64,000 nucleotides of DNA from Streptomyces sp. NBC_00425 (GCF_036030735.1 NZ_CP107928.1:9238001-9302000), one strand, 5' to 3'; positions 1-64,000 are shown, counted from the first letter of the stretch. The notes: a model not told the origin generated them from the letters alone. Numbers and translations: made by a program.

Positions 1-145
1 CCGCGCGGTGTGCGAGGGGCACGGGCACACGGGTTCGCCGATCGGCATGGGGGAGCGCACGGTAACGCTTCGAGGTCTGACGCCTACTGCAGGTGTTCGG
101 CCGGTGTCGCCGCGGAGGCGGAGGCCGGAGCACCGAAAAACGAAC

Positions 146-601
146 ATGCGCCTCCACCAGGGCGCCTGGCATCCTGAGCTCGTGCCGGCCCGTAACCGCA
201 GACTGCCGCGCGGCCTGTCGTGGCCGCTCACCGCATCGGACATCCGCGCCGCTCTCGGCGAACAGGTGGGCGAGGGCGCCGACTTGGGCTTCGGCGACCA
301 CCCACACAGCGACGGAACCGTTCTGCACGTCGAGTGGGTCCCGCCGATCTCCTCCAACTACGGCAGCGGCATCCACCCTTCCCTGTGGTACAGCGTTCGC
401 ATCCGTGTCGCGCCACTTCCGTCTGCGGAACGGGCCGCGGTCCGCCGCGTTCTGCAGGAGCAGGCCCTGCCCGAACTCGCCGCATGGATCAGGGCGGCGC
501 AGCGCGCACCGGAGGGCTGGACCCTGACGCGACGTAGCCGATCCTGGCGAACAGCTGGGAGTGCCGCTGTCCACAGGGACGACTGGCAGCCCTACCGTTG
601 A
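146..601 (+). CDS. Hypothetical protein, 151 aa
   Basis: I do not recognise a family. The reading frame stays open upstream to base 8, but the first residues of that extension are low-complexity and Arg/Pro rich, so I place the start at the ATG at 146, where the sequence becomes protein-like. The body reads as a compact cytosolic domain: a central region with alternating charged and hydrophobic residues (LHVEWVPPIS), then a predicted amphipathic helix (about 90-120). There is no signal peptide or membrane segment. It ends immediately before an 8-base tandem repeat. The start is uncertain and the gene could begin further upstream. Confidence 0.5.
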   Translation: MRLHQGAWHPELVPARNRRLPRGLSWPLTASDIRAALGEQVGEGADLGFGDHPHSDGTVLHVEWVPPISSNYGSGIHPSLWYSVRIRVAPLPSAERAAVRRVLQEQALPELAAWIRAAQRAPEGWTLTRRSRSWRTAGSAAVHRDDWQPYR

Positions 602-605
602 CGAA

Positions 606-645
606 CCGTCGAGCCGTCGAGCCGTCGAGCCGTCGAGCCGTCGAA
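606..645. repeat. Five tandem copies of an 8-base unit
   Basis: The unit CCGTCGAG is repeated four times head to tail, followed by one copy ending in A instead of G. The array begins four bases after the stop codon of the preceding gene and lies outside coding sequence. Short arrays like this usually arise by replication slippage. The rest of 646-867 holds no gene that I can support and presumably carries the promoter of the next pair. Confidence 0.9.
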
Positions 646-867
646 CGGTCAACCTTCACCGGGACAGGACGACTTCGACCGGACCGTGACTGCGAGGCGC
701 GGCGAGGCGAGGGCATGGAGGGAGACCTCCCTCATCGCATACGCGAGAGCGATCGAAGTCCCGGCCATGTTGAGTCGTCAAGTTGTTCGATGTGCGGCGA
801 CACGTCAACGGTGCTGTGCTGGTAGGGAGCCCACACCTGACCAGACCCTCCATGGAGGTGACTCACC

Positions 868-1134
868 ATGGCATCGTTCAAACTCGGTGACCCCGTGGCC
901 GAGGACGCGCAGACCCAGTCGGCGATCTCCACAGACCTGGCTCCTCCGGTCATTCTCAGGGCGCAACCCGAATCGTTCGTACGCCTGAACACACCCGAAG
1001 AGCTGCGGGACTGGGAAGAGGCCGTCCGCGCCACCACAGGGATGCGCATCGACGCCACCCGGATGGGAGGCTCGGCGTCGGAGTCGTGCTCGTGCGGCTG
1101 CTCCGACGACTGCTGCGTGGACTGCCCCGTCTGA
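868..1134 (+). CDS. Candidate RiPP precursor with Cys-rich tail, 88 aa
   Basis: This small protein ends in a tail unlike its body: residues 69-88 contain six cysteines (74, 76, 78, 82, 83, 86), four acidic residues and several serines (SCSCGCSDDCC). The first 65 residues look like a leader, with the helical stretch PEELRDWEEAVRATTG. The start is firm: GGAGGTGA lies six bases before the ATG. The stop overlaps the ATG of an ATP-grasp ligase by one base, so the two are translationally coupled. In graspetide-type systems an ATP-grasp enzyme joins acidic side chains to Ser/Thr or Lys of a neighbouring precursor. The gene context makes this a precursor, but a six-Cys tail is not the usual graspetide core. 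It could instead be a small metal-binding protein modified by the ligase. Confidence 0.7.
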   Translation: MASFKLGDPVAEDAQTQSAISTDLAPPVILRAQPESFVRLNTPEELRDWEEAVRATTGMRIDATRMGGSASESCSCGCSDDCCVDCPV

Positions 1135-2084
1135 TGATCCTCACGGTGTCCGTCGAGGACGACTTCCACACCCACGTCATCCGGGACGCAGCCGTCCGCC
1201 GCGGCTTCCGCGACTTCCACGTCCTCGAGTGCGACCGCATCAGCGGCCGTCCCGGCCTGACGTGGAGGTCGCACGGCGACGCATCCAGCACCGTCCTCAC
1301 GTCCGAGGGGCGCACCATCCCCCTCGACGCGGTGTCGGTGCTGTGGTGGCGGCGGATGCGGGCGAACCAGCAGGCGTCCGCCCGCGCGTCGAGCGACCAC
1401 CAGCAGCGCCTGGTCGACAACGACAGCCGGGGAGCCCTCGGCGGCATCCTCGCGGCGTCCTTCCGCGGCCAGTGGATCTCCACTCCCGAAGCGACCGACC
1501 GCGCTGCGGACAAGCTGTACCAGCTGTCCGTGGCGCGGGAGGCGGGTTTCCGGGTGCCGCGCACGCTCGTCTCCCAATCCCGCGACGAGGTGGCGGAGTT
1601 CGCCCGCACCGTGGACCGGGTGATCGTCAAACCGGTGGTGGGCGCGACCGGCCCGCTCATGTTCACCCAGTACATCGACGATCCGCAGGCCATCCCCGAG
1701 GAGTCCTTCAACGTGTGCCCGGCCGTCTACCAGGAGTACATCCCCGGCCGCAGGCACGTGCGGCTCAACTGCTTCGGCGAGCAGATGTACGCGGCCCTCA
1801 TCGAGAGCGACCGCCTCGACTGGCGTCCCGACCTCAACGTGCCCATCTCCCGGTGGGAGGTGCCGCCCGACGTCGGCAGTCGGGTGGTGGAGGTACTGCG
1901 GCGCCTGGGGCTGCGTATGGGCGCCATCGACCTCAAGCTCACCCCGGACGGCGAGCCCGTCTGGCTGGAGGTCAACCCGCAGGGACAGTTCCTTTTCCTG
2001 CAACCGCTGCTCGGGGAACCGCTCGATGACCACTTCCTCGACTTTCTGCTCTCCTGCGCGAACGTCGGCGGGCCCGACCGGTGA
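1134..2084 (+). CDS. ATP-grasp ligase, RiPP maturase type (MvdD/SAV_5884-like), 316 aa
   Basis: ATP-grasp enzymes activate a carboxylate as an acyl phosphate and ligate it to a nucleophile. Visible features are an N-terminal pre-grasp domain starting MILTVSVEDDFHTHV, the strand VDRVIVKPVVGATG of the ATP-binding region, YQEYIPG, and the metal-binding LEVNPQGQF near residue 280. The NPxGxF ending is typical of peptide-maturing ATP-grasp enzymes. An upstream start at 1086 is possible, but the ATG at 1134 overlaps the precursor stop (TGATG) and places the conserved first strand at the N terminus. No protease or transporter is adjacent, so processing and export would depend on genes elsewhere. The substrate assignment to the upstream peptide is inference from coupling. 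Confidence 0.85.
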   Translation: MILTVSVEDDFHTHVIRDAAVRRGFRDFHVLECDRISGRPGLTWRSHGDASSTVLTSEGRTIPLDAVSVLWWRRMRANQQASARASSDHQQRLVDNDSRGALGGILAASFRGQWISTPEATDRAADKLYQLSVAREAGFRVPRTLVSQSRDEVAEFARTVDRVIVKPVVGATGPLMFTQYIDDPQAIPEESFNVCPAVYQEYIPGRRHVRLNCFGEQMYAALIESDRLDWRPDLNVPISRWEVPPDVGSRVVEVLRRLGLRMGAIDLKLTPDGEPVWLEVNPQGQFLFLQPLLGEPLDDHFLDFLLSCANVGGPDR

Positions 2085-2128
2085 TCCGCGCGCCCCGCCT
2101 CCTTCATGCCGGCAGTCGCCCACCCGAC

Positions 2129-2157
2129 GGCGCATCACGTCATCGACGTGATGCGCC
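2129..2157. terminator. Bidirectional terminator hairpin
   Basis: A perfect 13-base stem (GGCGCATCACGTC and its complement) with a three-base loop lies between the convergent ATP-grasp gene and the membrane protein gene. The position and perfect pairing suit a transcription terminator acting in both directions. There is no T-run, as is common in Streptomyces. Confidence 0.85.
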
Positions 2158-2241
2158 CGGGCTCCGGCTGCGGCGAGCCGATGCAAGCTCGAGTCCGGTT
2201 GAGGTCGGGGCCGGCTCGACTGATCCCGTCGGTGCATCCGG

Positions 2242-2985
2242 TCAGGAATCCAGCAGCTCCTGACGGGGCTCTCGTAGGAGTGCCGACCCGTGTCGAGCCG
2301 CCACGCGGCGGCGGAGCGCGGCGCCCTCGAAGCCGAGGAGGAGTCCGAGGGCCAGGGCGGGAGCCGCCCAACCGGCCCGGTCGATCAGGTCGGGCGGGTC
2401 TGCCGTGGCGCGCGGGTCGGTGGCCGTAGCCCCGGCGCCGACCCCGGATTCCGGGAGTGCGCCGGCCCCTGCCACGGACTCCCGCGGTTCCCCGGAGGCC
2501 GCGCGCAACACTCCGAGGCCGTCGAGCAGCGCCCGCAGCTCCTCCGATCGCTGCGCCTTGTGCCAGCCTCCGACGCCCGAAGAGGTGGTCTCCTGCGGGA
2601 CATCGAGCGTCGTGTGGACCCAGATGTCCTTGGTGCCGGACGCGAACGTGTACAGCTGGTCCGTCCGCCACGGCCTCGTGTCGGGGAGCATCCACGACAC
2701 GGTGACCAGGTCGCGGACCTGGTCCATCCAGGTGTCCTCCGCTCCGCGGTCCGGAGCTTCCTCCGGACGCTCGCCGAGCTCGTCGCCCGTCTGCGGGAGG
2801 AGTCCTTCCAGGCGGGCGTAGTCCTCGGCCGTGCCGTACAACGACGCCGTTCGTGAGCTGGTCGGTGACACCAGCAGCACACTGGCCGGTCCGCCCGCAG
2901 CCGACGGTGGAGCCGTCAGGAGGAGCAGGACCAGAGCGGTCGTCAATGCGCCGGTGGCCGCCGCCAGTTGTCGCAGTCCACGCAT
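2242..2985 (-). CDS. Secreted or membrane-anchored hypothetical protein, 247 aa
   Basis: The protein starts MRGLRQLAAATGAL and has an N-terminal hydrophobic segment ending near PPSAAGGP, which is either a signal peptide or a membrane anchor. A soluble middle domain of about 150 residues follows. A second hydrophobic segment near the C terminus (APALALGLLLGFEGAAL) is followed by Arg-rich residues, fitting a type I topology with a short cytosolic tail. I recognise no family; the layout is reminiscent of actinobacterial TPM-domain-like membrane proteins, but I cannot confirm that. It lies downstream of the sigma factor/regulator pair on the same strand with a gap of about 100 bases, so it may be part of that unit. 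The longer upstream frame is low complexity, and the ATG at 2985 is preferred. Confidence 0.65.
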   Translation of the reverse strand: MRGLRQLAAATGALTTALVLLLLTAPPSAAGGPASVLLVSPTSSRTASLYGTAEDYARLEGLLPQTGDELGERPEEAPDRGAEDTWMDQVRDLVTVSWMLPDTRPWRTDQLYTFASGTKDIWVHTTLDVPQETTSSGVGGWHKAQRSEELRALLDGLGVLRAASGEPRESVAGAGALPESGVGAGATATDPRATADPPDLIDRAGWAAPALALGLLLGFEGAALRRRVAARHGSALLREPRQELLDS

Positions 2986-3084
2986 CCGACACCCCGATCC
3001 GTCCCGTGCGGGCCGTCCGCACTCACCGTGCCACTCCGGGTACACCGCTCGATCCGCCGGGGTTCCCACCCCGGCGGCGCCCGC

Positions 3085-3969
3085 TCAGCCCGATGACTCG
3101 GCGATCTCCCGGGCCCGCTGCTTCGACGCCACGCCCTCCAGCCGCAGCGTGAGCGCGTTGTCGTGGACCCACAGCAAGGTGGGCCCCGCCGTTCGCTCGG
3201 AGCGGGTGAGGCGGGAGCCGTCCGCGGACGTCATCCAGAACCGCAGGAGGTGGGGCTGCGGGAACCACAACGCGCTGCGCGTCCGCCCGGTCAGCTCGAT
3301 CCACTCGACCGCCTGCTCACCCGCCACCGTCTTGCCGAACTCGGGCGCCAGCCGGGCCGCGTACTCGTCGAGACGGACGGTGTGGCCGCGCTCGTCCCAG
3401 CAGAGGGTGATCACGAAGCGGCCCTTCGGCGCACGCGTCACGGACACCGCGTCCGGGGCGCCCAGCGCACTCGGCACGAGCGGAACGAACCCCGCCTGCC
3501 GGCCGGCTTCGGCGAGGGGGACCGGGTGGGGGCAGCCCGGCGCTCGTGCGCCCGGCGAAGGCGTCGCCGACGGGTCGTACCGCACGTGGACCCCGCCGAA
3601 GTCGAACCAGTCCGCCACCGCGGCCCGCACCGGAGGGGTCAGGACGAGCACGGTGAGCAGTCCGCACAGTGCGGCCGTCAGCGTGCGCCGGCGGAGCCCG
3701 GCCCACCGGTGCAGTGCCCGCAGCCGCTCGCCGGCGCCCCGTGGCACGGCCACCGGGATCGCTACCCGCTCGGCGACCATCCGCTGCAGGACCCGCTCGG
3801 CCATGGTCTCGCCCTCGTCGCCCCCCGGCCGGTCCAGCGTCCGCCCGAGCGCCCGCAACTCCTCGGGCAAGCGCGTGGCACGACCTCCGCCCTGCGTGAT
3901 GCCGCCGCCCCGATGCCGCGTCCGCTTCCCGTTTCCGTCCGGCCCGTGGGGCCTGCCCGGCTCACTCAT
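3085..3969 (-). CDS. Putative membrane regulator of the adjacent ECF sigma factor, 294 aa
   Basis: The start overlaps the stop of the ECF sigma gene by eight bases, the usual arrangement of sigma/anti-sigma pairs. The N-terminal 90 residues are cytosolic and basic. One clear membrane segment (TLTAALCGLLTVLVLTPPVRAAVADW) separates them from an extracytoplasmic domain of about 180 residues. That layout fits an anti-sigma factor or a sensor. I do not see a classic zinc anti-sigma HxxxCxxC motif, so it may belong to the RsiW-unrelated, DUF4367-like group. The assignment rests on context and topology rather than on a recognised domain. Confidence 0.65.
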   Translation of the reverse strand: MSEPGRPHGPDGNGKRTRHRGGGITQGGGRATRLPEELRALGRTLDRPGGDEGETMAERVLQRMVAERVAIPVAVPRGAGERLRALHRWAGLRRRTLTAALCGLLTVLVLTPPVRAAVADWFDFGGVHVRYDPSATPSPGARAPGCPHPVPLAEAGRQAGFVPLVPSALGAPDAVSVTRAPKGRFVITLCWDERGHTVRLDEYAARLAPEFGKTVAGEQAVEWIELTGRTRSALWFPQPHLLRFWMTSADGSRLTRSERTAGPTLLWVHDNALTLRLEGVASKQRAREIAESSG

Positions 3970-4582
3970 CCTCCTCACCTCCTCCCTCTTCCCCGAGGGA
4001 CCTGCCCGGCTCCCACTCCGGCAGCAGGCGGCCCAGTCTGCGCAGCGCGCGGCTCAGGCGGGACTTCACCGTGCCCCGGGGCCAGCCCAGGGCCGCCGCT
4101 GTCTCGGGCTCGCCCATTTCCAGCAGGTAGCGGTAGGTGACGACCAGTCGGTGATCCTCGCTCAGCTTCTCCAGGGCGCCCAGGAGCGCGACGCGGCGCT
4201 CGCCCGCCAGCGCGGCGACGGCAGGGTCGGCCGACGACGATTTCAGTGGCTCGGCCTCGATGAAGGCCGCCTCGCGGTCGGCCAGAGACCGTTGGCGCCC
4301 TGCCGTCCGCACCGTGTTCCTCGTCTCGTTGGCCACGATCGACAGCAGCCACGGCCGGAACGCGGAGCCGTCCCGGAAGCGGCCCAGTGACCGGTAGGCC
4401 TTGAAGAAGGCCTGCTGCACGACGTCCTCCGCGTCCGCCCCGGCGCCGAGTGCCCGGGCCGCCCGCAGTGCGATGCCCGTGTGGGCGCGCACCAACTCCG
4501 CGTACGCCTCCGGCTTGCCGGCGCGTACGCGTGCGATCACCGCGGCCTCGTCGACGGTGCGGCCCCCCTCCCGCGTTCTCAC
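3962..4582 (-). CDS. ECF RNA polymerase sigma factor, 206 aa
   Basis: Region 2 is seen in EAYAELVRAHTGIALRAARAL and in the polymerase-binding/-10 recognition stretch DAEDVVQQAFFKAYRSLGRF with FRPWLLSIVANETRN. Region 4 is the helix-turn-helix EMGEPETAAALGWPRGTVKSRLSRALRRLG. Such sigma factors direct polymerase to stress or cell-envelope promoters and are held by a membrane anti-sigma protein, consistent with the overlapping downstream gene. The start is a GTG at 4582; it has no strong ribosome site, so a few codons either way are possible. The C terminus is acidic (EEGGGEEDE). Confidence 0.9.
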   Translation of the reverse strand: MRTREGGRTVDEAAVIARVRAGKPEAYAELVRAHTGIALRAARALGAGADAEDVVQQAFFKAYRSLGRFRDGSAFRPWLLSIVANETRNTVRTAGRQRSLADREAAFIEAEPLKSSSADPAVAALAGERRVALLGALEKLSEDHRLVVTYRYLLEMGEPETAAALGWPRGTVKSRLSRALRRLGRLLPEWEPGRSLGEEGGGEEDE

Positions 4583-4717
4583 AGCATGGGTACACCGTCC
4601 GCGCCGGATCGGTTCCCGTCCGTGTCCGGTCCACGGGGGTCTACGCGTCATCTCGGTATGCGGCGTCGTCGCACTTCGTCCAGCGGGTGCTCGTTCCCGG
4701 GCCTCGAACGCTTCCTA

Positions 4718-4780
4718 CGGCGGTCACGGCGGTCACGGCGGTCACGGCGGTCACGGCGGTGACGGCGGTCACGGCGGTGA
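4718..4780. repeat. Seven tandem copies of a 9-base unit
   Basis: Seven consecutive units of CGGCGGTCA, two of them with TGA instead of TCA, fill this stretch. On the minus strand the sixth unit supplies the TGA stop of the gene at 4769-5146, and the last unit covers its final codons. The unit length is a multiple of three, so expansion or contraction would lengthen or shorten the 3' end without shifting frame. Confidence 0.95.
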
Positions 4781-5146
4781 GGGTGCGTTCCAGACGGCGT
4801 CGGACCGACTGACGATCCGTCGGAGCTCGCGGGCCTGCCGTGGCGGCATGGCCTGCATCACGACATCGAGGAGGGCGCGGGCCTCGAAGGGGTCGTCGCA
4901 GCAGTCCGCGTGGGCGTTGCCCCACTCGTGGTCGTGCCACAGTTGGCGCTCGGGGCGGTGGACGTACGCCTTCCACAGGCGCAGGGCCGCGCCGACGTCT
5001 CCGGGGTTCAGGTAGTTGCGGCTGTGCTCGAGGTCGCGGATCAGGGACAGCGCGCGCGAGGACAAGCCGTCGATGACCGTCGTCGCTTCCCGTGTCCGGT
5101 GGCGTGGAGCGCCGGCCCGGATGCGTGTCGACCGTCTACGCGGCAT
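4769..5146 (-). CDS. Hypothetical protein, 125 aa
   Basis: The N terminus is very basic (MPRRRSTRIRAGAPRHRTRE). It is followed by a helical domain containing SLIRDLEHSRNYLNPGDVGAALRLW, then WHDHEWGNAHADCCDDP and ALLDVVMQAMPPRQARELRRIVS. Members with this pattern are small soluble actinomycete proteins of unknown role. A GAAAGG ribosome site precedes the ATG. The basic leader may not be translated, since GTG/TTG starts nearer residue 20 are conceivable. The stop codon lies inside a 9-base tandem repeat. Confidence 0.7.
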   Translation of the reverse strand: MPRRRSTRIRAGAPRHRTREATTVIDGLSSRALSLIRDLEHSRNYLNPGDVGAALRLWKAYVHRPERQLWHDHEWGNAHADCCDDPFEARALLDVVMQAMPPRQARELRRIVSRSDAVWNAPSPP

Positions 5147-6963
<1,817 letters not shown>

Positions 6964-6987
6964 CGCCCCCGGAAGTCGCGGCACGCG

Positions 6988-7013
6988 GGCACACCGTTCA
7001 TGGACGGTGTGCC
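6988..7013 (+). terminator. Terminator hairpin after gdhA
   Basis: A perfect 10-base stem (GGCACACCGT with its complement) around a six-base loop begins 25 bases after the gdhA stop. It lies between gdhA and the convergent receptor gene and could serve both. Confidence 0.85.
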
Positions 7014-7104
7014 GCACGGGGGCCGTCGTGGGGGGCGCCGGCGCCCGCCGCAGTGATGCAGCCCCTGCCCATAGCCACTCGGAAGAGCGCAGGGGCCGCG
7101 CCTC

Positions 7105-7770
7105 CTACGCCCGCAGGGCCGCGAAAAGCAGGTCCCGGGAGTCGGACCAGCGCTGTACGAGATCAGCGCGACGGGTGAGCCGCGCGGAGATGTGCTGGGT
7201 GCCGAAGAACGCGGAGACCAGCGTGTGGGCCGCGGCGTCGGGCGAGACGCCCTCGCGCAGTTCCCCGGCCTCCGCCGCCTCCACCAGCAGCTCCGTCAGC
7301 AGGCTGATCCAGCCGATGTAGGGCTGCGGCAACAGGCCGTCCGGCAGGGGCTGTTCCATCTGCAGTCGCGCCCCGCCCTGCACGACCACGTCGTCCTGGA
7401 AGGCCTGGGCGGTCCGGTCGAGCAGTTCACCCACGGTGTCCAGCGGGCCGAGCCCCTTGGCCTGGGCCGCTTGCAGCAGTGCGGGCCAGCGGTGGTAGTG
7501 CGCCTCGACGACCGCGATCGTCAGCGCTTCCTTGGTGGGGTAGTGGAAGTACACCGCGCCCTTGGTCATCCCCACATGGTCGGCGACGTCCTTGACGGAC
7601 GTCTTGCCGTACCCGCGCTCGTCGAAGAGCTGCGCGGCGGCGTCCAGGATCTGCTTGCGGGTGTGCGCGGCCCGCTCCTGCTGCAGTTCAGGGCTGCGGC
7701 CGTGCAGGGCGATGCTGCCCGGGCTGCGCTCGGGTACCGGGAAGGTGGCCCGGTGCTTCTTCAGTTCCAC
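7105..7770 (-). CDS. Gamma-butyrolactone receptor-like TetR regulator (ArpA/ScbR family)
   Basis: The DNA-binding half contains TRKQILDAAAQLFDERGYGKTSVKDVADHVGMTKGAVYFHYPTKE in consecutive segments, the TetR helix-turn-helix. The ligand half includes PYIGWISLLTELL, with the tryptophan that lines the butyrolactone pocket in this family. It is divergent from an afsA homologue, and an ARE-type palindrome lies between them, so it probably represses both until the butyrolactone binds. I chose the GTG at 7770, preceded by GGAG at a good distance; the GTG at 7785 or a TTG at 7809 are alternatives, and the family usually begins closer to the helix-turn-helix. The N-terminal extension of about 35 residues is therefore odd. 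Confidence 0.88.
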   Translation of the reverse strand: MELKKHRATFPVPERSPGSIALHGRSPELQQERAAHTRKQILDAAAQLFDERGYGKTSVKDVADHVGMTKGAVYFHYPTKEALTIAVVEAHYHRWPALLQAAQAKGLGPLDTVGELLDRTAQAFQDDVVVQGGARLQMEQPLPDGLLPQPYIGWISLLTELLVEAAEAGELREGVSPDAAAHTLVSAFFGTQHISARLTRRADLVQRWSDSRDLLFAALRA

Positions 7771-7808
7771 GATGTCTCCGCTCACGGTCGCGTCCAACCC
7801 CCGTTGCA

Positions 7809-7830
7809 ATATACCTTCCCGCAGGTATAT
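7809..7830. promoter_or_regulatory. ARE-type gamma-butyrolactone receptor operator
   Basis: Arms ATATACCT and AGGTATAT are perfect complements around a six-base centre and are followed by a T-run. This matches the AT-rich palindromes bound by ArpA/ScbR-type receptors. It lies in the divergent promoter region of the receptor and synthase genes and stands out against the local GC content. Confidence 0.85.
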
Positions 7831-7909
7831 TTTTCACCGAACAGCCGGTGACCGACCACCACGCAAGGTCACGGCTGTGCGGTACAGCCGCTTCCGGAGG
7901 GGGAAATTC

Positions 7910-8896
7910 ATGTATGACACCGACATAGCGCCCGGCGACACGACCGCCAGGCACTGTGCCGATGTACATGTTCCGCGTGCTCTGGTCCACAAGAGCGCGG
8001 ACCGTGAGGTCCTGTTATCGACCGTGCGTCCACTGGGCGACGACCGCTTCGCGGTCCGACCGCGTTGGCCGCACGACCATCTGCTGCACCACTGCGCCGC
8101 CGACGGGACTCGGGACTCCCTGGTCGTCGTCGAGACCATGCGGCAGGCGGGGATCTACCTCTCGCACCGCTTCCACGATGTCCCGGCGGACCACGCGTTC
8201 GTCCTGCACGGCTTCGACTTCCGCCTCGACGCGCCGCTGCGCGACAGCGGCGACGGAGCCGACGTCGTGTTCGACGTCGTCCTGCGTCGCGTGCCCGGCA
8301 GCCCGCGCCGCTTCCGCCTGACGGCCGAGGCGGACCTCCTCGTCGGCGGCCGCCCGGCGGGCCACGCCAGCATGCGGTGGGACGCGCTGCCGCCCGCGCA
8401 GTACGCCCTCGTACGCAGCCGCAGCGCCGCCGTGGCAGCTCCCTTCGACGTCACCGACCTCACGGCAGAGGCCCGGATCCTGCCGCCGGCCGCGGTCGGC
8501 CGTGACCACGACGACGCCGTGCTGCTCGCGAGTCTGGGCGACGCGTCGGCCGGATGGCAGCTCAGAGAGGACACCGGGCATCCCGCCCTCTTCGACCACG
8601 GCAGTGACCACGTCCCGGGGATGGTGATCGTCGAGGGGTTCCGGCAGGCCGTCCTCGTCCGCGCCGCCGCGGACGCCGCGGACGCCCGGGCCCTCGGCTC
8701 GCTGCAGACGTCGTTCCTCGCGTTCGGCGAGCTCGGACAGCCCGTCACCATCACCGCGGAGCCCGAGAGCGCCGGCGCCTACCTGCTGGCCGCCCGCCAG
8801 GGAACGCGCACCCTGGCCACCGCACTCGCCACCATCGGCGCAGCCGCCGCCCCGCTGGACGGCCTCCTCGCCGGGGCCGGTGCTGTCGCGTGCTGA
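7910..8896 (+). CDS. AfsA-like gamma-butyrolactone biosynthesis protein, 328 aa
   Basis: AfsA enzymes condense a beta-keto acyl chain with dihydroxyacetone phosphate, the first committed step to A-factor-type signals. The protein has the two AfsA (hot-dog) repeats: the first holds VPRALVHKSADREVLLS and the second AILPPAAVGRDHDDAVLLA with PGMVIVEGFRQA. The start ATG follows GGAGGGGG. Codon 36 (8015-8017) is TTA, read only by the bldA tRNA, so translation should wait for development. Its stop overlaps the next start by seven bases, which suggests coupled expression with the flavoenzyme downstream. Confidence 0.92.
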   Translation: MYDTDIAPGDTTARHCADVHVPRALVHKSADREVLLSTVRPLGDDRFAVRPRWPHDHLLHHCAADGTRDSLVVVETMRQAGIYLSHRFHDVPADHAFVLHGFDFRLDAPLRDSGDGADVVFDVVLRRVPGSPRRFRLTAEADLLVGGRPAGHASMRWDALPPAQYALVRSRSAAVAAPFDVTDLTAEARILPPAAVGRDHDDAVLLASLGDASAGWQLREDTGHPALFDHGSDHVPGMVIVEGFRQAVLVRAAADAADARALGSLQTSFLAFGELGQPVTITAEPESAGAYLLAARQGTRTLATALATIGAAAAPLDGLLAGAGAVAC

Positions 8897-10005
8897 GTGA
8901 CCTGGGCAAGACACTGGACGTCGCCCGCGAGGACCGCCTCCTCCTCGACGAGACATGCCGGCTCACCGACCGGCTCGCTGACTCCCTTGCCGACAACGGA
9001 TTCGCCCGGCACTTCGTGCCCGAGCGCTGGAACGGCGGCGCCGGCACCTTCACCGCGCTCCTGGACGCGGTCTCCGAGCTCGCCGAGACCTGTGCGTCCA
9101 CCGCCTGGTGCGCCGCGCTGTACGCGGCCCACGGCAGGCTCGCCGGCTATCTGCCCGAAGCCGGGCAGCGGGAGATCTGGGGCGAGGGCCCCGACGTGCG
9201 CGTGGCCGCGTCCGTCGTCCCGCCCCAGGGCAGCGCCGTCCGCGCGGACGGCGGCTGGCGTCTGACGGGCAGGTGGGCCACGGCCAGCGGCGTCGACCAG
9301 GCCGAGTGGCTGCTGCTCGCCTCCTGGGTGACGCAGGACCGCGACCCGGCCGGCGAGACGCGGGAGCACCGGATCTTCGCCGTGCGGCGCCACGAGATGA
9401 AGGTGCTGCGCACCTGGCGCCCGGTGGGACTGCGCGGCACCGGCAGCAACACGGTGGAGGGCGACGTCCTGGTCCCCGACCACCTCACCTTCACGCTGGA
9501 AGACCTGGGGCGCGTCCGGCCGCACGCCGCCCGCTGTCATAGCGTGCCGTTCTCCCTGGTGGCGTCCCTCATCTTCGCCGCGCCGGTGCTCGGGGCCGCC
9601 GAAGGGGCGTTGCGCACCTGGTGGGAGACGCAGATCCGGCGCGTGCGCCCCGGCGGCGGCACCGCCGTCCAGCCCCTGGTGCTGGCCAGGGCGTCGGCGC
9701 ACATCCAGGCGGCGCGACTGCTCCTCGAGCGTGTCGCGCAGCGCGCCGACCACGCGCCCGTGACGCCCGTGCTCGTCGCCGAGAACCAGCGTGACGTCAC
9801 GGTGGCCGTGGAACTCTGCGGCGCGGCCGTCGACGAGCTCTTCCATGCGGCGGGGCTCCGCGCGCTGGAGGAGGACGACGCACTCCAGCGCCACTGGCGC
9901 GACATCACCGCGGCCCGCACCCACGGCACCCTCAACGTCGGTTCGGCGGCCTCCGGTTACGCCGACGCTCTGCTCGCCGCGCGCGTGGGGGAGGAGGCCC
10001 GATGA
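8890..10005 (+). CDS. Acyl-CoA dehydrogenase-like flavoprotein, 371 aa
   Basis: The protein has the three-part acyl-CoA dehydrogenase/flavin hydroxylase layout: an N-terminal helical domain, a beta domain (RADGGWRLTGRWATASGVDQAEWLLLA, GLRGTGSNTVEGDVLVPD) and a C-terminal helical bundle ending HGTLNVGSAASGYADALLA. The GLRGTGS motif and the length resemble HsaA/DszC-type flavin-dependent oxygenases more than fatty acid dehydrogenases, where a catalytic Glu would be expected. GTG start overlaps the afsA-like gene, so it may tailor the butyrolactone (as oxidoreductases do in other signalling loci) or the cluster product. Confidence 0.85.
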   Translation: MLSDLGKTLDVAREDRLLLDETCRLTDRLADSLADNGFARHFVPERWNGGAGTFTALLDAVSELAETCASTAWCAALYAAHGRLAGYLPEAGQREIWGEGPDVRVAASVVPPQGSAVRADGGWRLTGRWATASGVDQAEWLLLASWVTQDRDPAGETREHRIFAVRRHEMKVLRTWRPVGLRGTGSNTVEGDVLVPDHLTFTLEDLGRVRPHAARCHSVPFSLVASLIFAAPVLGAAEGALRTWWETQIRRVRPGGGTAVQPLVLARASAHIQAARLLLERVAQRADHAPVTPVLVAENQRDVTVAVELCGAAVDELFHAAGLRALEEDDALQRHWRDITAARTHGTLNVGSAASGYADALLAARVGEEAR

Positions 10006-10166
10006 CCCGCCGGACACCTCCGCGCATCGATGTGCCCGGTGGGCCCCGGGTGGCGGTCGGCGACGATCCGGTCCTCGCCCCGTCGTGCGTCGCGCGGGGC
10101 AGGCGCTCCCTCGGCATCCGAACCCGTCCGCGCTCCGGGCGGAGCGCGCTGCTGCACGTGAGCTGA
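10002..10166 (+). CDS. Possible 54-aa ORF coupled to the flavoprotein gene
   Basis: An ATG overlaps the preceding stop (ATGA) and opens a 54-codon frame beginning MTRRTPPRIDVPGGPRVAVG. The overlap is the kind used for coupling in this cluster. Against it, the peptide is Arg/Pro/Gly rich with no recognisable structure, so it could be chance. Treat it as unproven. Confidence 0.25.
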   Translation: MTRRTPPRIDVPGGPRVAVGDDPVLAPSCVARGRRSLGIRTRPRSGRSALLHVS

Positions 10167-10216
10167 CTCGTCCTCGCCCGGTCGGCCATGGGCCGGCCGG
10201 GATCGGACAGGGAGAG

Positions 10217-10244
10217 AAACATACCTTTGGGAGGGTTTTTTGTT
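10217..10244. promoter_or_regulatory. ARE-like operator before the LuxR gene
   Basis: An AT-rich stretch in a GC-rich intergenic region reads AACATACC, then a GGGA centre, then GGGTTTTTTGTT. It resembles an imperfect ARE box, as found upstream of pathway regulators controlled by butyrolactone receptors. It lies about 80 bases before the regulator start. The right arm only partly matches the left, so binding needs testing. Confidence 0.6.
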
Positions 10245-10322
10245 CAGCAGCGGCAGATACGACGACCCGCCACCGCCGTCCCCGACCCCACCACGTTCCC
10301 CGTAGGAAGGCAGCAGACGGAC

Positions 10323-11309
10323 ATGAGCGCACCGAGCATCGGGCCACAGGCCCTGAGACTCTTCCAGTACGCCTCGGCCCGCAGCGACTGGACCGTCCGC
10401 AGTGCCTGCGAGCAACTCGACACCACCGTCGACGAGATCGAGCACGCCCGCGGTCAGCTGATCGGCCTGGGCCTCCTCGTCGAGTCGCCCGACGGCGCAC
10501 CGGCGGCCAAGGCCACCGCTCCCGAGGCCGCGCTGCTGCGGCTGCTCACCGCCGAGGAGGAGGCCACCGCCCGCCTGGCCGACCGGATCCGTCGCACCCG
10601 CGAGCAGATCGACGCGATGCGCGAGGTGTTCCTGCCGCTGCACGTCGCCCGCAGCGGCACGCTCGGCGACGAAGTGATCACCGGCGCCGACCGGATCGCG
10701 CGCGTGCTCGGGGACACCGCCGACATCGCGACCTCGGAGATCCTCAGCATGCATCCGGGGCCCGTGCGGCCGTCGGAGGTGCTCGCCGAGGGACTGCGTC
10801 GCGACGTGCAGGTCCTGGAGCGCGGCGTGACCATGCGCTGCATCCACCTGCGGCCGATGACCCGCATCGTCCACTCGATGAACCATCTGCAGGAACTGCG
10901 CTCCGCGGGCGCCCAGGTCAGGATCGCCAACATCGTGCCGTTCCGCTTCATCCTCGTCGACCGGGTGCAGGCCCTGGTGCCCGCGCTCCACACCAACGCG
11001 GCCAACGCCATGATGGTGCTGCGCGGCGAGGCCGTCACCGCCCTGCTGGTCAAGGTCTTCGAGATGTGCTGGGCCTCCTCGGTGCCCCTGGACGACACCG
11101 GCGCCGGTGAGGAACCCGGGCTCACCTCCCAGCAGTTGTGCGTGCTGCGGCTGATGTCCACCGGACGCAAGGACGAATCCATCGCCCGCGAAATCGGCGT
11201 GTCCGTACGGACGTTGCGTCGCGTCATGGCCGACCTGATGGCGCAGCTCGGCGTGCAGAGCCGCTTCCAGGCGGGAGTCAGGGCAGCGCGGACGGGCCTT
11301 CTCGACTAG
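10323..11309 (+). CDS. LuxR-type transcriptional regulator with TrmB-like N terminus, 328 aa
   Basis: The N-terminal 60 residues form a winged-helix-like segment (QALRLFQYASARSDWTVRSACEQL). A long helix follows (AEEEATARLADRIRRTREQIDAMREV), then a ligand- or dimerisation domain. The C terminus is a clear LuxR helix-turn-helix (LTSQQLCVLRLMSTGRKDESIAREIGVSVRTLRRVMADL). Such proteins often act as pathway activators in Streptomyces clusters. The ATG at 10323 follows AGGAAGG. The ARE-like box upstream suggests that it sits directly below the butyrolactone receptor in the regulatory chain. Confidence 0.88.
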   Translation: MSAPSIGPQALRLFQYASARSDWTVRSACEQLDTTVDEIEHARGQLIGLGLLVESPDGAPAAKATAPEAALLRLLTAEEEATARLADRIRRTREQIDAMREVFLPLHVARSGTLGDEVITGADRIARVLGDTADIATSEILSMHPGPVRPSEVLAEGLRRDVQVLERGVTMRCIHLRPMTRIVHSMNHLQELRSAGAQVRIANIVPFRFILVDRVQALVPALHTNAANAMMVLRGEAVTALLVKVFEMCWASSVPLDDTGAGEEPGLTSQQLCVLRLMSTGRKDESIAREIGVSVRTLRRVMADLMAQLGVQSRFQAGVRAARTGLLD

Positions 11310-11665
11310 GGCGCGGGCAGGCGTCGCCCGGCGGACGGGACTGTCGAACACGCCCAGGCCGCGGGGCAGGGCCGCGGCGCGATCCGAACGACGGGCCCCC
11401 GGCAGGGAACGTGGTGGGGGCGGGCGCGCCGGCCCCGGGCAAGGGGCGCGCGACGGGCGCCGCTCGGCCGGCCACCGCCCGCCCCGTGGCCCGGCGCCGC
11501 TCACTTCCGTGCCGCACCGCGCCCGGCGTGCGGCTCCGCGCCCTGCCCGCGTCGCCCTGTCCGCTACCGGCCACGCCGCAGGGTGCCGCGCCTGCGCTCT
11601 GGCGGCCCGCCTTCGCCGCTCACACGATGGGGTTCCGGCACAACGTCCGTGAGTCAGGAGCCCTC
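11310..11665. other. GC-rich intergenic region without a supported gene
   Basis: The frame of the next gene is open through this stretch, but its translation is low-complexity Arg/Pro/Ala. I see no operator. It presumably carries the promoter of the enolase-family gene. Confidence 0.4.
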
Positions 11666-12691
11666 GTGTTCGACCCCGCACTCCTCCGGTCCCTCACGGG
11701 CACCCCGATGCAGGTCCGTTGCGCCGTCGTGCCCGCCAGGCTGTCCGCCGCCGGTGCCGTGCCGGGCGCGAGCGGGTGGGCCGTACTGCGGGTGACCGTG
11801 CGCAACGCGGGCAGCGTCGGACAGGGCGAGGCAGCCCTGCGGCCTTCCCTGGACGCACACGGACCGGACGTCCTGCGCGACCAGTTCGCCTCCGCCAGGG
11901 GCGGCCTGGAACGGATGATCAGCCCCCTCCAACTGCCCGGGCTGCTCGCGCCGGGCCCCCTGCGCAGCGCCCTCGACTCCGCCCTGTGGGACCTGCTCGC
12001 CAAGCGCAGCGGACAGCGCGCGTGGGAGCTGCTGGGCATGCCGCCGCCACGACCGGTGCCCGCCGTCCGCACGGTCTCCCCGGTGGCGACCGAACTGCTG
12101 GAGCGGGAGCTGAAGGACGGCGAGGACTTCGCCTCCCTCAGGCTCGAGCTCGGCGCGGGCGGTCTCGCCGACGACCTGGCCAGGCTGACGGCCGTACGCC
12201 GACTGCGGCCCGACGCGTGGCTGATGGTCGACGCCCGCGGGGCCTGGGACGCCGACCGGCTCCAGGTGATGCTGCCGATCCTCCACGCCCACGGCGTGCG
12301 CATGCTCGAACAGCCGCTGCCGCAGACCCGGTCCGCTGTTCTCGCCGCGCTGCCGCGCCCCTTCCCGATCATCGCCTCCCTGACCCACGAGCAGAGCACC
12401 GACCTGGGGCGTCTCGGGGAGCGCTATGACGGCGTCAACCTCTCGCTCGACGCCGTGGGCGGCCTGACGGCGGCCCTGGGCATCATGGAACAGGCCGGTC
12501 AACGGGGTCTTGCCGTGCTGCTCGACTCGCCCCCCGCGACCTCCCTCTCCTGCGCGCCCGTGCTGCACGCGGCGGCGGGCGCCGACCATGTCACCCTGCC
12601 GCGGTGGCTGGACGCCTCGGGAGCCGGTGCCCCGACACTGCAAGGGGAGGGCGGGATGCTGATCCCGCCCTCCCCTGCGCTGTGGGGGTAG
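11666..12691 (+). CDS. Enolase-superfamily protein lacking the usual catalytic lysines, 341 aa
   Basis: The fold is that of the mandelate racemase/muconate cycloisomerase/dipeptide epimerase group: an N-terminal capping domain, then barrel strands with LMVDARGAWD (metal-ligand Asp) and MLEQPLPQ (metal-ligand Glu). In that group the second strand carries KxK and a later strand carries KxDK; here the corresponding stretches read LRLELGAGG and VNLSLDAVGG with no lysine. The start is a GTG at 11666 preceded by AGGAG; the longer open frame is not protein-like. It either does different chemistry, such as a dehydration or decarboxylation, or has a non-catalytic role. A hairpin overlaps its last codons. 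Confidence 0.8.
   Translation: MFDPALLRSLTGTPMQVRCAVVPARLSAAGAVPGASGWAVLRVTVRNAGSVGQGEAALRPSLDAHGPDVLRDQFASARGGLERMISPLQLPGLLAPGPLRSALDSALWDLLAKRSGQRAWELLGMPPPRPVPAVRTVSPVATELLERELKDGEDFASLRLELGAGGLADDLARLTAVRRLRPDAWLMVDARGAWDADRLQVMLPILHAHGVRMLEQPLPQTRSAVLAALPRPFPIIASLTHEQSTDLGRLGERYDGVNLSLDAVGGLTAALGIMEQAGQRGLAVLLDSPPATSLSCAPVLHAAAGADHVTLPRWLDASGAGAPTLQGEGGMLIPPSPALWG
12643..12676. terminator. Bidirectional terminator overlapping the enolase-family 3' end
   Basis: A perfect 15-base stem (AGGGGAGGGCGGGAT with its complement) and four-base loop lie within the last 16 codons. The small minus-strand ORF at 12714-12788 would also end into it, so it may serve convergent transcription. Confidence 0.8.
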
Positions 12692-12713
12692 GCCCTTGCC
12701 CGCGGGCCGCTCC

Positions 12714-12788
12714 TCAACCCCAGATCAGATCGTCGTCGCTGAGCCGGCGGATGACGACGGCAGTCGGTTCGACCATGGAATCACGCAC
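12714..12788 (-). CDS. Candidate small peptide gene, 24 aa
   Basis: A GTG with AAAGG eight bases upstream opens a frame of 24 residues containing MVEPTAVVIRRL and ending SDDDLIWG. An ATG four codons later would give 20 residues. The composition differs from the Arg/Pro/Ala shadows around it: an aliphatic stretch, two arginines, an Asp cluster and a C-terminal Ile-Trp-Gly. It is convergent with the enolase-family gene, ends into that gene's hairpin, and is divergent from the acyl-transfer synthase at 13068. It could be a peptide product, a scaffold for amino acid modification, or a leader ORF. I know of no family match. Confidence 0.4.
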   Translation of the reverse strand: MRDSMVEPTAVVIRRLSDDDLIWG

Positions 12789-13067
12789 AGGGATGACCTT
12801 TCATCAGGGAAGTCCGGACGCGTCGCAGCGTCTTCGTCAAAACTTTCGCATTCCACCTCCACCCCACGGCAAGCGGTGGAGCTGACCCAGAAGTGACGTG
12901 GCCCGAACCGGCCACGGGTCGCCGTTCCCGTGATTCCCCGAAGGCCGCCGACGCATACGGGTCATGGCCCCCAGGGGCCAGCGCAACCGGCCCTCCACGA
13001 CGTCGACTCCGCCTAACCTCACCGGTGTTGAGCTGCGCGAGCAGCATCGGGCGAGAAAGAGGACACG

Positions 13068-14249
13068 ATGTCAGTGAAAAAGGAATCACGCCGGGTCTCC
13101 ATTTTCGACACCACCCTCCGGGACGGCGAGCAGGCACCCGGAAACGCGATGACTCCACGTCAGAAACTCGAAATAGCACTGCGCATAGAGACGCTCGGCG
13201 CCGACTACATCGAATCGGGATTTCCGGCCTCCTCGCCCAGCGAGTTCCAGGCCACCCGGCTCATTTCCCGGAACCTGACCTCCGCGCGTTTCACCACGTT
13301 CTGCCGTGCCGTACGGTCCGATGTGGACACGGCCGTCGAGGCGGGCGGCGCCGACCGCCACCAGGTGCAGGTCATGGCCACCGGGAGCGACCTGCACCTC
13401 GCCCACAAACGGGGCATCAGCCGTGACCAGGCGGTCCACGAGGTCGCCGACACCGTCGCCCACGCCTACGCCCTCGGCGTCGAGGAGGTGTCCGTCGGCA
13501 TCGAGGACGCCAGCCGCGGCGAACTCGACCTGCTGCGCGCCATCACCCTGGGCGCCGTCGAGGCGGGGGCCGTGTGCTTCGCCGTCGCCGACACCTCCGG
13601 ATGCCACCTCCCCCAGGAGTACGGGGCGTTGATCACCGAGTTCCGCTCCTGGCTCCCGGACGGCGTCCGCGTCGCCACCCACTGCCACGACGACTTCGGG
13701 CTCTCCCTCGCCAACGCGGTCGCGGGCCTGACGGCCGGCGCCCACGAGGTGCAGGTCACGCTGGGCGGCATCGGCGAACGCGCGGGCAACACCCCGCTCG
13801 AGGAGGTGGCCGCGTTGCTGACCTACAAGGGCGCCCTGCTCGGTCTGCACACCGACATCGACGTGGCCGCCATGTACGAGGCCTACACCGCGCTGCGTGC
13901 GGCGATCGGACTGGAGGAACCCCGCAACAAGGCGATCTTCGGGACGTACGCCTTCGGGACGGCGGCCGGCATCCACCAGCAGGGCATGCTGCGCAACCCG
14001 GCGACGTACGAGTACGTGGAGCCGGCACGCTTCGGCCGTGAGCGCTCCCTGCTGATCGGACGGCACTCGGGCCGGGCCGTGCTGCGGCACATCCTCGACG
14101 AGCTGGAGATCGTCGTGAGCGAGGAGGACCTGGCGGGGCTCTACCGGACGCACATCGCCGAGCGCACCGGCGGCGACTGCGAGGACATCTCCGTCGTCAA
14201 GGCCCGCCTGGCCCGCGAACTGAAGACACGGCTGCCCGCTGCCGCCTGA
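13068..14249 (+). CDS. Homocitrate/isopropylmalate synthase-like DRE-TIM metallolyase, 393 aa
   Basis: These enzymes condense acetyl-CoA with a 2-oxo acid to a 2-substituted malate. The metal-binding signature DTTLRDGEQAPGNAM is at residues 14-28, and the second signature (THCHDDFGLSLANAVAGL) and GGIGERAGNTPLEEV follow. At 393 residues it lacks the C-terminal LeuA regulatory domain, so it resembles NifV/FrbC-type synthases and is probably not feedback-controlled by leucine. AGAGGA precedes the ATG. With LeuC/LeuD in the same cluster it would supply a chain-extension or alkylmalate unit; the 2-oxo acid used cannot be read from sequence. Confidence 0.9.
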   Translation: MSVKKESRRVSIFDTTLRDGEQAPGNAMTPRQKLEIALRIETLGADYIESGFPASSPSEFQATRLISRNLTSARFTTFCRAVRSDVDTAVEAGGADRHQVQVMATGSDLHLAHKRGISRDQAVHEVADTVAHAYALGVEEVSVGIEDASRGELDLLRAITLGAVEAGAVCFAVADTSGCHLPQEYGALITEFRSWLPDGVRVATHCHDDFGLSLANAVAGLTAGAHEVQVTLGGIGERAGNTPLEEVAALLTYKGALLGLHTDIDVAAMYEAYTALRAAIGLEEPRNKAIFGTYAFGTAAGIHQQGMLRNPATYEYVEPARFGRERSLLIGRHSGRAVLRHILDELEIVVSEEDLAGLYRTHIAERTGGDCEDISVVKARLARELKTRLPAAA

Positions 14250-14256
14250 GCGACGT

Positions 14257-14293
14257 CCGGGCCGGGGCCGGTCGCACGCCGGCCCCGGCCCGG
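14257..14293. terminator. Strong terminator hairpin
   Basis: A perfect 15-base GC stem (CCGGGCCGGGGCCGG and complement) with a seven-base loop begins eight bases after the metallolyase stop. It separates that gene from the downstream LuxR gene. Confidence 0.9.
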
Positions 14294-14300
14294 GCGTCTT

Positions 14301-14349
14301 GCGGCGCACGCAGTGAGAAAGGCGCACGCGGCGCACGCAGTGAGAAAGG
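14301..14349 (+). repeat. 22-base direct repeat carrying duplicated ribosome site
   Basis: A 22-base sequence containing CGCACGCAGTGAGAAAGG occurs perfectly at 14301-14322 and 14328-14349, a period of 27 bases. The second copy ends in the GAAAGGA ribosome site of the next gene, so the first copy is a duplicate Shine-Dalgarno region without a start codon. It looks like a recent tandem duplication. Confidence 0.9.
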
Positions 14350-14358
14350 AGACAGCGC

Positions 14359-15090
14359 GTGGAGATGACCGTGCGAAGCACCGAGAACGGCCGGGTCCTG
14401 CTGTACGAACCGGAGGCCTCCGATGTCAGCGTCCTGCTCGCCGACGCCGATCCGGTCTCCCGGCACGTCCTGGCGGGCGCCCTGGACGGAGCCGACGGGA
14501 TCACGGTGCTGGGCACCGCCGACAGCGGCCGGCCGCTGCATCGCTGGCCCCTGGACGGCGTCGACGTCGTCGTGCTCGCCGACGCCTTCCGGCCCCGGCC
14601 GGCCTCGCTCGTCCCCGGCCTGGTGCACAAGGGGGTGCGCGTGCTGCTCCTCGACACACGCTGGACGGCGCGGACCGTCGGGGACGCGCTCGCCGCGGGC
14701 TGCGCGGGAGTACTGGTCAAGGACCCGGAGATCGGCCGGCTCGCGGCCGCCGTACGGGCGGCGGCCGCCGGATACGTCGTGGTGTCGCCGGAGCTGGTGG
14801 GCCTGTGCCCGCCGCCGGGTCGCGCGACCACGATCCCGCCCGCGCGCCCGCGCGGCGACCGCTCGGTCGGCCTGCGGCTGCGCTCTTTGACCGAACGCGA
14901 GCGCGAGGTGCTCACGGTGCTCGCGGAGGGCCTGTCCACCCGGGAGGCGGCCAGGCGGCTCGACGTCACCCCGGCGACCGTCAAGAGCCATGTGTCGCAC
15001 GCGCTGGCCAAACTGTCCGTGCGCAACCGCCTGGAGGCGGTCCTGCTGATGCGCCAGGCACTCGACGAGGACCGCCCACCCTGGTCGTGA
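14359..15090 (+). CDS. Response-regulator-like LuxR/NarL transcription factor, 243 aa
   Basis: Residues 20-140 form a receiver-like domain (VSVLLADADPVSRHVLAGAL, then GVDVVVLADAF, AGCAGVLVKD). The C terminus is a LuxR helix-turn-helix (LTEREREVLTVLAEGLSTREAARRLDVTPATVKSHVSHALAKL). The usual phosphoacceptor Asp at the end of strand 3 is replaced by Ala in VVVLADAF, although Asp follows, so phosphorylation is doubtful. No sensor kinase is adjacent, which fits an orphan or atypical regulator acting within the cluster. GTG start. Confidence 0.88.
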   Translation: MEMTVRSTENGRVLLYEPEASDVSVLLADADPVSRHVLAGALDGADGITVLGTADSGRPLHRWPLDGVDVVVLADAFRPRPASLVPGLVHKGVRVLLLDTRWTARTVGDALAAGCAGVLVKDPEIGRLAAAVRAAAAGYVVVSPELVGLCPPPGRATTIPPARPRGDRSVGLRLRSLTEREREVLTVLAEGLSTREAARRLDVTPATVKSHVSHALAKLSVRNRLEAVLLMRQALDEDRPPWS

Positions 15091-15124
15091 CGGGTACGCG
15101 GGGGGACCGGCGCGCCCGGTGACG

Positions 15125-16132
15125 TCAGTCGCCCACGCGCCCGCGCACGCCGTCCAGCCAGCGGTCCGCGTGCCGCTCCGCAGCCGCCTCGTCGCGGAAG
15201 GCGTACGTCTTCAGCAGCCAGCGCTGCCGCGCCCGCGCCGCATCGTTGATCTCCATCTTGTCGCGGCTGTGCAGGCCGTCCTGGTTGGCGAAGACGAACA
15301 GGTCGCCGGTCCGGATGCGGTGACGGGTCTTGTCGGCCCGCACCAGCGCGTCCTTCAGCGCGAGCAGTGCGTCCTTCGCGGACTCGGGAGCACCGGGCGC
15401 GGCCGTCGTGCACGTGTCCAGGTAGCGGAAGCTGTGGTGGTTCTCCAGGATGGGGTGGACCTCGGAGACCGTCAGCTCCTTGTTGTTGTCCCGTGAGAAC
15501 ACGTCGAACGGCGTGACGAACTGCGCCGTCCTGAGCTGCCGTTGCTCCTCGTCCGTCAGATGCGCGAGCAGGTCGCGCCCGTCGACGAACCCGGTGTAGA
15601 TGAACTCGCCCTCGGGGCAGTGCATGCCGAGCAGCGAGATGAAGTCGGCCCGCACGGGATGGGCCGTGCGGTCGTTGTGGTACACGAGCTCGCTGTCGCT
15701 GAACCCCGTCTGCATCCCGCTGTAGCGGTTGATGGCGACGACGTCCGTGAAGAAGTCCCCGTCGAAACGTGTCGCGTAGGACAGCAGTGGCGTCTTGACC
15801 AGCTGGGCGAAGAGCTCCAGGAACGCCTCGCCGACGAACGTCTTCTTCCGCGCGTGCTTGTCCGCGACCGGGTCGTCCAGGTCCAGCAGCGGGATGTCCT
15901 CGTCCAGCGGGCAGTTGCGCAGCACGTGGGCGTCGGAGACGCCCGTCGAGCGGTCGGCCCGGACGCGCGCACAGACGCCGGCGAAGAAGGCGGGCACCTC
16001 GCCGCGCGCGATCACGTCGCCGACGGCGCGCGAGAACGCCTCGTAGTCCTCGTAGGGGCTCTTGACCACGGAGCGCAGCACCGCGGTCAGTTGCTCGCGC
16101 TCCGGCCCGGACAGTTCGTAGATGGGTTCCAT
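15125..16132 (-). CDS. Fe(II)/2-oxoglutarate-dependent oxygenase (clavaminate synthase/TauD-like), 335 aa
   Basis: This family hydroxylates or desaturates free amino acids (arginine and asparagine hydroxylases, clavaminate synthase). The iron ligands are visible as YHNDRTAHP (His-x-Asp) and the distal His in FANQDGLHSRDKME, with Arg for 2-oxoglutarate binding. The start ATG at 16132 follows the family N terminus MEPIYELSGPEREQLTAVLR. It is read away from the ArsR gene and lies on the opposite strand to the response regulator. Free amino acid substrates in the family agree with an amino-acid-based product; the actual substrate is unknown. Confidence 0.9.
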   Translation of the reverse strand: MEPIYELSGPEREQLTAVLRSVVKSPYEDYEAFSRAVGDVIARGEVPAFFAGVCARVRADRSTGVSDAHVLRNCPLDEDIPLLDLDDPVADKHARKKTFVGEAFLELFAQLVKTPLLSYATRFDGDFFTDVVAINRYSGMQTGFSDSELVYHNDRTAHPVRADFISLLGMHCPEGEFIYTGFVDGRDLLAHLTDEEQRQLRTAQFVTPFDVFSRDNNKELTVSEVHPILENHHSFRYLDTCTTAAPGAPESAKDALLALKDALVRADKTRHRIRTGDLFVFANQDGLHSRDKMEINDAARARQRWLLKTYAFRDEAAAERHADRWLDGVRGRVGD

Positions 16133-16243
16133 GCCCCGAGCCTCGCCGTCGCCGCGCCGTCGCACATCGGCCGTCGGAGGAGGCCCCCTCCACCGCCTCC
16201 GCCCCTGTGGCGTCGCGCCTCCACCGAAGTGGAGGCTGCCCGG

Positions 16244-17080
16244 TCACACGAACACGAGCCCGAGGGTCCGCTCCAGGCCGGCCGCGCCCTCGTCCGTCAG
16301 ATGCACCACGCGCGGCGCGGCGCCCCACCTCACCCAGCCGAGCGCGAACAGACGCGCCTTGAGCGCCGCGCCGAGCCCGCCCGCGAGGTGGTGCTGGTGC
16401 TCGCTCCAGTCGACGCAGTAGCGGACCGCCGGGCGGCGCGGCGGCAACCGGCCCGTGTCGACGCCCAGTTCGGCGAGAACCGACGGCGCCTCGTCGGACA
16501 GTTCGTAGACGAGGTCGCGGCCGTACGACGACGGCCTGTCCCGTACCGCCTCGGCGGGCCGGTGGATGCCGTCGTGGCCGGTGATCACCCCGTGGTCGAG
16601 CAGCGACTGCATCAGGGCGACGCCGAGCCGCCCGGCCAGATGGTCGTAGCAGGTCCGGGAGCGGTGCAGGGCGTTGGTGCGGCTGCTCTGCTTGAGGGAG
16701 GTGATGGCCAGCGGCGGGGCGATCAGGGCGAGCGCCTCCAGCGCGGCGCTCACGTCCGGCCCGAACAGGCGGAAGTAGCGGTGCCTGCCCCGCGCCTCGA
16801 CGGTGACGAATTCCGCCTCGACGAGCTTGGCGAGGTGCGCGCTGGCCGTGGCGGCGCCGACCCCCGCCTCGCCGGCCAGCGCGCTCGCCGGCAGGGCGCG
16901 GCCGTCGGCCAGGCACTTCAGGATGCGGGCGCGCGACGGATCGGCGACGAGGGCCGCGGCGCGGGCGATGTCGGTCTGGTGTTTGAGCGGCGCACCCGGC
17001 TGTTCGCCGGATGCGCGGCCGGGGTGCCGCGACGCGCCCGCGTCGCGGGCGGACGCCCTCGTGGTGCTGCTGTTCGGCAT
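16244..17080 (-). CDS. ArsR-type winged-helix repressor, 278 aa
   Basis: After a 30-residue variable N terminus the winged-helix domain reads IARAAALVADPSRARILKCLADGR and GVGAATASAHLAKLVEAEFV with the wing ARGRHRYFRL. The remaining 150 residues form an extra domain found in large actinobacterial ArsR proteins. There is no metal-binding CxC, so it probably senses an organic ligand. It is divergent from an MFS exporter, and an 8-base-arm inverted repeat lies between them, the classic arrangement for a repressor of an efflux gene. Confidence 0.88.
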   Translation of the reverse strand: MPNSSTTRASARDAGASRHPGRASGEQPGAPLKHQTDIARAAALVADPSRARILKCLADGRALPASALAGEAGVGAATASAHLAKLVEAEFVTVEARGRHRYFRLFGPDVSAALEALALIAPPLAITSLKQSSRTNALHRSRTCYDHLAGRLGVALMQSLLDHGVITGHDGIHRPAEAVRDRPSSYGRDLVYELSDEAPSVLAELGVDTGRLPPRRPAVRYCVDWSEHQHHLAGGLGAALKARLFALGWVRWGAAPRVVHLTDEGAAGLERTLGLVFV

Positions 17081-17100
17081 GACCCCACCGTACGACAACG

Positions 17101-17124
17101 ACACTTCGCCCGGTGACGAAGTGT
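17101..17124. promoter_or_regulatory. Probable ArsR operator
   Basis: Perfect inverted repeat ACACTTCG / CGAAGTGT with an eight-base spacer. It lies in the 64-base gap between the ArsR start and the MFS start, so it covers both promoters. Confidence 0.8.
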
Positions 17125-17144
17125 CCGGCGTCGATGCTCGTGAC

Positions 17145-18608
17145 ATGACCACCGCTGACCTCGCTCCGGAAGACGGCCTGGCCGCCGCCCCGCCCCGTGC
17201 GGCCGCCCCGGCCCGCCGACCCGCGCTCACCCTGCCCCCGCTGATCGCCCTCAGCCTCGGCTACTTCCTGGTGATGCTGGACGTCACCGTCGTCAACGTC
17301 GCCGTCCCCGAGATCCGCACCGCCCTCGACACCGGGCCCTCCGCCCTCCAGTGGATCGTCGACGGCTACAGCACCGTCTTCGCCGGGCTGCTGCTCCTGG
17401 GCGGCGGCCTCGCCGACCGGCTCGGCCACCGGCGCATGTTCCTCACCGGGCTCGGCGTCTTCACCGCGGCCTCCCTGGTCTGCGGCCTCGCCGGCACCCC
17501 CGGCGCCCTGATCGCCGGACGGCTCGCCCAGGGCGCGGGCGCAGCGCTGCTCGTGCCCGCCTCGCTCGCGCTGCTGCAGGCCACCTACCCCGACCGCGCG
17601 GTGCGATCCCGGGCGATCGCCGTGTGGGGCGCCGTCGCCTCGATCGCCTTCGGCGCCGGACCGGCGGTGGGCGGCCTCCTCGTCTCCGGGCTCGAGTGGC
17701 GCTCCGTGTTCTGGCTGAACCTGCCGGTCGCCGCACTCGCCGTCGTCCTGACCGTCCGGCACATCCCGGCCACCGCCCGCAAGAAGCCCGCCCGCCGCAT
17801 GGACCCGGCCGGCCAGGTGCTGGGCATCGTCGGCCTCGTCGCCCTGGCGGGCGGCCTCAACGAGGCCGGTTCACACGGCTGGACCTCCCCGCCGGTCCTG
17901 GCGGCGTTCGGTGCGGGCGCGGCCTGCCTGACCGCCTTCGCGCTGGTCGAACGCAGCCTGGAAGCACGCGAACGGGCCGGACGCGGTCGGCGTGCGCCAC
18001 TGCTGCCGCCGTCCCTGTTCCGCTCGGGCGCGTTCACCGCGACTGCCGCGATCGGCCTGCTGATCAGCCTCGGCTACTACGGCATGCTCTTCCTGACCAC
18101 CCTCTACTTCCAGCAGGAACGCGGCTTCAGCGTCCTGGACACCGGTCTCGCCCTGCTGCCGTCGGTGTGCATGGGGCTCGTCGCGGCCCCGCTCTTCAGC
18201 CGCCTGGCCGCCCGCACCGGCCCGTACGTCCCGATGGCCGGCGGGCTCGCGTTGGGCGCCGTGGGCTTCCTCGGCTGGCTGACCGCCCGGCCCGACACCC
18301 CCTACCCCGTCCTGCTGTTCGCCCTGATCGCCACCGGTCTCGGGCAGACCATGACCGCCCTCGCGGCCACCGCCGCCATCATCGAGACCGCGCCCGCCTC
18401 CGGCGCCGGCATCGCCTCCGCCGTCTTCAACGTCGCCCGGCAGGTCGGCAGCGCCGTCGGGGTGGCCCTGTTCGGCACCCTCGCCGCCGCGGCGGGCGAC
18501 TTCACCTCGGGGCTGCGGTTGTCGGCGGCCATCGCGGCGGCCGGCTTCGCCGTCGGTGCCGTGCTGGCGGTGGGCGTCCGGCGCCGCGCTGCCGGACGCA
18601 CCACGTGA
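17145..18608 (+). CDS. MFS drug-type exporter, DHA2 (14-TM) family, 487 aa
   Basis: The first helix carries LGYFLVMLDVTVVNVAVPEI, the DHA2 signature. GGGLADRLGHRRMF is the loop 2-3 motif and GPAVGGLLV is motif C, typical of proton-driven antiporters. The length and the number of hydrophobic segments fit 14 helices. The start at 17145 is immediately beyond the inverted repeat. It probably exports the cluster product or gives resistance, induced through the divergent ArsR. It is convergent with the aminotransferase gene. Confidence 0.93.
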   Translation: MTTADLAPEDGLAAAPPRAAAPARRPALTLPPLIALSLGYFLVMLDVTVVNVAVPEIRTALDTGPSALQWIVDGYSTVFAGLLLLGGGLADRLGHRRMFLTGLGVFTAASLVCGLAGTPGALIAGRLAQGAGAALLVPASLALLQATYPDRAVRSRAIAVWGAVASIAFGAGPAVGGLLVSGLEWRSVFWLNLPVAALAVVLTVRHIPATARKKPARRMDPAGQVLGIVGLVALAGGLNEAGSHGWTSPPVLAAFGAGAACLTAFALVERSLEARERAGRGRRAPLLPPSLFRSGAFTATAAIGLLISLGYYGMLFLTTLYFQQERGFSVLDTGLALLPSVCMGLVAAPLFSRLAARTGPYVPMAGGLALGAVGFLGWLTARPDTPYPVLLFALIATGLGQTMTALAATAAIIETAPASGAGIASAVFNVARQVGSAVGVALFGTLAAAAGDFTSGLRLSAAIAAAGFAVGAVLAVGVRRRAAGRTT

Positions 18609-18628
18609 CCCCGGTCCGTGCGCCGGTG

Positions 18629-19810
18629 TCAGCCCCGGCCGGCCAGCGCCGCGGCCATGCGGTCCAGCGCCGTCCGCAACACCTTGGGCGACGTCGCGAA
18701 CGACAGCCGGACGAAGCCCTCGCCGCCCGGCCCGAACGCGGAACCCGGCATCACGGCCACCGCCGCCTCCCTCAGCAGCCACTGCGCGAAGGCCGCCGAG
18801 TCCGCGAAGCCCGTGCCGCGAATGTCGGCGAAGGCGTAGAACGCACCGTCGGGCGGCGAACAGGACACCCCCGGCAGCGAGTTCAGCCCCCGCACGACGA
18901 GGTCCCGGCGCGCCGCGTACTGCGCGGTCATCCACTCGACCGGCTCCTGCGAGCCGGACAGCGCGGCGATCCCGCCCCGCTGAACGAACGACGCAGTGCA
19001 GCCCACCGTGTGCTGCTGCACCTTCACCAGCTGCGCCATCAGATCGGTGGGCCCGGCCGCATAGCCCAGGCGCCAGCCGGTCATCGCATAACCCTTGGAG
19101 AAGCCGTTCACCGTGATGGTGCGTTCGGCGCAACCCGGCTGCGCGGCCAGGCTGAGATGGCGGCGGCCGCCGTAGAGGATCTTCTCGTAGATCTCGTCCG
19201 AGATCAGCAGGATGTCGTGCTCCTGCGCGAACCGGGCGATCAGGGCCGCCTCCCCGGCGGTCAGCGACCGGCCCGTGGGATTGTTCGGCGAGTTGACCAG
19301 CAGCGCCTTCGTCCGCGAGGAGACGTGCCGCTCCAGCAGTTCCGCCGTGATCCGGAAGCCGTCCGCGCCGTCCAGGGCGACCTGCACGGGCCGCGCGCCG
19401 ATCAGCCGCGCCATCTCCGTGTAGCTGACCCAGCTCGGCGTCGGCACGAGCAGCTCGTCACCTGGGTCGAGCACCGTCACCAGCGCGGCGAACAGGGCGT
19501 GCTTCGCCGACGGCGTGACGACGATGTCGGTGGCCGCGTCCGCCACGATCCCGTTGTCCTCGGCGAGCTTCGCGCAGACCGCGCGCAGCAGCGCGGGCAG
19601 CCCGCGACTCGGCGTGTAGTGCGTGAACCCGTCACGCAGGGCGCCCACCGCCTCGTCCACGACATGGCCGGGGGTGTCGAAGTCCGGCTCACCGCCGCCC
19701 AGATCCACCACCTCCAGGCCCTGTGCGCGCATCCGCGCCACCATGTCGAAGACGGCGTACGTCGCCGACTCCTCGACGGCGTGGAAACGGGCCGCGGCCC
19801 GCGCCCTCAT
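18629..19810 (-). CDS. PLP-dependent aminotransferase class I/II, 393 aa
   Basis: It transfers an amino group between an amino acid and a 2-oxo acid. Family landmarks are GEPDFDTPGHV, THYTPSRGLPALLRA, NSPNNPTGRSLT, SDEIYEKILY and the PLP-lysine motif NGFSKGYAMTGWRLGY. It is closest in pattern to aspartate/aromatic aminotransferases. The start overlaps the stop of the isochorismatase-like gene (ATGA), so the two act together. In the cluster it could aminate the extended 2-oxo acid or remove the amino group of an intermediate. Confidence 0.93.
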   Translation of the reverse strand: MRARAAARFHAVEESATYAVFDMVARMRAQGLEVVDLGGGEPDFDTPGHVVDEAVGALRDGFTHYTPSRGLPALLRAVCAKLAEDNGIVADAATDIVVTPSAKHALFAALVTVLDPGDELLVPTPSWVSYTEMARLIGARPVQVALDGADGFRITAELLERHVSSRTKALLVNSPNNPTGRSLTAGEAALIARFAQEHDILLISDEIYEKILYGGRRHLSLAAQPGCAERTITVNGFSKGYAMTGWRLGYAAGPTDLMAQLVKVQQHTVGCTASFVQRGGIAALSGSQEPVEWMTAQYAARRDLVVRGLNSLPGVSCSPPDGAFYAFADIRGTGFADSAAFAQWLLREAAVAVMPGSAFGPGGEGFVRLSFATSPKVLRTALDRMAAALAGRG

Positions 19811-20463
19811 GACCGGACGCCTTGACGCTCGGCGGCGGGCGTCGACGGGGCGGCCGGCAGCGCCTCGGCGACCGTGGTGACCGTCGAGATGCGGGAAAGG
19901 ATCTTCAGCGCTGCGTCGTGGATCTCGGCGTCGCCCGCCAGCGTCGCGTCCTCGAGCACCCGTACGCGGTAGTCCCGGTCGTGGGCGGCCTGCGCGGTGC
20001 CGAGCACCACCAGCTCCGTGGAGACGCCGGTGAGGAGCAGCGTGTCGATGCCCGCCGTGCGCAACAGCACTTCCAGGTTCGTGCCGTGGAACGGGCTGAT
20101 GCGGTGCTTGACGACCACGGGCTCCCCGGGCCGCGGCGCGAGTGCGTCGTGCACCTGCGTCGCCCAGGACCCCAGCACGAGACGCCCGTCCTCCTTCGCC
20201 TTCTCGAAGACCCGGGACCCGGCCGGCCACTCAGGATGGCCGGGGGAGAAGCCGACGACGACGTAGATCACCGGGATGTCCGCGGCGCGGGCCCGCCGGA
20301 TCGCGTCGGCGGCCGTGTCGAGGACACGCCGCTCACGCGCCTGCGCGCCGTAACCGTCGGCGGCGTACCTGCCGTCCGGGTGGACGATCTCGTTGATGAG
20401 GTCCAGTACGAGCAGCGCGGGACGCTCGCCCTGGCCCCGCTGCGGTGTTCCGGCCCAGTCCAT
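19807..20463 (-). CDS. Isochorismatase-like cysteine hydrolase, 218 aa
   Basis: The fold is shown by PALLVLDLINEIVHPDG (catalytic Asp), the middle VVKHRISPFHGTNLEVLLR (catalytic Lys) and LLLTGVSTELVVLGTAQAAHDRDYRVRV. The nucleophilic Cys usually found at GVSTEL is a Ser-Thr in this protein, so it resembles true isochorismatases, which also lack Cys, more than amidases. In such proteins the substrate is an enol ether or a carbamoyl compound. GGAGAG precedes the ATG. The promoter is shared with the divergent FAD protein across a strong palindrome. Confidence 0.85.
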   Translation of the reverse strand: MDWAGTPQRGQGERPALLVLDLINEIVHPDGRYAADGYGAQARERRVLDTAADAIRRARAADIPVIYVVVGFSPGHPEWPAGSRVFEKAKEDGRLVLGSWATQVHDALAPRPGEPVVVKHRISPFHGTNLEVLLRTAGIDTLLLTGVSTELVVLGTAQAAHDRDYRVRVLEDATLAGDAEIHDAALKILSRISTVTTVAEALPAAPSTPAAERQGVRS

Positions 20464-20491
20464 TCGCTTCTCTCTCCTTTTTCGCTCGTGA

Positions 20492-20516
20492 ATTGCATGA
20501 GGAACCCTCATGCAAT
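20492..20516. promoter_or_regulatory. 25-base perfect operator palindrome
   Basis: ATTGCATGAGG, the centre AAC, then CCTCATGCAAT: 11-base arms pair without a mismatch. It lies between the divergent isochorismatase-like and FAD-protein genes, about 30 bases from one start and 90 from the other. A dimeric repressor or activator is expected. I did not find a second copy by eye. The cognate regulator is not obvious; the ArsR already has its own site, and LysR or LuxR are possible. Confidence 0.85.
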
Positions 20517-20606
20517 GAATCAGTGAATCGGTGTTGAACGCGGAAGTCGGAACTCCTACCTTCGAAATGCAAGAGAAAGGACAACTGATTCCTGGAAGGG
20601 GTACAC

Positions 20607-22490
20607 GTGAAGGTGGCAATCGTCGGCAGTGGTCCGCGCGGAGTGTCCGTCCTCGAACGCATGGCGGCGCGCCTTGCCGAAGGGCCGGTCCCCGAGTCCG
20701 TGGAGATCTACCTCATCGACTCCCACCGGGTGGGCACCGGCCGGATCTGGCGCACGGACCAGCCGCGATGGTTCCTGATGAACACCGTCGCCGACGAGGT
20801 CTCGGCGTTCTCCGGCCCACCCGACGGCGGCCCTGCCAGACCGGGTGCCGGACCTTCGCTCGCCCAGTGGTGGAGTTCCGTCGACCGCGAATACCCGGGG
20901 CCCAACAGTTACGCACCGCGCGCCCTCCACGGACGCTATATGCGGTTTCTTCTCGAAACGATCGAAAGGAATCTCCCCGAAGAAGTCCGGCTGATCCCCG
21001 TCCATGATTTTGTGAACGCGCTGGAGCGCACCGGCGACGGATACCGGCTCACCCTGCGCGGCGGCAACCGCCTCACCGCCGACCGCGTCGTGCTGACCAC
21101 CGGACACACCCGCCCCGAACTCACCGGCAACCAGCGGCTCCTCGCCGCCCACGCCGCCGGTCGTCCCGGCCTGCGCCACATCGCGGGGGACAGCGCCGCC
21201 GACATGCCCCTGGACGAGATACCCGCCGGGTCGGCCGTCGGCGTCCTCGGACTCGGCCTGTCCTTCTACGACGTGATGGCCGCGCTCACCGAGGGCCGCG
21301 GCGGATGCTATGAAGAGGACGGGGACCGGCTCGTCTACCGGCCCAGCGGCGGCGAACCCGTCATCGTGGCAGGCTCCCGCAGCGGGATGCCGCTGCCCGC
21401 CCGCGGCCGCAACCAGAAGCACCACGACCACCGCCACCGCCACGTGCTGTTCACCACCGAACGCGTCCTGGCCCGCGGCCGACACGGCGCCCTCTCGTTC
21501 GCCGACGACGCCCTGCCCTGGCTGCTCGCCGAGGTCGAACTCGTCTACTACGCGACGATGTTGACCGTGCGCGGAGAACCGGGGAGGGCCGCCGCGTTCG
21601 AGGCGGAGGTCGTCGCCGCCGCCGAGAGCGGCGTACCCGACGTCCCCGCCGTCGCCGCCGGACACGGCCTCGCCGACGCGCCCCGCATCGACCTGGACGC
21701 CCAGGCCCGCCCCTTCGCCGGCCGGCACTTCGCCGGACCCGACGAGTTCACCCGGGCGCTGAGCGAAGCGCTCGCCGAGGACCTGGCGCACGCCGACGCC
21801 GGCAACGTCGACGACCCGCTCAAGGCCGCCCTGGACGTCATCCGTGACTCCCGCGCCGTGATCCGCTCCCTCGTCGACTACGCGGGCCTGACCCCCGCCT
21901 CGCACCGCGAGGAGTTCCTCGGCTGGTACGTCCCGCGCAGCTCCTTCCTCGCCGCCGGGCCCCCACGCTCGCGGCTGCGGCAGGTCGACGCCCTGCTGCG
22001 CAGCGGCGTCCTGCGGGTCGTGGGCCCCGACACCCGCATCCGTCCGCATCCCTCGGGACGCTTCGGCGTCCACTCGCCCTACGTGAGCGGCTCCGAGGTC
22101 CTCGTGGACACCGTCGTCGACGCCCGCGTCCCCACCCCCGACATACGTCTCGACCCCCACCCCCTCACGCGCAGCCTGCGCGAGCAGGGCATCTGGACGT
22201 CGTACGTCAACCACGGCACGGACGGAGACCGCTTCGACACCGGCGGCGTCGCCGTGACCGGTGCGCCCTTCCACCCCGTGGACCGCACCGGCCGGCCCGA
22301 CCGCGGCCTGTACGTCCTCGGCATCCCCACCGAGCACACCCGCTGGTTCATGCAGGGCGGCAGCAGCAGGCCCGGCTTCTGGACGGACTTCGTCCAGAAC
22401 GCCGACGCCATCGCCGCGGACGTCATCGCCTCCCGCGTCACCGCCCGGAAGCCGGCCCCCACGCCGCCGCTCCCGGCCCGAACCGGCTGA
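20607..22490 (+). CDS. FAD/NAD(P)-binding oxidoreductase (PF13454-like), 627 aa
   Basis: The N terminus is a dinucleotide-binding fold (VAIVGSGPRGVSVLERMA), followed by substrate and NAD(P) elements (VVLTTGHTRPEL, SAVGVLGLGLSFYDVMAAL). These large proteins are related to N-hydroxylating and other flavin monooxygenases, and none that I know has a defined reaction in this size class. GGAAGGGG precedes the GTG start. It forms an operon with a cupin 87 bases downstream. In an amino acid pathway it could oxidise an amino group or a carbon next to it; this is inference. Confidence 0.82.
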   Translation: MKVAIVGSGPRGVSVLERMAARLAEGPVPESVEIYLIDSHRVGTGRIWRTDQPRWFLMNTVADEVSAFSGPPDGGPARPGAGPSLAQWWSSVDREYPGPNSYAPRALHGRYMRFLLETIERNLPEEVRLIPVHDFVNALERTGDGYRLTLRGGNRLTADRVVLTTGHTRPELTGNQRLLAAHAAGRPGLRHIAGDSAADMPLDEIPAGSAVGVLGLGLSFYDVMAALTEGRGGCYEEDGDRLVYRPSGGEPVIVAGSRSGMPLPARGRNQKHHDHRHRHVLFTTERVLARGRHGALSFADDALPWLLAEVELVYYATMLTVRGEPGRAAAFEAEVVAAAESGVPDVPAVAAGHGLADAPRIDLDAQARPFAGRHFAGPDEFTRALSEALAEDLAHADAGNVDDPLKAALDVIRDSRAVIRSLVDYAGLTPASHREEFLGWYVPRSSFLAAGPPRSRLRQVDALLRSGVLRVVGPDTRIRPHPSGRFGVHSPYVSGSEVLVDTVVDARVPTPDIRLDPHPLTRSLREQGIWTSYVNHGTDGDRFDTGGVAVTGAPFHPVDRTGRPDRGLYVLGIPTEHTRWFMQGGSSRPGFWTDFVQNADAIAADVIASRVTARKPAPTPPLPARTG

Positions 22491-22577
22491 CACACACGGC
22501 CTGAGCGCACCCGCCGCACGCCCCCTCCTCGCCCCCGCCCGACATCCCGCCCCTGCACCCGGAAAGAGAGCCCCACG

Positions 22578-22988
22578 ATGTCCGTCGTCACCCGTTCCGC
22601 CGCCCCCGCCGCCTCGCCCCAGCAGCGCGAAGTGACCGTCCTGCGCGACATCTTCGACCCCGTCGGACTGGACGCCCTGCCCTGGGAGCGCTGGGAGGAA
22701 CCCGGTCGCGCCGGCGTCGACGTGCACCGCCTCTACCTGACCGACGGCGCCGACCCGGGCGCCGCGATGATCACCCGCATGGCCCCAGGAGCCCACGGCG
22801 ACCTGCACGAACACCTCGGCCACGAGGTGATCCTCGTCCTCGAGGGGGAGCTCCTGAACGACAACGGCGACTGCTACCGCACCGGGGACCTCGTCATCGA
22901 GCGGCCCGGCAGCGTCCACCAGGTCAGCACCGAGACCGGCTGCACCGTGCTCGGCGTCCGGCACGCGCCGACCCGCCTCGTGACCTGA
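22578..22988 (+). CDS. Cupin-domain protein, 136 aa
   Basis: The metal-binding core is PGAHGDLHEHLGHEVILVLEGELL with a second motif ERPGSVHQVS, giving His/His/Glu/His ligands of a single-domain cupin resembling the ChrR class. AGAGAGCC precedes the ATG. It is cotranscribed with the FAD protein. Cupins in biosynthetic clusters act as isomerases, dioxygenases or cyclases; the sequence alone does not decide. Confidence 0.87.
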   Translation: MSVVTRSAAPAASPQQREVTVLRDIFDPVGLDALPWERWEEPGRAGVDVHRLYLTDGADPGAAMITRMAPGAHGDLHEHLGHEVILVLEGELLNDNGDCYRTGDLVIERPGSVHQVSTETGCTVLGVRHAPTRLVT

Positions 22989-23034
22989 CGCCCCGCCCCA
23001 CGGCCCCGAACCCTGCGGCCCGCGCGGACCCCGG

Positions 23035-23931
23035 TCACCCGGCAACGGGAAGCCTCCTCCAGTCACTGCGCAGCGCCAGCGACCGCGCCGCGTGCACGAA
23101 CGCCCCCACCACCGGGGACTCCTCGGCGCCCGGACGCGTACCGATGCCCAGATGCCGCACCACCGCCGGGGACAGCGGCACCAGCCGCACCTCCGGCAGC
23201 GCCGGCGGCAGGGCCAGCCACGGAATGACCGTCGTGCCGAGCCCGGCGGCGACCATCGCGAGCAGCGCGTTGATGTCCCGCACCTGATGGGTGACCTCGG
23301 GCTCGAGGCCGGCCGTGCGGAACGCGGCGCGCACCATCGTCTCGACCCCTCCGACCGGCATCAGGAACGGTTCCCCGGCCAGCTCGACGATGCGCAACTC
23401 CGGCCGGGGGGCCAACGGATGGTGCGCCGGCAGCACCGCGAACATCTCGTCCTGCAGCAGCGGCGCCGTGATGAGACCCCGCTTGGGCAGCGACACGATG
23501 CCCAGATCGATGCCACGGGCGCGCAGCCACTGGGCGATCTGCGCGTCGCCGCCCTCGCGCAACTCGATCCGCAGGCGCGGATAACGCATGTGCAGCTCCG
23601 ACATCAACGCCGGGAGCAGCCGCGCCGCGAAGCTCTGACTGGTGCCGATGCGCAAGGTGCCCTCGGGCTCGGCGTCCGCGCCGCGCACCGCCCGCCGCAC
23701 CCGGTCCGCCTGCGCCACCACGCCCCGCGCGGGCTCCAGGGCACGGCGTCCGGCATCGGTGAGTTCCACGCCGGAGCGGTCCCGCACCATCAGGGTCACC
23801 CCCAGCTCGCTCTCCAGGCCGGCGATGGCGTGGCTGATGGCGGACTGACTGACGCCCAGCGCACGCGCGGCGTTGGTGAAGGTCCCGGTGTCGGCGATCG
23901 CGACGAACGCCGCGCACTGGTTGAGCTTCAC
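23035..23931 (-). CDS. LysR-type regulator, 298 aa
   Basis: N-terminal helix-turn-helix LNQCAAFVAIADTGTFTNAARALGVSQSAISHAIAGLE, then a two-lobed effector domain (EGTLRIGTSQSFAARLLPAL to AGLGTTVIPWLAL). Its GTG start overlaps the leuD stop (GTGA), so it is the last gene of the leuC-leuD unit rather than divergent from it, which is unusual for LysR regulators. It probably senses a pathway acid. Confidence 0.9.
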   Translation of the reverse strand: MKLNQCAAFVAIADTGTFTNAARALGVSQSAISHAIAGLESELGVTLMVRDRSGVELTDAGRRALEPARGVVAQADRVRRAVRGADAEPEGTLRIGTSQSFAARLLPALMSELHMRYPRLRIELREGGDAQIAQWLRARGIDLGIVSLPKRGLITAPLLQDEMFAVLPAHHPLAPRPELRIVELAGEPFLMPVGGVETMVRAAFRTAGLEPEVTHQVRDINALLAMVAAGLGTTVIPWLALPPALPEVRLVPLSPAVVRHLGIGTRPGAEESPVVGAFVHAARSLALRSDWRRLPVAG

Positions 23932-24536
23932 GACGCCACCGTCACCGCGGGGCGTGTCACCGGCAGCGCGGGCCGGCGTCCGGCCTCGTAGCGGGCGATG
24001 TCCGCCTCGTGCCGCAGGGTGTCGGCGATGGCGTCCAGGCCGCCCAGCAGCCTGCGCCGTACCTCCGGGTCGATGTCGAAGGCCTGGACGAGGCCGGCGC
24101 ACCGCACCTCCCGGCGCTTCAGGTCGACGGTGACCCCGACGCGCGGATCGCTCTCCGTGAGCTCCCACAGGCGCTCCACCGTCTCCGCCGGCACGACGAC
24201 CGTGAGCAGGCCGTTCATCAGGGCGTTGCCGCGGAAGATGTCGCCGAAGCGAGGGGCGACGACGGCCCGGAACCCGTGATCCTGCAAGGCCCATACCGCG
24301 TACTCGCGCGACGAACCCGTCCCGAAGTCCTGACCGGCCACCAGAACGCTGGCGCCCGCATGCTCGGGCCGGTCCAGGACGAAGCCGGTTCCGGCCCGCC
24401 AGTCGGCGAACAGCGCGTCCGCGTGTCCGGTACGGCGGGTGCTCGCGCAGAACCGGACGGGGATGATCTGGTCGGTGTCGACGTCGGTGCGGCGCAACGG
24501 GACGGCCGTCCCGGTGTGCACGGTGAACTTCTCCAT
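23928..24536 (-). CDS. leuD: 3-isopropylmalate dehydratase small subunit-like, 202 aa
   Basis: The swivel domain of aconitase-type hydro-lyases. Typical stretches are TAVPLRRTDVDTDQIIPVRF, VLVAGQDFGTGSSREYAVWAL and FGDIFRGNALMNGLL. With LeuC it isomerises a 2-substituted malate to a 3-substituted malate. It lies 15 bases after leuC. As a second copy within a cluster it probably serves a dedicated chain-extension step with the DRE-TIM synthase, not leucine synthesis. No isopropylmalate dehydrogenase is in the window. Confidence 0.93.
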   Translation of the reverse strand: MEKFTVHTGTAVPLRRTDVDTDQIIPVRFCASTRRTGHADALFADWRAGTGFVLDRPEHAGASVLVAGQDFGTGSSREYAVWALQDHGFRAVVAPRFGDIFRGNALMNGLLTVVVPAETVERLWELTESDPRVGVTVDLKRREVRCAGLVQAFDIDPEVRRRLLGGLDAIADTLRHEADIARYEAGRRPALPVTRPAVTVAS

Positions 24537-24551
24537 CGCGGGCCCTTCGTC

Positions 24552-25952
24552 TCACAGGTCGGTGGGGGAGGACAGGCGTCCGGTGACCGCGGTGGCCGCG
24601 GCCACCGCGGGGGACACGATGTGGGTGCGCGACCCGCGGCCCTGCCGGCCTTCGAAGTTGCGGTTGTTGGTGGAGGCGGCGCGCTGCCCCGGCAGCAGCC
24701 GGTCCTCGTTGAGAGCCGCGCACATCGAACAGCCGGCGCCCGCCCGGAAGTCGGCGCCCGCCTCCGCGAACACCCGGTCGAGGCCTTCCACGACGGCCTG
24801 CCGCCGTACCCGCGCCGAGCCGGGCACGATCATCATGTGCAGGCCGTCCGCGACCTTCCGGCCCCGCAGGACGTCCGCGGCGGCCCGCAGGTCCTCGATA
24901 CGGCCGTTGGTGCACGACCCGAGGAACACGGTGTCCACGGCGACGTCGCGCAGCGCCGTCCCCGGCTCGAGACCCATGTAGGCCAGCGCCCGTCGTGCCG
25001 CGTCCCGCTGTGCGCCCGGCGCGAAGTCCGCGGGCGCCGGCACCCGCCCGTCCAGCGGGACGCTCTGCGCGGGATTGGTGCCCCACGACACGTACGGACG
25101 CAGGGTTCGCGCGTCCAGGGTGACGGACCTGTCGAAGCGGGCGTCCGCGTCGCCGGCCAGCGCACGCCAGTACGCGACCTCCCGCTCCCAGTCGGCGCCC
25201 CGCGGCATCCCGGGGCAGCGGGCGAGGTAGGCGAAGGTCGTCTCGTCCGGCGCGACCATCCCGGCACGGGACCCGGCCTCCACCGACATGTTGCACAACG
25301 TCATCCGCGCCTCCATCGAGAGCGCCCGCACCCCCTCACCGCGGTACTCGATGACGTGCCCCTGCCCGCCGGCCGTGCCCACTTCCGCGATCAGCGCGAG
25401 CACCAGGTCCTTGGCGCTCACGCCCGTCGGGAGGACACCGTCCACCGTCACGGACATCTGCCCGAGCGGCCGCATCGGGAGCGTCTGGGTGGCCAGCACA
25501 TGCTCGACCTGACTCGACCCGATGCCGAACGCCAGGGCGCCGAAGGCGCCGAGCGTGGTGGTGTGCGAGTCGCAGCACACGATCGTCATCCCCGGTCGCA
25601 CCAGACCCAGTTCGGGCGCGATGACATGCACGATGCCCTGGTCGCGGTCCCCGAAGCGGTGCAGCGGAATCCCGAACTCGGCACAGTTGGAGCGCATCAG
25701 CTCCGCCTGCCGGCGGCCCTCACGGTCCTTGATGACCCGGTCCAGGGCCAGCGTCGGCGTGTTGTGGTCCTCGGTGCCCACCGTCAGGTCCGGGCGGCGG
25801 ACGGTACGGCCCGCCGCGCGCAACCGGTCGAACGCCTGGGGCGTGTTCACCTCGTGCAGCAGCTGCAGATCGATGTACATCAGATCGTCGCCGCCACCGG
25901 AGCGCCGCACGACATGGGCGTCCCACGTCTTCTGCGCCAGTGTCCTGCCCAT
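24552..25952 (-). CDS. leuC: 3-isopropylmalate dehydratase large subunit-like, 466 aa
   Basis: Aconitase-family large subunit binding a [4Fe-4S] cluster through Cys in FLGSCTNGR and AGAGCSMC. The N terminus [15 protein letters not shown] is typical of Leu[22 protein letters not shown] is also present. An ATG four codons further upstream is possible. It begins a unit leuC-leuD-lysR that is separated by a 315-base gap and a hairpin from the oxygenase upstream, so it probably has its own promoter. Confidence 0.94.
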
Positions 25953-26157
25953 GGTCTCCCTCACGTCGCTGTGGGCTGCTGCCCGACACGTCGATCATCG
26001 GACGCGCGGACCCCGCGGGCACCGGCCTGCGGCTGGCCACGAGGGGCCTGACCGGTCCGGGCCATCCGGCGTCCCCACACGGGCTCCGGCCCGCCGCGGC
26101 AGCCGTCGGCCGGCGGGCGGACGCGTCGTGCCGGCCGACGGCGGTCCGGGCAGACGA

Positions 26158-26202
26158 GAGCCCCGTGCCGCGCCGAGGGTCGCTCGACGTGACACGGGGC
26201 TC
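26158..26202. terminator. Long-loop inverted repeat, probable terminator
   Basis: Arms GAGCCCCGTG and CACGGGGCTC pair perfectly around a 25-base loop. It lies in the 315-base gap between the oxygenase gene and leuC (25953-26267), which contains no gene I can support. On the minus strand it would end the oxygenase operon and leave room for a leuC promoter. Confidence 0.6.
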
Positions 26203-26267
26203 CGCGGGCGCCGGCGCGTCACCGGATCTCTGCGGCGACGCGGGGCGGTCAGGGCCGGGGCGGCGGG

Positions 26268-27317
26268 TCAGTAGTGCACCCGGCGGTTGTCCTCGGTGAC
26301 CCGGTAGCGCACGTTCCACAGACTGCGGCGCACATAGGTCCGCTGCAGCCAGCGGTCCCTGCCGTCGTAGCGGGCGGTGAACGTGGACCGCGCGTGCACG
26401 CCCTTGCGGTTGTTGATGAGCAGGGCCTGGCCGGGACGCAGCCGGACACTGTGCGCGACCTCGCCGCACACCGTCTGCAGGGTGTCCATCGCCGTGCGGG
26501 CGCCGCTGGTCAGCGGGTGCACCCCGTTGGCGGAGATCGCGATCTCGGGATAGTCGGTGTGACCGCTGATCAGCGGCACCGGCTCCGACAGCACGTCCAG
26601 GCCGCCGGCGACGTCGCGGACGTAGCTGCCGGGGGCGTTGAGCCGGAAAACCGGACTGCGCAGTGTGTCCAGAACGCCGGGCGGGAGCGCGGCCGACACG
26701 TCGCGGGCGTCGGCGTAGTAGGTGCCGGCGATGCCCTCGTGGTCGGCCCGCAGGCAGGACAGCACCAGGAAGTCGGGGTTGGCGACGTCGTAGCGGCCGA
26801 TCACGTCGTGCATGATGTCGCTGTGGAAGTTGAGGAAGACTTCCGACCCCTGGTTCGTCTGGGTCCGTGAGCCTCCCGCGACGGGGATGACGTCGTGGAT
26901 CAGCTGCCCCGCCTTCTCCGTCAGCACCCCCATCGGCTCCCCGAGCAGACCGCTCAGCCCGAGCAGCACCCCCTCGGCGACGAACGACCGCTTCTCGGCG
27001 CTCGGGCCGCCGTCGGACGGCGTGTCCGGCATCACCGGGTCCACCGGCAGGTTGCTGACGAGGCTGACCCCCGGCGTGTCGATGTGGCGGCCGAAGTCCA
27101 GTACCTGTTGCAGCAGTTCGGTCGGCAGCGTAGCGAAGATCTGCAGCAGCCGGGCGGACGAACGGTCGATGTCGATGTTCGGATCCGGCAGGCCGCGCAG
27201 CTGTTCGCCGAGCGCGTCACGCACCGCGTCGGGCAGGGCGATCTCACTGAAGGTCGGCGTGGCGAGGCCGGCCGGGGTGGGCACACCGTGGTCGGTGGTG
27301 GCGGTCATGGGGTTCAC
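26268..27317 (-). CDS. Second Fe(II)/2-oxoglutarate oxygenase (amino acid hydroxylase-like), 349 aa
   Basis: The iron motif is in FLNFHSDIMHDV (His-x-Asp). The distal ligand and 2-oxoglutarate Arg are in LINNRKGVHARSTFTARYDG, the pattern of asparagine/arginine hydroxylases and clavaminate synthase relatives. It differs from the first oxygenase in sequence and lies on another operon. The GTG at 27317 overlaps the aspartokinase-like stop (GTGA); an ATG three codons later is an alternative. As the last gene of the methylaspartate operon it may hydroxylate the methylaspartate-derived amino acid. Confidence 0.9.
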   Translation of the reverse strand: MNPMTATTDHGVPTPAGLATPTFSEIALPDAVRDALGEQLRGLPDPNIDIDRSSARLLQIFATLPTELLQQVLDFGRHIDTPGVSLVSNLPVDPVMPDTPSDGGPSAEKRSFVAEGVLLGLSGLLGEPMGVLTEKAGQLIHDVIPVAGGSRTQTNQGSEVFLNFHSDIMHDVIGRYDVANPDFLVLSCLRADHEGIAGTYYADARDVSAALPPGVLDTLRSPVFRLNAPGSYVRDVAGGLDVLSEPVPLISGHTDYPEIAISANGVHPLTSGARTAMDTLQTVCGEVAHSVRLRPGQALLINNRKGVHARSTFTARYDGRDRWLQRTYVRRSLWNVRYRVTEDNRRVHY

Positions 27318-28453
27318 ACTCCCTGCAGTTCGAGCAGTGGCGCGTTCGGATCGGTGCCCGCGCCGGGACGGTTCACGTGGTCGTGCAGACGCTGCGTCAG
27401 ATGCAGCGCGTCCTCCTCGTCGGCCGCCAGCTGGGTCACCACCTGGCTGCCCCGCACCGCTGTCACCGGCACCCCCGCGTACTCGCCGGGCGTGAGCCCG
27501 TTGCGCCGCTGGAACTCCGGAAGGTCCACGAATCCCCCGGTGACCGCGACCAGCGGCCCCGCGGTCAGACGTACGACATCGATGTTGGCGCCGTGGAAAG
27601 CCGTGTACGCGCGGTCGGCGAGCTCCTCCGTCTCATAACGCAGAGCCGCCGAACGCTGGTTGAGCACCACCGCCGCCACCGAGGAACCCGCGCTGCCGAT
27701 GACCGAACCCGCCGGGAACGGCGGCCTGTTGTAACGGCAGACGATCTCGATCCGGTTGCGTTGCGCCAACCGCACCGCCCGCCGGTGCAGCACCTTCGCG
27801 CCGTACAACGACATCAGCGCCGCCGTGTTGTACGAGACCTCGCCCAGCAGCCGCGATCCGGTGATCAGATGCGGGTCGGAACTGTAGATGCCGTCCACGT
27901 CCGAGTGGATCTCGCAGCGCGGGGAACCGACCGCCGCCGCGACGGCCACCGCCGACAGGTCCGAACTGTTCTTGCCGAGCCAGGTCGGCCGGCCCTCCTT
28001 GTCGGCGGCCTGGCCGCCCGGCACCACCACCACGTCGTGCTCACGCACGGCCGAGCGCAGCGGCTCCGGATCGGTGTGCTCCAGGCGGGCCCACATGAAC
28101 GACGAGTCGGTGGTGAGCCCCAACTGGTGCCCCGCCAGCACCGTGGACGTACGACCCTCCCGGTGCAGGGCCGTCGCCAGCAACTGCGCGCCCACCGTGT
28201 CGGCCAGGGTCAGCAGACCCGCGACGGTCTCGTCCTCGGGATGCGGGTTCACCTTGCTCAGACGGTCCCGGAACTGCTCGGTCTCACCCGGCTGACCGCT
28301 CACCACGACCACCAGGCGGGTGTTCTCCTCCTCGACCCGCCGGGACAGCGCCTCGGCGAGTTGCCCGTACGCCGCCAGGGTCCGGAAACTGGAACCCCCG
28401 AACTTCACCACCGCCGGCGGCCGCTGCGAGGGGTCCAGCGACGGTCGCGTCAC
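27314..28453 (-). CDS. Aspartokinase-like amino acid kinase, 379 aa
   Basis: Aspartokinases phosphorylate the side-chain carboxylate of aspartate. Here the N-terminal AVVKFGGSSFRTL and EIHSDVDGIYSSDPHL are clear, but the usual TLGRGGSD is TWLGKNSSDLSA, and the C-terminal ACT part is short and divergent. That pattern suggests a changed substrate or loss of lysine/threonine feedback. Its GTG overlaps the stop of aspartate-semialdehyde dehydrogenase, and glutamate mutase lies in the same operon, so 3-methylaspartate is a likely substrate. A feedback-insensitive or resistant version of the primary enzyme is the alternative. Confidence 0.87.
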   Translation of the reverse strand: MTRPSLDPSQRPPAVVKFGGSSFRTLAAYGQLAEALSRRVEEENTRLVVVVSGQPGETEQFRDRLSKVNPHPEDETVAGLLTLADTVGAQLLATALHREGRTSTVLAGHQLGLTTDSSFMWARLEHTDPEPLRSAVREHDVVVVPGGQAADKEGRPTWLGKNSSDLSAVAVAAAVGSPRCEIHSDVDGIYSSDPHLITGSRLLGEVSYNTAALMSLYGAKVLHRRAVRLAQRNRIEIVCRYNRPPFPAGSVIGSAGSSVAAVVLNQRSAALRYETEELADRAYTAFHGANIDVVRLTAGPLVAVTGGFVDLPEFQRRNGLTPGEYAGVPVTAVRGSQVVTQLAADEEDALHLTQRLHDHVNRPGAGTDPNAPLLELQGV

Positions 28454-29493
28454 AGGGTCCCCCGGGCTATGAGCTCCTCGGCGATCTGGACAGCGTTCAG
28501 CGCCGCGCCGATGGTGAGGTTGTCGGCGACCAGCCACAGCCAGAAGGCGCGCGGGTTGTTCGGGTTCACCCGGACCCGGCCGACGTGCACCCGGTACGGG
28601 TCGTCGATCGTGGCGGGAGTGGGGAACTCGTGCGTCGAGCGGCGGTCGTGCACCGTCACCTCGGGCAGCGCGGCGAGCAACTCCACCAGCTCGGCCCGGT
28701 CGACGACACCTTGCGTCTCGATCCACACGGCCTCCGAGTGGCCGTTGACGACCGGCACCCGCACACACGTGGTGGTCACGTCCAGATGAGGCAGACCGAG
28801 GATCTTGCGGGACTCCTGGAGCATCTTCTGCTCCTCCAGCGTGAAGCCGGACTCCAGGAAACGGTCGATCTTGGGAATGACGTTGAAGGCGAGCGACGGC
28901 GAGAACTCCTTGCCGGGATACACCTCTTCGGGATGGTCCAGCGTCGCACGGCTGGCTTCCCTCAGCTCCTCGACACCGGGATGCCCGAGACCCGAAGCCG
29001 CCTGGTAGGTGCTGACCACGGCCTGGCGCACGCCGTAGCGCTGCTCGACGCCGTCCAGCAGCCGCACCAGCGGAATCGTCGAGCAGTTCGGATTGGCGAT
29101 CACGCCGGACTTCGGACGGGCGTCCAGCACATGGGCGTTGACCTGAGGCACCACCAGCGGGGTGTCCGGGTCCATGCGGAACGCGATCGTGTTGTCGATG
29201 ACGACGGCGCCGGCCGCGGTGGCCTTGGGCACCCAACTCTCACTGGCCTCGGTGCCGGCAGAGAAGAAGGCCAGGTCTACGCCGGCGAAGTCGAACTCCT
29301 CCACCGCGTGCACCGGGTAGGCCACGCCGTCCACGCTCAACTCCGTGCCGGCCGAGCGCGCCGACGCCACCAGTCGGATGTCGCGGTAGCGCAGACCCCG
29401 CTGTTCGATCAGCTCGATCAGGGTGTTGCCCACGGCGCCGGTGGCGCCGACGATCGCGATCCGCGGGGCGGCGGGGTCGGTCACGAGGGTCAT
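28450..29493 (-). CDS. Aspartate-semialdehyde dehydrogenase-like, 347 aa
   Basis: It reduces an aspartyl-4-phosphate to the semialdehyde with NADPH. The nucleotide fold is IAIVGATGAVGNTLIELIE, the catalytic Cys is in IANPNCSTIPLVRLL, and the substrate region VVNGHSEAVWIET holds the catalytic His. The length is typical. It overlaps both neighbours by four bases (ATGA with the exporter upstream, GTGA with the kinase downstream). In this operon it would make 3-methylaspartate semialdehyde. Confidence 0.94.
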   Translation of the reverse strand: MTLVTDPAAPRIAIVGATGAVGNTLIELIEQRGLRYRDIRLVASARSAGTELSVDGVAYPVHAVEEFDFAGVDLAFFSAGTEASESWVPKATAAGAVVIDNTIAFRMDPDTPLVVPQVNAHVLDARPKSGVIANPNCSTIPLVRLLDGVEQRYGVRQAVVSTYQAASGLGHPGVEELREASRATLDHPEEVYPGKEFSPSLAFNVIPKIDRFLESGFTLEEQKMLQESRKILGLPHLDVTTTCVRVPVVNGHSEAVWIETQGVVDRAELVELLAALPEVTVHDRRSTHEFPTPATIDDPYRVHVGRVRVNPNNPRAFWLWLVADNLTIGAALNAVQIAEELIARGTL

Positions 29494-30482
29494 CGGGTGC
29501 CTCCGGTCTTGATCTCGGTCTTGGACGCGGCCACCGCACCGGCGGCCGGTGCGGGCTCCGCGGCGGGCGCGACGGGCGCCCGGCGCCCGGCGAAGGACCA
29601 GCCGAGGTTGATGCCCAGGCTCGCCGCCACGATCAGGGGAATGCCCAGGGCCTGCAGCAGACTCACGCTGTGGCCGTACACCGCCCAGTCCATGAGCATC
29701 GCGACCGCCGGGTACACGAACGCCAGGACGGCGATCTTCGGGGTCGGCAGCTTCTGGTACGCGGAGTACATCAGGACGTACATCACGCAGGTGTGGATCA
29801 CCCCGAGGCCCACCAGCCAGCCCCAGTCGCCGCCGAGCCCCTTCATCTCGCTCAGCTGGGTGAACGGCAGCAGCAGGAAGATGCCCAGCACCAGCTGCAC
29901 CAGCGCGACCAGATGCGGCCGCACGCCGGTGACCCGCTTGGTGATGACCGTCGAGATCCCGTAGAACACCGCGGCCAGCAGTGCGTAGCCCAGACCCGTC
30001 AGATAGGCGCTGTCCCCACTGCCGGTCAGATCGGCCGCGGACACCCCCGCCACCAGGATCAGACCGACGAAGGCGACACCGAGCCAGCCGAACTTCGCCG
30101 CCGTGAGCTTGTCCCGGAAGAGCACGGCGCCCAGCAGCATCACGTAGAACGGCTGCGTGTGGTAAACGACGGTCGCCACGGAGATGGACGTGTCCTCGTA
30201 CGACTCGAAGAGGAACGCCCAGTTGAAGACGATGAAGACACCGCCCAGCGCGGCCAGGCCCAGCTTCTTCGGGGTGAAGTTGTGGTTCTTGAAGAAACCG
30301 CGCGCCAGGCAGTAGAGGCCCAGCGTGGCCGTGCCGAACAGGCAGCGGAAGAAGACCACGTTGAACGGCGACGCGCCGGACTCGATGACGAAGACGCCGA
30401 GGGTGCCGGAGAGCACCATGGCGAGGGTCAGCTCGATCGCTCCCTTCGTCTCCGTGTTCGCCGGCCGGGTGTCAGTACTCAT
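29490..30482 (-). CDS. EamA/RhtA-type exporter, 330 aa
   Basis: Ten hydrophobic segments in two repeated halves are evident, with GTLGVFVIESGASPFNVVFFRCLFG at the start and a long Ala/Pro-rich tail after helix 10. EamA transporters commonly export amino acids and metabolites. Its position between the solute-binding-like protein and the semialdehyde dehydrogenase, coupled by overlap, suggests that it exports the amino acid product. The gene has no resistance motif beyond this. Confidence 0.92.
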   Translation of the reverse strand: MSTDTRPANTETKGAIELTLAMVLSGTLGVFVIESGASPFNVVFFRCLFGTATLGLYCLARGFFKNHNFTPKKLGLAALGGVFIVFNWAFLFESYEDTSISVATVVYHTQPFYVMLLGAVLFRDKLTAAKFGWLGVAFVGLILVAGVSAADLTGSGDSAYLTGLGYALLAAVFYGISTVITKRVTGVRPHLVALVQLVLGIFLLLPFTQLSEMKGLGGDWGWLVGLGVIHTCVMYVLMYSAYQKLPTPKIAVLAFVYPAVAMLMDWAVYGHSVSLLQALGIPLIVAASLGINLGWSFAGRRAPVAPAAEPAPAAGAVAASKTEIKTGGTR

Positions 30483-30518
30483 GGTGGGATGCCTTTCCTA
30501 GGGGGAGGGAAGTACGGG

Positions 30519-31457
30519 TCAGTGGAGGGGGACGGCGTACTGCAGACCACCTCGCGTGAACAGTTCGTTGAGTCCTCGCGGCACGTCCAGACCCGTGGCC
30601 GGCCCGAGGTTGCGGTCGTACACGTCCGCGTAGGTGCCGACGGCGGCCAGGACCCGGGCCGCCCAGTCGTGGTCGAGGCCGACGGCCGGTCCGTGGGCGC
30701 CCGCCGCCTCCGCCGCCTGGGCCAGCGCCTTGTCCCGCTCGCCCACCTCGACGACGTGCTGCTCGGCGGAGACCAGCAGCTGCAGCACCCATCGGCACAG
30801 CCGGAACCAGGCCGGATCACCGTCGCGCACGGCGGCCGCCATCGGCTCGCGGGAGATCGCCTCGTCGAGGATCCGGTGCGCCGCCGGGGCGCCGAGCGCG
30901 GCCCGCTCCCCGGCCAGGGCGACCCGGTCCAGGACGTAGGCGGCGCACTCACCGGCCGCGTACGCCGCGAGCGTCTCGGCCGGCGTCGCATGGGCGACCG
31001 GCTCGACGGACAGGCCCCGACCGCCGTACCAGGCCGCAAGGTTGGCCGCGCTGGTCGTACCCGCCTGCACGGCCACCCGCCGCCCCGCCAGCTGCTCGGG
31101 CCGGGTCACGCCGCTGTCGGCGGGGACGAGGAAACCCTCGCCGTCGTAGCAGGTGACGCCGGTGAACAGCACGGGCAGGGACGCCTCGCGGCCCAGCGTC
31201 CAGCTCACGTTGGCGACGGTCAGCTCCGCATCGCCCCCGACCAGCCGCGTGAGCCGGTCCGCCGGGTCCGAGGGAACCCACTCGACCGCCTCACCGTCGC
31301 CCAGGGCGGCGGCGGCCACGGCCCGGGCGACGTCGGTGTCCAGCCCACGCCAGCGGCCGTCGTCACCGCGCAGCGACAACCCACGGATACCGCGGCTCAC
31401 CACGGCGCGCAGGGCCCCGTGCTGCCGCACCGCGTCGAGAGTGGGAGTGATGGTCAC
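30519..31457 (-). CDS. Leaderless periplasmic-binding-like protein, 312 aa
   Basis: The two-lobed amino acid binding fold is seen in GALRAVVSRGIRGLS, GLDTDVARAVAAAALGD, LTRLVGGDAELTVANVSWT, LAGRRVAVQAGTTSAANL and ECAAYVLDRVALAGE. In binding proteins this would follow a signal peptide; here the GTG start (good AGGAG site) opens directly on the domain, and no hydrophobic leader or lipobox exists. No ABC permease or ATPase is nearby. A cytosolic enzyme with this fold, such as a dehydratase of the cyclohexadienyl dehydratase type, is a reasonable reading. A ligand sensor is the alternative. Confidence 0.83.
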   Translation of the reverse strand: MTITPTLDAVRQHGALRAVVSRGIRGLSLRGDDGRWRGLDTDVARAVAAAALGDGEAVEWVPSDPADRLTRLVGGDAELTVANVSWTLGREASLPVLFTGVTCYDGEGFLVPADSGVTRPEQLAGRRVAVQAGTTSAANLAAWYGGRGLSVEPVAHATPAETLAAYAAGECAAYVLDRVALAGERAALGAPAAHRILDEAISREPMAAAVRDGDPAWFRLCRWVLQLLVSAEQHVVEVGERDKALAQAAEAAGAHGPAVGLDHDWAARVLAAVGTYADVYDRNLGPATGLDVPRGLNELFTRGGLQYAVPLH

Positions 31458-31588
31458 AGGACGCTCCTCGGTCGAGAACGGGCACGGCGGACGAGACTGT
31501 CGAGGGCACGGATGCGCGGACCGCGGACACGGCGCGGAGCCGGAGCGGGCAGCCGGGCGCGCAGGGCGTCATCGGGTCGGGGCGTCAC
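31454..31588 (-). CDS. Coupled 44-aa Arg-rich ORF
   Basis: GTG start with AAGGAG six bases upstream. The start overlaps the stop of the mutase large subunit (GTGA), and its own stop overlaps the start of the binding-like protein (GTGA). Both overlaps and the ribosome site argue that it is translated. The product begins MTPRPDDALRARLPAPAPRR and is about one third Arg/Pro. It contains no domain I recognise. It could be a small protein that binds one of the enzymes, or simply a ribosome relay between two genes. Confidence 0.6.
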   Translation of the reverse strand: MTPRPDDALRARLPAPAPRRVRGPRIRALDSLVRRARSRPRSVL

Positions 31589-32931
31589 GGCAGGCTCCTT
31601 CGCCTCTGGGGCGCCGCGTACTGCAGCCCGCGCAGATGACCCTGTGTCATCTGCTCCCGGTCGAAGCGCCGCTCGTTGAACCCGAGCATCGTCAGCAGGC
31701 CCCGCGCACTGACCGGCCGCCTGGAGGCGCCGCGTTCGACCCGCAGCGGCATCCGTCCCGGCTCCGCCCACTGCAGCATGCCCGCCGGATCGACGTAGGC
31801 CCGGGACTTGTTGGCGTTGTCCTGGTGGAGGCAGTACGGCACGTCCAGGTGACCGCGGCCGAAGGCCCGCACCAACGCCTCGCCGACCGTCGGCGCCATC
31901 TCCAGTGTGCTGTCCACCAGCAGCCGCGCCTCCTCGTAGATCCCCGAGTCGGTCGCCACGGCCCCCGGCGCACGCTCCGCCTCGTCCCGCGCGATGGAAG
32001 CCGCGAACTCCAGCGCGTCCACGTTCTCGGTGATCGTCGGGATGCGGTGCGCCTCGGCCGGCGTCTTCACGATCAGCCGCTCGCTGCCGGTGCGCACGGC
32101 GAGCCGCACACTCTCCTCGAGGATCCGGTACGAACCCACCGACGTGCGGGGGAAGACCCCCATGAAGGTGTAGAGCACGACATGCCAGTCGGCCCGCGCC
32201 AGCCGTTCGCCGGCCAGCCGGCGCAGCGCGGCGATCGCCTCCATGTCCTGCCCCGGATGCGTCTGCTGCGCATAACTCAACGAGATGTCGCTCAGGCCGT
32301 GCTCCCGGAAGAACAACGCCTCCAGCACACTGAGCGCCACCAGCAGGCTCGGAGGGCACAACTGCCCCAGCATGCAGCCGCCGAAGCTCTCCAGATGCAT
32401 CGGATCGGGCTGCGCCGCTATCAGTTCGCAGCATTGCGCCCAGGCCTTGACCGCCTCACTGATCGGCGCCCGGCTGTACGGCAGGCAGTACGACACCGGC
32501 CCGCCCTCGGTGGCGTCCACGCCGGCCTCGACCATCGCCCGGAACAGCGGGTACGGCAACGCCGAACCGTGGCGCACCTGAACCGGGAAGTCCGGCCCCG
32601 ACACCGAACCCAGTAACTCCCGGGTGGCTTCCGGGCCATGGGCGACCAACGGGAACCCGTTCAGCTCGGCTCCCGTGCGCAGCGCCTGACGGGCGGAGTC
32701 GTGGTCGTTGACCCGGGTGTAGCTGTCCAGGGTGATCGTGCCGATGGCCGTCGCGTGGGCGCCCCTGACGCCCATCAGCCCTTCGCGCATGGTGGCCAGG
32801 TCCGCGAACCCCATACGAGGCTGCACCACCAGCCGGCCGCGGGCATGCGCCCCTCGGACGTGACGCGAGAAGCGTCCTCGCGGAGGGATCTGGGGCACAT
32901 ACCGCTCGGGAATCCTCGCGAGACTGCTCAT
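31585..32931 (-). CDS. glmE: Methylaspartate (glutamate) mutase large subunit, 448 aa
   Basis: The TIM-barrel subunit of adenosylcobalamin-dependent glutamate mutase, which rearranges L-glutamate to (2S,3S)-3-methylaspartate. Characteristic stretches are RLVVQPRMGFADLATMREGL, EGGPVSYCLPYSRAPISEAV, ESFGGCMLGQLCPPSLLVA and SLSYAQQTHPGQDMEAIAAL. The ATG overlaps the stop of the small subunit (ATGA). The symbol follows the family name used for the E chain. The length is slightly short of the clostridial enzyme but complete for actinobacterial members. Confidence 0.93.
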   Translation of the reverse strand: MSSLARIPERYVPQIPPRGRFSRHVRGAHARGRLVVQPRMGFADLATMREGLMGVRGAHATAIGTITLDSYTRVNDHDSARQALRTGAELNGFPLVAHGPEATRELLGSVSGPDFPVQVRHGSALPYPLFRAMVEAGVDATEGGPVSYCLPYSRAPISEAVKAWAQCCELIAAQPDPMHLESFGGCMLGQLCPPSLLVALSVLEALFFREHGLSDISLSYAQQTHPGQDMEAIAALRRLAGERLARADWHVVLYTFMGVFPRTSVGSYRILEESVRLAVRTGSERLIVKTPAEAHRIPTITENVDALEFAASIARDEAERAPGAVATDSGIYEEARLLVDSTLEMAPTVGEALVRAFGRGHLDVPYCLHQDNANKSRAYVDPAGMLQWAEPGRMPLRVERGASRRPVSARGLLTMLGFNERRFDREQMTQGHLRGLQYAAPQRRRSLP

Positions 32932-33395
32932 GCGGCTGCCCTCGCGGGCTCCAGAGCGGGGCGCTCGGCACTGTCGAGTGATCCCAGGAAGTCCTGGAAG
33001 GCGTCGATCCCGCCGTCCGCCTCGAACACCGCGTCGAAGCCGCTGAGCGCCAACTCCTCGGCGAAGACGATGTTCTCCGCGCCCCGGACGCCGAGCTTCC
33101 CCCCGATCACCACACGCAGGTCCACCAGGTCCGGCTCGCTGCGGATACGGCGGATGAGCCGGAGGCCGTCGAGATGGCCGTGTCCGTTGACCGTGCTGAT
33201 GACGAGCGCGTCCGGCCGCGACCTGCGGCACTCCTCGATGATGAGGTCGTCGGGCACGCACGCGCCGAGATTGGTGACCTGCGCGCCCTGCTCCTCCAGC
33301 AGCAGCTGAAGGAAAACGAGATTCCACATATGGGCATCGGACGAAACGCTCGACACGACAAACCGTTTAGCCGGGAGCATGACCTGTGGGGACAT
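32928..33395 (-). CDS. glmS: Methylaspartate (glutamate) mutase small subunit, B12-binding, 155 aa
   Basis: It binds the cobalamin cofactor base-off through the His of SDAHMWNLVF. The family motif is DxHxxG; here the last Gly is Asn. The remaining B12 contacts (ALVISTVNGHGHLDGL and VVIGGKLGVRG) are present. AAGGAGAG precedes the ATG. It opens the operon that runs to the second oxygenase, so formation of 3-methylaspartate is the first committed step encoded. The 190 bases upstream contain the inverted arms TTATCGA/TCGATAA and separate it from a LysR gene. Confidence 0.93.
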   Translation of the reverse strand: MSPQVMLPAKRFVVSSVSSDAHMWNLVFLQLLLEEQGAQVTNLGACVPDDLIIEECRRSRPDALVISTVNGHGHLDGLRLIRRIRSEPDLVDLRVVIGGKLGVRGAENIVFAEELALSGFDAVFEADGGIDAFQDFLGSLDSAERPALEPARAAA

Positions 33396-33587
33396 AGGAA
33401 CTCTCCTTGCCGTATTACTGGGACTGCACAACATTCTTCAGGCGGCCCGAGAAGGAAGTCCAGAAATCCCATTCGGCTCTGCAGATGACCTTTATCGACT
33501 TCATCGATCGATAAAACCGATACGTTCATACGCACCATGCGGGCCGCTCATGAATTCCAGGCACTCCACCGTTTCCCGCGGATTCCG

Positions 33588-34487
33588 TCAGGACTCCTGG
33601 TACTCCCGGCTCAGGAAGTCGATGACCTGCTCCACGAACACCCGGCGCTCCCGCGACAGCTGCGCCCCCTTGCGCCAGGCCAGCTGGGTGAACAGCTCGA
33701 AGGGCGGCTCCCACGCCAGCGGCACCAGCGTCCCTGCCGAAAGCTCCTGACCGACAGTCATCCGCGGCAGCAGACTGATCCCGAGGCCGGCGCCGACACC
33801 GCGCTTGATGGCCTCGATGTTGCCGAACTCCAGGAAGGGCACCGGCTCGCCCGTGCCTTCGTTGAGTTCCGCCTCCAGCAGCTCCCGGTAGGCGCACCCC
33901 GCCTCCGGGGCCAGTACCGACTCCTGACGCAGTTCGTCGGTCTCCACCTTCGACGCTCCCGCGAGGCGATGCCCCGGCGCCGCCACCACGACGAGCGGCT
34001 CCACGCCGAGCACCTCGCTGTGCACCCCGGAGTGCTGCGTCTCGGCCTCCATCAGGAAGCCCGCGTCGAACAGTCCCTGTCGCAACGAGTGCAGCGTCTC
34101 CGCGCACAGGCTCGGTCGCAGCGCGATCTGCAGCCGGGGGTAGCGGTGGTGGAAGTACTCCAGCACCGGCGGCATCCGGTAGGAGGTGATGCTCTCCATC
34201 GTGCCGATGGTCAGCACACCCTCGGGCTGTGCGTCGGGGGACGCGGCGCCGCGTGCCTCGTCCGCCAGGGCCAGCATCTGTCCCGCGTAGGGCAGCAGCC
34301 GCGTCCCGGCCGGGGTCAGCTTCACCTTGCCCCCGAACCGCTCGAACAGCTCGCCCCCCAGGGACACTTCGAGGCTCTGGATCTGTGCGGTCACCGAGGA
34401 CTGTGCGTAGTTCAGCTCGGCCGCGGCCCGGGTGAAGCTCCCCAGCGCGGCCACGCGGTGAAAGGTTCGGAGTTGCCGGATGTCCAT
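33588..34487 (-). CDS. LysR-type regulator, 299 aa
   Basis: Helix-turn-helix IRQLRTFHRVAALGSFTRAAAELNYAQSSVTAQIQSLE, then effector domain (GVLTIGTMESITSYRMPPVL, GVGAGLGISLLPRM). It is read toward the mutase operon and lies immediately upstream on the same strand, so it is probably the operon's activator. The start ATG at 34487 has GGAGAG upstream. It marks the likely end of the cluster. Confidence 0.92.
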   Translation of the reverse strand: MDIRQLRTFHRVAALGSFTRAAAELNYAQSSVTAQIQSLEVSLGGELFERFGGKVKLTPAGTRLLPYAGQMLALADEARGAASPDAQPEGVLTIGTMESITSYRMPPVLEYFHHRYPRLQIALRPSLCAETLHSLRQGLFDAGFLMEAETQHSGVHSEVLGVEPLVVVAAPGHRLAGASKVETDELRQESVLAPEAGCAYRELLEAELNEGTGEPVPFLEFGNIEAIKRGVGAGLGISLLPRMTVGQELSAGTLVPLAWEPPFELFTQLAWRKGAQLSRERRVFVEQVIDFLSREYQES

Positions 34488-34828
34488 TTTGGTCTCTCCC
34501 GGAGGGACTCGACGGAGACGACCCGCAGTGGTCGACACCCTTGAGCCTGCCGACCGGCCCCCTCCCCTTGGAAGGACCTCCACCTGGCACACAGTGCCCA
34601 CGACATCAATGTGCCGGACCCCTGCTCCGGGTGGTGCAGACGACCACGGCGCGGGGGAGGGGCCACGGCCGCAGGCCGGTCCTCCGGGCGCCGGCCCCTG
34701 CCGTTCCTGCGCTCGCCTGCATCGTTCACCCGTATATGCAGTCCGCACGTGGCGAGCCCGCGGAAACAGCCGACCCGATCGCGGAGGAGGGCGCCCGGTC
34801 GCGCGAAGGGCGGCACGCCGTCGCTGCG
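34488..34828. other. Intergenic region without a supported gene
   Basis: Upstream of the LysR gene and downstream of the CGNR gene. Open frames here are shadows with Arg/Pro/Ala composition. It should carry the LysR promoter. No clear operator was found. Confidence 0.4.
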
Positions 34829-35392
34829 TCAGTGCGTGGTCGCCGCGGGCGTGGTCTTCTTGCGGGCACGGTAGGCGGCGGCCTTGATCTTGTTGCCGCA
34901 GGAATCCATGCCGCACCACTGCCGGCGCATGCCGCGTGAGCGATCGATGTAGACGCGCGTGCACTCGGGGTTGCCGCACTCCTTCATCAGCGGGACGTCG
35001 GGGCCGCTGAGCAGTTCCACGGCCAGCCGGGCCACGGTGGCCAGCGCCTGTCCGGGGGTCGCGTCGGTGTGCCGCCCGGCCAGGGTGAGCTGCGGTGTCG
35101 CGGGGGGCTTGCGTGCGACGGCGTTGACCACGGCCAGTGACCCCCGGTCGAAATCCTCGCGGAGGCGACGGTTGGTGATCAGCCGGTACAAGGCCTCGCG
35201 CAGGGCGATCGCCTCGCGGACGTCGTCCTCGTCCGCAGGGGGGATCACGTCGACGAGCCCTGATTCCAGGTACCAGGCATTGAGTCGCTCCGGCGTCGCG
35301 AACATCTCGAAACGGGTCGAGCGCCGGGCCCGTAGGGTGGCCGCGAAGTCGAGGGCAGGGTGTCCGCACACGAAGACGTGATCAAGATTCAC
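34829..35392 (-). CDS. CGNR zinc-finger protein, 187 aa
   Basis: The C-terminal zinc finger reads CGNPECTRVYIDRSRGMRRQ followed by WCGMDSCGNKIKAAAYRARKK, the defining feature of stress-induced CGNR regulators. The N-terminal domain (GHPALDFAATLRARRSTRFE, ALREALYRLITN) is the usual ABATE partner. It is probably a transcriptional regulator. GTG start at 35392; the open frame upstream is not protein-like. Confidence 0.9.
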   Translation of the reverse strand: MNLDHVFVCGHPALDFAATLRARRSTRFEMFATPERLNAWYLESGLVDVIPPADEDDVREAIALREALYRLITNRRLREDFDRGSLAVVNAVARKPPATPQLTLAGRHTDATPGQALATVARLAVELLSGPDVPLMKECGNPECTRVYIDRSRGMRRQWCGMDSCGNKIKAAAYRARKKTTPAATTH

Positions 35393-35564
35393 GTCACCAT
35401 TCTGACGGGTGACAGTCCGGTGGGCAAGTACCCGTGCCCCGCTCGCTCGGAGGCCGCCTCCGGCTGGAGCTCGCCGCTCCGCCCCCGTGCGGGTCGCGAC
35501 GGTCGGCCGGACAGGCCCCGCCTGTCGTGACGCGCCCGGGCGGGTGGCTGTCACGCTCAGGGCG

Positions 35565-35993
35565 TCATCGTGCCTGCAGGGGCCCGGCGAACGACTTGCG
35601 CAGCGACGCCGGAGCGACGACCGGCAGCAGCGCTGCCAGCAGCCTGCCCTTGAGCGTGCTGGGCCGGCGTGTCAGCTCCACGTCCACCCGGGTGCCGTCC
35701 GCCTCGGCCGTCGTCCGGAAGACCCAGCCGCCGCCGGCTCCGAAGAGCCTGGAGTCGAGCGTGGTGACGGTGACGGTGTCGCCGTCCGGTTCCCACTCGT
35801 AGCGAGCCCGCTCCCAGGCGGCGGCCGTTCCCTCGGTGACCTCGGCCCAGGTGTCTCCGAGTCCGTGCACCTCGAAGTGGTCGGCGTCGATGGTGGGCCA
35901 GACGCGGGCGCGCGAGGGGCTGAAGTCGGTCAGGACGTCGAGCACGCCCTTCGGGTCGAGCGTGGAGACGAGGTGGAGGCGTATGACTGGCAT
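35565..35993 (-). CDS. SRPBCC-family protein, 142 aa
   Basis: Polyketide cyclase/START-type helix-grip fold. It opens MPVIRLHLVSTLDPKGVLDV and includes FEVHGLGDTWAEVTEGTAAAW and ADGTRVDVELTRRPST. Such proteins bind hydrophobic ligands; a specific role is not evident. It lies 67 bases after the alpha/beta hydrolase on the same strand and may be cotranscribed with it. Confidence 0.85.
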   Translation of the reverse strand: MPVIRLHLVSTLDPKGVLDVLTDFSPSRARVWPTIDADHFEVHGLGDTWAEVTEGTAAAWERARYEWEPDGDTVTVTTLDSRLFGAGGGWVFRTTAEADGTRVDVELTRRPSTLKGRLLAALLPVVAPASLRKSFAGPLQAR

Positions 35994-36060
35994 GGGGTCT
36001 TCCTCACTGATGCGTGACCGTTCTGGTCGGTGACGTACGGTCGTGGGTAGGCGTGGTCGC

Positions 36061-37128
36061 TCAGAGGCGGTCGGCGTCCACGATGGCCTGCGCGAACGCG
36101 CTGGGTGCTTCCTGAGGCACGTTGTGGCCGACGTCCGCGAGGGCGCGATGGTCGTAGCGGCCGGTGAAGCGGTGGCGGTAGGCGGAGCCGTCGCCGGGCG
36201 GGGTGAAAGGGTCCAGGGCCGCGTCGAGAGTGAGGGTGGGGACGCCGATGGAGGGCTGGGCGGAGAGCTGCCGCTCGTAACGGTCGTAGCGCCGCTCGCC
36301 CTCCACGAGACCGATGCGCCAGCGGTAGTTGAACAGGACGACGGCGGCGTAGTCGGGGTTCGTGAAGGCCTCGGCGGTGCGTTGGTAGGTGGCGTCGTCG
36401 AAAGCCCAGTTGGGGGAGACGAGCGTCCACACGTAGCGGCACAGTGCGATGCGCTCGGTGACGTTCTCCATCGCCTTCTTGCCGCGGTCGCCGGCGAAGT
36501 ACCACTGGTACCACCAGTTGTGCTCGACGGCGGGAGCTGCGGGTTCCAGCTGCGCCTTGCGGTCGGTGATGAGGTATCCACCGGTGGACACCAGGGCCTT
36601 GACGCGTTCCGGCCACAGGGCGGCGATGATGTCGGCGGTCCGCGAACCCCAGTCGAAGCCCGCCAGCACAGCCTTGTCGATCTTCAGTGCGTCCATGAAG
36701 GCGACGATGTCCAGGGCGACTGCGGACTGCTCCGCGGTGCGCGGGGTGTGCCGGGAGAGGAAGCGGGTGTCGCCGTGACCGCGAAGGTACGGCACGAGGA
36801 CGCGATAGCCCCGGTCGGCGAGGAGCGGGGCGACGTCGACGAAGCTGTGAATGTCGTAGGGCCAGCCGTGCAGGCAGATGACGACGGGTCCGTGGGCAGG
36901 CCCGGCCTCAGCGTAGGCCATCTCCAGGAGACCCGCCCTGACGTGCTTCAGCGCACTGAAGCCGGTGTGGGTTGCGGGGGTGACCGCAGGCACGGCGGGA
37001 ACGGTCGTGCCGTGCGTCCTGGCCGCTGTGGTCGCGGCGGAGGCGTTGGCCGGCAGACCTGACAGCGAGACCGCTGCCGCGCCGGTGCCCAGTCCGACGG
37101 TCTTGCCGAAAGTGCGCCTGTTGGACAT
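36061..37128 (-). CDS. Tat-exported alpha/beta hydrolase (epoxide hydrolase-like), 355 aa
   Basis: The N terminus begins MSNRRTFGKTVGLGTGAAAV, a twin-arginine-type signal with a hydrophobic core and cleavage near ANASAA. The hydrolase core has the oxyanion motif CLHGWPYD, the nucleophile Asp in AGFDWGSR, and the late acid/His in DAALDPF and DVGHNVPQ. A nucleophilic Asp instead of Ser is typical of epoxide hydrolases and haloalkane dehalogenases. AAGGAG precedes the ATG. Confidence 0.9.
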   Translation of the reverse strand: MSNRRTFGKTVGLGTGAAAVSLSGLPANASAATTAARTHGTTVPAVPAVTPATHTGFSALKHVRAGLLEMAYAEAGPAHGPVVICLHGWPYDIHSFVDVAPLLADRGYRVLVPYLRGHGDTRFLSRHTPRTAEQSAVALDIVAFMDALKIDKAVLAGFDWGSRTADIIAALWPERVKALVSTGGYLITDRKAQLEPAAPAVEHNWWYQWYFAGDRGKKAMENVTERIALCRYVWTLVSPNWAFDDATYQRTAEAFTNPDYAAVVLFNYRWRIGLVEGERRYDRYERQLSAQPSIGVPTLTLDAALDPFTPPGDGSAYRHRFTGRYDHRALADVGHNVPQEAPSAFAQAIVDADRL

Positions 37129-37494
37129 CTGTACTCCTTCGTCGCGCCGCTGCTGAGGGCCAAGCGCCAAGGGCCAAGAGCCGATGCGCCGGGATCAACG
37201 CGCCCGCTGCCGATCCGCCGGGTGCCGACGACGGTTCGGCGCCGGATGTCGACGGCTCGGGCCGTATGCGGTCTCCGCGGCCTGGATGCGACGACACTCG
37301 CACGACAATCGTCACCAGTCAAACAGGTGATGCTCATTTTTCGTCGAAGGGAGATCGGGGAGTCGCGTCACGGGCGTGCGGGCACAGGTCGGAGAACACG
37401 CACTGCCGAAAAGCGTGTTGAGCTGCTGGAGCGGGCGAAGCCTCCTGTGTGCAGATCCCGATGATGGTGGGACCGCTTGGGGTTGATCCCGCTG

Positions 37495-37517
37495 CGTCAC
37501 CTGCTTGACAGGTGACG
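37495..37517. promoter_or_regulatory. Inverted repeat with embedded -35-like TTGACA
   Basis: Perfect arms CGTCACCTG and CAGGTGACG around CTTGA lie about 75 bases before the small gene at 37592. The right half contains TTGACA, so a bound repressor would cover the promoter. I see no clear -10. Confidence 0.65.
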
Positions 37518-37591
37518 TGCGCTGCGCGCACGCTGGTGGCCGAGCGAAGCGCCGGGGTCATGCGACCCCGATGGAGAAGTGAGGACCGGCC

Positions 37592-37783
37592 ATGAACGAG
37601 AAACTCGCGACCGACGCCGCCGCGGACGCACGTCATGTGCGCTACGGCAGCCTTCCTGAGCGAATCCGCTTCGAGGACATGACGGAGGGAGTGGCGACCG
37701 CGCCGGAAGGGCGCAACGACCCCTACGACCCGGACGGTTCGTGGAAGTTCTTCTCCTGCCTCGCACTCGACCTGGGGCTCTAG
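37592..37783 (+). CDS. Orphan small protein, 63 aa
   Basis: It starts MNEKLATDAAADARHVRYG and ends in a distinctive NDPYDPDGSWKFFSCLALDL tail with a single Cys. There is no membrane segment. GAAGTGAGG lies upstream of the ATG. The composition and ending recall a leader-plus-core precursor, but no modification enzyme is next to it. The neighbours are a hydrolase on the other strand and a flavodoxin-like reductase downstream. An operator-like repeat lies in its promoter. Confidence 0.6.
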   Translation: MNEKLATDAAADARHVRYGSLPERIRFEDMTEGVATAPEGRNDPYDPDGSWKFFSCLALDLGL

Positions 37784-38032
37784 GCGGGTTTCGAAAGTCC
37801 CGTCCGCCCGGCGAGGCCTGGCGCGTCCGCCCTGGTCGATCGGCCGGCAGGCGCCGCGCGCCGGGTCGGGCCCGTGGGCCCGGTGCCGCCGTCGGGTGAA
37901 TGTGCGCACCGCCGCGCCAGGGCGGCAGGCGTAACGGAATCCCTCGATCCGCCGGACACGTCACCGCTTCGTAAGGCCTCACGGGCGCGTCGAACCGGGA
38001 CAAAACCGCGTGACCGCGAGACGCTGCCCGTC

Positions 38033-38752
38033 ATGAACACCCCCTCTCCCCACCGGTTCGACGACCTGACCGCGCTCTACATCAACTGCACCCTCAAGCC
38101 GTCTCCCCAGCTCAGTCACACGCAGGGGCTGGTGGACAGGAGCCGCGCGATCATGGAGGCGCAGGGAGTGGCGACGGACGAGATCAGGGCCGTCGACCAC
38201 GACATCGCCACCGGCGTGTATCCCGACATGACCGAGCACGGCTTCGCCTCCGACGAGTGGCCGGCGCTCTACGCGAGGGTGATGGCCGCCGACATCCTGG
38301 TCGTGGCCGGACCGATCTGGCTGGGCGACAACAGCTCGGTGACCAAGAAGGTCGTCGAGCGCCTCTACGCCTGTTCCTCGCTGCTCAACTCCCAAGGCCA
38401 GTACGCCTACTACGGCCGGGTCGGCGGCTGCCTGATCACCGGCAACGAAGACGGCGTCAAACACTGCGCGATGAACGTCCTCTACAGCCTGCAGCACCTC
38501 GGCTACACGATCCCGCCCCAGGCGGACGCGGGCTGGATCGGCGCGGCCGGCCCCGGCCCGTCCTACCTCGACCCCGGCTCGGGCGGCCCCGAGAACGACT
38601 TCACCAACCGCAACACCTCCTTCATGACCTGGAACCTCATGCACATGGCGGCCCTGCTCAAACGCGCCGGGGGCTTCCCCGCGCAGGGCAACCAGCGTTC
38701 ACAGTGGGACGCGAATTGCCACGCGGGCGCCGACAACCCCGAGCACCGCTGA
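38033..38752 (+). CDS. Flavodoxin-like NAD(P)H-dependent FMN reductase, 239 aa
   Basis: A flavodoxin fold: TALYINCTLKPSPQLSHTQG (phosphate loop), DILVVAGPIWLGDNSSVTKKVVERLY (FMN isoalloxazine loop) and GGCLITGNEDGVKHC. Members reduce quinones or flavins using NADPH. The start is the ATG at 38033; the frame is open upstream, but it is not protein-like. It has no operon partner. Confidence 0.9.
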   Translation: MNTPSPHRFDDLTALYINCTLKPSPQLSHTQGLVDRSRAIMEAQGVATDEIRAVDHDIATGVYPDMTEHGFASDEWPALYARVMAADILVVAGPIWLGDNSSVTKKVVERLYACSSLLNSQGQYAYYGRVGGCLITGNEDGVKHCAMNVLYSLQHLGYTIPPQADAGWIGAAGPGPSYLDPGSGGPENDFTNRNTSFMTWNLMHMAALLKRAGGFPAQGNQRSQWDANCHAGADNPEHR

Positions 38753-39132
38753 AGCGAGACTCACGGACGCGCAGGCGGAGAAGAGGCGAAGAGGAAGGAA
38801 GTGCTGTTCACGCGCGTCGTCCGGCACGGCGGGCTGGTGAGGGAGCGGCCACGGCGCCCAGTCCCGGGCCGGTGAGACCACGCCGCGCCAGCCGCCCTGC
38901 CCGACGCACGTCGCAGACCCGGATCGGCGACCGGCGGTATTCCGTGGCCGAGTGCGCGCGGCTGATGCTCCGTGCCGGAGACGGCGGCCCGAGGGTGGCC
39001 GGGGGCGGCTACCGGGACGGTACGACGACCGGGCGGCCCGCAGGGGCACCCGTCCGGCACCGGTCGGTGAGCGCGGGTGTGTTCCGTGTGTCTCTCGCCC
39101 GCGGCAGGGCCCGACGCTGTTTGAATCGTCGT
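38753..39132. other. Intergenic region before the glutamate decarboxylase gene
   Basis: No gene can be supported. Translations in all frames are Arg/Gly rich. It probably holds the promoter of the decarboxylase gene; I cannot identify the promoter with confidence. Confidence 0.4.
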
Positions 39133-40497
39133 ATGGCCAACAGCGATGATTCGGTTCTTTTCGGTAACCGATTCCTGACTATGCCCGCTCCCTCGCAGAC
39201 CTTCCCCGAACAGGGCATGACCGCGACAGACGCGATGCGGCTCGTGGACGTGGATCTCGCCATGGAGGGCGACCCGCAGCGCAACCTCGCCACTTTCGTC
39301 ACCACGTGGATGGAGCCGGAGGCGCAGCGGCTGATCGCCGAGAACCTGCACCGCAATTTCATCGACCACGCGGAGTACCCCATCTCCGCGGACATCGAGC
39401 AGCGTTGCGTGCGCATGCTCGCCGATCTCTTCCACGCGCCGGGCAGGACGACCGGCTGCCGGACCCAGGGATCGTCCGAGGCGATCATGCTCGGCGCGCT
39501 GTCGCTGAAGTGGAAGTGGCGCCAGCGCCGCCAGGCAGCCGGTCTGTCGGCCGACCGGCCCAACCTGGTCTTCGGGGGCGACGTCCACGTCGTGTGGGAG
39601 AAGTTCTGTCGCTACTTCGACGTCGAGCCGCGGATCGTGCCGCTCGCCGAGGGCAAGTACACGATCGGTCCGGAGGACGTGGAGCCCCGCATCGACGAGA
39701 ACACGATCGGCGTCGTCGCCGTCCTCGGCACCACGTTCACCGGCCACAAGGACGACGTCGTAGGGATCGACGCACTCCTGAGGGACGTGCGCACCAAGCG
39801 TGACCTCGACATCCCGATCCACGTCGACGGCGCCAGCGGGGCGTTCGTGTGGCCCTTCCTCTACCCCGACTCGAAATGGGACTTCCGGCTCGAGCAGGTC
39901 CGTTCGATCAACGTGTCCGGCCACAAGTACGGCCTGGTCTACCCCGGCATCGGCTGGCTCGTCTTCCGCGAGGAGTCCGACCTTGCCGAGGACCTGGTGT
40001 TCTACGAGAACTACCTGGGCAAGACCGACGCGACGTTCACGCTCAACTTCTCCACCGGCTCCTCGATGGTGCTCGCGCAGTACTACAACTTCGTGCGGCT
40101 GGGGCGCCAGGGTTACACGTACATCATGAAGATGATGCAGGACAACGCCCGGGCACTGGCGGACAACCTGCGCAGCAGCGGCCGCTTCGAGGTGATCGGG
40201 AGCGACCTGGAGCAACTGCCGCTGGTCGCCTTCCGACTCGCCGGCGAAAACTCCTACGACGAGTCCGACATCGCCTGGCAGCTCTCGGCCGAGCGCGGAT
40301 GGATGGTGCCGGCGTACACGCTCCCGCCCAACGCCGAGCGGGTGAAGATCCTGCGGGCCCTGGTCAAGGAGACGCTGAGCCGCGAGCAGGTCGACCGCCT
40401 GAGCCAGGACATCGCCGACGCGTGCCGCACCTTGGACGACAAGGGCGCGGCCCACGGGATCGAGCGGAACCAGGTCAAGCGGGGCACCGGCTACTGA
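39133..40497 (+). CDS. gadB: Glutamate decarboxylase, 454 aa
   Basis: PLP enzyme that converts L-glutamate to GABA and CO2, consuming a proton. The PLP region is plain: TQGSSEAIMLG, HVDGASGAFVWPF and the Schiff-base lysine in NVSGHKYGLVYPGIGW. The length is normal for the bacterial enzyme. No glutamate/GABA antiporter accompanies it in the window, so its link to acid resistance is unclear; a sporulation or metabolic role is possible. The start ATG at 39133 is followed by the typical family N terminus with ALFGNRF-like sequence. Confidence 0.96.
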   Translation: MANSDDSVLFGNRFLTMPAPSQTFPEQGMTATDAMRLVDVDLAMEGDPQRNLATFVTTWMEPEAQRLIAENLHRNFIDHAEYPISADIEQRCVRMLADLFHAPGRTTGCRTQGSSEAIMLGALSLKWKWRQRRQAAGLSADRPNLVFGGDVHVVWEKFCRYFDVEPRIVPLAEGKYTIGPEDVEPRIDENTIGVVAVLGTTFTGHKDDVVGIDALLRDVRTKRDLDIPIHVDGASGAFVWPFLYPDSKWDFRLEQVRSINVSGHKYGLVYPGIGWLVFREESDLAEDLVFYENYLGKTDATFTLNFSTGSSMVLAQYYNFVRLGRQGYTYIMKMMQDNARALADNLRSSGRFEVIGSDLEQLPLVAFRLAGENSYDESDIAWQLSAERGWMVPAYTLPPNAERVKILRALVKETLSREQVDRLSQDIADACRTLDDKGAAHGIERNQVKRGTGY

Positions 40498-40511
40498 CGA
40501 GACGCGGCGAA

Positions 40512-40573
40512 GCGGTGTCAGCACACCTGTGTCCGGGTTCAAAAGCCCCTCCCCGAGCATGTGTTGACACCGC
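40512..40573. terminator. Imperfect 14-base inverted repeat, probable terminator
   Basis: GCGGTGTCAGCACA pairs with TGTGTTGACACCGC, 13 of 14 positions complementary plus one G-T pair, around a 34-base loop. It lies between the convergent decarboxylase and SGNH esterase genes. The remaining stretch to 40786 holds no gene. Confidence 0.65.
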
Positions 40574-40786
40574 GTTCGATCAGCCGTCTGCCTGATTCGG
40601 CAGGGCAACCTCAGCGCCGGCCTCGGCCGGTGCGCTCCTCTGCGCGCCCGACACCGGGCGCCGCCCGCTGCCGTCGTCGGCGCCGCTGCCGTCGGCATGC
40701 GCTGTGTGCGCCGGCTCCACGGCCGTCTCGTCCGCATCCCGAGGGCGGCGCCACGGTCGATTCGCGCCCGTCTGGGCGCACAGGAT

Positions 40787-41836
40787 TCAGGACGCCGAGC
40801 ACGTGGTCGCCGCCGAGGGCGGGTCCGCCGCGGTCGACGTACTCGCGAGGAAGCCGAACGTGGTGCTCGCCCCCGCCGTCACCGTGCCGTTCCACCCGGC
40901 GTTGCGCACCGTCGTCCCGGTCAGCGCGCCGTTCCAGACCTGGGTGAGCCGGCTGCCCGCCGGGAGCGTCAGGTTCACCGCCCAGGAGGAGATCGCCGCC
41001 GTCGACGAGGTGTTGGTGACCGTGATCTCGCCCTGGTAGCCGCCTTGCCACACCGACACGGCCCGGAACGCCGCCGAGCAGCCGCCGCTCCCGGGATCGC
41101 CGGGATCCCCGGGGTCGCCCGGGGTGAGCAGGGCCGACAGCGCCGGGTACCAGCGGGCCGCCATCTTGGCGTCGCCGGAGGCGTTGGGGTGGACGCCGTC
41201 GTAGGTGTCGGCGGCGCTGTCGAAGCCCGTCCACTGGTCGACGACGGTCACCGGCGACTGCGCGGTGGTGATGCCGCGGGCCCAGGCCGGGATGCGCTGG
41301 TTGAAGGCCACGGTCCGGGCGGCGCACTCGGCGCAGCTGCTCGGATCGATCGGGATGAGCTGGGCCACCAGAACCTTCATCGACGGGTTGGAGGCCCGCA
41401 TCTGGCCGACCAGTTTGGTGAACGCGGTGAGGACGGTGTCCGGTGCGATGCTGCTCCAGACGTCGTTGGTGCCGAAATGCATGACAACGATGTCCGGTCG
41501 GGTCGCCGCCAGCCATCCGGGCAGCAGGTTCTGGTCGGCGGTGGCGGTGGCCTGGAAGCCGCCGTGGCCTTCGTTGTCGGCGTCGTGCGTGAGGGCGCAG
41601 CTCTGGGCGTTCAATGTGCCGACGAAGTCGATGTCGGTGTAACCGGCGTTCCGTAACTGGTTCCAGAGCAGAGAGCGCCAGCATCCCGGGGAGCCGGTGA
41701 TGGAGTCGCCGAGCGGCATGATCCGTACGGGGGTCGCGGCGGCGGCGGACGGGGCGCCGACCAGGCCGAGACCGGCGACGACGAGCAGGGCGGCCAGGAA
41801 CGTGACGAGGAGCGGGTGACGTCTTCTGCTGCGCAC
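40787..41836 (-). CDS. Secreted SGNH esterase (CE3-like) with C-terminal CBM2, 349 aa
   Basis: A signal peptide (PLLVTFLAALLVVAGLGLVG, cleavage near AAAA) precedes an SGNH domain: MPLGDSIT (Ser), MHFGTNDVW (Asn), DGVHPNASG (Asp/His). A GDPGDPGDPG linker leads to a cellulose-binding domain (CSAAFRAVSVWQGGYQGEIT, SSWAVNLTLPAGSRLTQVWN). This is the usual plan of acetylxylan esterases of family CE3. I chose the GTG at 41836, preceded by AAGGA; the ATG at 41911 lies near the operator. Codon 61 (41654-41656) is TTA. The CebR-type palindrome 55 bases upstream implies induction by cello-oligosaccharides. Confidence 0.92.
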   Translation of the reverse strand: MRSRRRHPLLVTFLAALLVVAGLGLVGAPSAAAATPVRIMPLGDSITGSPGCWRSLLWNQLRNAGYTDIDFVGTLNAQSCALTHDADNEGHGGFQATATADQNLLPGWLAATRPDIVVMHFGTNDVWSSIAPDTVLTAFTKLVGQMRASNPSMKVLVAQLIPIDPSSCAECAARTVAFNQRIPAWARGITTAQSPVTVVDQWTGFDSAADTYDGVHPNASGDAKMAARWYPALSALLTPGDPGDPGDPGSGGCSAAFRAVSVWQGGYQGEITVTNTSSTAAISSWAVNLTLPAGSRLTQVWNGALTGTTVRNAGWNGTVTAGASTTFGFLASTSTAADPPSAATTCSAS

Positions 41837-41890
41837 GGGATGTCCTTCCCGGATCGGGGGCGGGAGTGGGATCGGCGGTGCGGACGAATG

Positions 41891-41904
41891 TGGGAGCGCT
41901 CCCA
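41891..41904. promoter_or_regulatory. CebR-type operator
   Basis: TGGGAGCGCTCCCA is a perfect 14-base palindrome identical to the established binding sequence of CebR, the LacI-family cellobiose/cellotriose repressor of Streptomyces. It lies just upstream of the esterase gene. Confidence 0.95.
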
Positions 41905-42071
41905 CATTCACGTACCGCCCATCAAGCCATCGTTGTCGCTAACACGTCAATATCCCGGACGGGCGAACTGGAGACGGCGGCCGGAGCCGCTCGGGAGGCG
42001 GGTGAGGGGCGTGTGGCTCCCTGGCTTCGGCGACGGTGCTCTCGCTGTCGACGATGGCCGGGGATCAGGTT

Positions 42072-42914
42072 CTACGAGTGTTCGCCGAGTTGGAGGAAGC
42101 CTGCGAGGGCGAAGCACAGGGCACCGGTGAGAGTGCCCCAGTTGGCGATGTCGGCGTTGACGAGGCTGCCGGTGGCGGGGCGGGTGTAGGCGGCGACCGC
42201 CGAGACCATGAACAGGACGGACCCGAGCTGGTTGACGGCGACGATCCACCAGCCGAGATCGTGTGGCCGGACGCGGACCCGTCCGTGGCAGATTTCGACG
42301 AAGGCCAGGTGGCCGGAGATCAGGAAGAGGACGCAGCCGATCACGTCGGGCGCCCAGATCAGCCGGTTGACCTGCTGGGCGGTCAGGCCCTGCAGGAAGG
42401 AGTCCAGCAGGTCGACGGCGAAGACGAGTGTGCCCGAGAAGAGGACGAAGGTGCTCAGCCAGCCCACCGTTGCAGGCTCGTAGCTCCACCACCGCCAGGG
42501 GTGGGTGATCAGGTGTCCCTCGCCGCCGGGGACGTGGCGGGGCGCGTTGATCGCCTGGAGCAGCGAGGCATACCCGCCGGTGGTGAAGAAGAGGCCCCCC
42601 GCGAAGTAGATCGAGGCGCACTCGGTGGCGTCGGCGGCGCCGAACTGGGCGACGGCCGCGCCGGCCGTGAAGAGGGCGCCGCCGAGGACGAACGCGATCG
42701 CGGCGATGGCGTTGAGCCTCCGCAGACGGGTGCGGGAGACGGCGTCAGCACGGATGTGATGCGTGGCCTCGGCGTGCAGGGGACGGACGGCGAGCACCCC
42801 ACGCCGCCGCGCGAGCCGGGACTCCCAGACCGCGGTGCCGCCGTCGGGAAGGTGCCAGGTGAGCCGGGTGGTGAACGGTCCCGCGCCGTCGGCGCGCTGC
42901 TCAGGTTGCCCCAC
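42072..42914 (-). CDS. Polytopic membrane protein (YrhK-like), 280 aa
   Basis: After a cytosolic N terminus of about 65 residues, six hydrophobic segments follow, among them AIAAIAFVLGGALFTAGAAV, VGWLSTFVLFSGTLVFAVDL and VIGCVLFLISGHLAFVEICH. The layout and the GHLAFVEI stretch recall YrhK-domain proteins. No function is known. GTG start. It is monocistronic in appearance. Confidence 0.75.
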   Translation of the reverse strand: MGQPEQRADGAGPFTTRLTWHLPDGGTAVWESRLARRRGVLAVRPLHAEATHHIRADAVSRTRLRRLNAIAAIAFVLGGALFTAGAAVAQFGAADATECASIYFAGGLFFTTGGYASLLQAINAPRHVPGGEGHLITHPWRWWSYEPATVGWLSTFVLFSGTLVFAVDLLDSFLQGLTAQQVNRLIWAPDVIGCVLFLISGHLAFVEICHGRVRVRPHDLGWWIVAVNQLGSVLFMVSAVAAYTRPATGSLVNADIANWGTLTGALCFALAGFLQLGEHS

Positions 42915-43110
42915 GGACCGAGCCTAGAACGGGGCGCCGGACCGCCCATGAGCGAAACGCCGTCGGGCGTGAGCCGGCCCGAACGAACGGCGGCGCCTGC
43001 ACGGGCGCGCGGGTGTGGGCCACCGATCCGTGCTGTGAGAGCGGCGGTCCCGGGGGGCCCACATGGGTGAACCGCCCCGGGACGCTGTCAGTCCGTCAGG
43101 CCGGTGGATC

Positions 43111-43367
43111 TCACGGGATGCTCTGATACAGCGCGGCGACCTGATTGGCCGTCAGAGCGTAGTCGTACGCCTGGACACCGCTCACGGAACCGTTCGTCCA
43201 GTCGTCCTGGCTGCCGTTGTACAGACCCCGGCCGAGGACCAGGCTTCCGGTGGCGGCCCACGGGGTGACGCCGGTGGCGGTCCCGGCCGGGGCGCCGTTC
43301 ACGTACAGCTGGGCGGTCCTGGTCGCGCAACGACGCCGACGAAGGCCATTACGACGAACGCACGCAT
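43111..43367 (-). pseudogene. Decayed secreted LamG-domain protein gene
   Basis: The 3' part encodes the end of a LamG/concanavalin-like domain: ATRTAQLYVNGAPAGTA, GSLVLGRGLYNGSQDDWTNG, AYDYALTANQVAALY. That ending normally closes a domain of about 200 residues, so most of the gene is missing. Upstream, an ATG at 43367 opens MRAFVVMAFVGVVA, which looks like the start of a signal peptide but is in a different frame. The simplest reading is an internal deletion plus frame loss at about 43320. It is not intact in any frame. Confidence 0.65.
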
Positions 43368-43501
43368 ACCTACTATTCGTCGAACGGGTACTCGTACTGA
43401 ATCGCCCGCTGTTCTCTGACCGCCGGCTTTGAGCCAGGACAGCGGCGGATGCGTACCGTGAAGGCGCGTCCGCCCCTGTCCTCGTCCGAAAGGCACGTTT
43501 C

Positions 43502-44176
43502 TTGTACTCGACGCTCTACCGAGTACGCGAGTCCTTTGCCGACGCACGGAGCGCGCTGGCGCGGGCGCGTGCGATCATGCGTGATCTTGCCGACTGGCAG
43601 AGCATCCCCTGGCCTCAACTGGAGCCGGTCATCACAGCGGAGCAGTACGCACACGCCCTGCGTTCCTTCGGCACCGCCCGCGTCGTCGGGGACCGGGAAC
43701 CCGACGCCGTACCGTTCTTGGATGAGCTGGGGCGCCGCGGTGTCGTCACGTTCGACGCGGAGCAGCGGTATGCCCGGCTGTTCACGGCGGACCTGCGACT
43801 GGGCCCTGACCTGGCCGATCTCTGGCCCCTGCCTGAGAGCGTGACCCTCACTCTGAACCGGACGCCGCCCTTTGGCGGGCCCGAGAGCGAGCCCGAGGAC
43901 GACTGCACCGAGGAGGAACTGGACAGGATGGTGGCCGTGCTCGGCCCGCTGATGATGACGGCCTCCTGGCACTGCGGCTGGCGCGGGCTGCCCGAATTCA
44001 AAGGCTGCGGTGTGAAACTCTCCCTGAACAGCGTTTGGCTGGATCAGGCAGCCGAGCCGTCTCCCGGTGAGTTCGGCGTTTGGATCGCCCTTGGCCCCCG
44101 CGTCGCCTGGAATTCCGAGGGTGAAGCCTGGCGCCGCGATTCGGGACTCCTGTTGGGTGAAGCACAGCAGGGGTGA
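43502..44176 (+). CDS. Hypothetical protein, 224 aa
   Basis: I do not recognise the family. The protein is soluble and acidic, with a helical N terminus (SALARARAIMRDLADW), a centre with PDLADLWPLPESVTLTLN, an acidic patch (EPEDDCTEEEL) and a C-terminal beta-rich part. The track of hydrophobic residues is convincing. The start is a TTG with GAAAGG upstream, the only start near a ribosome site; a later start is possible. It might be an immunity-type or structural-maintenance protein, but this is speculation. Confidence 0.7.
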   Translation: MYSTLYRVRESFADARSALARARAIMRDLADWQSIPWPQLEPVITAEQYAHALRSFGTARVVGDREPDAVPFLDELGRRGVVTFDAEQRYARLFTADLRLGPDLADLWPLPESVTLTLNRTPPFGGPESEPEDDCTEEELDRMVAVLGPLMMTASWHCGWRGLPEFKGCGVKLSLNSVWLDQAAEPSPGEFGVWIALGPRVAWNSEGEAWRRDSGLLLGEAQQG

Positions 44177-44312
44177 CCCGGACATCCCACGCCCTCATAC
44201 GGCACCGGTGCACGCGAGGCATGCGCGTTCCGCGAAGGGCAGCGTGGGTGACCCGGGCGCCGTGGGCCGTCTCACCCGCCGTGCACACGGGACACGGCCG
44301 ACGCCGGTGTGA

Positions 44313-45254
44313 TCAGCAGGCACGGTGGCGGTAAGCGCCGCTGCCGGGCGCGCTCACGCCCCGATCCCGCTGGACGATCGACAGCGTGGCGCCCCAGCCC
44401 GCGCAGGCCTGTCGGTAGCCGCTGTCGGTGTATTCGATCGCGTAGACCCGGTCGGCGTACGCCTCGGCGTAGTCGCCGCACTCGTGGTACTGACCGCACT
44501 CCTCCACCACGGCGAAGTCGAAGCCGATCGCCGTGCGTTCGGGCAGCAGGTCGACCGTGTTCTTCTGGCCGACGGCGAGCCCGGCCGTATGGGAGCGCTG
44601 GGCCAGGAGCTTGGCGAACGCGGCGTTGTGCTGCTTGGTGAGCCGGTTGCCGGAACGCTCGTAGGAGTCGAGGTTGTCCGGCTCGACGGCTTGGAAACCG
44701 CTCGCGGCGCAGCCGTCGATCCAGCCGCCGACGATCTTCGCGAGCCGGGTCCGCTTGCTCGCGGTGGAGGTGTCGAGCAGCGCCTCGCCCCAGTCCTCGT
44801 CCTCGACGAGCTCGTGGGAACCGTCGCGCAGCAGCAGGTCGGGATGGTTCGTCTGCCACCAGTCCAGGGCGTCCGGCTGGGCCTGGAAGGCGTTGACATA
44901 ACAGATGTTGTACAGGCCGCGTCGGGGCTTCGCGGTGCGGTCCCGGGAGACTGCCTCGACGTCCTTCGGCGGGGTGTACGGGCGACCGATCTGGTAGTCG
45001 AACTGCTGGTTCGGCGTCGGCAGGGCGACTTTCGCCGTGGTGGACTTTCGGGTGTCCGACTGCGGGCCGTCCGAGGTGACGGCCTGGCAGGACAGCAGAC
45101 CGGCGCCCAGTACGGTCGCCGTACCGATGGTCGTGGCGACCCGTGCGATGTTCCTGCGGCGCAGCGCTACGGGGGAATGCGAGGGCACACGGGCTCCAGG
45201 TGCGAGAGGGGGAAGGCGCGTCCGCACGGTGCGGGTTCGCATCGTCCGGACCAT
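44313..45254 (-). CDS. GH114-type (endo-alpha-1,4-polygalactosaminidase-like) lipoprotein, 313 aa
   Basis: The domain begins FDYQIGRPYTPPKDVEAVSR and includes YNICYVNAFQAQ, KIVGGWIDGCAASGFQAVE, PDNLDSYERSGNRLT, AGLAVGQKN and DFAVVEECGQYHECGDYAEA, a TIM-barrel pattern of the GH114 family with acidic residues at strand ends. A hydrophobic N-terminal segment ends in GLLSC, a plausible lipobox. It probably cleaves galactosaminogalactan-like polymers at the cell surface. Start ATG at 45254; a second ATG four codons later is equally possible. Confidence 0.85.
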   Translation of the reverse strand: MVRTMRTRTVRTRLPPLAPGARVPSHSPVALRRRNIARVATTIGTATVLGAGLLSCQAVTSDGPQSDTRKSTTAKVALPTPNQQFDYQIGRPYTPPKDVEAVSRDRTAKPRRGLYNICYVNAFQAQPDALDWWQTNHPDLLLRDGSHELVEDEDWGEALLDTSTASKRTRLAKIVGGWIDGCAASGFQAVEPDNLDSYERSGNRLTKQHNAAFAKLLAQRSHTAGLAVGQKNTVDLLPERTAIGFDFAVVEECGQYHECGDYAEAYADRVYAIEYTDSGYRQACAGWGATLSIVQRDRGVSAPGSGAYRHRAC

Positions 45255-45721
45255 GATGCGCCGACGCGGGCGTGCACTCGTCCTCGTGGTGAGGCCGTCG
45301 CCGGCCCGAGACGGTGTCCGGCAGGCGCCGCAAGGTTTTCGCAAGGTCGATGGTCCAGCGTTGGCGTCACGAACACGTGGACGGGTCGGGCCCCGGGTGG
45401 TCGCCGCCCGACAGGGAGGGTGCGTGCAGTTGCACATGAGATGGCGTGCTCAGCGGCTCGGCGCCGGGCGGGTCCGCTCGGTCATCGTCGTCGCCGCGCC
45501 GGGCGGCGCCGCTGTCGTGGGCTGACGCGCATGTCCTCGGCCGGGAAAGGCGTCCGGCCCCTGTCCGGCTACAGGCGCCCCCTCCGCCCGTGAGCTCCCC
45601 GTCCGTCGGGGGGCTTCGTCCGGGCGGTGGTCGTCCGGGGGTCGTGGGTCGGACCCCGGAGCCGCGACCGGCCGAAAGCGTGCAGGTGCGTGCGGTTGCT
45701 CGCGATGTGAAGGAGACGCAT
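45255..45721. other. Divergent intergenic region without a supported gene
   Basis: It separates the GH114 gene and a small secreted protein gene. Open frames are shadow-like. It should contain two promoters; I cannot place them securely. Confidence 0.4.
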
Positions 45722-46090
45722 ATGACATTCAGAACGCAGGCATCGACGCCCAAACGGCTGGCCGTCGTCGCCGTGTCGGCCGCCGCCGCCCTCGTCGGGT
45801 TCTCGGCAGGTCCCGCCCAGGCGTTGACCTACAACATGAGTACGACAGGCGCCGCGGGCACGGCCACCTATGTCGGCAACGGCGACTGGTCGCTCCACGC
45901 CCATGACCCGCTCACCGACGGCCACTGCGCCCGCTTCCAGGTGAAGGACACGGACGACACCAGTTGGCGCTGGTACGGCGACATGGTCTGCTCCTCCGCC
46001 GACCAGTACGTGACGGGAGCCCGGTCGCTGTGGTCCGTCCGTATCTGCCGGACGGGAATCGGGAACTGTTCCGCCGCCGTCAGGCTCTGA
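45722..46090 (+). CDS. Small secreted protein with two predicted disulfides, 122 aa
   Basis: The signal peptide has basic residues then AVVAVSAAAALVGFSAGPAQA with cleavage before LTYNMS. The mature part of about 88 residues contains four Cys (in GHCARF, DMVCSS, VRICRTG and IGNCSA) and many aromatic residues, typical of small extracellular beta proteins. GAAGGAG is seven bases before the ATG. Family unknown; no partner gene adjoins it. Confidence 0.8.
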   Translation: MTFRTQASTPKRLAVVAVSAAAALVGFSAGPAQALTYNMSTTGAAGTATYVGNGDWSLHAHDPLTDGHCARFQVKDTDDTSWRWYGDMVCSSADQYVTGARSLWSVRICRTGIGNCSAAVRL

Positions 46091-46305
46091 CCCGCACAGC
46101 CGGTGTCCTCGGCCGCTCGTCCGGCTTCAGGGTTGCCCCGCCACGGGGGGCAGGACAACCTTGAAGCCGGGCGGCCGGGGGAGGGGTGACGCCGTTGCCT
46201 TCTGCGTTTCGTGGTGCCGTCGAGGCGTCCGCAGGTCCGATCGCGGTCCTGTTCCGGCACCCGCGGCCTCGGGGCAACGTCCTCGGCGGTCTCGAACGAA
46301 GGACT

Positions 46306-47265
46306 TCAGAAAGGCCGGAAGCGGTCTGTGGCCGTCAGGACGGCCTCCATGGTGCCTCCCCCGGACAGTCCGTGTCCCTCCTCGCCGATCAGCACGAGCT
46401 CCGCGTCCGGCCAGACCTGGGCCAGCTGCCACGCGACGTCCGGGGGACTGCTGATGTCCAAGCGTCCGTGGACCATGACGCCGGGGATGCCGGCGAGCTT
46501 TCCGGCGTCGCGCAGCAGCACGCCGTCCTCCAGGAAACCGGCGTGCCGCCAGTAGTGCGTGACGAGGCGGGCGAAGCGGAGCCGGAAGTGCGGGTCCTCG
46601 TAACGGGGGTCGGGCTTCGACCCGGGGCGCGTGGACACGTGCACGTCCTCCCAGCGGCACCACTCCCGGGCTGCACGCTCCCGTACGGACGGGTCGGAGT
46701 CGGCGAGCATTCGGGCGTACGCATCCGCGAGGCTGCCGTCGCGCTCCGGCTCCGGGACGGCGTCACGGAAGCGTGCCCATTCCTCGGGGAAGACCCGACC
46801 CATGTGCCGGGTGATCCACTCCACCTCGCTCCGGGTGGTGTTGGTGACGCTGAAGAGCACCAACTCCGATACACGTGACCTGTGTTGCTCGGCGTAGGCC
46901 AGCGCGAGGGTCACACCCCAGGAGCCGCCCACGATCAGCCACCTCTCAACGCCCAGGTGCTGCCGCAGCAGCTCGATGTCGGCGATCAGGTGTGGTGTGG
47001 TGTTTGCGGCGAGCGAGGTCTGAGGATCAGCGGCATCGGGGGTGCTCCGCCCGCAGCCACGCTGATCGAAGAGGACGATCCGGTAGGCCGCGGGGTCGAA
47101 CAGCCTGCGCCAGAACGGCCCCGCGCCGGAGCCCGGCCCACCGTGCAGGACGAGGGCGGGCTTGCCCGCGGGATTCCCGCAGGTCTCCCAGTACACGTGG
47201 TCGCCGTCGCCGACATCGAGAGTGCCGTGCTCGTAGGGCTCGATCGGTGGGTACAGCTCGGCCAT
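46306..47265 (-). CDS. pip: Proline iminopeptidase, 319 aa
   Basis: Alpha/beta hydrolase that removes N-terminal proline from peptides. HGGPGSGAGPFWRRLFDP is the oxyanion region, VGGSWGVTLALAYAEQH carries the nucleophilic Ser, and GEEGHGLSG the catalytic His. MAELYPPIEPYEHGTLDVGD is the usual N terminus, which fixes the start at 47265 despite a longer open frame. It is cytosolic and divergent from the xylanase gene. Confidence 0.95.
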   Translation of the reverse strand: MAELYPPIEPYEHGTLDVGDGDHVYWETCGNPAGKPALVLHGGPGSGAGPFWRRLFDPAAYRIVLFDQRGCGRSTPDAADPQTSLAANTTPHLIADIELLRQHLGVERWLIVGGSWGVTLALAYAEQHRSRVSELVLFSVTNTTRSEVEWITRHMGRVFPEEWARFRDAVPEPERDGSLADAYARMLADSDPSVRERAAREWCRWEDVHVSTRPGSKPDPRYEDPHFRLRFARLVTHYWRHAGFLEDGVLLRDAGKLAGIPGVMVHGRLDISSPPDVAWQLAQVWPDAELVLIGEEGHGLSGGGTMEAVLTATDRFRPF

Positions 47266-47358
47266 GTGGGGAGCACCTCGGCAGTCCGGATCCGTGGAGT
47301 CGGGAAGATCACCATGATCCACCAGTCGGTGGTGTCGGTACACGGACCGGAAGCCTTT

Positions 47359-47369
47359 CGAAACATTCG
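47359..47369. promoter_or_regulatory. CGAAACATTCG element, copy 1
   Basis: An 11-base imperfect palindrome within TTTCGAAACATTCGA. Its exact reverse complement occurs at 47491-47501. Both are in the gap between pip and the xylanase gene and could be operator half-sites for a xylan-responsive regulator. Confidence 0.6.
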
Positions 47370-47490
47370 AGATTCGCTGAAAGAGATCTAGATCTTGAAG
47401 CTTGAGGCGCAGGACGATTTTCTCTGTCTGTTCTTCCAGGCGATTTGATTGACCTGCGGATACACGCACTTGGCTCGGCCGCGACGCTGG

Positions 47491-47501
47491 CGAATGTTTC
47501 G
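47491..47501. promoter_or_regulatory. CGAATGTTTCG element, copy 2
   Basis: It is the exact reverse complement of the element at 47359-47369, 122 bases downstream and just upstream of the xylanase promoter. Streptomyces xylanase genes commonly carry repeated CGAAA-type elements. Confidence 0.6.
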
Positions 47502-47519
47502 GGATCATTGCCGAAAGGA

Positions 47520-47551
47520 TTGACAGTTGGCATGCCCATACTAAAACTGTC
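47520..47551 (+). promoter_or_regulatory. Xylanase promoter overlapped by an inverted repeat
   Basis: TTGACA at 47520-47525 is followed after 16 bases by TAAAAC, a plausible housekeeping-type promoter. GACAGTT (47522-47528) and AACTGTC (47545-47551) form an inverted repeat spanning both hexamers, so a regulator could block it. Confidence 0.6.
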
Positions 47552-47620
47552 GGTCAATCCGGGGGCTTCCTGCGTCCGTCGGCCCCCGTCGACCTCACGA
47601 GGACGAGGAGGAAGCGCGAC

Positions 47621-48604
47621 ATGAACGCACCCGCACGTCTCAGGCTGTTCATGAGCGGTGTCTGCACCACGGTCCTGGTCGCCGTCGCCGCGCTGACGTC
47701 GCCCGGCGCCGCCCACGCCGACACCGTCGTCACCAGCAACCAGACCGGCACCAACAACGGTTACTACTACTCGTTCTGGACCGACTCGCCCGGCTCGGTC
47801 TCCATGAACCTGGGCTCCGCAGGCAACTACGGCACTTCCTGGCGCAACACCGGGAACTTCGTCGCCGGCAAGGGCTGGAGCAACGGCGGACGGCGGAGTG
47901 TGTCGTACTCGGGCACCTTCAATCCGTCCGGTAACGCCTACCTGGCCCTCTACGGATGGACGTCCAATCCGCTCGTGGAGTACTACATCGTCGACAACTG
48001 GGGCACGTACCGGCCCACGGGCACGTACAAGGGCACCGTGACCAGCGACGGCGGCACCTACGACATCTACCGGACGACGCGGTACAACGCCCCCTCCGTC
48101 GAGGGCAACCGGACCTTCGACCAGTACTGGAGCGTCCGGCAGTCGAAGCGGACCGGCGGCACCATCACCACCGGCAACCACTTCGACGCCTGGGCGCGGG
48201 CGGGGATGCCGCTCGGCAGTTTCAACTACTACATGATCCTCGCGACCGAGGGCTACCAGAGCAGCGGCAGCTCCAACATCACGGTGGGCGGGACCGGTTC
48301 GGGCGGCGGCGGCGGCGGGGGCGGCGGCGGAGGCGGCAGCGCGTGCACCGCGACAGTGTCGGCGGGTCAGCAGTGGAGCGACCGGTACAACCTCAACGTC
48401 TCGGTCTCCGGATCCAGCAACTGGACGGTCACCATGAACGTGCCCTCGCCCGCGAAGGTCCTCTCCACCTGGAACACCAGCGTCAGTTACCCCAGCGCAC
48501 AGGTGCTGACCGCCAAACCCAACGGCAGCGGCAACACCTTCGGCTTGACGGTCCAGCCCAACGGCAACTGGACGTGGCCGACGGTCTCCTGCGCCGCAGG
48601 CTGA
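47621..48604 (+). CDS. xlnB: GH11 endo-1,4-beta-xylanase with CBM2, 327 aa
   Basis: It cleaves xylan outside the cell. The signal peptide ends TSPGAAHA. The GH11 jelly roll carries the nucleophile Glu in [16 protein letters not shown] and the acid/base Glu in [12 protein letters not shown] 12-Gly linker leads to a CBM2 of about 85 residues ([30 protein letters not shown]). The arrangement with a CE4 gene 79 bases downstream matches the xlnB-axeA locus of S. lividans, hence the symbol. AGGAGGA precedes the ATG. Confidence 0.96.
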
Positions 48605-48683
48605 TCCCGTCCGTCACGACGATCCCGCTCCCGCCATCGCAGCATGTCCCCACCCCTGCCCCCCGGTTGGAGGACCACTTCTC

Positions 48684-49661
48684 ATGAGCGCCAGACCACC
48701 CCGCTCGTTACGCGCACTGGTCGTCAGGCTGGTCGTCGTCGCCATGGCTGCCGCAGGCACCCTGGCCGTCCAGGCCGCCGCCCCGGCGCAGGCCGCGACC
48801 TGCAACGGGTACGTCGGGCTCACCTTCGACGACGGCCCGTCCGGTAACACCTCCGCACTGCTCAACGCCCTCAGGCAGAACGGGCTGCGGGCCACGATGT
48901 TCAACGAGGGCCAGTACGCCGCGGCCAACCCGTCCCTGGTGCGGGCCCAGGTCGACGCCGGGATGTGGGTCGGCAACCACAGCTACACGCACCCCCACCT
49001 CACCCAACAGAGCCAGGCGCAGGTCGACTCGGAGATCTCCCGGACCCAGCAGGCCGTCACCAACGCGGGCGGCGGGACCCCGAGACTGTTCCGGCCGCCC
49101 TACGGCGAGACCAACTCGACGGTCCGGGCCGTCGAAGCCAAGTACGGTCTGACCGAGATCATCTGGGACGTCGACTCGCAGGACTGGAACGGCGCGAGCA
49201 CCGACGCGATCGTGCAGGCCGCCGCCCGGCTCACCAACGGCCAGGTCATCCTCATGCACGACTGGCCGGCGAACACCCGGGCCGCGGTCCCTCGCATCGC
49301 ACAGGGGCTGGCCGCTCGTGGCCTGTGCGCCGGAATGATCTCCCCGCAGACCGGCCGGGCCGTCGCCCCCGACGGTGGCGGCTCCGGTGGCGGCAGCAAG
49401 TGCACCGCAACCCTCTCCGCCGGTCAGCAGTGGAGTGACCGGTACAACCTCAATGTGTCCGTAACGGGAGCCGCCAACTGGGTCGTCACGATGAACATCG
49501 CCTCACCCGCCAGGGTCCTCTCCACCTGGAACGCCACCGTCACCTATCCCGGCTCCCAGGTGCTGAACGCCAAACCCGACGGCAGCGGCAACACCTTCGG
49601 CGTCACCGTCCAGCCCAACGGCAACTGGACCTGGCCCACCGTGTCCTGCGCCACCGGCTGA
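48684..49661 (+). CDS. axeA: CE4 acetylxylan esterase/polysaccharide deacetylase with CBM2, 325 aa
   Basis: It removes acetyl groups from xylan and so opens it to the xylanase upstream. After a signal ending APAQA the NodB domain shows TFDDGPSG (Asp/Asp), NHSYTHPHL (zinc His-His), [18 protein letters not shown] and [15 protein letters not shown] linker precedes a CBM2 almost identical to that of the xylanase. Codon 9 (48708-48710) is TTA, so translation should need bldA. GGAGGA lies upstream of the ATG. Confidence 0.95.
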
Positions 49662-49778
49662 CCCGCAGGTTCGCAAGGGATGCTCCCGGCGAGGCGGGCC
49701 GGCCTGTCCCCGGACGACAGGCCGGCCCCCGGCGGTGGACGTTCGAACCGCGGGCAGACCCGCGGTTCGAACCTCTCC

Positions 49779-50207
49779 CTACAGGACGGCGGTCGCCACG
49801 TTGTCGCCGTACCTGAAACCGTCGTTGTCGAAGTAGAAGACGGTGGCCTCGACCTTGTCCCCCTTGTCGAAGTGCGAGCCTGCGGCCGGGCGCAGGTTCA
49901 CCAGCGCGACATGGTCCTTGTAGTCGCAGACCAACTGGTCCTTCTTGATGGTGCCCGCGGCGATGGACTGGTCGTGGGGGCTGTGGTTGAGCGTCTTCGC
50001 GTTGGCCACCAGTTCGTGGTCCATGCCGACGTCGCAGGAGTAGGTGACCTTCACCTGCAGGCCGGGGGCGCGCAGGGACACCTTCTCGATGGACAGCAGG
50101 TTGGCCTTGGCCGCCGCGGCGGGCGCGGTCGCCAGGGCGCCGGCACCGAGCAGAAGAACGGTGGCTGCGGTTCCGGCGACGCGTCGACGCAGACTGGATG
50201 ACGTCAT
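49779..50207 (-). CDS. Small secreted protein, 142 aa
   Basis: Signal peptide with VLLLGAGALATAPAAAA. The mature domain of about 105 residues is beta-rich with two Cys (TYSCDVGM and LVCDYKDH), likely one disulfide, in an immunoglobulin-like pattern. It resembles small secreted Streptomyces proteins of unknown role. Reverse-complement repeats of CGCGGTTCGAAC-type bases lie just downstream (49743-49770) and may terminate transcription. Confidence 0.8.
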   Translation of the reverse strand: MTSSSLRRRVAGTAATVLLLGAGALATAPAAAAKANLLSIEKVSLRAPGLQVKVTYSCDVGMDHELVANAKTLNHSPHDQSIAAGTIKKDQLVCDYKDHVALVNLRPAAGSHFDKGDKVEATVFYFDNDGFRYGDNVATAVL

Positions 50208-50357
50208 CTCGGTTTTTCCTTCCCCCTTGCGCGGTCACCCTTGGTCGTGGTGTGGAGTTTCTCCAACTAGGCGGGCAACCACGGCAGTTGACTGATTCGG
50301 CCTGAATGTTACGTGGCTCTGGAGTGATCCCGGAACCGCATCGCCGGACTGTGCCCC

Positions 50358-50846
50358 GTGAGGAACACCGCACCCTGCCGGATGAACCCTTACCGGTCCG
50401 GCGCCGTCAGCGGACGGGCTGTCCCGGCACTGAGCTGCGGCATCGTCACCGCCCGCGTCGCCGCCGTCAGCACCACGACTCTGGTGCTGGGCTTCCTCGT
50501 CGCCGCCGCCACCGCGGGGCTGGCGGGCGCGGCGAACGTCTCGGACCGGCGCCGGGTGTACGGCCTGCTGCGACTGTCCGGGGTCCCGCTCAAGATGCTG
50601 GACCGGGCCCGGATCCGCGAGACCGTCATCCCGTTGGCCGTGCTGGCCGGAGGCGCCACCGCGGCGGGCGTTTTCGGCGCTGTGCAGGTCAACAAGGCGG
50701 CGGACACCACGGTGAGCACCTCCGGCGCCGTGCAACTGGTGATCTGCCTGGCCGTCGGATGGCCGGCCATGCTCGCTGCGATCACCGGCAGCATGCCGCT
50801 GCTGCGGCGCAAGGTGACGCAGGGCCCGGCGCAGACGGCGGACTGA
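50358..50846 (+). pseudogene. FtsX-like permease remnant, 162 codons
   Basis: The frame encodes only the C-terminal membrane part of an FtsX-family permease: a helix (TLVLGFLVAAATAGLAGAA), the loop DRRRVYGLLRLSGVPLKML, then two more helices. Intact permeases have about 400-800 residues with an N-terminal helix and large outer domain, and a partner ATPase; neither is nearby. It is open, so it may be expressed, but it is probably a truncated relic. GTG start uncertain. Confidence 0.6.
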
Positions 50847-50915
50847 CGCCGACCGCCTGTCGCAGCCCCGACGCGCCGGACTACGACGGGCGGTCGGCGA
50901 CCGCCTGCGGGTACG

Positions 50916-51479
50916 TCAGTCCACGATCACCTCGCCGCGCGCCGCCGGAGCCCGGCCGGCCAGGGCGCCGCCGAAGTTCCCCTCGACCTCTGCCCTCTCC
51001 GCGGAGTTCGGGTATCGGTTCGTGCATGAGGTGCCGGCGCTGGAACCGGACATCAGACTCGAGCACGGACCCGGCTTGCGATCCGGCAGGCCCAGGATGT
51101 GCCCGAGTTCGTGGGCGGAGATGCGGACCGTGTCATAGCCCTGGTCCACGGCCTGGCGCCCGATGTACACCGTGCCGCTGCCCAGGGTGGTGGGCAGGGC
51201 ACGCGGCCAGCCGTTGTCCGCGAGGACGCGTATGTTCGCCCGTTGCCCGGCGGCAGCGGGCCGGAGCTCCACGGCGTCGACGCTCTCGTTCCAGACGGCC
51301 GCGCCGCGGTCGACGGCGCTGCGGAACTCCGCGGAGCCGCCGGCGTCGTAGGTCAGGACACGGGCGGCGGCGGCCGGGGCGCTCGTGACGTGTGGGGCGG
51401 CCGAGGCGTGACCGCCTGCCAGGGCCAGCGACATCAGGCAGGCAGCGGTCAGGCTGCCGGTGAGCGTACGGACGTGCAT
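50916..51479 (-). CDS. snpA: Snapalysin-type secreted metalloprotease, 187 aa
   Basis: M7 small neutral protease of Streptomyces. Signal peptide with LTAACLMSLALAGGHASA, then a propeptide and the zinc motif SAHELGHILGLPD (HExxHxxGxxD). Two Cys pairs (GPCSSLMSGSSAGTSCTN) fit the family. In many strains a divergent LysR gene (snpR) controls it; here no LysR adjoins it. ATG at 51479. Confidence 0.92.
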   Translation of the reverse strand: MHVRTLTGSLTAACLMSLALAGGHASAAPHVTSAPAAAARVLTYDAGGSAEFRSAVDRGAAVWNESVDAVELRPAAAGQRANIRVLADNGWPRALPTTLGSGTVYIGRQAVDQGYDTVRISAHELGHILGLPDRKPGPCSSLMSGSSAGTSCTNRYPNSAERAEVEGNFGGALAGRAPAARGEVIVD

Positions 51480-51720
51480 GATCGACCTCCTCGTGGGGGA
51501 AGGGCAGTCGTGCTCATGACATTCACGAGTCCCCTGCCCAGCCGGAGGCCGGACGAATCCGTCGTCGCGGGGCGCACTCGAGCACAATGCGTCGCTGACG
51601 AATCGCCGACTGATCGCTGGTGATCAACCCGAGCACGTCCCGGGTGCAGGACCGCGGCGATCGCGGCCACCACGGCGATCACCGGTGGGGAGTGCCCGGC
51701 GGAGAAGGAGTTGTCGGCGG

Positions 51721-52074
51721 CTACGAGCGGTGGACGGTGACGCCGCCGACGAGACCCCACGCGTCGATCCGCACCGTCGGGCCGCCCGGCTCACTCGGCC
51801 CGTCGTCGTTGACTCCACCCAGACGCAGCCCGTGGACCTCCACCCTCACGTCGCGGCGGACCTTGAGGCTGACGCCGCCGATCAGGCTCAGTTTGGTGAT
51901 CCGCAGTTCGGCGCTGTCGGGGATGTCGACGTCCGTCAGATCGATGTCCGCGCCGCCGATGAGGGAGGCGGTGACGGTCCGCTCGTGGAGTGTGGCTCCC
52001 TCCAGACGGTGACCGCCGATCAGGCTCACCTTGACGTCGGTCTTCTGCGGGCCCTCTGCGTTGTTCTTCGTCAT
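51721..52074 (-). CDS. SLIGG-repeat beta protein (cell-wall-active antibiotics response-like), 117 aa
   Basis: The motif SLIGG or LVGG recurs with even spacing (VKVSLIGGHRLEG, VTASLIGGADIDLTD, TKLSLIGGVSLKV, GLVGGVTVHRS), each followed by a valine-alternating strand. This is the short beta-solenoid found in LiaF C-terminal-like proteins of Gram-positives. It lacks membrane helices, so it is probably cytosolic or surface peripheral. Separated from the RiPP operon upstream by 115 bases and not obviously part of it. Confidence 0.75.
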   Translation of the reverse strand: MTKNNAEGPQKTDVKVSLIGGHRLEGATLHERTVTASLIGGADIDLTDVDIPDSAELRITKLSLIGGVSLKVRRDVRVEVHGLRLGGVNDDGPSEPGGPTVRIDAWGLVGGVTVHRS

Positions 52075-52189
52075 GCGAAGTACCGTACTGACAGCGGGGT
52101 TCGAGGTGTCAGTGCCGACCGTCCGGTGACGCGCATGACAAGTGTCATGTCGCGGAGGACACGGTGACGGTGACTGGGGCTGGAGCGGC

Positions 52190-52849
52190 TCACACGGCCA
52201 TGGCCTCCTGGAGCCAGCGTGAGACCCGGTAGGGCAGCCACCAGGCGAGCTCGCCGACGCGCAGGACGAGGTGCTCGGCCGTGAACTCGCTCAGAACGCC
52301 GGCGTCCACCTCCGTGTGGTGCACACCCGTACCGAGCAGGGCGATGGCCTCGCGGTAGCGGGGTTCGTCGGCGGTGAAGCGGCGCAGGTCCCCCCAACGC
52401 CGGTCCCGGATCTGGACGAACCCCGGCCCCTGACGCCAGACGAGCTTGCACAGGTAGTGCCGGGTCCGCCAGGCGTGCAGTGCCTCCTGCGCGTCTTCGA
52501 GACCGGTGATGGTGCGCGGCGGCTGCAGGTGGGACAGGACCTTCCAGTGGTGGGCGGACTCCCGGGGCGAGAGGCGGAGGTCCCAGTCGACGGAGACGGC
52601 GCGCGCGGTGAGGTCGCGGACCAGGCACAGCCGGTCGACGGCCCGGCGATGGGTCGCCGGATCGCCGGTGGACAGGTCGACGTCCGTGTCGAGTTCGGCG
52701 TGGCGCACACCCAGGTCCCAGAGGCGGTCGACCTCGTGGGTCCGCGCGGTCACCGGGAGGGATCCCAGCGACATGCCCGGCAGACGGCGGGCCTGTGGGT
52801 CGAAGTCGCGCCAGGCGCGTATCGCGAACTCCGGTGCGGTGGCTGTCAT
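52190..52849 (-). CDS. DUF5825-type partner protein of the radical SAM maturase, 219 aa
   Basis: The pattern FDPQARRLPGMSLGSLPVTA, LWDLGVRHAELDTDVDL and KLVWRQGPGFVQIRD matches the DUF5825 proteins that commonly follow radical SAM RiPP maturases of the TIGR03975 type. The central part resembles a TIM-barrel-like or radical SAM-derived domain without Cys ligands. AAGGAC precedes the ATG. It is the last gene of the operon, 95 bases after the maturase. A role in peptide binding or presentation is inferred only from co-occurrence. Confidence 0.8.
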   Translation of the reverse strand: MTATAPEFAIRAWRDFDPQARRLPGMSLGSLPVTARTHEVDRLWDLGVRHAELDTDVDLSTGDPATHRRAVDRLCLVRDLTARAVSVDWDLRLSPRESAHHWKVLSHLQPPRTITGLEDAQEALHAWRTRHYLCKLVWRQGPGFVQIRDRRWGDLRRFTADEPRYREAIALLGTGVHHTEVDAGVLSEFTAEHLVLRVGELAWWLPYRVSRWLQEAMAV

Positions 52850-52944
52850 GCGTTGTCCTTCGTGCGGTTCGGGCGGCGGGCAGGGGGCAGCAGGCGGTCG
52901 GCGGGCGTCCGGTGATCGGGGACGGGAACCGGCGCGGACCGCGC

Positions 52945-54897
52945 TCAGGAGGGGACGGGCGCGGGCCGCGTCCCGGCTCCGGTCGGCGCCGTGGTCTCGC
53001 CGCGGGTGTGGGTGTGGCGCATGTAGTCCAGGCGCAGCAGGTCCTGGTTCACGGCGGCGGGGGCGATGTGCACGTACTGGCCCGCGTCGGTGAACACCAC
53101 ACCGTGGGCGACCCACTCCTTGAGCAGCGCCTCCACGTCCGGCGAGGTGCACGAGGCGCCTCCGGCGGGGCCGGCGGCCGAGGTCAGCTTGCGGTGCAGC
53201 GCCGCGACGGTGTGCGGCTGGTCCAGGAGGCGGAAGGCGGCGGTCTCGAACGGATCGGTGAGCTGCATCGTCCGCCAGGGGAAGGACGGCCGCCTGCTGA
53301 CCAGCAGAATCCGGTCGCCAAGGTCGGTGTGGGTGAGGCGGGCGTCGGCGTGGTGCTTCTTCCACGCGGCGATGGCGTCGTTGAGGAGAGTGACCGTCGG
53401 TTCGCCGATGCCGCGCTCCGGAGCCTGGAAGACGTACGCGAGATCGTGCAGTTCCGCCTCGGGCAGGTCGTAGGTGAACAGGTAGTGCTCCTCGGGCCGC
53501 AGCCCGGTGAAGCCCAGTTCCGGGCGTTTGAAGTACGGGCTGAAGCGTTCGATCGCGATGCGGGCGGACAGGTCGACCGGCGGGTTGAGGTGCTCCAGGG
53601 CGGGGAGCTGACGGATGACGGGCTCGTAGTCGTCCGCGGTCTCTCCGGGGAAACCGTGCAGGTAGTTCCAGGACACCGACAGTCCGGTCTCGGCCGCGTC
53701 GCGGAGCATGCGGACGTTCTGGCAGCCGCTGACGCCCTTGTCCATCAGGTCGAGGACGCGACTGTTGAGGCTTTCGATGCCGGGCTGGACGTAGATGAGC
53801 CCGGCGTCCGCCAGCACCTGCAGCTGGGGGCGCCGCATGTTGGCCTTGATCTCGATGTGCATGCGCAGGTCGTAGCCGCTGTCGACGATGCGGGGCAGGA
53901 CGGTGGACAGGTAGCGCATGTCCAGGATGTTGTCGACCACGTACATGTCGAGCACCCGGTGGCGCTCCGCCAGGTCCATGATCTCTTGGTAGAAGGTGTC
54001 GGGGCTCTTGCTGCGGAACTCCATGAAGGAGCCGTTGAGACCGCAGAAGGTGCAGTGGTGCTTCTCTCCCCACCAGCAGCCGCGCGCACCCTCCACGACC
54101 AGTTTCGGCTCCACCCAGTTGCGTGCCACGGACGCGGCGAGGCGTTCGAAGTAGCCGCTGTAGTCGGGCGGCAGGATCGCCGCGGGCGGCAGCGGTCCGG
54201 TCGGCATGGGGTTGGCAGTGTGACGGTTGTCCGGCGTGCGGTGACACAGCCCCGGGACGGCCGCCGCGGCCGTCGGGTCGCCGTCGCGCAGTGCGGACAG
54301 CAGCCGGGGGAAGGCGTCCTCGCCCTCGCCGCGGACCACGTAGTCCACGAAGGGGAAGTTGCGGTGCACGGCGGCGCCCTGCTCGGCGTCGCAGTTGGCC
54401 CCGCCCATGACGGTCACGACGTGCGGGGCGAGGCGTTTGATCTGCCGGGCCGCCGCCAGCGCCGCGGTGTTCTGCTGGAAGGTGGAGGTGAACCCGACCA
54501 CGTCGGGCTGCAGATCCACCACACGTCGGGCCACGTCCGCGACGAACTCGGGTACGAGGCGGTGCAGTTCACGGGTCATGCGCATCCTGGAGCGGCGCAG
54601 CTTCGACGTCATCACGTCGACGAACTCGGACTCCCTCCACTCCGGGTCGTCGTAGAGCGCCGAGGAGAACACCCAGTCACCGCAGCCGAGGAAGTAGGAG
54701 GACAGGGCGTAGTACTCGTAGTCCTCGGCGGTGAACTCGGTGCGGCTGGTGATCCAGTCGGTGAACTCGAGATTGGCGTGCAGCACCTCGCACGTGGCGT
54801 CCCGGACTTTGTCGTCGACGCTTCGTTTCAGGATGCCGAGCGCCAGTGAGGGCAGGTCGATCGGGGACCAGGGCATGTTGACGAGAAGAACGCGCAC
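52945..54897 (-). CDS. B12-binding radical SAM RiPP maturase (TIGR03975-like), 650 aa
   Basis: The N-terminal 200 residues form a cobalamin-binding fold (VRVLLVNMPWSPIDLPSLAL, QPDVVGFTSTFQQNTAA, TVMGGANCDAEQG). The radical SAM domain has its cluster Cys at 274, 282 and 285 in GCWWGEKHHCTFCGLNG, a CX7CX2C spacing typical of this maturase family rather than the usual CX3CX2C. Family members carry out methylation or other C-H chemistry on RiPP precursors. I chose the GTG at 54897, which has AAGGAG upstream, over the ATG at 54915. A short C-terminal domain of 100 residues is probably a winged helix for leader binding. Confidence 0.93.
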   Translation of the reverse strand: MRVLLVNMPWSPIDLPSLALGILKRSVDDKVRDATCEVLHANLEFTDWITSRTEFTAEDYEYYALSSYFLGCGDWVFSSALYDDPEWRESEFVDVMTSKLRRSRMRMTRELHRLVPEFVADVARRVVDLQPDVVGFTSTFQQNTAALAAARQIKRLAPHVVTVMGGANCDAEQGAAVHRNFPFVDYVVRGEGEDAFPRLLSALRDGDPTAAAAVPGLCHRTPDNRHTANPMPTGPLPPAAILPPDYSGYFERLAASVARNWVEPKLVVEGARGCWWGEKHHCTFCGLNGSFMEFRSKSPDTFYQEIMDLAERHRVLDMYVVDNILDMRYLSTVLPRIVDSGYDLRMHIEIKANMRRPQLQVLADAGLIYVQPGIESLNSRVLDLMDKGVSGCQNVRMLRDAAETGLSVSWNYLHGFPGETADDYEPVIRQLPALEHLNPPVDLSARIAIERFSPYFKRPELGFTGLRPEEHYLFTYDLPEAELHDLAYVFQAPERGIGEPTVTLLNDAIAAWKKHHADARLTHTDLGDRILLVSRRPSFPWRTMQLTDPFETAAFRLLDQPHTVAALHRKLTSAAGPAGGASCTSPDVEALLKEWVAHGVVFTDAGQYVHIAPAAVNQDLLRLDYMRHTHTRGETTAPTGAGTRPAPVPS

Positions 54898-54946
54898 GGT
54901 GGGCTCCTTGCGCACGGGCGGCTGGCGGGACGGGAGGTGCGGGGGA

Positions 54947-54982
54947 GCCCGGCCGGCCCATGTCGCGTCGGGCCGGCCGGGC
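54947..54982 (-). terminator. Attenuating hairpin between RiPP precursor and maturase
   Basis: A perfect 13-base stem (GCCCGGCCGGCCC with its complement) and a ten-base loop fill most of the 91-base gap. It lies between the stop of the precursor and the ribosome site of the maturase, where it could terminate most transcripts and raise the ratio of precursor to enzyme. Confidence 0.8.
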
Positions 54983-54988
54983 CGTGGG

Positions 54989-55111
54989 TCACTCCTCGTC
55001 GTCGCTCTCGGCGGCGTTGCGGAACGGGATCGTGATGGTGATGCCGATGCCCGGCTTGCGGTTCTCCTCGTCGCCCGCGAGCGGATCGTTGTGGATGATG
55101 TCCTTCTGCAT
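54989..55111 (-). CDS. RiPP precursor peptide, 40 aa
   Basis: It begins MQKDIIHNDPLAGDEENRKP and then GIGITITIPFRN, ending AAESDDEE. GAAGGAGGA lies seven bases before the ATG. It sits between an S9 peptidase gene and the radical SAM maturase on the same strand. The acidic N-terminal half is a probable leader. The alternating small/beta-branched stretch with a Pro-Phe-Arg is a candidate modification region, closed by an acidic tail that may be trimmed. No Cys, Ser is single, so lanthionine or sactionine chemistry is excluded; B12-radical SAM chemistry at the Thr/Ile/Pro carbons is more plausible. Confidence 0.85.
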   Translation of the reverse strand: MQKDIIHNDPLAGDEENRKPGIGITITIPFRNAAESDDEE

Positions 55112-55188
55112 GGTCGTCCTCCTTCTCGGGTTCACGGCGTGTGCTTCGGGCGGGTGGTGCTGTGCACAGCCCGGTCCCGTTGCGTCGG

Positions 55189-57039
55189 TCAGCAGCGGGA
55201 CCGGGGTCCACCCGGCTGTGCCGGGGGACGCGAGGGGGCGCGGGGCGCCGGTGCGGGCAGGTGCGTGCGCAGGAAGACCAGGGAACGGCGCAGGACGGCG
55301 ACGTGCGTCGCCCCGTCGTAGCCGTCGTGGCCGGTGTCGAGCCACATCTGCTCGTGAGCCACTCCCGCGGCGGTCAGGGCGTCGAGGTAGCTGCGGATCT
55401 GTTCGGGCGGGCACTTGACGTCCTTGTCCGCGCCGACCACGAGCAGAGGCGCCGTCACCTGCGGCGCGAAGGTGAGGGGTGAGCTGTGGGCGTAACGGTC
55501 CGGCACCTGTTGCGGAGTGCCGCCGAACCAGCGCACGTCGAGGGCGCGCAGCGCGGGTGTGGTCAGCCGGTGGGCGGTCACCCAGTCGGCGACGGGTTTC
55601 ACGGCGACGCCGGCCTGCCACAGCCCAGGGCGGGTGCCGAGGGCGAGCAGCACCAGGTACGCCCCCCAGGAGACGCCCCACAGGGCCGTGGCGCGGTCGT
55701 CGGCGAGCCCGCGACGGACGAGGTCGGCCCGTACGGCGGCCAGGTCGTCGACCTGGGGGTGACCGACGCCGGCTGCGAGCGCCCGCCGCCAGCGGGGGCC
55801 GTAGCCGGTCGACCCGCGGTAGTTGACCCGTGCGACGGCGTAGCCGGAGGCCACCAGGGAGTGCACGGTGGCGTCGTACGCGTCCCGGTCGTGGTCGGCG
55901 GGTCCGCCGTGCACCAGGAACACGACCGGCGGCGGCACGGGGTCGCCGTAGGTGCCCCCGTCGGAGTGAGCGTGGCCGTCGGCGGGCGGGTGGCCGTCGG
56001 AGTGCGGCAGGCTGAGCAGGGTGTGGACCGGGCCGTGCGGCGTCGGGGTCCACAGCTCGGTGTGCCGTCCGGGAACGCGGGGCAGGAGACCTGGCGTCGG
56101 CAGGGCGGCCCCGTCGGTGGCGCGTGGCACGGGCGGGTGGGCGGTGTCCGTCCACAGGTAGTGCAGGGCCCCGCCCGCGCGCGGGGCCGCGTCGAGCAGG
56201 GTGCCCGGGGCGGTCGGGACGACACGGCGGGTACGGCGGTGCAGGGACACCCGGTGCAGCAGCGAGCGCCCGTGGCGCTCCTGGCGCACCAGCACGTCGT
56301 CGGTGTCGGGGTACCAGTGGGCGGTGATCTCCGTGTCGAAGTCGCACCAGGGGTGGGTGACGAGGCCGCGGTGCGGTGTCCACGTGGCCAGCCGGTAGCC
56401 GTCCTCGAGTTCGTGAACCAGCAGCAGTTCGCAACGGCCCGGCCGTGGCGAGAAGCCCCGGCACCAGAGTCTTCCCTCGGGGCTGTCCGCTTCGGGCAGT
56501 TCGGCGACGAGCCGGCCCGTCGAGGTGACGACGCTGACGCTCGCGTCGCCGTCGGAGACGGTCGCGAGGGCCACCAGGTCGCCTTCCGGTGTGACACCGC
56601 CCAGCCGGCCCTCCCCGGTGACGCCGAAGACGTCGCGCGGAGCCCGGCCGCGCCGGCCCAGCAGCAGCCGGGTGCCGCCGTCGCGGGGTGCGAGCGCCGC
56701 GGCGACCGTACCGTCGGCCGTGACCGCCAGTCCGCGGGGAAGGCCTGCCGGCGCCCCCGGCAGGCCGGGCAGCCGGCAGCCCCCGTCGAACGGCTGGAAC
56801 CACCAGTGCCCCCGGCCGTCGGCGTCCTCGTCGAACCACCACACGTACGCGTCGGAGTCGACGGCGCAGTGCACCGTGCCCCCGGGCCGGTCGGTGACCT
56901 GCCGTGTGCGTCGGGTGGCCGCGTCCCAGGTGAAGACCTCGCATCGGCCGTCGGCGTCGGCCGTCAGCACCATGCGCCGGGCGTCGCGGGGGCACACGTG
57001 CGGCAGAGCGCTGAGATAGACCCTGAACGCGTCACCCAC
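55189..57039 (-). CDS. S9 prolyl-oligopeptidase-family peptidase, 616 aa
   Basis: The N-terminal 380 residues form a beta-propeller. The C-terminal hydrolase has VFLVHGGPADHDRDAYDAT, VARVNYRGSTGYGPRW, the nucleophile in GVSWGAYLVL, the Asp in VGADKDVKCPPEQI and the His in DTGHDGYDGA. Its GTG start overlaps the MFS stop by eight bases. Prolyl oligopeptidases cut short peptides, often after Pro, and in RiPP operons act as leader peptidases. It lacks a signal peptide, so processing would be cytosolic, before export by the neighbouring MFS protein. Confidence 0.93.
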   Translation of the reverse strand: MGDAFRVYLSALPHVCPRDARRMVLTADADGRCEVFTWDAATRRTRQVTDRPGGTVHCAVDSDAYVWWFDEDADGRGHWWFQPFDGGCRLPGLPGAPAGLPRGLAVTADGTVAAALAPRDGGTRLLLGRRGRAPRDVFGVTGEGRLGGVTPEGDLVALATVSDGDASVSVVTSTGRLVAELPEADSPEGRLWCRGFSPRPGRCELLLVHELEDGYRLATWTPHRGLVTHPWCDFDTEITAHWYPDTDDVLVRQERHGRSLLHRVSLHRRTRRVVPTAPGTLLDAAPRAGGALHYLWTDTAHPPVPRATDGAALPTPGLLPRVPGRHTELWTPTPHGPVHTLLSLPHSDGHPPADGHAHSDGGTYGDPVPPPVVFLVHGGPADHDRDAYDATVHSLVASGYAVARVNYRGSTGYGPRWRRALAAGVGHPQVDDLAAVRADLVRRGLADDRATALWGVSWGAYLVLLALGTRPGLWQAGVAVKPVADWVTAHRLTTPALRALDVRWFGGTPQQVPDRYAHSSPLTFAPQVTAPLLVVGADKDVKCPPEQIRSYLDALTAAGVAHEQMWLDTGHDGYDGATHVAVLRRSLVFLRTHLPAPAPRAPSRPPAQPGGPRSRC

Positions 57040-58477
57040 GGCCGTCCCCCGTCCCTGCCGTGCTCTGCGCGGCGGCCGACGCCCCCGCGCGCAGCACGGC
57101 GGGTGCTCTGAGCTGCGTGTACAGAGCGAGTGCGGCGAACAACGCGGTGCACAGCAGTGCGGGCGTGCGGGCGTTCCCCGCGGTGACGAGGACGCCGGCG
57201 AGCGGCGGCGCGCTCGCCGCTGCCAGCGCGGAGGCCGAGCCGAGCACACTCGCGGTGCGCGACTGAAGGGCGACGGGTGTGCACGCGACGGCGGCACTGG
57301 ACAGGACCACGGTGATCAGCGGCACGAGCAGGGACAGCCCGGCGAACGCCGCTCCCCAGCCGATCGCGCCCCTCGCCCACAGCAGCGAGCCGCAGGGCAG
57401 GGGCAACAGCCAGGCCGTCAGGGCCAGTAGGCGGACCGCACCGAGCCGTCGCACCAGGGGGACGGCGAGCAGCGAGCCCAGCAGACCGGCGGCTCCGGCC
57501 GCGGCGAGGACCAGGCCGGCGGCAGCCCCTCGCGCGTCGCCGCCGAGCCGGAACAGCGCGGTGTAGAACAGCAGCGTCAGGGCGCCCCCGGCCGTCGACG
57601 TCCAGACCAGGACGAGGCGCAGCACGGGGGAGGCGGCCACCGTCGCCACGCCGGCTTTCGCGGCGCCCAGCCGGTCGGTCCACGTGGCACGCCGGCCGGT
57701 GTCCGTACCGGCACCAGTGCCGGCAGCAATACCTGCAAGGGCTACGGTGCCTGACGGCGTGTGCGGGGCCGCGTCCGGGGCGGGGGTGTCGAGGGGAGTG
57801 CGGACGGCTCGTACGCCCAGCGCCGCCGCGGCGTAGGTGAGGGCGTCGGCCAGGAACGGCAGGGGCCTGGCGAGCTGGAAGAGGGCGCCGCCGAGCGCCG
57901 GACCCGCGATGAGCGACACCTGGTCGCCCACCTGCATACCGGCTGCCGCCCGCGGCAGTTGCTCGACGGTGGCCAGACGGACGAGGGCTCCACGCGAAGC
58001 CGCCTCGTAGGCCACGGCGCACAGCCGCTCCGCCATGGCCAAGGACACCACGACCCATAGCGCGGGGCGGCCCAGACAGGCGAGAGCCAGTGCCCCCGTC
58101 GCGAGGGCCGCGAGCGCCGCCGACCCCGTCATCAGGCGCCTTCGCCGTCCGCGGTCCGCGGGAATCGCGAGCAGTGGTCCGAGGACGACCCCGGTGAGCG
58201 CGGCGACGCCGGCGAACGAGCCCGCGGTGCCAGGACCGTGGCCGAGCTCCAGGAGCAGCAGCGGAAGGACCAGTCCGGAGGCCTGGCTGCCGAGTGCGTC
58301 GACGCCGTTGACCCACCACAGGATCCTGAGGTCCCGGTGCACCCGGGCGGGCTGATCGACCGACGGGCTCGGATGCTTCGGGCCCCGCGGCAGCTTCGCG
58401 GCGGGCGCGTGCTCGTCGTGCGCTGGTACGGGCCCCCGGGGAGGCCGGCGGATCGGTGACGCGTCGACGCTCCCCAC
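57032..58477 (-). CDS. MFS transporter, 481 aa
   Basis: Twelve hydrophobic segments are visible from VNGVDALGSQASGLVLPLLLLE to TPALLCTALFAALALYTQLR, with the loop PADRGRRRRLMTG after helix 2. It belongs to the MFS group found with RiPP and peptide clusters and probably exports the mature product. The GTG at 58477 is preceded by a G-run ribosome site; an upstream ATG at 58627 would add an implausible hydrophilic leader. First gene of the five-gene operon. Confidence 0.9.
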   Translation of the reverse strand: MGSVDASPIRRPPRGPVPAHDEHAPAAKLPRGPKHPSPSVDQPARVHRDLRILWWVNGVDALGSQASGLVLPLLLLELGHGPGTAGSFAGVAALTGVVLGPLLAIPADRGRRRRLMTGSAALAALATGALALACLGRPALWVVVSLAMAERLCAVAYEAASRGALVRLATVEQLPRAAAGMQVGDQVSLIAGPALGGALFQLARPLPFLADALTYAAAALGVRAVRTPLDTPAPDAAPHTPSGTVALAGIAAGTGAGTDTGRRATWTDRLGAAKAGVATVAASPVLRLVLVWTSTAGGALTLLFYTALFRLGGDARGAAAGLVLAAAGAAGLLGSLLAVPLVRRLGAVRLLALTAWLLPLPCGSLLWARGAIGWGAAFAGLSLLVPLITVVLSSAAVACTPVALQSRTASVLGSASALAAASAPPLAGVLVTAGNARTPALLCTALFAALALYTQLRAPAVLRAGASAAAQSTAGTGDGRG

Positions 58478-59053
58478 CCCCCCCGTGCGCCCGGGACGCC
58501 GTGCCGTGCGGCCGGCATCCAGGTGGCGAATGTGTGCGAGTCGTGAAAGTGAGCGGGAGCCTAACCATTGCTCAGCGTCAGCGACAAGTGCCGCACAGTA
58601 CGCAGTCGTCGTCTCATACGGCGACATATGGCCGACGACCGACTGTTCAGGAACAAGCGCCCGTGCAGGCGGTGCGGGCCGGGCGCCCGGGGCGGGGGCC
58701 GCGCCGGGGTGAGGGATTCCGCTTCACATCCGCATATCGACGGCGTCGCCCTCCCGGCGGCGCGTCACGCGAACCGCGCCGGGCGGAGCGTGTCCATCGC
58801 GCGGCACGTGTCCGTGTTCGCGGTGTCCCGTGAGCCGCTCGGCCGGAGCACTCGGTCCGGGCAACGGTTGCGCAGCCGAACGAGGAAGCCCGCGAGCGAC
58901 GCCGACGATCCCCGGGACACTCCGCCGACAAGCCGCCCGGGCCCGTGACGCGATCGGCCGCGACCGCGGTGCGTGTGCGCGGTATTGGCCGACAATCCGC
59001 TCCCGGCCCGCCCGCCCGCTTCCTGCCCCGGCGCCGCTGGGTTCCGCCCGAAC
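58478..59053. other. Intergenic region before the RiPP operon
   Basis: Between the MFS start and the stop of the SMI1-type gene. An open frame of 126 codons (58568-58948, plus strand) is Arg-rich and has no ribosome site, so I do not call it. It should contain the operon promoter, which I cannot place by eye. Confidence 0.45.
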
Positions 59054-60967
59054 TCAGGGCCGGTGCCGGTTCCGCCCGAAGGTGAGGTAGGAGAATCGCT
59101 CGCCCGGCTGAGGCGCGCGGGTCCAGGACCGGGTGGTGAAGGTGCGGAGCCTGCCCTGTGTCAGCGCGAAGCGGGGCAGCGACAGCCCGAGTTCGAGGTG
59201 CAGTGCCTCCAGTACACGCAGCTCGTCGTCGAGTTCACTCGTCTCCGGGCGGAACAGCCGTGCGGGGTCCAGGCGCTCGGGTATCTCACCGGAGCGCTGG
59301 ATCTCCGTACCGCGCACGGTGAACGCGTAGAGCTCCCGGCCCAGCTCGGCGACCGAGAGATGGAAAGCGGCCCGGCGATGCCGTGCAGACGCCGCCCCCG
59401 GGTCGCGCCACACCACAACCGCTCGGCCCGACGCGGAGGCCGCCGCAGCGGGCGATGTGAACCGTTCGTTCAGATGACGGCCGGAGTGACCGTCGAAGGC
59501 GAAGGCCCACGCCTGAGCGGTGCGCCCGACGGCGACCACAGCACGGTCCTCCCCATGTTCCACCTGTTCCACGCCGTCGCGCTCGCGGGGCCTGAAGGCC
59601 CGCCAGGACAGCTCGCGCGCGGTGGTGGGGACGTCCAGTTCGGCGCCCTCCTGCCCGAGCAGGGCGGGCAGCGCGGCGGGGTCCGCGCCTTCGACCCAGA
59701 CACAGCGGTACCCGTCGAGCGGCTGCCCGTCGACCGTGGGCCCGGTCAGCCAGGCGAGGCCCGGCGGGTCGAGATCGGGCACCGGATCGGGCACCGTGTC
59801 ACGAGCGGCGCCCGCCTCCCCGGCCCGCGGTGTGGAGAGGATCTCCCGTCCGCGCTCGGGGGTGATCAGCGGGCCGAGGAACGGATCGGCGAGCAGCCCG
59901 ATCGGGGCGATCAGCGCGGGCCCCGGCGCCTCCCACGACGCAAGCCCGTCCCGCAGCACCCGCCATGCCGCGTCGGTCGCGCCCCAGCGGGCCTCCTCCC
60001 AGGCATCGGCGACGGCCCGTCCCCACGGGCCGGGCGGCGCGTAGCGGTGGACTCCGTCCCGCATCGCGCTCAGCACGGTCTCGGCGGTCTTGCGGTCCAC
60101 GCCGCGGGCGGCCATCATCCCGAGCCAGTGGTCGTCCCCGCCCAGCCGCCACTCGCCGCGGGCCGGCGTCATTGCCTCCAGCGGGAGAACCTCGGGAAGG
60201 TACCGCGGGTCGGCCGCGAGGAAGCCGTAGTCCTGCGAGCGGCCGGGTGTCGTCAGTTGCTGCAACTGCTGCAGCAGCATGCGGCTGTGCGGCCGTCCGA
60301 AGGACAATGCCTCCTCGAGCAGGGGCAGGGCCTCTTCATGGCGTCCGCGCAGGGCCAGCAGACGGGCCTCCTCCACCCGGGCGTCCTGGTCGCGCGTGGT
60401 CGCGTTCACGAAGTCGGGTCTGCCGGCCCGGCTGCCGTGGAAGCCTCGGTACACGGCCTCCATGTAGGCGCGGAACGACCGGTGGCGCTCGGGCAGCTCA
60501 CCGCTCCACCCTTGGTACACGTAGAGCGCCCACTCGCCGTCCTGGTCGCTGTCGCCGGGGTCGAGCAGGGCGTGGGACATGTCCGAGTCCGTCTCCAGCC
60601 GCAGCGCCTGTTGCCACATCCCGGCCCGCAGGACGTCCTCCTCGCGCGGGGCGTCGCCCAGTTCCTCCTCGTACAGCGGGGTCAGGCCGTGCGGATCCTG
60701 GAACCAGCCGATGTCCGCGATGCCGCCGAGCGTGTAGACGCCGGCCGTCTGGTCCACGCGCCACCCGTCACTCGCGGCCAGGAAGGCCCGGTAAGAGGGC
60801 GGCAGCCGACGCCCCAGCCGCTCCTCGGCCGCCACGATCGCCGCCTCGTCCGCCCCGGGTCGGCCCAAGGGCTCGCCGTCACCGGCGTCGTCCCCGGGAT
60901 CGTCGGGGACCCACTCTGCCTGCCAACGTCCCAGGAAGTCGTGCCAGTCGAAAGGCTCGCTGCTCAT
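59054..60967 (-). CDS. SMI1/KNR4-domain protein, 637 aa
   Basis: Residues 35-160 form an SMI1/KNR4 (SUKH) domain: AIVAAEERLGRRLPPSYRAF, GGIADIGWFQDPHGLTPLY and the WALYVYQGWSGELPERHRSF region. A helical middle part (RVEEARLLALRGRHEEALPLLEEAL) looks like tetratricopeptide repeats, and a third part closes with a beta-rich domain. SUKH proteins are often immunity proteins of toxin systems, though long ones like this are usually uncharacterised. The ATG at 60967 begins the domain; the longer frame upstream runs into the regulator gene. No toxin gene adjoins it. Confidence 0.85.
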   Translation of the reverse strand: MSSEPFDWHDFLGRWQAEWVPDDPGDDAGDGEPLGRPGADEAAIVAAEERLGRRLPPSYRAFLAASDGWRVDQTAGVYTLGGIADIGWFQDPHGLTPLYEEELGDAPREEDVLRAGMWQQALRLETDSDMSHALLDPGDSDQDGEWALYVYQGWSGELPERHRSFRAYMEAVYRGFHGSRAGRPDFVNATTRDQDARVEEARLLALRGRHEEALPLLEEALSFGRPHSRMLLQQLQQLTTPGRSQDYGFLAADPRYLPEVLPLEAMTPARGEWRLGGDDHWLGMMAARGVDRKTAETVLSAMRDGVHRYAPPGPWGRAVADAWEEARWGATDAAWRVLRDGLASWEAPGPALIAPIGLLADPFLGPLITPERGREILSTPRAGEAGAARDTVPDPVPDLDPPGLAWLTGPTVDGQPLDGYRCVWVEGADPAALPALLGQEGAELDVPTTARELSWRAFRPRERDGVEQVEHGEDRAVVAVGRTAQAWAFAFDGHSGRHLNERFTSPAAAASASGRAVVVWRDPGAASARHRRAAFHLSVAELGRELYAFTVRGTEIQRSGEIPERLDPARLFRPETSELDDELRVLEALHLELGLSLPRFALTQGRLRTFTTRSWTRAPQPGERFSYLTFGRNRHRP

Positions 60968-61023
60968 GCCCCGATGGTGCCATCCGGCACTGACAGCACC
61001 CGGGTGGAGCGGCCCCTGCACCG

Positions 61024-61857
61024 CTACGGGGCCGTGGGAGGCCCCTCGCTGCCGCCGGCGCCCAGCCCGGCGAGCAGGCGCAGTCCGTCCTCGGTGGGGC
61101 TGCCGGGAGGCGCGGACAGCACCAGCAGCTCCCTCCCGGACGCGTCCGGCAGCGCGAAGTTCTCCTGGTGCAGCTCCAGCAGTCCGACCAGGGGATGCCG
61201 GTACGCCTTGCGTCCGTGGGTGCGGGCGCGCACGTCCGCACGGGCCCACAGGCGGCGGAAGCGCTCGCTGCCCATCGCCAGCTCGCCGATGAGCGAGGCC
61301 AACCGCGGATCCTCGGGGAACTGGCCGACGGACAGGCGCAGGTGCCCGACCACGTCGAGGGTGCACTTCTCCCAGTCCCCGTACAGGCCGCTCTCGGCCT
61401 CCTCGAGGAAGATGTGACGGGCGGTGTTCAGGCCCGCCGTCGGCCGGCCGTAGAGGAGGCGGGCGAGGCGGTTCCCGGCGAGAACGTCCAGGCGGTGGTC
61501 CACGATGAGCGCGGGTGCGTCACAGACCAGGTCGAGGACGCGGAGGAGTTCCGGCCGCAGCCTTCCGCCCGGCGCCTTCGCGCGGCGGCGGCGCTGCCCG
61601 GCGAGCCGGCCGAGGTGCCCGCGTTCGGTGTCGTCGAGGCCGAGGACGCCGGCGAGCGCGTCGAGGACCTGCTCGGAGGGCTGCGTCGCGCGGCCCTGCT
61701 CCAGACGCACGTAGTAGTCGACGCTGACTCCGGAGAGGTGCGCGACCTCTTCCCGGCGCAGCCCTTCGACCCGGCGGCGACTGTCGGCGGGTATGCCGAC
61801 GACGGCGGGGTCGACCCTGGAACGCCGCGTCCGAAGAAAGCCCGCAAGATCGTCCAT
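61024..61857 (-). CDS. XRE-type regulator with MmyB-like ligand domain, 277 aa
   Basis: Helix-turn-helix RVEGLRREEVAHLSGVSVDYYVRLEQGRATQPSEQVLDALAGVLGL in consecutive segments, then the MmyB-like domain (RLDVLAGNRLARLLYG, FPEDPRLASLIGEL, GRKAYRHPLVGLLELHQENF). These regulators typically repress an adjacent, divergently transcribed oxidoreductase and respond to a fatty-acid-like ligand. The arrangement here, 153 bases from an NQO-type gene, matches. Confidence 0.92.
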   Translation of the reverse strand: MDDLAGFLRTRRSRVDPAVVGIPADSRRRVEGLRREEVAHLSGVSVDYYVRLEQGRATQPSEQVLDALAGVLGLDDTERGHLGRLAGQRRRRAKAPGGRLRPELLRVLDLVCDAPALIVDHRLDVLAGNRLARLLYGRPTAGLNTARHIFLEEAESGLYGDWEKCTLDVVGHLRLSVGQFPEDPRLASLIGELAMGSERFRRLWARADVRARTHGRKAYRHPLVGLLELHQENFALPDASGRELLVLSAPPGSPTEDGLRLLAGLGAGGSEGPPTAP

Positions 61858-62010
61858 GTCCCCAGTATGGCCTCGGAGGTGCCCGCGAAGGTGGCCCTGC
61901 CGTTACCAGGAAGTCCCGTCCGACGGATCGGGCGCCCCTGAACGCGGGGCGCACCGGTGCCCAGAATCGAAGGCGCCTGATCCGAAGGCACCCGATCCGA
62001 AGGAGTTCCC

Positions 62011-62787
62011 GTGAAGACGTTGATCGTCTACGCCCACCCGGAGCCGAAGTCGCTCAACGGCTCGCTCAAGGACCTCGCGGTGGCCACCTTGGAGAGCGCC
62101 GGGCACGAGGTACGGGTGAGCGATCTGTACGCGATGAACTGGAAGGCGGTCGTGGACGCCGACGACTACGGCCCCGGCGCCTCACGTCCCTTGAGGGTCG
62201 TCGCGGATTCGGGCCGGGCCTTCGACGCCGGGACACTCACCGCGGACGTCGTCGCCGAGCAGGAGAAGCTGTTGTGGGCCGACACGATCGTCTTCCAGTT
62301 CCCACTGTGGTGGTACACGATGCCCGCGATCCTCAAGGGCTGGGTGGACCGGGTGTTCACCTGCCACTTCGCGTACGGCGTGGGCGAGCACAGCGACACC
62401 CGGTACGGCGAGCGCTACGGTGAAGGCTCCCTCGCGGGCAGGAGGGCCCTGCTGTCGGTGACCGTCGGCGGCCCGGAGGCTCACTACACGGCTCGCGGGA
62501 TCAACGGCCCCATCGACGATCTGCTGTTCCCGATCCACCACGGCATCCTGTACTACCCGGGCATCGAGGCACTGCCGCCGTTCGTGCTGTACGGCGCCGA
62601 CCGGATGACCGACGAGGACCGTCCGGACATCGCCAAGGCCTGGGAACGACGCCTGCTCACCCTGGAGTCGACGGAGCCGATCGCGTACCGGCGACAGAAC
62701 TTCGGCGACTACGACATCCCCTCGCTGCAGCTGAGGGAGGGACTGGAGCCCGCGGGCCGCACGGGTTTCGGGCTGCACGTGCGCTGA
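62011..62787 (+). CDS. NQO1-type NAD(P)H dehydrogenase (quinone), 258 aa
   Basis: Flavodoxin fold: TLIVYAHPEPKSLNGSLKDL, LLWADTIVFQFPLWWYTMPA, ILKGWVDRVFTCHFAYGVGE and LLSVTVGGPEAHYT are the family landmarks. It reduces quinones by two electrons and avoids semiquinones. GTG start with AAGGAG. Three copies of a CCGAAGG-like element (61969-62004) lie in the promoter and may bind the divergent regulator. Confidence 0.93.
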   Translation: MKTLIVYAHPEPKSLNGSLKDLAVATLESAGHEVRVSDLYAMNWKAVVDADDYGPGASRPLRVVADSGRAFDAGTLTADVVAEQEKLLWADTIVFQFPLWWYTMPAILKGWVDRVFTCHFAYGVGEHSDTRYGERYGEGSLAGRRALLSVTVGGPEAHYTARGINGPIDDLLFPIHHGILYYPGIEALPPFVLYGADRMTDEDRPDIAKAWERRLLTLESTEPIAYRRQNFGDYDIPSLQLREGLEPAGRTGFGLHVR

Positions 62788-62882
62788 GTCGTCACCGGCG
62801 GCCACGTCCGTCTCGACGGCTTTACGGCGTCAGTGCGTGACTGAGTGGGCGGGTGACGCGGGGGTCGGGCCCGGCGGGGCGG

Positions 62883-63998
62883 TCAGATTCCGCCCGTGTT
62901 GAGCAGGCGGTTGGGGGTGTCGGAGCGGACGCCGCGCAGGACGCCACGGGTGGCCGTGTGGTCGAGCCAGACGTGGACCTGCTGGGCCGTGGCGTGCGGG
63001 TGCGCCGAGAGGTACAGGGCGATCACGCCGGTCGCATGGGGTGCGGCCCAGGACGTCGCGCCGCCGTCCTCCGTCACCGTGCCGCCTCCGGAGAGAGCGG
63101 CGGTCACCTTCTGCCCGGGGGCGTACAGGTCCACGCACCGTCCGTACCCCGACCCGTAGGAGCCGCTGTCGTTCCACGTGCGGTCGGCCGGGGTGGATGC
63201 CGCGACGACGATCGTGCCAGGGACGCCGGCGGGGGAGTGCTTGCAGGCGTCGTCGTGGTAGTTGCCGGCGGACACGACCGTCGGAATGCCTGCGCCGACC
63301 ATCTTCTTCACCGCGGTCTCCAGGGCCGCCGACCGGTGGTCGAGGTTGAGCGACATGTTCACCACGGCGGGCTTCTGCGCGTGAGCCGTGACCCAGTTGA
63401 CCGACTTCACCAGCGCTGCCTCGGCTGCTGCGGGCGAGCCGCCGCCGCCCTCGCTCTCGCACACGATGCCCTGGACCCGAACCAGGTCCGCCTTGGGAGC
63501 CACGCCGTACTTCGCCCCGCCGATGACACCCGCGACGAACGTGCCGTGGCCGACCCCGTCTTCGCCGAAACAGTCGCCTGAGTCCTTCGGGCCCACGAAG
63601 TCGGCGCCGAGGCGGGCGCGTCCGCCGAACTCCTTGTGGGTGATGTCCATTCCGGTGTCGATCACATACACATGGACGCCCTTGCCCGTGGCGGTGGTGG
63701 TGAGCTTCCCGTTCAGCGGCCGTGACCGCTGGTCCAGAATGTCCAGGTTCCACGGAACGTGCCTGGTGAGGGACGATGCCGTGGCCTGCGCGTTCGCGGA
63801 CAGCTTCTCCACCGCGGCGGGAGACGCCGGCGCCGAACCGGACCGCGCCGCGTCGCCCGATGACGCCACGGACCGCCCCTCGCCCCGGGCGGGAAGCGCG
63901 CCGCCGTTCCCGGACGTCGCGCCCGCCTTCCCGCCGCCGCAGGCCGAGGCGCCGAGCACCGTCGCCATGGCCACCGCCACGAGACCGGCCTTCGTCAT
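62883..63998 (-). CDS. S8 subtilase-type lipoprotein protease, 371 aa
   Basis: The lipobox GASAC at residue 20 marks an exported lipoprotein. A short pro-region follows. The catalytic triad is Asp in YVIDTGMDITHKEFG, His in VGHGTFVAG and Ser in GATSWAAPHATGVIALYL. The oxyanion Asn is in VVSAGNYHDD. It resembles proteinase K/alkaline serine proteases. The ATG is only two bases from the end of the window, so regulation upstream is not visible. Confidence 0.93.
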   Translation of the reverse strand: MTKAGLVAVAMATVLGASACGGGKAGATSGNGGALPARGEGRSVASSGDAARSGSAPASPAAVEKLSANAQATASSLTRHVPWNLDILDQRSRPLNGKLTTTATGKGVHVYVIDTGMDITHKEFGGRARLGADFVGPKDSGDCFGEDGVGHGTFVAGVIGGAKYGVAPKADLVRVQGIVCESEGGGGSPAAAEAALVKSVNWVTAHAQKPAVVNMSLNLDHRSAALETAVKKMVGAGIPTVVSAGNYHDDACKHSPAGVPGTIVVAASTPADRTWNDSGSYGSGYGRCVDLYAPGQKVTAALSGGGTVTEDGGATSWAAPHATGVIALYLSAHPHATAQQVHVWLDHTATRGVLRGVRSDTPNRLLNTGGI

Positions 63999-64000
63999 GT

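Follow-up and report, generated by a model that had tools for sequence, protein, structure and literature searches.

Glutamate mutases are established suppliers of secondary-metabolite precursors: in friulimicin- and vicenistatin-type systems they provide 3-methylaspartate building blocks, as they reportedly do in the systems of the sceliphrolactam and macrolactam papers. Leucine-type chain extension yields homologous amino acids such as homophenylalanine; the kinase-dehydrogenase pair Ask/Asd serves lysine and threonine synthesis; and AsnO, VioC and clavaminate synthase form a family of Fe/2OG oxygenases. Lastly, the aspartate-nitrosuccinate pathway (CreE/CreD, FzmM-type; structure 8cp2, PMC10404684) employs a nitrosuccinate synthase (NSS) whose dicarboxylic amino acid substrate is bound by arginine residues. 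The locus presented below shares elements with each of these systems.

Within a 64,000-nucleotide window from the soil bacterium Streptomyces sp. NBC_00425 (NZ_CP107928.1:9238001-9302000), gene models read with Pfam and NCBIfam profile searches gave 25 predicted genes for positions 7105..34487, including all those listed by a first-pass annotation, in the place it had given them. In keeping with its statement, no NRPS, PKS or peptide-ligase domain was detected in any of the 25. The locus has a GlmES pair and, by prediction, 3-methylaspartate as precursor in common with the friulimicin- and vicenistatin-type systems, but it has no NRPS or PKS, and the enzymes predicted to follow the mutase are a kinase and a semialdehyde dehydrogenase of its own, together with an oxygenase and an exporter. 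A linear plasmid of another strain (NBC_01003, NZ_CP108708; 58-91% protein identity to the window where compared) matches the region in gene content and order, with a few genes added, and gene order is likewise conserved in a near-identical twin of the window locus (L114/L115). Because the order recurs on another strain's plasmid, we regard the 7.1-34.5 kb assembly as a real cluster; and since further copies of several genes lie elsewhere in the genome (leuC, 65% identity; two asd, 46% each; leuA-like, 30%; and an ask, 32%, adjoining one of the two other asd) while a second strain shows the complete arrangement again, the assembly is, by comparison, beyond chance. A literature search, judged from result entries alone, returned no paper describing this gene set and no published product, in agreement with the earlier failure to match it to a known pathway. 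The initial reading of the region as one pathway holds in that the cluster is real, but not in its unity, as the region is modular. The best explanation, to which as a whole we give about even odds, is a composite of a regulatory block (tetR-afsA-acdh-luxR1-MLE) and two biosynthetic modules, with a methylaspartate-semialdehyde route encoded by module A and a 3-substituted-aspartate N-oxidation route encoded by module B. Gene identities, module boundaries, separate occurrence of the modules, conserved glutamate-binding residues and altered NSS and kinase pocket residues were read from sequence and its comparison.

The regulatory block comprises the following features.

7105..7785, minus strand: tetR, TetR-type regulator, likely gamma-butyrolactone receptor (PF00440/PF21935)
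7808..7831, no strand: perfect palindrome AATATACCT-N6-AGGTATATT, ARE-like, between tetR and afsA (0 expected in shuffles)
7910..8896, plus strand: afsA, AfsA/ScbA-type butyrolactone synthase (NF041195, 242.6 bits, cut-off 200)
8890..10005, plus strand: acdh, acyl-CoA-dehydrogenase-fold flavoprotein adjoining afsA (PF08028)
10323..11309, plus strand: LuxR-type regulator luxR1 (PF00196)
11627..12691, plus strand: enolase-superfamily (MLE-like) protein, possibly inactive (PF13378)

With its ScbA-type synthase, TetR receptor and putative palindromic operator, the cluster contains a predicted butyrolactone regulatory system, as first proposed; on plasmid NZ_CP108708 the positional counterpart of tetR carries an ScbR-family annotation, and a scan of 10 related loci turned up similar palindromes in 6. 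The MLE-like protein, its sequence read by eye, has apparently lost the lysines of the KxK motif. A palindrome core with one mismatch lies at 10221-10238, upstream of luxR1 (6 matches vs. 3.8 by chance).

Module A consists of seven genes, glmS-glmE-SBP-EamA-ASD-AK-tauD2, accompanied by a regulator.

33588..34487, minus strand: LysR regulator lysR2 (PF03466/PF00126)
32928..33395, minus strand: glmS, B12-binding subunit, 155 aa, start corrected from homologues (PF02310)
31585..32931, minus strand: glmE, glutamate mutase epsilon-type subunit, 448 aa, start corrected (PF06368, 302 bits)
30519..31457, minus strand: SBP, amino-acid-binding-protein fold without visible signal peptide (PF00497; 4z9n, 222 bits)
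29490..30482, minus strand: EamA/DMT exporter (PF00892)
28450..29493, minus strand: aspartate-semialdehyde dehydrogenase (ASD) type (TIGR01296, 366.4 bits, cut-off 324.2)
27314..28453, minus strand: aspartokinase-like kinase AK, motif KNSSD, short C-terminal part resembling a single ACT-type domain
26268..27308, minus strand: TauD2, AsnO/clavaminate-synthase-type Fe/2OG oxygenase with HxD..H ligands (AsnO 2og5, 135 bits)

The overlapping mutase-kinase-ASD operon described at first is present, with 4-base overlaps at EamA/ASD, ASD/AK and glmS/glmE, but the SBP gene (30519-31457) had been missed and the glmS and glmE starts, now corrected to positions further upstream than in the earlier gene models, had been set too far downstream. 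No signal peptide is visible at SBP N-termini of related loci, read by eye. In glutamate mutase, an "arginine claw" of R66, R100 and R149 together with E171 and Y177 has substrate-binding roles, according to the portion of PMC9545868 drawn on here; the aligned GlmE keeps R100, R149, E171 and Y177, and its R39 falls at the R66 position by ungapped offset only. Against TIGR01503 it reaches 149 bits, below the cut-off of 390, as scored with the short gene model. The small subunit reads SDAHMWNL across the DxHxxG cobalamin motif, with D and H kept and N for G, the same as in those compared relatives that reach the motif. Because GlmE keeps the glutamate-binding residues, the best reading of module A is conversion of glutamate to 3-methylaspartate and its semialdehyde by glmES-AK-ASD, the route originally suggested, plus a hydroxylation.

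By homology, AK and ASD would catalyze the same two reactions as Ask and Asd of lysine and threonine synthesis, and AK has the AA_kinase domain and aspartokinase fold; however, it scores below the NCBIfam asp_kinases cut-off (154.5 vs. 208.7 bits), has a shorter C-terminal part, is linked to a glutamate mutase and carries KNSSD instead of the substrate motif RGGSD (RNSSD, with Arg retained, is found in 8 of 44 AK relatives). It is distinctly unlikely that the pair acts on ordinary aspartate, for example for aspartate semialdehyde supply, with methylaspartate used elsewhere: while ASD meets the ordinary ASD model and kinases of this subfamily are paired with ASD in several loci that have no glmES (L028, L034, L041-L044, L047, L048, L052), another ask already sits beside an asd in the genome, the kinase motif is altered, and glmE accompanies AK and ASD outside Streptomyces as well (L035, L037, L038, L039, L045). 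The kinase subfamily is nonetheless no proof of a methylated substrate, since 7 of 51 loci hold ASD and AK only and 2 of 51 hold ASD, AK and tauD2, in both cases without glmES; in S. xanthii, AK-ASD-tauD2 stand beside a diaminobutyrate transaminase and ATP-grasp ligases. In Hyalangium, ASD-AK-glmE is coupled to genes for an N-hydroxylase-type flavoprotein and an aminotransferase of class III, an arrangement expected if methylaspartate semialdehyde forms. TauD2 shares fold family, metal ligands and the Glu125 equivalent with AsnO, VioC and clavaminate synthase, but at the AsnO D241 position 33 of 33 TauD2 sequences have Ser (27, the window included) or Ala (6); in AsnO, D241 is the residue that reads the Asn side-chain amide.

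Among 47 kinase loci, glmS, glmE, SBP, ASD, AK and tauD2 are found all together in 31 and all seven genes in 24, counts that are conditional on the kinase through which the loci were found. The hosts are Streptomyces, Streptacidiphilus, Thermoactinospora and two betaproteobacterial bins (one with another gene order), where glmS in both and glmE in L038 are barely above bit-score cut-offs. Module A is, on this distribution, a unit that stands alone elsewhere.

Module B lies between the regulatory block and module A.

13074..14249, plus strand: nifV, NifV/LeuA-like synthase, no regulatory domain detected (PF00682 and PF22617)
14359..15090, plus strand: LuxR-type regulator luxR2 (PF00196)
15125..16132, minus strand: TauD1, divergent Fe/2OG oxygenase (PF02668)
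16244..17080, minus strand: ArsR-type regulator (PF12840)
17061..18608, plus strand: EmrB-type MFS exporter (TIGR00711, 232.8 bits, cut-off 230.2)
18629..19810, minus strand: class I aminotransferase AT, aspartate-aminotransferase type (under every NCBIfam cut-off shown)
19807..20463, minus strand: ICH, isochorismatase-fold (amidohydrolase-like) hydrolase (PF00857)
20607..22490, plus strand: NSS, 627 aa, relative of L-aspartate N-hydroxylase/nitrosuccinate synthase (8cp2, 321 bits)
22578..22988, plus strand: cupin (PF12973)
23035..23931, minus strand: LysR regulator lysR1 (PF03466/PF00126)
23928..24536, minus strand: LeuD-type small subunit (TIGR00171, 159.9 bits, cut-off 116.25)
24552..25952, minus strand: LeuC-type large subunit (TIGR00170, 644.7 bits, cut-off 560.25)

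The synthase has 2-isopropylmalate synthases as best structure relatives but falls below equivalog cut-offs (leuA_bact, 308 vs. 599; nifV, 271 vs. 463), and the structures nearest ICH are N-carbamoylsarcosine-amidase-related and biuret hydrolases. TauD1, whose best structure match has an E value of 4e-8, is divergent and devoid of the AsnO Glu125 equivalent, so that of two oxygenases earlier described as free-amino-acid-type only TauD2 is probably of that kind. The LeuA-like synthase, LeuC, LeuD and aminotransferase are common to leucine-type chain extension, but module B contains no LeuB; TauD1 is there in its stead, and the module also encodes a neighbouring relative of N-oxygenases. TauD1 and LeuB appear mutually exclusive in the stretches read (up to 20 kb, or 37 kb for the plasmid): ten tauD1-bearing B loci gave 0 LeuB-like matches, and 3 of 3 LeuB-bearing relatives are without tauD1, one of them (L154) having another TauD-family gene. 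The host's own LeuB could serve module B. A prephenate dehydratase gene, absent from the window cluster, lies near B in two loci and suggests an aromatic 2-oxo acid there. That the LeuC/LeuD and LeuA-like proteins are instead resistant target copies against a cluster-made leucine biosynthesis inhibitor is highly improbable; nitro analogues are inhibitors of aconitase-type enzymes and LeuC is 65% identical to its other genomic copy, but the LeuA-like enzyme, at 30% to its nearest genomic homologue, is too distant for a simple resistant copy, and the L151 stretch, which has no NSS, still combines nifV-leuCD with AT and tauD1.

The "large flavoprotein" of the first-pass annotation is present, but its N-oxygenase relation had been overlooked. 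In the canonical aspartate-nitrosuccinate pathway a CreD-type lyase adjoins the N-hydroxylase; the 25 predicted genes gave no match to a CreD-type or other lyase domain, and NSS has LeuA/LeuCD-type neighbours instead. Its match to 8cp2 spans residues 2-607 and includes all six arginines that hold L-Asp there (R13, R266, R409, R412, R416, R577), but Asn413 of the aspartate entry chamber is changed to Ala and Val571 to Phe. In the portion of PMC10404684 drawn on here, the V571F variant of L-aspartate N-hydroxylase, with the residue of the window NSS, is still active, and the change reported at position 413 is N413E; the window enzyme could act on plain aspartate. All 9 distinct B-type loci have A, G or W at position 413, and outside the window their Arg cluster is more variable (non-Arg at 276 in 6 of 9, Gly at 577 in two, Cys at 416 in one).

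Fusions to GlmE tie the NSS family, by sequence, to 3-methylaspartate, since 12 of 30 NSS loci opened encode an in-frame GlmE-NSS fusion; in 6 more, GlmE is adjacent to NSS. These 18 loci could point to cross-talk, whereby GlmES of module A feeds 3-methylaspartate both to AK/ASD and to the NSS of module B, and both modules are required for a single product family, either methylated nitrosuccinate or N-oxy derivatives. N413 is altered in fused and B-type NSS alike, a cupin accompanies both (of 7 stretches of 16-20 kb opened that contain glmE and NSS, 5 have a cupin relative close to glmS/NSS), and A and B overlap between genomes above expectation: with the window and its twin excluded, an unlinked A, scored by kinase match, is present in 3 of 8 B genomes, one of the three a remnant, vs. 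18 of 390. Such co-occurrence may indicate a connection between the two products. We nevertheless consider cross-talk unlikely, as B-type NSS occurs in genomes without the A kinase at E<=1e-60 (G018, G170, G178, G256, G288), fused-type NSS differs at 413 (G/Q/S vs. A/G/W), and Asn413 is kept in the glmE-adjacent NSS of L072, L074 and L075.

Separate occurrence bears more broadly on a single linear pathway, in which NifV/LeuCD would extend the chain of methylaspartate semialdehyde (or of its oxo acid) ahead of hydroxylation and export. All genes share one region with an order conserved in the window, its twin and the NBC_01003 plasmid, but each module occurs without the other beside it and the NifV/LeuCD/AT set occurs without A next to it (module B without adjacent A in L104-L110 and L151). 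The module A kinase was found in 20 of 392 Streptomyces genomes searched, and 15 of these 20 are without a nifV relative at E<=1e-110; at E<=1e-80, nifV is absent from 7 of 7 B-less A relatives searched and present in 2 of 2 B-bearing ones. G288 carries most of B with no nifV match at E<=1e-110. Moreover, NifV-type synthases take 2-oxo acids as substrates, not aldehydes, and entry of the 4-semialdehyde into chain extension, as initially proposed, is disfavored; a linear pathway is very unlikely. In a tree of the A core the five A+B loci are grouped (local support 0.969), and a single insertion probably placed B between the butyrolactone regulatory block and A. The two modules are probably co-regulated yet separable, with chemically related building blocks as products.

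For the favored two-module explanation, all substrates, the step order and both products are deduced from homology and gene order. In module A, GlmES would convert glutamate to 3-methylaspartate, AK would phosphorylate its side-chain carboxylate and ASD would reduce the product to 3-methylaspartate 4-semialdehyde ("4-oxovaline"), with TauD2 hydroxylating, probably at C3, either the semialdehyde or the acid before it, EamA exporting the product, and the cytosolic binding-protein-like SBP handling the amino acid or acting as a dehydratase. In module B, the NifV/LeuA-like synthase would add acetyl-CoA onto a 2-oxo acid, LeuCD would isomerize the product to a 3-substituted malate, TauD1 would oxidize it in place of the LeuB step, and the aspartate-type aminotransferase would then give a 3-substituted aspartate for N-oxidation by NSS, leaving finishing steps to the cupin and the isochorismatase-fold hydrolase. 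A small exported non-proteinogenic amino acid, as predicted at the outset, remains a likely product.

The locus would accordingly hold two separately evolved kits for unusual aspartate relatives, one based on B12-enzyme and one on leucine-type chemistry, neither matched to a known product. We further propose, tentatively and as a possible though rather unlikely extension, two families of 3-substituted aspartates: a mutase-derived, reactive hydroxylated "4-oxovaline", and bulkier 3-substituted aspartates that arise by an extension with TauD1 for LeuB, keep the carboxylate and are N-oxygenated by a re-tuned NSS. If this is true, the GlmE-NSS fusions found elsewhere would add a third route, by which N-oxidised 3-methylaspartate is reached more directly.

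Gene models from codon-usage scoring, named from Pfam and NCBIfam, place 25 predicted genes between tetR (7105) and lysR2 (34487) of the window, which spans 9,238,001-9,302,000 of a 9.8-Mb single-contig genome and has a GC content of about 67-76% in 2-kb steps. Every gene listed in the first-pass annotation was recovered in this way, and Pfam and NCBIfam detect no NRPS, PKS or ligase domain in any of the 25 products, in line with the absence of NRPS, PKS and peptide ligase noted there. The rest of the genome contains further copies of the cluster's amino-acid genes (LeuC, 65%; two aspartate-semialdehyde dehydrogenases, ASD, 46% each; the aspartokinase-like kinase, AK, 32%, adjoining one of the ASD genes; a LeuA-like copy, 30%), so the cluster's own are extra and probably dedicated paralogues. 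Outside the cluster, 52945-54915 encodes a protein of 656 aa in which a B12-binding domain is combined with a radical SAM domain. The annotated route had led from glutamate through 3-methylaspartate to its semialdehyde and on to NifV/LeuCD-dependent extension of that same compound; of this route, methylaspartate to semialdehyde stands as a reading, and the evidence does not support extending the semialdehyde's chain.

The cluster is best described as two modules: A (26268-34487, lysR2 included), with the order glmS-glmE-SBP-EamA-ASD-AK-tauD2 (SBP being a binding-protein-like gene), and B, with the order nifV-luxR2-tauD1-arsR-MFS-AT-ICH-NSS-cupin-lysR1-leuD-leuC (AT, aminotransferase; ICH, isochorismatase-fold hydrolase; NSS, nitrosuccinate synthase relative). 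In the window, B sits between tauD2 and an enolase-superfamily gene (MLE); in four related loci (L002, L004, L007 and L008) MLE-luxR1 directly follows tauD2, in L003 it does so after three predicted genes, and beyond it in all five lie a gene for a 227-aa protein, acdh and afsA. By size and position on the linear plasmid NZ_CP108708, the 227-aa protein is a HAD-IB hydrolase. The MLE product (11627-12691) seems to be devoid of its catalytic lysine motif, yet is retained beside luxR1 in butyrolactone-bearing relatives. In whole-genome searches at E<=1e-80, nifV was absent from all seven B-less relatives and present in both B-bearing ones. In a tree of the A core (39 rows, FastTree, midpoint root for display only, with the identical row pairs L121/L022 and L122/L008 each probably one genome entered twice), the five A+B loci (the window, its near-identical twin L114, L049, L005 and L006) cluster together with a local support of 0.969 and adjoin B-less loci; a single insertion of module B is the simplest account, loss from two B-less lines being the alternative.

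Both modules also occur apart. B-type sets stand without A alongside in L104-L110 and L151 (L107 without nifV). On NZ_CP108708, A, B and the butyrolactone block are all present and arranged as in the window, apart from a few additional genes (e.g., two more TetR regulators and the HAD hydrolase); its proteins are 58-91% identical to those of the window as computed from lysR2 to luxR1. Across 392 Streptomyces genomes the kinase (E<=1e-60) is found in 20, a nifV relative (E<=1e-110) in 14 and both in 5. Counted by genome, A is present in 5 of 10 B genomes if the window and its twin are included, and in 3 of 8 B genomes versus 18 of 390 if these two are left out, where A is scored from the kinase hit alone (one case, G257, being a remnant), the genomes are related, B was defined after looking, G288 is included through NSS, leuC and AT although no nifV was found in it at E<=1e-110, and five genomes whose nifV relatives come without the B set or are truncated at a contig end (G053, G086, G143, G200 and G055) are not counted. 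This co-occurrence is suggestive only.

Module A behaves as a portable cassette. Among 47 loci from named genomes, fetched through a kinase search whose pattern contained GKNSSDL, 31 hold glmS, glmE, SBP, ASD, AK and tauD2 together and 24 hold EamA in addition, by bit-score cut-offs of our own setting. Streptacidiphilus (L016) and Thermoactinospora (L032) are among them, as are two betaproteobacterial bins (L038 and L039), with L039 lacking EamA and with glmS of both bins and glmE of L038 barely exceeding the cut-offs. The order in L038 is EamA-glmS-ASD-AK-glmE-tauD2, its glmE being broken across two frames, and this difference indicates that the linkage is more than one inherited gene order; the flanks likewise vary between groups of loci, and Couchioplanes and Micromonospora (L037, L045) carry the module without tauD2. 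The kinase motif reads KNSSD in 35, RNSSD in 8 and otherwise in 1 of 44 loci, counts biased by the GKNSSDL of the search pattern itself; KNSSD is also found in 11 of the 12 kinases of alignment A1, which came from a search without that pattern.

Parts of the cassette recur in other settings. In Hyalangium versicolor (L035:9989-15364), ASD, the kinase and GlmE are followed by a flavoprotein of lysine/ornithine-oxygenase type and by a class III aminotransferase, a set that would point to a beta-methyl-diaminobutyrate bearing an N-hydroxyl group; a corresponding route to beta-methyl-diaminobutyrate via GlmE-AK-ASD was rejected for the window, whose cluster has no class III aminotransferase. On a Rhizobium binae plasmid (L053:7003-9125), ASD and a related kinase annotated as uridylate kinase lie directly behind nifDKEN-fdxB, and several further Rhizobium plasmids among the matches listed bear the same two annotations. 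In L113 (482-20000), AK-ASD-tauD2 is accompanied by ATP-grasp ligases and a diaminobutyrate transaminase (gene names from the Streptomyces xanthii plasmid L052), with a glmS-glmE-NSS set about 12 kb away; this looks like a peptide-type cluster. As for SBP (30519-31457), a role in an ABC transporter was rejected since no ABC permease or ATPase is found among the predicted genes, and visual inspection of the window protein and of related N-termini showed no signal peptide. It resembles a periplasmic amino-acid-binding protein seemingly turned cytosolic, retained in the cassette of actinobacteria and of the two betaproteobacterial bins, and is possibly an enzyme.

For module B we propose that the set would build a 3-substituted aspartate and then N-oxidise it. 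The proposal draws on the kinship of NSS with the L-aspartate N-hydroxylase 8cp2 (321 bits along its length), on the aspartate-aminotransferase type of AT, on the presence of tauD1 where LeuB is missing, and on the lack in TauD1, an Fe/2OG oxygenase, of an equivalent of AsnO E125, so that TauD1 may act on a hydroxy diacid. No LeuB-like gene was seen in the stretches read of ten tauD1-bearing B loci (the window, L104-L107, L109, L110, the twin L114/L115, L049 and L151), a comparison that leaves out L108 (tauD1 outside the stretch), L152 and L153 (both truncated at a contig end) and L005 and L006 (stretches ending before that part). Three related nifV-leuCD loci with LeuB (PF00180; L154, L155 and L156) are without tauD1, L154 holding a different TauD-family gene. 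The LeuB step could instead be supplied by the host's own LeuB. Genome G386 (L151) has leuC-leuD-AT-tauD1-nifV without NSS in its 20-kb stretch and is not one of the 155 genomes for which an NSS relative is listed at E<=1e-100. In L106 and, with a weak match (35 bits), in L108, a prephenate dehydratase lies close to B and points to phenylpyruvate as a putative start there, and L109 has genes of the same sizes and order as these loci. A bestatin- or homophenylalanine-type product was rejected for the window, whose cluster lacks prephenate dehydratase, and found no support in the open literature among the matches listed; we retain it as a lead only.

The aspartate entry chamber of the L-aspartate N-hydroxylase is lined by an arginine cluster and Asn413, and N413E is reported to abolish hydroxylation while V571F does not (PMC10404684). 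In 8cp2 numbering, the window's NSS keeps Arg at 13, 266, 276, 409, 412, 416 and 577, and has Ala at 413 and Phe at 571. Position 413 is Ala, Gly or Trp in all nine distinct B-type loci; among the same nine, residue 276 is not Arg in six, 577 is Gly in two and 416 is Cys in one, which counts against the reading, given below, that NSS relatives would take 3-substituted aspartates. The canonical nitrite-releasing CreE/CreD pathway was rejected, as the cluster contains no lyase.

Among the best 30 NSS matches from the 392 Streptomyces genomes (window and twin included; the hits in L111-L113, L116-L119 and L123, which are longer and for the most part come from genomes already included, are not counted again), GlmE and NSS form one open frame with no stop between the domains in 12 (L060, L062-L066, L068 and L079-L083). 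In six more, glmE directly adjoins NSS, separated by one stop in the same frame in five and lying in another frame in one. Position 413 is Gly, Gln or Ser in the 12 fusions; in the six adjoining cases it is Asn in three (L072, L074 and L075), and the remaining three have Thr, Gln or Gly. Of seven stretches with both glmE and NSS, five (L111, L112, L116, L119 and L123) have a relative of the window's cupin close to glmS or NSS; in L113 and L117 none was found there. Because of the fusions and adjacency, the changes at 413 and the shared cupin, we read these loci as evidence that many NSS relatives would take 3-substituted aspartates. The 20-kb stretches with GlmE/NSS pairs further show glmS, a cupin and a protein of about 560-610 aa alongside, the last being an AMP-binding enzyme in L111, where the pair is not fused.

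The butyrolactone control suggested at first pass is backed by an ScbA-type gene above the NCBIfam cut-off and by a palindrome without mismatches (7808-7831) in the tetR-afsA interval, a predicted operator located only through an inverted-repeat search. Close variants occur in 6 of 10 related loci scanned (L002, L004, L007, L008, the twin's L115 and L137; L049/L137 being two stretches of one plasmid and L114/L115 of one genome). None was found in L005, L049 and L114, whose stretches fall short of that spot, or in L006, whose stretch holds only distant afsA and tetR relatives; L003, ending at afsA, lay outside the scan. A fixed 11-base half-site consensus for butyrolactone-receptor operators gave nothing above shuffles. 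A looser core pattern was near chance across the window (6 versus 3.8 expected), and the claim of a candidate operator is therefore confined to the tetR-afsA site.

The cluster's parts belong to known families, and their combination and modular history are new to us: within the open full-text literature (subscription papers and cluster databases being outside scope), no paper among the matches listed describes a glmES-AK-ASD-TauD cassette, a kinase for methylaspartate or its semialdehyde, or a link between glutamate mutase and nitrosuccinate. What the analysis chiefly adds is a cassette A that is portable, a flavoprotein akin to N-oxygenases whose pocket is altered, fusions of GlmE with NSS, and a chain-extension set that lacks LeuB. 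Cassette A is compact and self-contained, recurs in actinobacteria and is found also in betaproteobacterial bins; it is small enough to be expressed whole, making a candidate exported amino-acid metabolite directly testable. From the LeuA/LeuCD set lacking LeuB, one would predict a branch of leucine-type chemistry in which both carboxylates are retained. The link between glutamate mutase and NSS-type enzymes, in turn, predicts that part of the N-oxygenase family uses 3-substituted aspartates, which would add to the routes known for natural products with N-O and possibly N-N bonds.
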